Of a stretch of DNA of 24,429 nt, positions 1-24,429 are shown in pieces. Numbering within the stretch: position 1 is the stretch's first letter; every line of letters starts with the position of its first letter. The translations under genes and the position numbers were made by a program. The notes beneath the pieces were generated by a model, which had not been told where the DNA came from, did not search any database, and saw only the letters and a program-made list of their open reading frames with translations. The stretch is from Halocafeteria seosinensis (Eukaryota > Sar > Bigyra > Bicosoecida), in assembly GCA_001687465.1 (NCBI GenBank), contig LVLI01001972.1:1-24429 (forward strand), given 5' to 3'.

Positions 1-254
1 CAGTAATTGTAGACTCTGAATCTGTGTATTTATCTAATTGACTGGTTTACTTCAATTGCTGGTGCTGGCTGAACAGGAACCCGATACTAGTTTCCTTACT
101 TTGAACCCTCATGATTTACGAAGAAACCCATCAGCTTGACTTGAATGAAATTGGAAAAATAGTGATAATAAGAATTTGTCTTCTTGCCACTGGATTATCT
201 TTAAGATTCCAGAATGAAGAATATATTCATGTTTTTAACCTGAAGTAGGTAGAA
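1..254. other. Left edge, no gene seen
   Basis: No open frame of useful length, RNA gene or clear repeat was recognised. The stretch is AT-rich and lies beyond the 3' side of the decayed coiled-coil exon that begins near 255, so it probably belongs to the downstream flank of that lost gene. Confidence 0.4.
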
Positions 255-640
255 ACTTTGTAGGTAGTGTATCTCCCGGGCGGTTTCAGCATTTCGGACA
301 ATAATGTATGCTGCTCAAGCTAATGGAGTTACTCTCTGGCCCTATTCACCTCCTGGACCACTCACTGCATTAATATGATTGCCGGTTTGGTCTGCTGCAC
401 TGTACTGGCATCTACCGCATATTTTGTACGTCCCTGTCTCGATACTTACTCTACCAGTTGATTCAATGTATTTCTCATTTCATTCTCTTCGGCTCTTTAT
501 ATCTGATGTTACTATGGTAATTGGGCTTCCTGCTTCTACCATCTGACTCTTCGGCCGCATCCTCATCCGGTTGGACCTGCCACGAGGTGGCATGCGAAGC
601 GGATATTCGAGTCTGTTATGGAATGCGGCTAGTTTATTCT
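255..640 (-). pseudogene. Decayed last exon of a 7TM-CC gene
   Basis: Read on the minus strand, this segment aligns base by base with the coiled-coil exon of the 7TM-CC gene at 18121-19966. Shared blocks include AATGAGAAATACATTGAATC against AATGCGCAATGCATTGAATC, CAAAATATGCGG against GAAAATATGCGG, and TGTCCGAAATGCTGAAACC at the tail. The frame is broken by several stops and indels, so no protein can be read. No membrane-helix exons are found next to it; gene A begins its own 3' end at 814. It resembles the tail of the right-hand copy more than that of its neighbour A. I take it as the remnant of a fourth family member. The boundaries are approximate. Confidence 0.7.
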
Positions 641-813
641 AGAGTCCCGTCTTCCCAGATTGGTCGAAATATGTAGACTATTACCGTACCGCCTGTAACT
701 ACTCAGCAGGTTGACACTGTCACCTTGACAGCAACCTAGGAAACACCACACGCTTCGTGTCTAGCCTGAAGATTCTGCATGCATGCTGAGTTCTGCACCA
801 TACTAAAGAAGAG

Positions 814-2476
814 CTACTGCGGATCGACTATCAGAGACAGTTCGTTGATTTCATCCCCATTGCTAAGCACATGACTCTTTACATTGTCTACTCTTTGCAG
901 TACCTTATTCTCGTGTTGCTGTAAACTAGCCTGCAACGTCTCACGCGTTTGTCCCCCTTCCGATTGAACGACACGCTTCATTTCTTGTACCTCTTGAGAA
1001 AATTGCCTCAATGCTTCGTTGAATTCTTGAACAGAGGGATCTTGGCCATTTTCTTCGTCTGTTCGTTCCCCTGTTTCGTGAGCATTGATCGGTGCAGCAG
1101 TCGAATTCATAAGCCGTAAGATTTGAGAAATGTGGGTGGTCAAATGTCTTCTTTTTCCGTGGATGCTGGCTGACACCTGCACACTACTTGGGCTATGTCT
1201 GCAAAACTTCCTCATAATCTGCAAGAACATGAAAGTGGTTACCGTGCTTCGAAACTCTAGCGATATGGGAATATACCCTACGCACCCGGAACACAAAGTA
1301 AGGATCGCGACTGTCATAAGACCCGTGTATCATCTCTGCTCTTGACCCCTCTCCCTCCAATGGTGAAAGAAGCCAGTAGAAGACAACTGCCATGATGCCC
1401 ATTTCTATTCCATATTCAATGATAAGCAACCAATACTCGTTCTTAAACTCGTTCGCTATTCCTCCAATGATCTGATAAGCTGAGTAAGCGATTCTTAACA
1501 AGAGGAACCCCGCAAATGCGGTTGATATCCTCAATTGTCTGCTTCCGTATTCCGAAGGGCTCAGAGTGAAGGCAAAGTTTGGCATTACTTCGGCTTCAGC
1601 AGTGCTCGTAATTGGCCCATCCTGATTTTCTCTTTGCGCTCCGTTAGATTCAGCCATATTCAAACTACCACTAACCTGTTCAAAATATGTCGTGATTACA
1701 GTTTGGATGAACGTCACTGAGTAGACAATGATCAAGAAGATTTGCTCCGCTTTATGACGCTTTACACCATTTTCGAATACATGATATAGAACTCCCGTCA
1801 TTGCAGTATAAGCTAAAGATATTAGGAGTATCCAGGAGAACACATAACGTCCCAGGCGATCAATTCTCGTTGCAGCGCTCTCGCTTCTATTTAGCTTACA
1901 AACCTTCCGGGTAAACTCAGAGAATGGAAAGTTTCGCGAATAGTTGTCCCCATTCTGAATACCGTCTGTGCCCTCGTTTAGCGAATGGTATACTTCTTGT
2001 TCACTTCCTGATTCCCTTCTTCGTGGAGTTTCTCTGGCGACGACGCCTCTTCGGACCTTTTGTGAAGAGAACAAACCATCAATCAGGGAGGGTATCCAGT
2101 GACAAACATGTAATCGTACCCTACGTACCAGTACCTCAAAGCTCAAAAAATTGCGTATTTGTGCTCCACTTTTCGCGATAATCGAAACGACAAACATGAG
2201 GTCCCCAACGTCGAAGAGGAAGAACGGTAAGATCGAGTTTTGATCATTCTGAGCATATCGGGCCTCTCCGACACCGATGAGCGAGCAGAGCATCCTGACA
2301 AAGATGCTTCCGAGTAGTAGCACGAGATATCGAAAACGGTGTGAGAGGGACTCGGTATCGAACTTGGCTGACATGAGCCATAGCACCACGGTGAGCAGGA
2401 TCCCGTACGCGATGCCGATGAGGCCCAGCGTAGCTTCTGTTTTGCTATACGCTAACTGGTCGACGGTGCGCTCCAT
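814..2476 (-). CDS. 7TM-CC gene A: seven-helix membrane protein with coiled-coil tail
   Basis: Three exons, complement(join(814..1218,1286..2056,2129..2476)), giving 507 residues. Exon 1 carries predicted helices at about residues 16-36, 50-69 and 82-101. Exon 2 carries helices at about 187-209, 217-241, 293-315 and 323-346, then the motif HGSYDSRDPYF. Exon 3 (374-507) begins RKFC, has a basic patch, then a coiled coil of about 435-490. Introns are 72 bases (GTACGT...AAG) and 67 bases (GTGCGT...CAG). The first has a length divisible by three and no stop, so an unspliced reading hides it; the paralogue at 18121-19966 shows it, since both exon 1s are exactly 348 bases. I chose the ATG at 2476 because MERTVDQLAYSK matches the paralogue's MEPATDRISYTK; an in-frame ATG at 2551 exists. 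The family is not one I recognise. A receptor or transporter role is possible. Gene CR1 lies directly upstream. Confidence 0.85.
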
Positions 2477-3208
2477 TTTCGCCTGCTTTGCTGGTGCGTT
2501 CGTTTGAGACGGAAGAAGCGAGTAATGAAATGGGTCTATACGAGAGGACAACCAGCAGCCAGGGCGGAGATGGGTAGTATTGGATACTACCGGTATGCGA
2601 TCTTGACAAGGGCAGTTCCCGTTCCAGTGTTTGGTCGGGTACTACCTCTTCCAGACTTGATGTTGGTGTTGGTGACAGCAATCCACAAAACATGGGTAGA
2701 TATACTTAAAAGAAGCGTGATGTGAGGTATTGTATGGACACAGAACAACAAGTGGGCTGCGATCGCCGGTCGGCCCGAAGTCGCAACCACAGAGGCTCTC
2801 CGAGCTTAAAGAAGGAGCAAAACATCACCACACAGCGAATCACCAACATGGGGGGTGCTGCTATTACTTACCAAGCGAATGAGTGAAGTGTTTGATTTTG
2901 CAGCCAAGGAGGGGTAGTCCAACTGAGAGGCAAACAACTGTGCTACAAGTGCATCGTGTGTTTGTGTTTGGTATTGCTCCTGCCGGAAGACGTGTCTGCT
3001 ACGGCCTACGCTAAGCTGTTTGAGGGGTGAACCCTACCCGGAACCGGTCCAGCATCTTGTCATGTTGTTCTCTCTTCAATTGTCATGACTAGTCGTAAAC
3101 AGTAAACTTATCCAAATCATGGTATGGAGGTGCTCTGAGCAAGGGGGGACCCAACCGGACTTCATCGGGAAGCTACTACAGAGACAGTTAGCAACATTGC
3201 CCGTGCTC
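2477..3208 (-). promoter_or_regulatory. Intergenic region upstream of 7TM-CC gene A
   Basis: No gene is seen. The part from about 2745 to 2960 matches the upstream regions of the other 7TM-CC genes, including the blocks CACCACACAGCGAATCACC and GCTACAAGTGC (2942-2952). A palindrome TGCGATCGC lies at about 2758, with a further TCGCA half-site about 20 bases on. This probably holds the promoter of gene A and the 3' flank of CR1. No TATA box was identified with confidence. Confidence 0.45.
2942..2952 (-). promoter_or_regulatory. GCTACAA core upstream of gene A
   Basis: One of six copies of a GCTACAA(A/G)T(T/G)C-like core that lies upstream of each 7TM-CC gene or where such a gene would be expected. 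Here it reads GCTACAAGTGC, about 465 bases before the start codon. Conservation amid diverged sequence is the only evidence for function. Confidence 0.35.
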
Positions 3209-4924
3209 TCAGCAACAAAGCTCGTCCAAATCGAACCCCGCTTGTTGCTTCTGGCGTTGCGCAAATTGCGCAAGAGTCTCGGGACATGCTCCTCGGTCTT
3301 CAGCTTGATGCCCTGCTGCTTCAGGTCGCTCTCCACCGACATCCTCCTCACCATCAAGATGAAGTGGGTGATCCTGCAGACGGCAGGGCGGGGAATCGGT
3401 GTCTTCATCGGCTATTGCCGCGGCAGTTCCGGGTAGAGTGACCTCAGCGGTCGGTGGTAATTCTGGAGCATCGTTCCATCCAAATTGTACGAGCGTGTGT
3501 CGGTGCCGACGCAGTCTCCTCCAATGGTCATATGCCTCTTCCACGTAATATTGGAGAGTCTGGAATCGAGTTCAAGACGTCTTCGGTTTTTCACATCAAT
3601 CCCTAAGAATGCATCCACATACCTGACCGTTGATGGATATGCAAGTACGATACTGCTTGGCCATCTCTCCCGTATTGGGATTATCTACCACTTTGAGCAG
3701 CTCATCATAGAGTGTCTTGAGTTTTCCCATATAGGTCCGGAAATTCCTGTTTGCGCGTTCGAAAACAGCCGTGTCTTGTGGGCTGGCTTCCAATCTATCG
3801 AGAGCCCTACAAGATGTCCGATGGGCTCCAGCTACGCTCTTAGCTGGCCTATAAAAATTCAAATCAAACTGGTTCTTTTGCATGACAAGGTAGAGCACCT
3901 GTGCGGGAACGTGATGTTCCTCAACTTCCTTTAGGCGATTATCTAGGCTATTTTGCCCTATGTACAAACCCATCAACTGTTGAACAATATTCTCTTTACC
4001 GTGAAATTCTTTCGTAAAACCGTCTCGATATTTCTCCAAAAAGCTCTGAGGGGCAAGCATCCCTTTTTCCCTTTTACTACCGCAAGGGCAGAGATCATTG
4101 GTTCCATGGTTGTGGTTCGTCATCACTCGACCGTTGGAATTAACAGGCGACAAGGATATAGAACAACAACACATGCCAGAAGAGCGAGGACAGGCATACT
4201 TGAAGAAATACTTGGCCATTCCCAAGCAACCAGCTTTGTCGCAAAAGCTGGCGTATTTCGCCGAAGGCGCATTATTTTCGGATGTCCCTGAAGCGCTGCA
4301 CGTTTCTTGGTCCTCTGTATCACCGGTAGCGCTTGCACTATCATCGACCGGTCGCGGTTGCTTTTTCCCAGACAACTTCTGAGACAACTCGTTAGACTTA
4401 GGGGACTTCGCTTTTTTGCACTTTGGCTTTGTACAATCCGAACTTGAGGAAGCTGGCTGGCACATTAGGTGTTCACTAAATGCAGAGGAATCATTCAAGC
4501 ACTTCCCCTTTCTAAGGCACTCTCGTTTATTGCACACAAAGATATTCGCCGAATCCTTCGTCGTTCTGCAAACTTCGCACCTCTGCACAAACAATAAACA
4601 AAGCAACATGCATACTTGACTCAATATCGCCCAGGGGGGGGGGGGCCGACGAAAGCAGTTACCCATTTCTTACAAGTGCCTCTCCACGATCTGTATGATG
4701 GATAAAAGATACGATGGTGATGGTATCCACACGTTGAAGCACAAGTTCCCAGGATCCAATTGAGGCTTGAGCCACTTACCTGCCCATGTACGCTTCAAGA
4801 ATCCATTCTCCTGAAGGTTCTTCTCTATTTCTCGCAATTCTCCAACTCGTATGTGTAGATATTCCTCTTCTTCCCGGCGATAATCCTCCGGTAGGGCTTC
4901 CACCCCTCCATGTCGGTTTGCCAT
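3209..4924 (-). CDS. CR1: Cys/His-rich protein, long form
   Basis: Four exons, complement(join(3209..3559,3623..4582,4674..4690,4780..4924)), 490 residues. Exon 1 is charged and ends ENGFLKRTWA, matching the GF(V/I)ER end of other CR exon 1s. Exon 2 is the family's 17-base micro-exon. Exon 3 opens with RCEVCR, then VCNKREC, FCDKAGC, CCC, HNH and CPC, the family's Cys/His module. In this copy an 78-residue Ser/Lys-rich segment (85-162) interrupts the module. A helical region of about 230-360 follows. Exon 4 is reached by a 63-base GTATGT...CAG intron and is acidic and Gln-rich. Introns 1 and 2 are 89 and 91 bases. I prefer the ATG at 4924 by length comparison with paralogues; an in-frame ATG at 5059 would add 45 residues. 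Family and function are unknown; metal binding is likely from the Cys/His pattern. Without introns, the exon 3 frame would falsely appear to begin with a hydrophobic leader. Confidence 0.8.
4634..4645. repeat. Poly-G tract, 12 bases
   Basis: Twelve consecutive G on the plus strand, inside intron 2 of CR1. Length may be unstable or miscounted in the assembly; it does not affect the reading frame because it is intronic. Confidence 0.8.
4674..4690 (-). other. 17-base micro-exon of CR1
   Basis: Flanked by ACAG on one side and donor GTAAGA on the other. It supplies residues D-RGEAL between exon 1 (phase 1) and exon 3 (phase 0). All five CR genes have a 17-base exon here with identical phases. Confidence 0.8.
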
Positions 4925-5619
4925 TTTCTTTCCGATGTTTGTGTTTCCCGGATCCAAATAGCGAAATAGGGATCGGTTCGCGGATGGCGACTCGTTCGCG
5001 CAGAATTCGAAAGGCAAATTTGGAGATCGCCACCCCGTAAGTGCCTCTTTTGCTGACAAAATATCAATACGCCAATAGCACTACTTTCTGAAAAAATCTG
5101 CTGCAGGTAGGTATCGTGAGAACAACACTCTGATCGCAGCCTTTTTGCGACCAACCGCTACCCATGAACACCGAGGGTAGTGGTCCAGTACTACCAGGTA
5201 GTGGAGTTATTTCCGCTAAGAGCTCCCATATGCTTCAGCAATAAATACATTATCAGAAGTAAACAACGATGTATACCTAAGTACCTCTATTGCAGTCGAG
5301 TAGCGGACAGGTGCTCGAGGACATCCCGGAACGAAGCAACGGGCAGTGGCACAAGTGGAAGAGCGTCTGATGTACAAGCAGTTTGTTACGCGCCCACTTT
5401 AAAGCCCTATATTGATCTTGCTATGTAGCTTTAGTTAGGTCATGATGCTGAAAAGAAAGACAGACTCATCTACCCAACATCTTGCGGTACATGACTTGGG
5501 AGTGTGTCCTATTGCCGTGACGCACCCAAGCTGACTGCTCAGAAACCCGATGCAATGTGTCCGACAGTTGCCTTACGCTGCTTCCTTATACTTGGTAATC
5601 CGATTAGAGATGCTGGGCC
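4925..5619 (-). promoter_or_regulatory. Upstream region of CR1
   Basis: No gene is supported. The frame of CR1 exon 1 stays open up to 5059, but those residues have no counterpart in paralogues. A dyad of the family type lies at 5134-5150. The remainder up to the decayed pseudogene tail shows only short unsupported frames. Confidence 0.4.
5134..5150. promoter_or_regulatory. TCGCA/TGCGA dyad upstream of CR1
   Basis: Arms TCGCA and TGCGA separated by seven bases, 210 bases before the CR1 start codon. The same arms with shorter spacers occur upstream of CR2 and 7TM-CC gene D and near the 3' ends of CR3 and CR5. It may be a binding site for a dimeric regulator. Confidence 0.4.
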
Positions 5620-6685
5620 TGGAAACTATTAATAGAATCACAAAACGAGTGGTTTCGGTTATACGTGTTCGGAATATATTTCTTCTCGCTCATCTCATTC
5701 GGGCCGATACAAGCATTGTGCTTACTGTGCTTACTACGCGCGCAAGCAAAACCTACTTGTGAGCTGCGGTAGCAAACCAATGATTCGCGATGTACGTTAC
5801 CTAGGCTAAGTCCTCGAGGTGAAACCTACGTACCCGAAATACAAAGTACGGATCACGCCAATCACACGCTCCATGAATCAGTGGCGTTTTATCTACTGCA
5901 TATCCTTTTCCCTCCGTATCCGCAGGAGCAAAGAGCAAACAGGATACTACACTGTGAGCATAGCCACCTCTACCCCACACTCAACGACGAGTAACTGGTA
6001 CTCGTCCTCAAATCCATGATCTACCCCTTCCTCAATCCGGTATACTGCACATATAATTTTCGACGGGAGCAAGGTGCTAAAATGCTGAGATATATACTTC
6101 TGCCTGCTTCCGTACTGAGAGGGACTGAGACCGAAGGTGTACTGTGGAGTCCCTCCATTATTAAAGTTACCAACAGCATTGACGACTTGTCGCTCATCGT
6201 TTCCGACTCTGGCCAGGTCATCTTCACTCAGGCTACCACTAGCCTCGTCGACATACGTCGTCAGAGCAGAAACAAGAATAGTAAACGCGTATGTAGTGAT
6301 CAGGAAAATCTGTTCCACTCTGTGGTGTTTCACGCTGTGCTCGAAGTATACATATAGTACGGTAGTCACAATAGCGAACGCCATGGACATTGCTATCACG
6401 CAAGTGGACACGTAGTCTCCCACGGACTCGACGATGTTTGCAGTTCGATGAACGTTACCAGATCCTAGTATTCTTTGCATACAAGAAGGAAACGGCAGAT
6501 GAATCGAATAGACTTCTACATCACGGTCAGCGTCATTTCTCTGGTTGGGAAGTTGGTAGAACCCAACATTATACGCCAGCTGTGGAGAGCATCAACCTCA
6601 GGACGACGATCGCCAGAACCGAGTAGACCTGACCAACGGATCCCAGAGTGCCCTGATTCATGGTGTACGACATTCTGTCGCCCAT
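5620..6685 (-). pseudogene. 7TM-CC pseudogene C
   Basis: A broken member of the seven-helix family. The start (ATG at 6685) reads GDRMSYT, then TLGSVGQVYSV, matching the start of gene D, and stops after about 38 codons. About 80 codons covering helices 2 and 3 are deleted; the sequence resumes in another frame with GFYQLPNQRN against GFHELPNERN in D. A longer open stretch (to 5947) covers helices 4-7. After a stop and a frameshift, HGACDWRDPYFVFR is still readable, followed by a GTACGT donor at 5833 and a CAG acceptor at 5764 (70-base intron). The coiled-coil exon, beginning LTSRFC, carries stops. Both end boundaries are approximate. Its splice sites are preserved although its frame is not, so loss is fairly recent. 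CR2 lies upstream, as CR1 lies upstream of A. Confidence 0.85.
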
Positions 6686-6927
6686 GGGATCCAATCTACT
6701 CAGTGATGTGGTACACTACTTGTACTTGTATCTACGCCCACATTCGTGAATTGCGGGGTCAATGCGCTCGGAGCGAGGCGAGTTGTCGGAATTGTTGTTC
6801 GGCCTTCGCCTGCATCAAATGAAGAGCATCGCCTTACAGCAAATCACAAAGCTTGGGCTCTGGTTAGCACACTGCTAAACTTTTTTAATTTTGGAATCAG
6901 TAGCTTCCCCAGTTACGGTGGCGAGGA

Positions 6928-6940
6928 TCGCAGCATGCAT
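6928..6940. promoter_or_regulatory. Degenerate TCGCA/TGCGA dyad upstream of pseudogene C
   Basis: TCGCAGCATGCAT, with the right arm altered relative to the intact dyad at the matching place upstream of gene D. Its decay fits the pseudogene state of C. Confidence 0.35.
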
Positions 6941-6990
6941 CTAATCTAGGGGATCCGAGAGTTCACGGAGAATAAGAAGCAACCGACCGT

Positions 6991-7001
6991 GCTACAAATT
7001 C
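6991..7001 (-). promoter_or_regulatory. GCTACAAATTC core upstream of pseudogene C
   Basis: Identical to the 11-base core upstream of gene D (20247-20257), about 305 bases before the pseudogene start. Confidence 0.4.
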
Positions 7002-7579
7002 GTCGTCAAGGTTTTTTTTTTAATTACCCAGATCCTTTGGAAGTAGTTTTCAGTTTATAAGATTACTACGTAGTACCTATAGCATTGCTTGTTCTGCGGA
7101 AGTGCTATAGGGAAACGCGTTCATTTCTTCTCGCTGAAGGATTTCTGTACCTGCATTCCCTTAGATTCTCATGACGCTTTCCAGTTCTCTTCGTTTCTCA
7201 TCCTGTCGATCGAGGCCGGATCACTTTGGCCCTGGTAACTGGTTGTCAGTTTAGTTAGATTTCCCACCCGTCCCACCGACCACACAGAAAGCAGGAACAG
7301 CGGGCCCGTCGCTGCTTAACACCGGCGCATACTTTTAAAACTCACGTCACGCCAGGTCTCCAACAATATATCGAAACGAAAAGTCCGATCGGATTGTTTT
7401 TGTCGGGGCGCGTCGAAAGAGCAAAGCATCAGCACATAGCACGCCACAATACTGTGCATTATCTCGGTACCGACCTCAGCAATGGCTTTTAAAGCATTTG
7501 ATTTAGCATTTAGCGCTCACAGCCGAGGGCATCGTCATGGATTCAAGATTCTGATGGAGAATCCTTGGATACCAACCGT

Positions 7580-7590
7580 GCTTCAAATTC
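7580..7590 (-). promoter_or_regulatory. Diverged GCTACAA core beyond the 3' end of CR2
   Basis: Reads GCTTCAAATTC, one mismatch from the core upstream of 7TM-CC genes. It lies 51 bases past the CR2 stop codon, and there is no 7TM-CC gene immediately served by it. Confidence 0.3.
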
Positions 7591-7640
7591 AAGTGTATCT
7601 CTATTTACTTTTCGTGCTTTCCTCTTTTCGTTAACGTTTT

Positions 7641-8750
7641 CTACTGGAAAGACAAGTCACAGCCGCCTTGAAGCGGCTCGCCTTGGAGATCGAGCACTTC
7701 CATGCGGCAATCGTCTTCGTCGGACGACACAGCATCATCTGGGAACGGGTCAACAACTTTACACATTGGTTCACGCGGTGAATGCTGTCGATCGTCAAGA
7801 CCCTCCAATTGTTCCATATAGAGCGCGTCTGATAGGTCATCAGATAATGTTTTGAAGCGGCGTCCATCCTCGGTCACTTCGTATTGGCCCATGTTTCGGT
7901 CCTCTGGGGAGTGAGCTTGACCATCTGCTTCTTCAAGTTGGTAGCTTCCTTCTTGGGGTCCGTCGTCTGCTCCTTGAGCTACTCGATCGTCGACCCGTGT
8001 TAAACCAAACTCTCTTCGATGCCGCAGAAAGGTGTCAGGTGAAATCAGATACTCCCCTTCTATGTGACCGTGCTTGACCCCGTGGTTGTGCGCTTCCCTC
8101 GTCGGACCGCAGGGACAAGGTTCCGAAAGATCATGATTGTGCTTCATTTCCAGTGTTTCCGTGCTTCTTCCAGGGAATACGCAGCAACACAGGCGAGATG
8201 TCTTGGGGCAGCTATATCCGAAGAAATCCCTAGCCACCAACAGGCACCCCGGCGTGTCACAAATGCTTACATGCCTCATTTTAGGATTACGAAAACATTC
8301 TGGCTGACACTCGTCTTTGTTGCAAACAAAAAGTGACCGTTGTTTCTCCTCTGCTCGCGAAGGCTTTGTTCTACAAACGTGGCATCTCTGCAGCAACCAA
8401 CTAAAGAACAACACAATTTGAATAACTATAGTGGAACAACGCATCCAAAGGAATACGTCTTACGAGTCCATCCTCGGGGGCTGCACAAAAATAGTATATA
8501 CATATAGACGGTATGAACATCTCTGCATCAGAATCAGTTGAACCTGCCAGCGGTTGGTCGCAATGACCCGCAGGCCGCGAGGCCAGGGCGTAGCATACAG
8601 TATCGCCTACTGACTGGGATTTCACGTACCTCCTACTGTACGTTCTACGAAGCCAACCGAGAGCATGTCCTTGCGAATTCTTCTCAAATCACCCCGATTC
8701 ATGCCTCTTTGGTCCTCTTCTTGACGGCGTTCCCGATACTCGTCACTCAT
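7641..8750 (-). CDS. CR2: Cys/His-rich protein with acidic tail
   Basis: Three exons, complement(join(7641..8387,8464..8480,8630..8750)), 294 residues. Exon 1 (40 codons plus one base) is charged (EEDQRGMNRGDLRRI) and ends GFVERTVG. The micro-exon adds A-PEDGL. Exon 3 begins RCHVCR and carries C-x2-C, VCNKDECQPECF, a C-x4-C pair, YSCP, CCC, HNHD and PCPCG, then EAHN and EGEYLISPDTFLRH, motifs shared with CR3 and CR5. The remainder is rich in Asp, Glu and Ser. Introns are 149 and 76 bases. No signal peptide is encoded by the spliced message; the hydrophobic stretch just before RCHVC in the genomic frame is the pyrimidine tract of intron 2. Metal binding is likely; the role is unknown. The region including its 5' half was duplicated to make CR3. 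Pseudogene C lies downstream. Confidence 0.85.
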
Positions 8751-9098
8751 CGTTCAACAAGGGAGGTAAGTTGATCGTTTCGGAGAGTATCTGGACCAAA
8801 CGAATCCGCGCAATACCAATAAAGGAATAGTGCGTGTGTGTGTTCTGCTTTTCTTTTCTTACAGTCCACAACTTTTAGTAATCAATACTTTTCCAAAACC
8901 ATCTTATCGTTTGTAAGACGAACAACACAACAATTCGTTTCCGCAGCGGTGGGGGACCCTGAGTGGCTCAGGGTGGGCCATTTCTTCAACTGCATTCAGC
9001 ATAGCAGATGCAGAACGGAGTTCCGATGGTTCAACAGCGACGTATCCGTCATTAACAAGCTGGTCGTACCGTACCGTGCGAAACCTGGGTCGAATGTT
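7929..9098. repeat. Segmental duplication, copy 1 (CR2)
   Basis: About 1.17 kb nearly identical to 11351-12523, in the same orientation. It covers the Cys/His module, both introns, exon 1 and about 350 bases upstream of the start codon. Differences are scattered substitutions and a few small indels, including a short TG repeat difference near 8830. Confidence 0.9.
8464..8480 (-). other. 17-base micro-exon of CR2
   Basis: Bounded by TGCAG and GTAAGA. With one base from exon 1 it encodes A-PEDGL and joins to RCHVC in frame. The CR3 copy is identical and CR4 differs in its first two bases. Confidence 0.85.
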
Positions 9099-9158
9099 TG
9101 AATCTGTGGCTGTGTCGGAGAACGTTCGACCGACACAGCGTGCAGTACACTCTCCTGA

Positions 9159-9170
9159 TCGCAGCTGCGA
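9159..9170. promoter_or_regulatory. TCGCAGCTGCGA palindrome upstream of CR2
   Basis: A perfect 12-base palindrome, arms TCGCA and TGCGA with a two-base spacer, 409 bases before the CR2 start codon. It lies just outside the segment duplicated with CR3, so CR3 lacks it. Confidence 0.4.
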
Positions 9171-11152
9171 CCCAATGAAACGGGCAGAGTTTTACCGCCG
9201 CTGCATCAACCAGCTGTCGACGGATTTCGGCAGCCACACAATTGCACCACAAATCACATACAAAAACTTACTAATTTCTCGAGGCGTCGAGAGGCCCATC
9301 GTTAACACTGTCAGTGACCGGTAGGGCCTCCGCACGGGGACCATGCCTGGCCTTTCAAGTCTTCAACAGCACTTCCATTGGGCTTCAATGGAGTAAACTC
9401 ATCTTTGTTCAAGTATGCCGAGCCCGAAAGGCATCTATAGATCATTCTGTCAAATGCCGCACGGGTTATGTGAGTGTACCGGCTGCTTTTGTCGAAAACG
9501 TCATGTCGGTTGCAGTCGAGCTCTAGTAAGCTGGATCCAGGGGATCGTCAATTTATTCATACTGTAGATTGACACTGCTTTCGGCCGTTGGTCATTGTCG
9601 CCGCGAAGTCGCTCGTTTCTTATCAGTGTGGGTGGGTGAGCGAGACTGCTGGCTCGGGGAAGACGATAGCACCGTGCTCGCTTCAGGGCATCCGACACGA
9701 GATCTACCCCATATTTGCGCGTCAGCCACTGTCTCTATCCAAAGCCCTTAGTGTTGTTGAACTTCGGTTCTTATTTGCCTTAGAATTGATTCCCGCTATT
9801 CCCTAGGCCAGCAGTGCCGTTCCTGCTTCTCTTCCCTTCTGGCTTCACAGTGCAATGTGGTCTTCGTTTCTCACCAGTTTGGCATTGTTCCGAAGTAAGC
9901 GTAGGGGAAACTGCCGACCCGACGGGGCTATACCTATAACGCTGTCATGGCACTATCCGTTGGCCGGTACCGGCAAGCTCACTTCAGCGAAGGCTGCTGA
10001 TGCAATGGGGCTACCACGCTGAGTTTAAGCTCTCGCTTCATGGTACCAGTATTCCGTACAATGTTTTAATGTCTGAATTGCTTCACCAGACATTGACTTG
10101 ATTTCAGAAACTCAGTATCGTCGAAAGTTGGTCCTTTTGTTTGTTTCCCTTAGAATTGATCCCGGAATTCTCTGGTCGCCGTTGAGTCATACTTCTCTTT
10201 CCCTTTAGAAGTGAAATCTCGTTGTCGGTTATGTAGATAATGCATACAAAGTGCTAGTCTTTATAGGCATCCATCCCAACACGCGTGCTCACAGGAAGTA
10301 CAGGCGAATTAGGGGGTATCGAAGGAAACTACAACCCGAGGCAGTCAAAACTTCAGCGCTAGTGAACTCACTGTCGGTACGCTCTAACCGACATTTGGCG
10401 TATCAAGGAACACGCCACATAGGATTTACTACTGATCATTTCCTGAAGTACCGCTCTCGGTTCATAATCGGACTATCTCCCCGGCAGTAGTTGAGACGCA
10501 CTTGTTGGCATCCTATGCTCACCTCCCTTTCCCGAGCGTATCACATAAGGTGCTGTTTCCTGTATAATTCGATTGTCCTTTCCGTTTTTCCACAGCCATG
10601 CGTGGCCCCTAGGGTAGCACAACCATTGTGTCGTTCCATATCATCGTTCCAGGGCAAGATTTGGCGGGGGTTGCTTCAGACACGGAAGACTTCTTCACTT
10701 CACGAATAGATCGAAATCATCTCTTGTTGGCTCCCTTGTTAAGCACAGACTCATATCTCAAGATGACATTTACCAGCAGCGGCGCTTCGGTATATCCGTA
10801 CTTGTATCTTTGTTTCCGCATGCATCTTCGGAGCCAGGGAGACCATTCCAAGCAGCGTTTCAAAGGCAAGAAAGAAGCACTGCAAGAAAACGAAGCAATC
10901 AAATTACACAACGATTATTTTAGCTCCAATGCAACATGCACATGCTGAATGGTATCTAACGGAAACGACCGTTATACAGGATTGAGTTCCTCACATTCCT
11001 TCCTGTACGGAGAGAGCCAAGATTTTGGGATGGTTGACCGCACAACAGGTGCTGAGGTATCTATATTTCGCAATCACACTAAGGTATCCAAATCGAATCA
11101 TTCGATTTTACAAATACACTGTATCAGTGGTAGCACACGCGAGGAGGACAGG

Positions 11153-11165
11153 TCGCAACGTGCGA
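11153..11165. promoter_or_regulatory. TCGCA/TGCGA dyad beyond the 3' end of CR3
   Basis: TCGCAACGTGCGA, with arms as in the dyad upstream of gene D. No 7TM-CC gene follows; this looks like the orphaned promoter of a lost partner. Confidence 0.4.
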
Positions 11166-11210
11166 CGCGTTCTGGTTCCCGGACCGCTCAGGAATCGAGC
11201 CAACAACAGC

Positions 11211-11221
11211 GCTACAAATTC
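11211..11221 (-). promoter_or_regulatory. GCTACAAATTC core beyond the 3' end of CR3
   Basis: Identical to the cores upstream of gene D and pseudogene C, 216 bases past the CR3 stop. It supports loss of a 7TM-CC partner here. Confidence 0.4.
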
Positions 11222-11350
11222 ATTTGTATTCATACGTAAATTCAACGTTAGTGTATTGGACGATGAGTAGAAGTAGCAAATTCTTGATGTTACTGGAGTT
11301 CATCGTCTAAGTACATGCCACGGGGATTACATTGTCAGAGAGTGTGTGCT

Positions 11351-12523
11351 TCTTCATCGTGGTAGTTTGGTGCTTGGGGTCCGTCGTCTGCTCCTTGAGC
11401 TACTCGATCGTCGACCCGTGTCAGATCAAACTCTCTTCAATGCCGCAGAAAGGTATCAGGTGAAATCAGATACTCCCCTTCTATGTGACCGTGCTTGACC
11501 CCGTGGTTGTGCGCTTCCCTCGTCGGACCGCAGGGACAAGGTTCCGAAAGATCATGATTGTGCTGCATTTCCGGTGTTTCTGTGCTTCTTCCAGCGAATA
11601 CGCAGCAGCACAGGCGAGATGTTTTGGGGCAGCTATATCCGAAGAATTCCCTCGCCACCAACAGGCACCCAGGAGAGTCGCAAATGCTTACATGCCTCAT
11701 TTTACGATTACGAAAACATTCTGGCTGACACTCGTCTTTGTTGCAAACAAAGAGCGATCTTTGTTGCTCTCTTGCCGAGGAAGGGTTTTGCCTACAAACG
11801 TGGCATTTCTGCAGCAACCAACTAAAGAATAACACAATTTGAATCAGCATAGTGGAACAACGCATCCAAAGGAATACGTCTTACGAGTCCATCCTCGGGG
11901 GCTGCACAAAAAAAGTATATACATATAGACGGTATGAACATCTCTGCATCAGAATCAGTTGAACCTGCCAGCGGTTGGTCGCAATGACCCGCGAACTTCG
12001 CGGCGCGAAGGCCAAGCCGTTTCACACAGTATCGCCTACTGACTGGGATTTCACGTACCTCCTACTGTACGCTCTACAAAGCCAACCGAGAGCATGTCCT
12101 TGCGAATTCTTCTCAAATCACCCCGATTCATGCCTCTTTGGTCCTCTTCTTGACGGCGTTCCCGATACTCGTCACTCGTCGTTCAAGAAGGGAGTTAAGT
12201 TGATCGTTTCGGAGAGTATCTGGACCAGACGAATCCGCGCAATACCAATAAAGGAACAGTGTGTGTGTGTGCTTTTCTTTTCTTATAGTCGACAACGTTT
12301 AGTAACCAATACTTTTACAATACCATCTTGTCCTTTGAAAGACGAACAACACAACAATTCGTTTCCGCAGCGGTGGGGGGACCCTGAGTGGCTCAGGGTG
12401 GGCCATTTCTTCAACTGCATTCAACATAGCCGATGCAGAACGGACTTCCGATGGTTCAACAGCGACGTATCCATCATTAACAAGCTGGTCGTACCGTACT
12501 GTGCGAAACCTGGATCGAATGTT
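11351..12523. repeat. Segmental duplication, copy 2 (CR3)
   Basis: The counterpart of 7929-9098. The left boundary falls where the CR2 acidic tail begins to diverge; the right boundary lies after CGAATGTT. Everything between corresponds in order. Confidence 0.9.
11437..12179 (-). pseudogene. CR3: truncated duplicate of CR2
   Basis: The gene model equivalent to CR2 is complement(join(11437..11808,11885..11901,12059..12179)). The codon matching the CR2 start is ACG (12177-12179) instead of ATG. The tail is cut by CAT-TGA at 11437 where CR2 has CAT-CGA; the frame stays open beyond it for about 32 codons before homology to the CR2 tail ends. Exon 1, the 17-base micro-exon, both introns (157 and 76 bases... 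intron 2 spans 11809-11884) and the Cys/His module remain intact, with KCHVCR in place of RCHVCR. If translation began at the in-frame ATG at 12131, a 153-residue protein with the entire module but no acidic tail would result. I list it as a pseudogene, but a short functional form cannot be excluded. Confidence 0.75.
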
Positions 12524-12983
12524 GATTGAATACGTCGTACGAGGGATCACTTGAAGTTTCCAGTACAATGCTTCACGCAGCATCTGCGTGCTTCCTTACT
12601 GTAGCGGACTAATCGGTGTGTATTTTTTGCGACAGTATCGAACAAAATTGCATTGGATCTGTGATCGACTCTGTTACAAACCACTGTGGGCTGTGCGCAT
12701 GTGTACACCTGCTCGACGTTGCAACTGGCACTATTCCAAAGTCAGCATCGTGATTCTTAACCAGGGGAGCTCTGAGCTCAGCTCTCTCTTCATCACCGGG
12801 CGTTTGGTATGATTGAGCGAAGTGGTGTTGCTTTATGGGAGTAGTGCCAGTTTTTGAAGTACAGTATTTCGGAATCAAAAGCAATCAACTACACTACGTG
12901 CATACTAGTACAGTATTCGCAGTTGCTTATCGTTTCATTTGAAAAAAGCAGTGTCAGCCTGTAAAATGCTAAACAGAAGCTCT
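12524..12983. other. Gap between CR4 and CR3, no gene seen
   Basis: Beyond the duplicated segment. No convincing frame, repeat or RNA gene was recognised. It must contain the 3' end of CR4 transcripts. Confidence 0.4.
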
Positions 12984-14488
12984 TCAAGACCACCACAGCC
13001 AGGAGCATTGCTGGAGGTCAGACGGCGCGTCGTTAAGAATATCGTCTGCTGGTGTAGTGCTGTCCTCCAGAGCCTTAACAGGGTCCAGCAAAGCAAAAGG
13101 CGTTACTTTAGCGTTATTGAGGTGTTGATCAGCTAAGACTTGGTCATCTCCTTCTGGGCTGTCGTAGTTACTTTCTTCAGCTGGGTGGTATGCGTCACCG
13201 ATGTCTCTTGCAAAAACGTCACAAGCTTGTTGGGATGACATAGGGAGTCCGCCACCTTGAACGTGAGCACGCACAGATGAGTCCTCTGCAAAAAACGCAA
13301 ACCCGTTAACACGTGGGGACGAAAGCGCGTCTTCATGATCATCGGGCAATGTGCCCAAGGGAAACCCCCAGGCTGGAACTTCTTCGTCAGTTGGCTCGGC
13401 TTGTTGATATGTCTTACCGAAGTCAACAGACACGCCTGAGTCTCTTGCAGCAACTCCCCAACTTTCTTGGGATGACACAGAGAGCCCGTCGTTTTGAGCA
13501 GCCATAGGTGAGTCCTCTGGAAACTCGTTTCCTCGCACGGATGAATAAACCGCGTCTTCATGATCGGGAAATAGTTCCATGGAAGAAGACCAAGCTGGTC
13601 CTTCAGCTTGCCCGAACGCTGGCTCAGCACGATACATGAGTTGATCGCCTCCTTCTGGAATTTCGTCTTTAGTTGTTTCGGCTTGTCGATATGCCACACC
13701 GGAGGCAGCAGACGTTTCGCGTTGTAGCGTGGCTTGATTCGCTACCAAAACCATATCTTGATCGTCTGAGAGTTGAGATTCTCGCGGCTCGCCACTTGCG
13801 TAAAGAGAGACTCTTTCGGTGCTTTGCGAAAACTGGTCAGGTGAACTCAGGTACGCCTCTTCTATGCGTCCTTTCTTCACTTCCGTATTGTGCGCTTCCC
13901 TTATTTTAGCACAGGGACAAGGTTCCGAAGGGTCATGGTTATGTTTCCGGTTTTGGTTTCTTCCAGGAAATACGCAGCAACATTTGCGAGATGTTTGTGG
14001 GCAGGCATATTGGTAAAAGTCCCTGGCCGTCAACAAGCATCGGCGTTTGTCACAAAAACTAACATGCTTCCCAGGAATCTGGCGATGTTTTCTTTTATAG
14101 GATTCGCCGACATCGAAACACTTTGGTTGAGACTCTCTCTTGGTACAAACGCAAAGCTCCCGTTTATGCGCTTTCTTTGAAGAAGGATTAGTTCTGCAAA
14201 CGTGACATCTCTGCAGCAACCAAAGAAATAAAATACAGGTTAAATCACTATAGAGGAGCAACACATCCAGTTGAATACTTCTTACGAGTCCATCCTCGGG
14301 CACTGTGTGGGCAGAATCAGTATGCATGATTCCATTCCACAACCGCTTGAAGCTGTAAGGGAGTGCTTACCTCCAAGTGTACGCCTTTCGAAGCCGAAAG
14401 CTACCAGTTCATATGTAATGTTTTCTTCTTCATCACCGTTTTCTGGTCGGTCTTCTTGCAAACAGTTCTCCTCGTTCTCTGCAGCCAT
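12984..14488 (-). CDS. CR4: Cys/His-rich protein with repeat-bearing tail
   Basis: Three exons, complement(join(12984..14210,14286..14302,14371..14488)), 453 residues. Exon 1 is acidic (MAAENEEN..., ending GFERRTLG); the micro-exon gives V-PEDGL; exon 3 opens RCHVCR at residue 46. The module (46-160) keeps CVC, QPKCF, FCDKRRC, YACP, CCC, HNHD and PCPC, but one Cys of the NKxECQP motif is Ser here (RESQPKCF). The tail from about 215 holds a repeat of some 70-75 residues, units about 245-317 and 314-388, sharing QAE, HEDA, EDS, SSQ and ARD; partial units flank these. Introns are 68 and 75 bases. Intron 2 has a length divisible by three and no stop, and would encode a hydrophobic 25-residue stretch if retained. 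Function unknown. Confidence 0.82.
14286..14302 (-). other. 17-base micro-exon of CR4
   Basis: Bounded by CACAG and GTAAGA. Its last fifteen bases are identical to those of CR2 and CR3 although the surrounding introns have diverged. Confidence 0.85.
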
Positions 14489-14964
14489 GGTTCAAGAACG
14501 CGAGTCAAGTGAGAAAGGCGACCTGTTATTTTGTACCGCTTCTATATCAAAGGAGTTGGTGCAAAATTCGTATGTAGGTGCGGTACGCGTTCTACATCTC
14601 GATTCACGTAGCCCAATACGTATAACATGCCAATATTTCTCCAACCACCTGTTCTTTTATTGATAGAAGAACACCCATGCTTCTGCAGCAGTGCACTTGT
14701 TAGGGTTGCACTTCCCAATGCCAGGGTCAGCACTTCTTCGACTGCACTCAACATAACACACGCAGAACGAACTCTAAGTGGTACAGAGCAGATGCATCCA
14801 TCTATAACAAGATCCTCCTGCCACAACACGTGAACTGCGTGCCGCGTACACTGTACTTGTACATGTCGGAGAATTCGGGTGAGCCAGCAGTCTAATGACG
14901 AGAAGGAATCGACCAAGGGGACACACTAGGGGTACCACAAGTTCGCTGCGGAACGTTTCGGGGT

Positions 14965-14989
14965 TTTTCGCTCCCATGGTTTTCCCCTG
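14965..14989. repeat. 25-base direct repeat, copy 1
   Basis: TTTTCGCTCCCATGG followed by TTTTCCCCTG, identical to 15200-15224, about 500 bases upstream of CR4. Its centre is the palindrome CCATGG. Confidence 0.85.
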
Positions 14990-15199
14990 TGGGGGGTGTC
15001 CCCGGAACTTGGATAACGTCAAGGTGCGACGTGGAACTGCGGGCTGAAACCGCGGACTAAAACGGCGCGTTTCCCATGCTTGCACACACAATAGACGTAT
15101 TTCGGCAGAAATCAGCCACTTACTCATACAAAAACAAGTGTGGGGCTGGCGGGCCGACTCGGAGCCTTCACGACGTGGGTACTATCGCATACCTGGGGG

Positions 15200-15224
15200 T
15201 TTTCGCTCCCATGGTTTTCCCCTG
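15200..15224. repeat. 25-base direct repeat, copy 2
   Basis: An exact copy of 14965-14989, 235 bases away in the same orientation. The sequences around the two copies are not alike, so this is more than an ordinary tandem duplication remnant. A short inverted repeat with ACCGGT lies just beyond this copy. Confidence 0.85.
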
Positions 15225-16578
15225 ACCGGTCCCAGGAAGTCAACTACCTACCGGTAGTTCAACATGGGTCTATTTTTCTTTTGTGGAGCAAAGCCCACTC
15301 TCACGAGTTAGCAAGATGTATTCGATAGGTGGCAGAGCCTATCGCGTTGTACAAACAGGTTGTATGCGGTGTATCACGCTCGACGTCCCTGCCCTAGGGC
15401 CTCTTGAGCTCCGGGAAGTTGAATTCATCATTGGTTCATGAGCGTCGCTGATTTTGACAGTAGTTACAGTGCGACCTTGTTTGCCTGTGTTTGGCTTTGC
15501 CACTATGAAGATGTGTGCGTGCTGGAATCGCTGGCCAAACGGGGCTTCATACAGCGCGATCCACAGGTACTGTACCTGGTAAGTGTTAGTCCCTGCATCG
15601 CGTTCCATAAATTGCGTACATCTGTCCTTGTTTCACTACAGTCACTAATTGCGTCCTTCATCGGTAATGCCGGGATTTCTTGGATCTCGCTTCTTGTTTC
15701 GCTAAGGATTGATTCCGGCATTCAATTATCATTCATCAGCCATTCTTCTCGTTCCCCTCGTGCAACGTGAGAGCCCGTGGTCGGCTACGTGCACAGCGAA
15801 CGCAACCTGGTAGTATCTATGATCCCGGTCCTGAGACGCATGTTCGTTCCGTGGAAGCGTACCAGAGTTACAGAGTAAGCCTAGGAAACTAACCCGAAGC
15901 AGTCTAACCAACCATGCTCTTGCTCCGGTACGCTCTATCCGGCATTACGGGAACTCCATTCCTTCAAGTACAACTGTACTGGTCTGGGCCCACTACATAT
16001 ATTGGGCACAATTGCTGTTCTTGGCTTTGTCCACACTCGCACATTCATTCTCTATCGCCCATCACTAATGTGGATTCCATATCCTTGTTGGAGACTTGGC
16101 TGCGAGCGATTCAGATACGGAAGACTTTTTCACTTCACGAGCGAGTCCGAATCATTCTTTCGTTGGCTACAGTAGTTCATGAAGCCCACAGAATTGCCAT
16201 ATCATAGAGCATAGGGTCTACTGTACGAAGCGGACAACAGACAGAGAATCTACATCTTCAGATCCCCAAAACATGGCTGACCCATCAGCCGGTATGTAAG
16301 CGTCATAAAACTATGGAACGTATTTCCGACGGTCCAACTGTTTCATTCATCATTGAAACCATCCATACACGCTGTGTACAACTACATTGTGCGTTAGTCT
16401 AACAGAAAATACTTAACTTTGGATTCCAAACGTGCGTGGAGCGAAAGACGGGACACCCAAAACCTTCCCCGTGACGCTTGAATGATATTTCTATTGCGTA
16501 TGCAATGGGGTACTGGCGCATTTGACAATCATATCATTCGATTTTACATATTTACGGGGGAATCGGTCTGAGGGTAGG

Positions 16579-16591
16579 TCGCAGCGTGCGA
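16579..16591. promoter_or_regulatory. TCGCA/TGCGA dyad beyond the 3' end of CR5
   Basis: TCGCAGCGTGCGA, identical to the dyad upstream of gene D. It is 105 bases past the CR5 stop and has no 7TM-CC gene behind it. Confidence 0.4.
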
Positions 16592-16625
16592 CGCGTTCCG
16601 AGGAATCAAAAACAAAAACAACTGT

Positions 16626-16636
16626 GCTACAACTCC
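16626..16636 (-). promoter_or_regulatory. Diverged GCTACAA core beyond the 3' end of CR5
   Basis: Reads GCTACAACTCC. The first seven bases and the spacing to the dyad match the other copies. Confidence 0.3.
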
Positions 16637-16695
16637 CATGTGAGTTCTTGTGTTGATGTCTTTTCAATGAACGTGCATACTGGAGAAGGTTGGGC

Positions 16696-17645
16696 TCAGT
16701 GGTATTGTTCGGCAGCTCGTGCTAGCGTCATCAAGCCTTGATCGGGACCTGGGTCCCACAAAGGATCGTGACACACAGACCCCCGTAGTTGGCCGTAAGG
16801 TGCTAAGCACTGGACTTCATCGTCTGCTTGCATAACTTGATCTTCTACTTCGTCAGTTTGGTGCTTTGGATCTGGGGCTTCGTCGTCCCCTTCTGGAGCT
16901 CGATGGCCTGCTTCTTGGTCTTCCTCTTTTGCCACAGCGTAATTAACGCCTCTTCCGGGTGTTCGCAAGAACTTGTCAGGTGAAATGAGATACGTCCCTT
17001 CTTTTTTTCCTTCCTTTATCTTTCTATTATGCGCTTCCCTTGTTATACCGCAAGGACAGGGGACCGAAGGGTCATGATTGTGTCGCCTTTCTTCGCTGCT
17101 TCCATGGAACACGCAGCAGCACGATCGCGATGTGAGTGGGCAGGCATAGCCATAGAAATACTTGGCCGCCATTAGGCAACCGGGTTTGTCGCAAAAGCTC
17201 ACATGCCTTTCTTTAGGAGTATGGAAACACTGTGGCTGACACCTTGGTTTGCTACACACAAAGAGGGGTCTTCGCTTCTCTCGTTCAGATGTTGCCTTTT
17301 TCCTACAAACGTGGCATCTCTGCAGCAACCAAGCAAACAATTTGGGCCGCTATAGCAAACACACACATTCCATTGGATATGTCTTACGAGTCCATTGCCG
17401 GGGTCTGCACAGGTAGAGGAATCAACAATACTCCTATATTAGATAAAGTTGAACCTTCCAGCGGGGAATACTTAATCGGCTCTTCGTGGGTCAGCATGCA
17501 ATAACTCACCTCCTACTCGACGTTCTATGAAACCGTTCGCGTGCAGGGAAGTTGGAATTGTTTCCAACACACCACGGTCTATGCCTCGCTGGTCCTCTTC
17601 GCAATGGCGGTTCTTGGACGTATTAGTTACGTTATCAGCCGTCAT
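16696..17645 (-). CDS. CR5: Cys/His-rich protein, compact form
   Basis: Three exons, complement(join(16696..17319,17388..17404,17510..17645)), 258 residues. Exon 1 (45 codons plus one base) contains EEDQRGIDRG and ends GFIERRVG, like CR2. The micro-exon gives D-PGNGL. Exon 3 opens RCHVCR at residue 52 and carries the entire module: VCSKPRCQPQCF, FCDKPGC, YACP, CCC, HNHD, PCPCG, EAHN and YLISPDKFLR. The tail of about 100 residues is acidic with two further Cys. Introns are 105 (GTGAGT) and 68 bases. This copy is the cleanest statement of the family consensus. Gene D lies upstream in transcription order, not downstream, so CR5 seems to have lost its own partner. Function unknown; metal binding likely. 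Confidence 0.85.
17388..17404 (-). other. 17-base micro-exon of CR5
   Basis: Bounded by GTGCAG and GTAAGA. It differs from that of CR2 at four positions but keeps length, phases and the ATGGACTC end. Confidence 0.85.
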
Positions 17646-18120
17646 GGTTGAGGTTATGGGTGCGGGAGCGGACGCTACAGAAAGTATCCCTGTTTTTTCT
17701 TCTTTTCTCGATCTTTATAGTTCTTAAAATATCAACACTTCGTTCTTCAAGAAAGCGCATCCCAGGGTCAGCGACCCTGAAGCAGTGCTTCACGCTTCAA
17801 CCCCACTGGCTCTTACCGGAGAGAGGGGCTATTTGGTTTTCAGTCGGTACCCGAAAAACTCGGTAAAGACCAAAATGTCAACCTGTTTAACTCCACGAGC
17901 TTGATTTTAACCGACCACCCCAACTCATCACGGTGTGAGGAGCGACATTTTGGAGCCGACTTCTTCCGTTCGAGAGTTCCAAAGCAACAAATTCTACAGT
18001 TAGCACAGAAATCCTTTATGCAAGGAGAAGTGTACTCAAACTAGGCGGTACAGGTCCTCGAAAGTTACCGTTCCTTTTGGCGAAAGTATCTCGGAACTCG
18101 GGTGCCAGTAGTTCAATACG
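17646..18120 (-). promoter_or_regulatory. Region between gene D and CR5
   Basis: Contains the CR5 promoter and the 3' flank of gene D. A short segment near 17760 (CCCAGGGTCAGCGACCCTGA) includes an inverted repeat and resembles the GGGTCAGCAC block upstream of CR4. The family dyad was not found here. No gene is seen. Confidence 0.4.
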
Positions 18121-19966
18121 TTATCGGTAACTTATCGCTCGCGGGCCGCCTCTGTTCATTCCGCCGTTTCCCACCGATTGTATGTGTACCTCCCTGAGGG
18201 TTTCAGCATTTCGGACAAGATACTGCTCCAAATAATTGAAGTCTCCTCTGGCCCCATTCATCTCCTGGAGCACTTCATTCATACCATTGCGGATTTGGTC
18301 CTCTTGAGTTTGTAGCCGCTGAAGTTCTGCTTGCAGCTGCCGCATATTTTCTGTCGCTTCGTTATTCTGCCGCGCGACCTGTTCCGCCAACTGATTCAAT
18401 GCATTGCGCATTCCATTCCCTTCCTCTCTTACTATCCGTGTCAAGTGGTTAGGAATCCTGTCCAGCGCGTTACGCAGTTGTCTATTTCTAGTATCTGCTT
18501 CGGGTTCTGGCTCTTCTTCCGTTTCATCTTCCGGGTGGACCTGCTGAGACTCAATGGGGCCAGCCGTGGTACTCATCAGATGAAGGATTTGGGTTATGTG
18601 TGTTCTGAATGTCCTCCTTATCCCACGGATTCGTGCGGATATCTCCACAGTGCTCGACCCGGTTGCGCAAAACTTCCTTGTGAGCTGCGGCAAACATCAA
18701 CGACGAGAGGCTACAGTGCATTTTTCCTACAGGGCACATACACCTACGTAGTACGTACTCGGAATATGAAGTAAGGGTCCCGTCTGTCGTACGATCCATG
18801 TATCACTTGTTTCCCTTCTTTGAGCGTTTCCTCTTCGTCCTCCATCGGCGAAAGGAGCAAGTAGAACACAAGTGTAAGAATAGCCATTTTCACGCCATAT
18901 TCTATAATGAGCAACCAGTACTCATTCTTAAACTCATTTGCTATTTCTCCTTTTATCTGGTAAACTGAATAACCAATTCTCAACAAGAGAAATAAACCAA
19001 AAGCCCAAGAGACATATTTCTGCCTCTTTTCATACTGCGAGGGACTTAAACTGAAGGCGTGCTGTGGAACCTGTTCATCATCAAAGTTATTTGGGGCATT
19101 AATGCCCTGTCTCCCATGGTTGCTGATCTCCCTAGGGTCAACCATACTCAAGCTGCCACTAGTTTTTTCGGCATACGTTGTGAAAGCGGATACGAGAAAC
19201 GTGAGTGAGTATACAATAATCAGAAAAATTTGCTCCGCGCTATGCCGCTTCACGCCATGCTCGAAGTATCGATACAATACTGCACTCATGACAGTATATA
19301 ACACAGATATAGCTAGCACGCAACTGAAGACGTAGCCCCCGATGGAATCGACGATATTCGCAGTGCGGCGGGCATTGTCAACTCCTAGTATTTTTTGGAG
19401 GAACCTCGGGTATGGCAGATTTCTTAAATAGGAGTCACCTTCATAGGTAGCGATATTTCTCTCGTTGGGAAGCTCATGGAATCCAAAATCATCCTGTCTG
19501 CGAGCTTCCCTGTAAACAATACCTTCCTTTACCTGCCGTAGCACAGTGAGGCAGAACAGGTGTCCCTACGTGTGAAAAACATGATGGAATCAACGAGGTC
19601 TTATACGGCCATACATACCAACATCTCGAAGCTCAGAAAGTTGCGTATCTGAGCTCCACTCTTCGCAATGATCGAAACTACAAACATCAGGTCTCCAACG
19701 TCGAACAGGAAGAACGGTAGGATCGAATTTGGATCATTCTGAGCATACTGTGCTTCCCCCACTCCTATAAACGAACAAAGCATTCGGACAAACATCGTGC
19801 CTATTAATAGCACGAGATAACGGAATCTATGGGACAATGACTCGGTGTCAAATTTAGAGAGCATCCCTCTCAAGACAATGGTGAGCAGGAAGCCATAGAC
19901 CACGCCAATGCCTCCCAGAGTGGCCTCCGTCTTGGTATACGATATCCGATCGGTTGCGGGTTCCAT
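18121..19966 (-). CDS. 7TM-CC gene D: seven-helix membrane protein with coiled-coil tail
   Basis: Three exons, complement(join(18121..18684,18759..19532,19619..19966)), 561 residues. Helices fall at about 16-36, 50-69 and 82-101 (exon 1), then 183-205, 216-236, 292-310 and 319-344 (exon 2). HGSYDRRDPYF precedes the exon 2/3 junction. Exon 3 (375-561) begins LTRKFC and has an acidic stretch (424-438) and a Gln/Glu/Asn-rich coiled coil of about 440-535. Introns are 86 bases (GTATGT...CAG) and 74 bases (GTACGT...CAG); the first contains a stop, which makes the splice necessary and reveals the equivalent hidden intron in gene A. Exon 1 is exactly as long as in A, exon 2 one codon longer. Long conserved stretches such as FDTESLSHRFRYLVLL suggest constraint on the membrane part, while the tail diverges. 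Family not recognised. Confidence 0.87.
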
Positions 19967-20188
19967 TTTACTGCAACTCCATTCACCACTTCTAAAATCA
20001 AGTGCTGTCCGACGGAGATGACGACTTTTTGTAGTGTGTAAAATCCCCAGATTTGTCTTTCTGGTTTCGGCCGTATCGAATGAGCAGCACCACCATACAG
20101 CAAATCACAAAGTTTGGGGAGCTATTGGATACTGACTAAACTAAGCAAGCTATCGTCTGTGAGACATTTAATGCAGGCTGGAGGAGGA

Positions 20189-20201
20189 TCGCAGCGTGCG
20201 A
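20189..20201. promoter_or_regulatory. TCGCA/TGCGA dyad upstream of gene D
   Basis: TCGCAGCGTGCGA, a dyad with a three-base spacer, 223 bases before the start codon of D. It is the intact form of the degenerate site upstream of pseudogene C. Confidence 0.45.
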
Positions 20202-20246
20202 CCTGGGGATCCGAGAATTCGCACAGAATCAGACGCAACCACCCGA

Positions 20247-20257
20247 GCTACAAATTC
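20247..20257 (-). promoter_or_regulatory. GCTACAAATTC core upstream of gene D
   Basis: About 281 bases before the start codon, 46 bases from the dyad. The same pair in the same order is found near pseudogene C and beyond CR3 and CR5. Confidence 0.4.
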
Positions 20258-20742
20258 GTATGTACCGATGTGTGTTATATTTGATTTTTATACTTTTCGA
20301 CTTTCCATGACTGTGCATACTGTACTTTGTTTATAGAGAAAGGGGGATATCTACCAATACTATATATTCGTATAACTCTAAGCAACTGCTCTACGCTGAC
20401 GAGGGGCGATCCGGAAAGGGTCTAGTTCCTGTGTGTATTGTATCCGGCGCATGTACACTATGCAGGATGTGTATGGGTTACATGACTAGCAACACTGGTG
20501 CTGCTAGCAGGACGTACCACCTATAATGGGCCACGGTAAGCTGAGGGAAATCAAGCAAACTGGCGTACCTCCAAATATTTATGAAGTGCTATAACATCTA
20601 AAATTGGGGGCTATACAGCAAGCGCATATTATACAACTTCATGCACTTCAAGACACAACAACTTGGAGATACTGCTTGCACAACAGCAAGCTAATCGACC
20701 GGTAGACTTTGGGATATAGATGTGGCTCGTTGGTTGGAAGCT

Positions 20743-21650
20743 CTAGTCCGGCGATTCCGTGCTAGAACTCCTTTGTACACGTGATTTCACACTTTGTGGC
20801 CATAACCGGAATTCACGAAGATGTTGTCTGTCCCATAAAATAGGAGAAGTAATTTCGTTCTCTTTACACCATCTCGAAAAGTTTTTACGAAAACGGCCTT
20901 CGACTCGTTGAGCTGCACGTGCAAGTTTTAACGAATTTTGTCGCACAATGCCACTCCGATGTAATCGTCCTTGATGCCAGTGTATTACATCTTCTTCCCG
21001 GCGTTCTATCCACCAATGTACGGCATGATAGTTTAATTCTTCCAATGGTGTGGCCCAGACATCCCCATACAGTCTGGAGTTATGAATGACTGGCACTTGT
21101 TGGACGTATTGCTGATGTTGACTTCCATTGAACCAAATTTCAACGTCAGTAGATTCCTGGTCCAGAAGAGCTGCGAACCCAAACGTAGCAGGAATTCCAG
21201 AGAGTTCCAAGTCTTTCTAATGGTATGACCGTTGGATTCTTAACATAGACGACGACCCTCCCTGTGGTAAGTGATCTGTATGCCGACCGACATTACCGCT
21301 TATTACATCAGAGTTCCACCAAGATAATGGACATCTAATTGCCAGGACAGGAGTCCACTTTGTAGCTCGGACGCCAAACTCATTTGCTATGTCCGCTCTG
21401 CTTTATGACTTAAGCCATATTGATGGATCGACATGAGTTGGCTCCAATCTTTTAATGGCTATAGTATCCCACTCTTTGTCTGTTAAAATGTCCAGTAAAT
21501 ATTGTCACGTTTAAAGAAACACCAAACTCATCCAACAGTCTGTGCCATATGTCAAAACAGCGAGAATTTGCTTTATGGAAATGATATAAATCCAGACGAT
21601 ATTTAATGTTATTCTCCGTCTTCAAATTGTCGTATCCTTCTTAAGTCTTG
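20743..21650 (-). pseudogene. Degenerate gene of unknown family
   Basis: A set of protein-like stretches on the minus strand in shifting frames. The first (from 21640) includes GYDNLKTENN and CFDIWHRLLDEFGV. A frame change then gives LLDILTDKEWD, followed by RLEPTHVDPSIWLKS and a stop. The last stretch (20743-21210, 155 residues) is intact, rich in Trp and Arg, with IHNSRLYGDVWATPLEELNYH and a basic C-terminal half. Joining these needs at least one frameshift and one stop read-through, or very short introns that I cannot justify. The composition is more AT-rich than in the array. A transposase or integrase origin crossed my mind (HNSR...DVW), but I cannot show a catalytic triad. Unrecognised. 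Confidence 0.4.
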
Positions 21651-21998
21651 TGGGCCAAGTTGTGGCTCTACCACTACTCTACTCCATGCTTTGTGAAGTG
21701 AAATATGTCTTACCGGTAATCACCTCCGTTTATTTATCAAAGGGTAATGGTGCAGATGTATATGTAAGTGGTGGGATGACTGTAGTATAGACTAGCCAGA
21801 GGGACCACGGCATCCTGAGCACTATGTAACTCTTGCCTCCCAGAGACGTAGGTAGCGAGCAGCACCTTTAGGTCTGCATCCAACACGATTTGACGAGAGT
21901 CCAGTTCGATTCTAGCTTCCGTAGATGCACCGCGCGACGAACTGTTTAGTTACAAGATCGGATACAAAGACTCGAAGAACCGTACTACAGTATGTACG
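21651..21998. other. No gene seen
   Basis: No protein-like frame of useful length, repeat or RNA gene was recognised. It separates two minus-strand coding remnants and may be part of the same decayed unit. Confidence 0.3.
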
Positions 21999-22510
21999 CT
22001 AGAACGTACCCGATACCCGCCAGACCAATTTCCCCACTATGGCACTTGCCAACGCTTCACGATTTCTTGCTACTCTTCGAACAATCCATGGGCCAGCTCC
22101 TACAGTATACAACATGTGAGACGTGCAAGAGAATGCATCACCTCTTCTTGCGAATACCGGTATAGCCCCGAGTGTTTCTGTCGAGAAGATCAGCCACCAT
22201 CGAATGGAGCTTTTCCAAAGGCCATATTGAAATCTTTCACAGTGTTCACGCAAGAGTTGTGCTTGTCCCCCAAATAGTTCTTGTATTTTTTCAACCATTC
22301 GAGTAATGCTTTTGACCTGTGGGTACTGCTGCCTCAAAGAAAGGGAGACATTGGAAAGATAAACCTACCAATGGTAATGGGTTGTACGTCGCCCCGTTTG
22401 GGCAACCTATGTTTCGGGTCCGATATCAGCCACGATGTGTGCAACATGCAGCCACAAAGCAATTCCATCCCGGAACCATCTTCCTATAAGGCACTCACGA
22501 GACTTCCTAC
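21999..22510 (-). pseudogene. Minus-strand coding remnant with Cys-rich start
   Basis: An open stretch of 112 codons (21999-22337) reads SITRMVEKIQELFG, then LLREHCERFQYG and a Trp-rich part. Upstream of it, a further open frame of about 40 codons reads GSGMELLCGCMLHTSWLI; the homologous segment at 24093-24190 on the plus strand reads GSGMELLCS then HTSWLI in the same frame, which supports coding. A GTAGGT...GGCAG interval of 40 bases lies between the two stretches and may be an intron, but it is shorter than every other intron here. Family not recognised; mobile-element origin is possible. Confidence 0.35.
22423..22508. repeat. Inverted repeat, left copy
   Basis: Matches the reverse complement of 24093-24190, with the best block GCAATTCCATCCCGGAACCATC, indels near 22480 and about 80 per cent similarity by eye. 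Homology fades at both ends. The two copies flank the plus-strand gene at about 22950-23804. Confidence 0.7.
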
Positions 22511-22620
22511 TGCATGTACATGCTTTCCATTCTCTACAAATTTAGGAGTACTGTATTCAGCATTCTAGTCGAATGAATGCTCTTTTAGACAGTATGAACG
22601 AGTCCTGTACACATCCGTTT

Positions 22621-22633
22621 GGGGGGGGGGGGG
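22621..22633. repeat. Poly-G tract, 13 bases
   Basis: Thirteen consecutive G in non-coding sequence left of the plus-strand gene. Length may vary or be misassembled. Confidence 0.8.
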
Positions 22634-22824
22634 TGAAATATGTACAGCAGTCCATGGACCACGGTCCTACCTTAGGCTACCAGCCTGGTAGTACCAAGCT
22701 GAGCCAAACCTTGGTTTCTTTTCCAGTTTATGACGTCTGTAGGCATTGTTGTTCAGCAGTTCGATCGTGGTGTGTTAAACCAAAACAGTGTGTTATTTTG
22801 TTCTTTCTGCTGTTGCCTAACCTT

Positions 22825-22940
22825 ATTATATTATTTATACCTTGTAAGCAGCATAAAAGCAAATTGTCCCTTTCTTTTTTTCGTGTTTCTTTTTTCCTTT
22901 TTCGCCTATTCCCTTTTTGTTTGAGCTTTATACACAAGAG
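22825..22940 (+). promoter_or_regulatory. Possible promoter of the plus-strand gene
   Basis: TTATATTATTTATA at about 22824-22840, then CATAAAAGC, then about 60 bases of pyrimidine-rich sequence just before the first protein-like residues. This resembles a TATA-plus-pyrimidine core promoter, but the pyrimidine tract could equally be the end of an intron with an AAG acceptor at about 22938. Confidence 0.3.
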
Positions 22941-22949
22941 AGTGGGGGA

Positions 22950-23804
22950 GAATCAAGCATCCGCTAGCCAGGGAAACACTGGGCCTGCTGATGAAACTGC
23001 TCCTGGCGGGCCCATGGATGATCCTGGGAAAAAGAGGCCCGCTTCTCCTACTTCTGCCAATGAGTCTGATACCAAACGCGGCAAGACACAAGGCGACCGC
23101 AAGCAACAGCAAGGGGAAGAGCAAAGTGAACGCCAAGGCTCCTCCGACAAGGACAAAAATTGGAACAAGGAGATCCAGTTGTGTCTCTGGCATCTGTTGA
23201 AGGTGTGACACGAGCGCTGCTACAGTAAGATCAAGACGTCAATTGTGAATCGTCGGGAGAAAACCGCAGATAAACAACCTTACAACTTCCAAAATTACAA
23301 GGATGTTAGGACGAAATTGCTGGAGTCTTTCAACGAGCCGAGTGTGCAAGGAATCGAGGAGCGATGGGAAACCCTCCAGAGGCACCTCATGGAGGGCCAT
23401 ATCAACGATGAAGTGATCACTTATTTTCATGATAACTACTTCACTCCACAAACGATCCTTCTTTGGGCTTCATGTACTACGCTATCCGAAGAGATGCACC
23501 TTCGCCTGGCCAACCACCTACAAAGGTAATGTCTTGATATAATAGCCGGGTAAGGGGTCCGTGCAGCTACAATAGATGTCTTAAGCTCTCACAGCTGTAT
23601 TGGAAGCGCAACAGATGCCTCGGAGACATAGTGTTTGCATTGAACGGGCACCCACTTGTGCAAGTATCCCCGTGGCTGACGCCAGCCGCAGCCTCTATCG
23701 ACCGTATCCTCCAAGGTATGCGATCTTTTAATGTTGATCCTTCCGTGAAGGAGGGTCTTGCGCACGCTCTTTCCTTGCGCCTTCAGGAGGCCGGAGGCCT
23801 CTAA
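22950..23804 (+). pseudogene. Plus-strand gene of unknown family, broken by one stop
   Basis: The only plus-strand gene supported. An acidic, low-complexity N-terminal part (ASQGNTGPADETAPGG, then KKRPASPTS, Gln- and Lys-rich) leads to KEIQLCLWHLLKV and an in-frame TGA at 23206-23208. The same frame continues past it with HERCYSKIKTSIVNRREK and a helical segment to 23525, where AAAG meets GTAATG. A final exon ends at TAA 23804 and reads LYWKRNRCLGDIVFAL and VSPWLTPAAASIDRIL. A 41-base intron (23526-23566) ending GTGCAG keeps the frame; a 69-base one ending CTCACAG does not. The first usable ATG is at 23014. The TGA may be a nonsense mutation of TGG or CGA, or lie in an intron I cannot define. 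I do not recognise the family. Confidence 0.5.
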
Positions 23805-24429
23805 CTGCAGAGGCAGTTACATGAGTTGACAACGCGCGCTTAATGTACGACTTGCTTCAAGAGCGTTGTCCAATGACCATAACTTGGGACAAAGGCGTCT
23901 GCAAGTGTTACTGCTGGATTCGCTTTGATTCGCGCACAAGTACCATGAAGGTCCGAACCGTTTGCAATGCATACCGCTCCTCGTTAAGAGGATGCGGTCA
24001 ACTCCCCGGCCGGTGGGATCTGTCACATATGTGTGAGTGAGTGCACGCTGTTCAGAAAGAACGTGAAGGCGAAGAAGAGGGTTATGGGGCTGCAGGAAGT
24101 GTCGTGAGTGCTCTAAAGGGGGCGCGGGGTTGGATGGTTCCGGGATGGAATTGCTTTGTAGCTGAATGTGGCACACATCGTGGCTGATATGCAAAGCAGC
24201 TGAAGCATGCTACGCTCTTGGCATTCCGAGACGGGCAGCAGCATTCTTCCTACGGTTCCCCGATGTCCTTTTCTGCGCATCCATGAGGTTTTCCCCGGTT
24301 TCTCAGCCCCTATAGATAGTTTGCTCCTACTTTAGTGTAGCTCTCATATTCATGGAATACACCGCTCACGAGCCCGTTGTTATGGCAGGGAATCTCTCCT
24401 ATGGCGGACTGTCCCCGTGTAATGGCTGT
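23805..24429. other. Right edge: Cys-rich coding remnant and flank
   Basis: Plus-strand frames with frequent Cys occur here, such as GVCKCYCWIRFDSR near 23895 and WGCRKCRECSKGGAGLDG near 24090-24130, the latter inside the right copy of the inverted repeat. Stops and frame changes separate them. The frame is again open for about 30 codons from 24208 (YALGIPRRAAAFF). I see decayed coding sequence, possibly of the same kind as at 21999-22510, but cannot define a gene. Confidence 0.35.
24093..24190. repeat. Inverted repeat, right copy
   Basis: The partner of 22423-22508 in opposite orientation. Read on the plus strand it carries CRKCRECSKGG and GSGMELLC, read on the minus strand the left copy carries the corresponding residues. 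Confidence 0.7.

Follow-up and report, generated by a model that had tools for sequence, protein, structure and literature searches.

The window, a 24,429-nucleotide stretch of Halocafeteria seosinensis DNA (contig LVLI01001972.1, here labelled C574), carries a real tandem array of cysteine-rich (CR) and seven-helix (7TM) genes, and an origin of this array from a CR–7TM unit that was duplicated and then lost partners is well supported.

Organization and transcription of the array

Every CR and 7TM exon and relic of the array (267-20259) is on one strand, as the preliminary description stated; it is the minus strand. The seven-helix side comprises two intact genes (7TM1 and 7TM2), one truncated copy and one last-exon relic, and the cysteine side four intact genes (CR1, CR2, CR4 and CR5) and one pseudogene (CR3). 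In the order of transcription, 7TM2 is followed by CR5, CR4, the CR3 pseudogene, CR2, the truncated 7TM copy, CR1 and 7TM1. In accordance with the same description, two CR genes each precede a seven-helix gene or pseudogene, CR2 the truncated copy and CR1 7TM1. The genes and relics are as follows.

19966-18121, minus strand: 7TM2 gene, 561 aa; exons 19966-19619, 19532-18759, 18684-18121 (gene model and transcript protein P0002)
17645-16696, minus strand: CR5 gene, 258 aa; exons 17645-17510, 17404-17388, 17319-16696 (homology and gene model)
14488-12984, minus strand: CR4 gene, 453 aa; exons 14488-14371, 14302-14286, 14210-12984 (homology and gene model)
~12179-11347, minus strand: CR3 pseudogene, without start codon and with an in-frame stop
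8750-7641, minus strand: CR2 gene, 294 aa; exons 8750-8630, 8480-8464, 8387-7641 (homology and gene model)
6694-5654, minus strand: truncated 7TM copy; tblastn pieces 6694-6584, 6570-5950, 5953-5654
4924-3209, minus strand: CR1 gene, 490 aa; exons 4924-4780, 4690-4674, 4582-3623, 3559-3209, the last exon putative (homology and gene model)
2476-814, minus strand: 7TM1 gene, 507 aa; exons 2476-2129, 2056-1286, 1218-814 (gene model and transcript protein P0004)
267-580, minus strand: last-exon relic of 7TM2 type, downstream of 7TM1 (DNA matches to 18184-18544)

The CR3 pseudogene belongs to a tandem duplicate, 3.4 kb long, that matches the CR2 region at about 92%. The truncated 7TM copy lacks the stretch coding for residues 38-130. 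The piece from its second exon is open over 207 codons, and its lower piece holds two stops. The relic at 267-580, which lies outside the range first given for the array (814..20280), aligns collinearly with 18184-18544 at the DNA level in three segments (E 3.5e-18, 8.9e-7 and 3.8e-5) and is interrupted by stops in each of the three minus-strand frames. The window yielded no match in Rfam, no tandem repeat and no tRNA.

Public transcripts show that four 7TM genes and one CR gene are transcribed. The 7TM1 model equals transcript protein P0004 at 507/507 residues, and the 7TM2 model equals P0002 over 484 residues, with both introns covered and a divergent tail beyond. The CR gene and two of the 7TM genes of a second cluster, C479, are all present in one transcriptome. 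No transcripts were found for the CR genes of the window, which is weak evidence since the searches scored part of the candidates; one run missed two transcripts that a second run found, and the second left out one found by the first.

An assembly artefact or a viral insertion is a most improbable source of the array. The contig is short and repeat-rich at its right end, and 74 virophage capsid genes have been counted in Halocafeteria seosinensis, according to PMC10120064. Against such a source, the copies differ strongly, the transcripts match the models, and the introns stand at conserved places. In addition, searches of viral contigs gave no confirmed match for 7TM1, the CR2 domain, the C479 CR or 7TMa.

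Shared spacer sequence past the CR stops

We aligned the 200-base stretch that follows each CR stop to the stretches upstream of 7TM2, the truncated copy and 7TM1; for each reference, 2000 segments of this genome served as controls. The numbers of controls (of 2000) reaching the observed score, with the references in that order, are 0, 0 and 196 for CR2, 0, 10 and 4 for CR3, and 0, 148 and 0 for CR5. The spacers of these three genes thus each beat 2000/2000 controls for at least one reference, through short shared blocks. The CR4 spacer shows no such resemblance (347, 768 and 345 controls). The earlier claim that sequence typical of 7TM upstream regions lies past the stops of CR2, CR3 and CR5 is therefore borne out for all three, but its second part, that no 7TM gene is left there, needs correcting for CR2, where a 7TM remnant follows at a distance of about 1 kb and brings along a second spacer copy of its own. 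One of seven negative-control stretches, that upstream of CR4, likewise outscored every control against one reference, via a 13-base exact match; this, and the shortness of the signal, count against the explanation preferred below.

A spacer motif, defined post hoc from the alignments themselves, occurs 7 times against 0.47 expected, and none of 100 shuffles reaches 7. The minus strand carries six of the seven occurrences; five of these follow a CR stop, and the sixth precedes 7TM2. The shared stretches are as follows.

20050..20259, minus strand: upstream of 7TM2, common with the region upstream of the truncated copy; short blocks common with the spacers
16577..16632, minus strand: two motif blocks of the shared spacer sequence, beyond the CR5 stop (motif and control test)
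11151..11217, minus strand: two motif blocks of the shared spacer sequence, beyond CR3 (motif and control test)
7570..7586, minus strand: shared spacer motif beyond the CR2 stop (motif count and control test)
6789..7003, minus strand: upstream of the truncated 7TM copy, common with the region upstream of 7TM2 (79% over 81 and 77% over 69 bases)
2932..2948, minus strand: shared spacer motif between CR1 and 7TM1

Linkage of the two families in the genome

Just one further 7TM cluster, C479, was found in the genome. It consists of a CR gene followed by 7TMa, 7TMb and 7TMc on one strand, the CR stop lying 716 bases ahead of the first 7TM start. Both 7TM loci found (2/2) thus have CR and then 7TM on one strand, and none of the 7TM genes found stands apart from CR. 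The repeated order favors the two-gene unit, duplicated with partner loss, that had been proposed as the simplest account. That account is too narrow for the CR family, however: the search for both families in the rest of the genome, which the preliminary description had suggested, also found CR genes without a 7TM match on three of the five CR-bearing contigs (C523, C508 and C48). The CR tree places the solitary C523 gene on the same side as the window genes of a split (support 87) that sets them apart from C479, C508 and C48. Intron places are conserved among the 7TM genes and intron phases among the CR genes.

The linkage may also go back to one chance adjacency, both genes having been carried along by tandem and segmental duplication and their products being unrelated in function. 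We regard this as a strong contender, somewhat short of an even chance. The CR genes that stand alone on other contigs fit it, CR2, CR4 and CR5 keep an open frame without a live partner in the window, and one event can yield two linked loci. Against it, the linkage outlasted divergence to about 42% identity among the 7TM genes and about 38% among the CR domains, and all 7TM genes found are beside CR. The C574 and C479 clusters may themselves both inherit one chance linkage.

In Pfam scans of open reading frames, full-length proteins and domains, every match stayed below its curated cut-off; NCBIfam gave none, and PHROGs gave one at 0.036. No relative of either family was found outside one transcriptome, in a search that scored part of the candidates and is weak evidence for that reason. 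Prokaryote genome contigs gave no confirmed match for the CR2 domain, and nothing on either family was found in the portions of the literature that the search reached.

The CR proteins

Alignment of eight CR proteins reveals 16 invariant columns, including eleven cysteines and two histidines, a zinc-cluster-like pattern that would fit zinc binding. All six CR models have charged N-termini and lack a signal peptide and a membrane helix (no 19-residue stretch with mean hydropathy >=1.6). Because of this and of the cysteine pattern, the proteins look intracellular, unlike extracellular recognition domains. Constraint acts on the cysteine domain (dN/dS 0.23-0.32 in 5/5 pairs, rough values since synonymous change is high), and the tails and N-terminal part are more variable. 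The suggestion of a fast-changing recognition domain is accordingly disfavored. A secreted cysteine-rich ligand or receptor ectodomain was rejected, no signal peptide or membrane anchor being present in 6/6 models.

Coiled-coil-like tails are found in the C479 and C523 CR proteins (9 and 5 of 300 shuffles reach the score). CR2, CR4 and CR5 lack such a tail, and the C523 protein keeps its long tail though its gene has no 7TM neighbor. An AlphaFold2 model of the CR5 domain (120 residues, six sequences) has a mean pLDDT of 46.6, too poor to establish a fold. Against solved structures, the CR profile gave two weak matches (E 0.43 and 2) and the CR domain none.

The profile of zf-4CXXC_R1, which we take to be Pfam PF10497, is unlisted for eight CR proteins and six CR domains up to E 10. 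As given in PMC10538959, zf-4CXXC_R1, the domain of CDCA7 and its relatives, has eleven cysteines spaced CXXCX10CX4CX7CXXCX19CXXCX3CXCXXC. CR likewise has CxxC, then C-x4-C, and CPxC-x3-C-x-C near the end, and the C508 protein comes close to that spacing in its first four cysteines and in the CXXCX3CXC part, with CxxC-x11-C-x4-C and CxxCx3CCC. In contrast, the fifth and sixth cysteines of CR form CX4C instead of CXXC, the final CXXC is missing, and an HxH...CPC end is added. With the profile unmatched and the eleven-cysteine spacing different, CR was rejected as a member.

CR could nevertheless form a zinc family of its own, nuclear or nucleic-acid-binding and perhaps distantly related to zf-4CXXC_R1, in which case the 7TM genes alone would make up the sensing family. 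The soluble, charged sequences and the partly CDCA7-like spacing point that way, but the absence of a profile match and the CX4C pair argue against it, and we consider it unlikely.

The 7TM proteins

Hydropathy gives seven segments in 7TM1, 7TMa and 7TMc, six in 7TM2, and six in a 7TMb piece without the first exon, with a short N-terminus and a long presumed inner loop and tail. The charge pattern, read with hydropathy, suggests that the N-terminus is outside. The membrane part is under purifying constraint (dN/dS 0.14). Coiled-coil-like tails are found in 7TM1, 7TM2 and 7TMa (4, 0 and 0 of 300 shuffles reach the score), and 7TMb lacks one. The AlphaFold2 model of 7TM2 (six sequences) has a mean pLDDT of 40.9, likewise too poor to support a topology, and the 7TM profile has no match among solved structures.

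Among the Pfam matches, all below cut-off, the lowest E-values belong to DAHL (5.5e-5) and Baculo_PEP_C (1.8e-4) for the 7TM2 coiled-coil-like tail, and to WLS-like_TM (0.0061) for the 7TM2 first-exon frame. THH1/TOM1/TOM3 proteins have seven helices, the third perhaps loosely similar to that of the 7TM family; their Pfam profile, however, is unlisted for 6/6 7TM members up to E 10, in a scan whose filters drop most weak matches. PMC5447177 describes duplicated Frizzled-type and cAMP-receptor-type GPCR genes in Halocafeteria seosinensis, and duplicated receptor genes that respond to salt. The 7TM proteins resemble GPCR families such as these in their seven segments and general anatomy, but six members gave no 7tm, Frizzled or cAMP-receptor Pfam match, the best being 7tm_3 at E 0.11 in one of the six.

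Proposed origin and working of the gene pair

We propose that a unit of one CR and then one 7TM gene predates the parting of the C574 and C479 clusters. On C574, the unit would have been copied several times in tandem, CR3 and CR5 losing their 7TM partners and CR2 keeping a mere remnant of its partner; a CR partner ahead of 7TM2, if any, would have been lost or cut off by repeats. The 7TM protein may act as a sensor in the membrane, its short N-terminus outside and its long tail inside the cell, and the CR protein may be a soluble intracellular zinc-cluster partner that would meet this tail or its complex, in older forms via coiled coils. Taken whole, the explanation has in our judgement an even chance of being right. 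It draws on the CR gene at both 7TM loci, the spacer likeness, the conserved intron places and phases, the purifying constraint, the coiled-coil-like tails and the shared transcriptome.

That CR and 7TM work together is plausible, about level with chance adjacency. The CR genes without 7TM on three of five contigs, the proteins without a coiled-coil-like tail (CR2, CR4, CR5 and 7TMb), the long C523 tail and the low confidence of the structure models count against the explanation as a whole. More tentatively, and with less than even probability, the pairs may form a bicosoecid-specific two-part sensing system, in which seven-helix sensors of a new family each have a dedicated intracellular zinc-cluster partner encoded by the adjacent gene, diversified by tandem copying and partner loss. 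With two families that have no Pfam match above cut-off and no relative found beyond one transcriptome, and with 7TM found only beside CR, the array offers a concrete example, open to testing, of the possible rise of a new membrane-to-cell pathway in a little-studied protist branch.

Fungal pheromone-receptor mating loci are paired receptor-partner arrays, with a 7TM gene beside a gene of a second family. Here, too, a 7TM gene adjoins a gene of a second family, but the partner is larger, appears intracellular and zinc-type, and has no signal peptide, in contrast to a secreted or small lipidated ligand.

Organization of the array and transcript support

The cysteine-rich (CR) and seven-helix (7TM) genes were described as lying on one strand, and the gene models bear this out. 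In order of transcription, 7TM2, CR5, CR4, CR3, CR2, the truncated 7TM copy, CR1, and 7TM1 are all on the minus strand. CR1, CR2, CR4, CR5, and the CR gene of contig C523 share an exon layout in which exon 1 ends in phase 1, a 17-base micro-exon follows, and the main exon starts from phase 0. The CR3 pseudogene retains this layout, and the CR gene of contig C479 keeps the phases with a longer second exon.

Relic and micro-exons (window positions unless stated)
267-580, minus strand, last-exon relic at the end of the array past 7TM1
4690-4674, minus strand, 17-base micro-exon of CR1
8480-8464, minus strand, 17-base micro-exon of CR2
11901-11885, minus strand, 17-base micro-exon of CR3
14302-14286, minus strand, 17-base micro-exon of CR4
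17404-17388, minus strand, 17-base micro-exon of CR5
L028 7708-7724, 17-base micro-exon of the lone distant CR gene of C523

The genome comprises 30.6 Mb in 605 contigs and has spliceosomal introns; the window is the entire contig C574. Its genes are matched exactly or nearly by EukProt proteins of the transcript set GECG01, which therefore derives from this organism or a very close one; it is probably the Halocafeteria seosinensis transcriptome. Transcript P0004 equals the 7TM1 model (507 of 507 residues), and P0003 agrees with the C479 CR model at 487 of 490 residues. P0002 equals the 7TM2 model over 484 residues and then differs in eight, which map by eye to the opposite strand of 7TM2 (window about 18214-18240); this divergent end is probably a fold-back artefact of transcript assembly. 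In line with this probable identity, P2X receptor matches lie on three contigs of the genome, one of six matches being above the cut-off; 13 P2X genes are reported for H. seosinensis (PMC5447177).

Linkage and descent of the two families

Among the matches listed, genome searches with 7TM1, 7TMb, and 7TMc place 7TM genes on just two contigs, C574 and C479, and searches with the CR4, C523, and C48 proteins find CR genes on at least five contigs (C574, C479, C523, C508, and C48); the best candidates were scored, and both counts are lower bounds. C196 holds one more weak CR-type match (E 0.17, 16% identity). On one strand of C479, a CR gene is followed by 7TMa, 7TMb, and 7TMc. No 7TM match at E 0.05 is found around the CR genes of the other three contigs, where the stretches covered were all 17.3 kb of C523, 10 of the 50 kb of C508, and 16 of the 198 kb of C48. 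Hence, by these lower-bound counts, a CR gene is present at both 7TM loci, and 7TM genes are present on two of five CR contigs. By our own arithmetic, roughly 0.2-0.3% of randomly placed clusters would land 5 kb or less from some CR gene. This figure speaks for shared descent and not for function, because the two clusters may both stem from a single linkage.

In the unrooted 7TM tree, the window copies and the three C479 copies fall on opposite sides (support 99), and the truncated copy joins 7TM2 (support 96). In the unrooted CR tree, CR2 to CR5 form one group (support 93). One split in it separates the window genes and C523 from C479, C508, and C48 (support 87), and another separates the window genes from all four non-window genes (support 63). 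The C523 protein is 51% identical to CR1 and 53% to CR2; the C479 protein is 38% identical to both. If the CR-7TM pair predates the parting of C479 and C574, 7TM was lost from the C523 branch.

Spacer sequence and probable partner loss

Sequence resembling that upstream of 7TM genes had been reported past the CR2, CR3, and CR5 stop codons. Three references were used, each with 2000 controls drawn at random from this genome as 200-base segments, and each of these stretches indeed scores above all controls of at least one reference. The stretch past CR4 fails to do so for any of the three. Of seven negative controls, one (the stretch upstream of CR4) likewise exceeds every control for one reference. 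The signal consists of short blocks, such as a 14-base identity shared by the 7TM2 upstream region and the CR5 spacer. A 250-base query from the 7TM2 upstream region matches only itself and the truncated-copy upstream region in this genome. A short shared spacer motif occurs twice in the interval from CR2 to the truncated copy; the other stretches read, outside the window, contain no exact match to it and only two with two mismatches. When 7TM1 and 7TM2 were used in translated searches, no coding relic appeared below E 1 past CR3, CR4, or CR5.

Two further stretches are shared. About 0.6 kb past CR3 and CR5, window 10634-10732 and 16075-16168 are 73% alike over 100 bases, with no match to any 7TM or CR protein. 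Upstream of CR3 and CR4, window 12394-12484 and 14722-14811 agree at 74% over 92 bases and may represent a CR promoter region.

Constraint, protein features, and putative function

The dN/dS ratios are rough because synonymous change is high in every pair except CR2/CR3. For 7TM1/7TM2, the ratio is 0.14 in the membrane part and 0.21 over the whole gene. For the CR domain it is 0.23-0.32 (CR2/CR3, CR2/CR5, CR2/CR4, CR4/CR5, and CR1/CR2), for the N-terminal part 0.14-0.87, and for the tails 0.34, 0.52, and 1.28, two further tail values being undefined through saturation. The truncated copy gives 0.39 against 7TM2, and its piece is open for 207 codons, so it may have died late or may still be partly read.

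By hydropathy, 7TM1, 7TMa, and 7TMc each have seven segments, and 7TM2 and the 7TMb piece have six each. The tails of 7TM1, 7TM2, and 7TMa carry coiled-coil-like heptads (4, 0, and 0 of 300 shuffles reach the score), and that of 7TMb does not (296 of 300).

All six CR models have charged N-termini and lack any hydrophobic stretch. The alignment of eight CR proteins has 16 invariant columns (eleven cysteines, two histidines, two prolines, and one serine); CR4 lacks one additional cysteine present in most members. We take this pattern to have the appearance of a zinc cluster, unlike an extracellular disulfide domain. The cysteine spacing partly resembles that of zf-4CXXC_R1, a lead for which a profile test gave no match. 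Word-based searches (about 8000 candidates scored in each) found no CR or 7TM relatives outside the GECG01 transcriptome.

A coiled-coil-like stretch follows the CR domain in the C479 and C523 proteins (score reached by 9 and 5 of 300 shuffles), is marginal in CR1 (27 of 300), and is not found in CR2, CR4, and CR5 (200, 236, and 300 of 300). The long tail domain is present where an intact 7TM neighbour lies downstream (CR1 and C479) and absent without one (CR2, CR4, and CR5), a single contrast because CR2, CR4, and CR5 form one branch. As an exception, the C523 protein retains the long tail without a 7TM neighbour.

The recognition idea put forward earlier is weakened, because the cysteine domain of the CR protein shows constraint and has an intracellular appearance. 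In our view, the most likely mode of action is that the 7TM protein would be a membrane sensor and the CR protein its intracellular zinc-cluster partner. Simple hitch-hiking of the two genes is about as probable as this putative sensor-partner pairing.

The right flank of the window (20431-24429) is repeat-rich, and pieces of it match many other contigs (40 of 434 candidates scored), including C19 (97% over 1.4 kb) and C523 (82% over 0.7 kb), which also carries the lone CR gene. The flank contains a 58-base inverted repeat (window 22423-22480 and 24133-24190).
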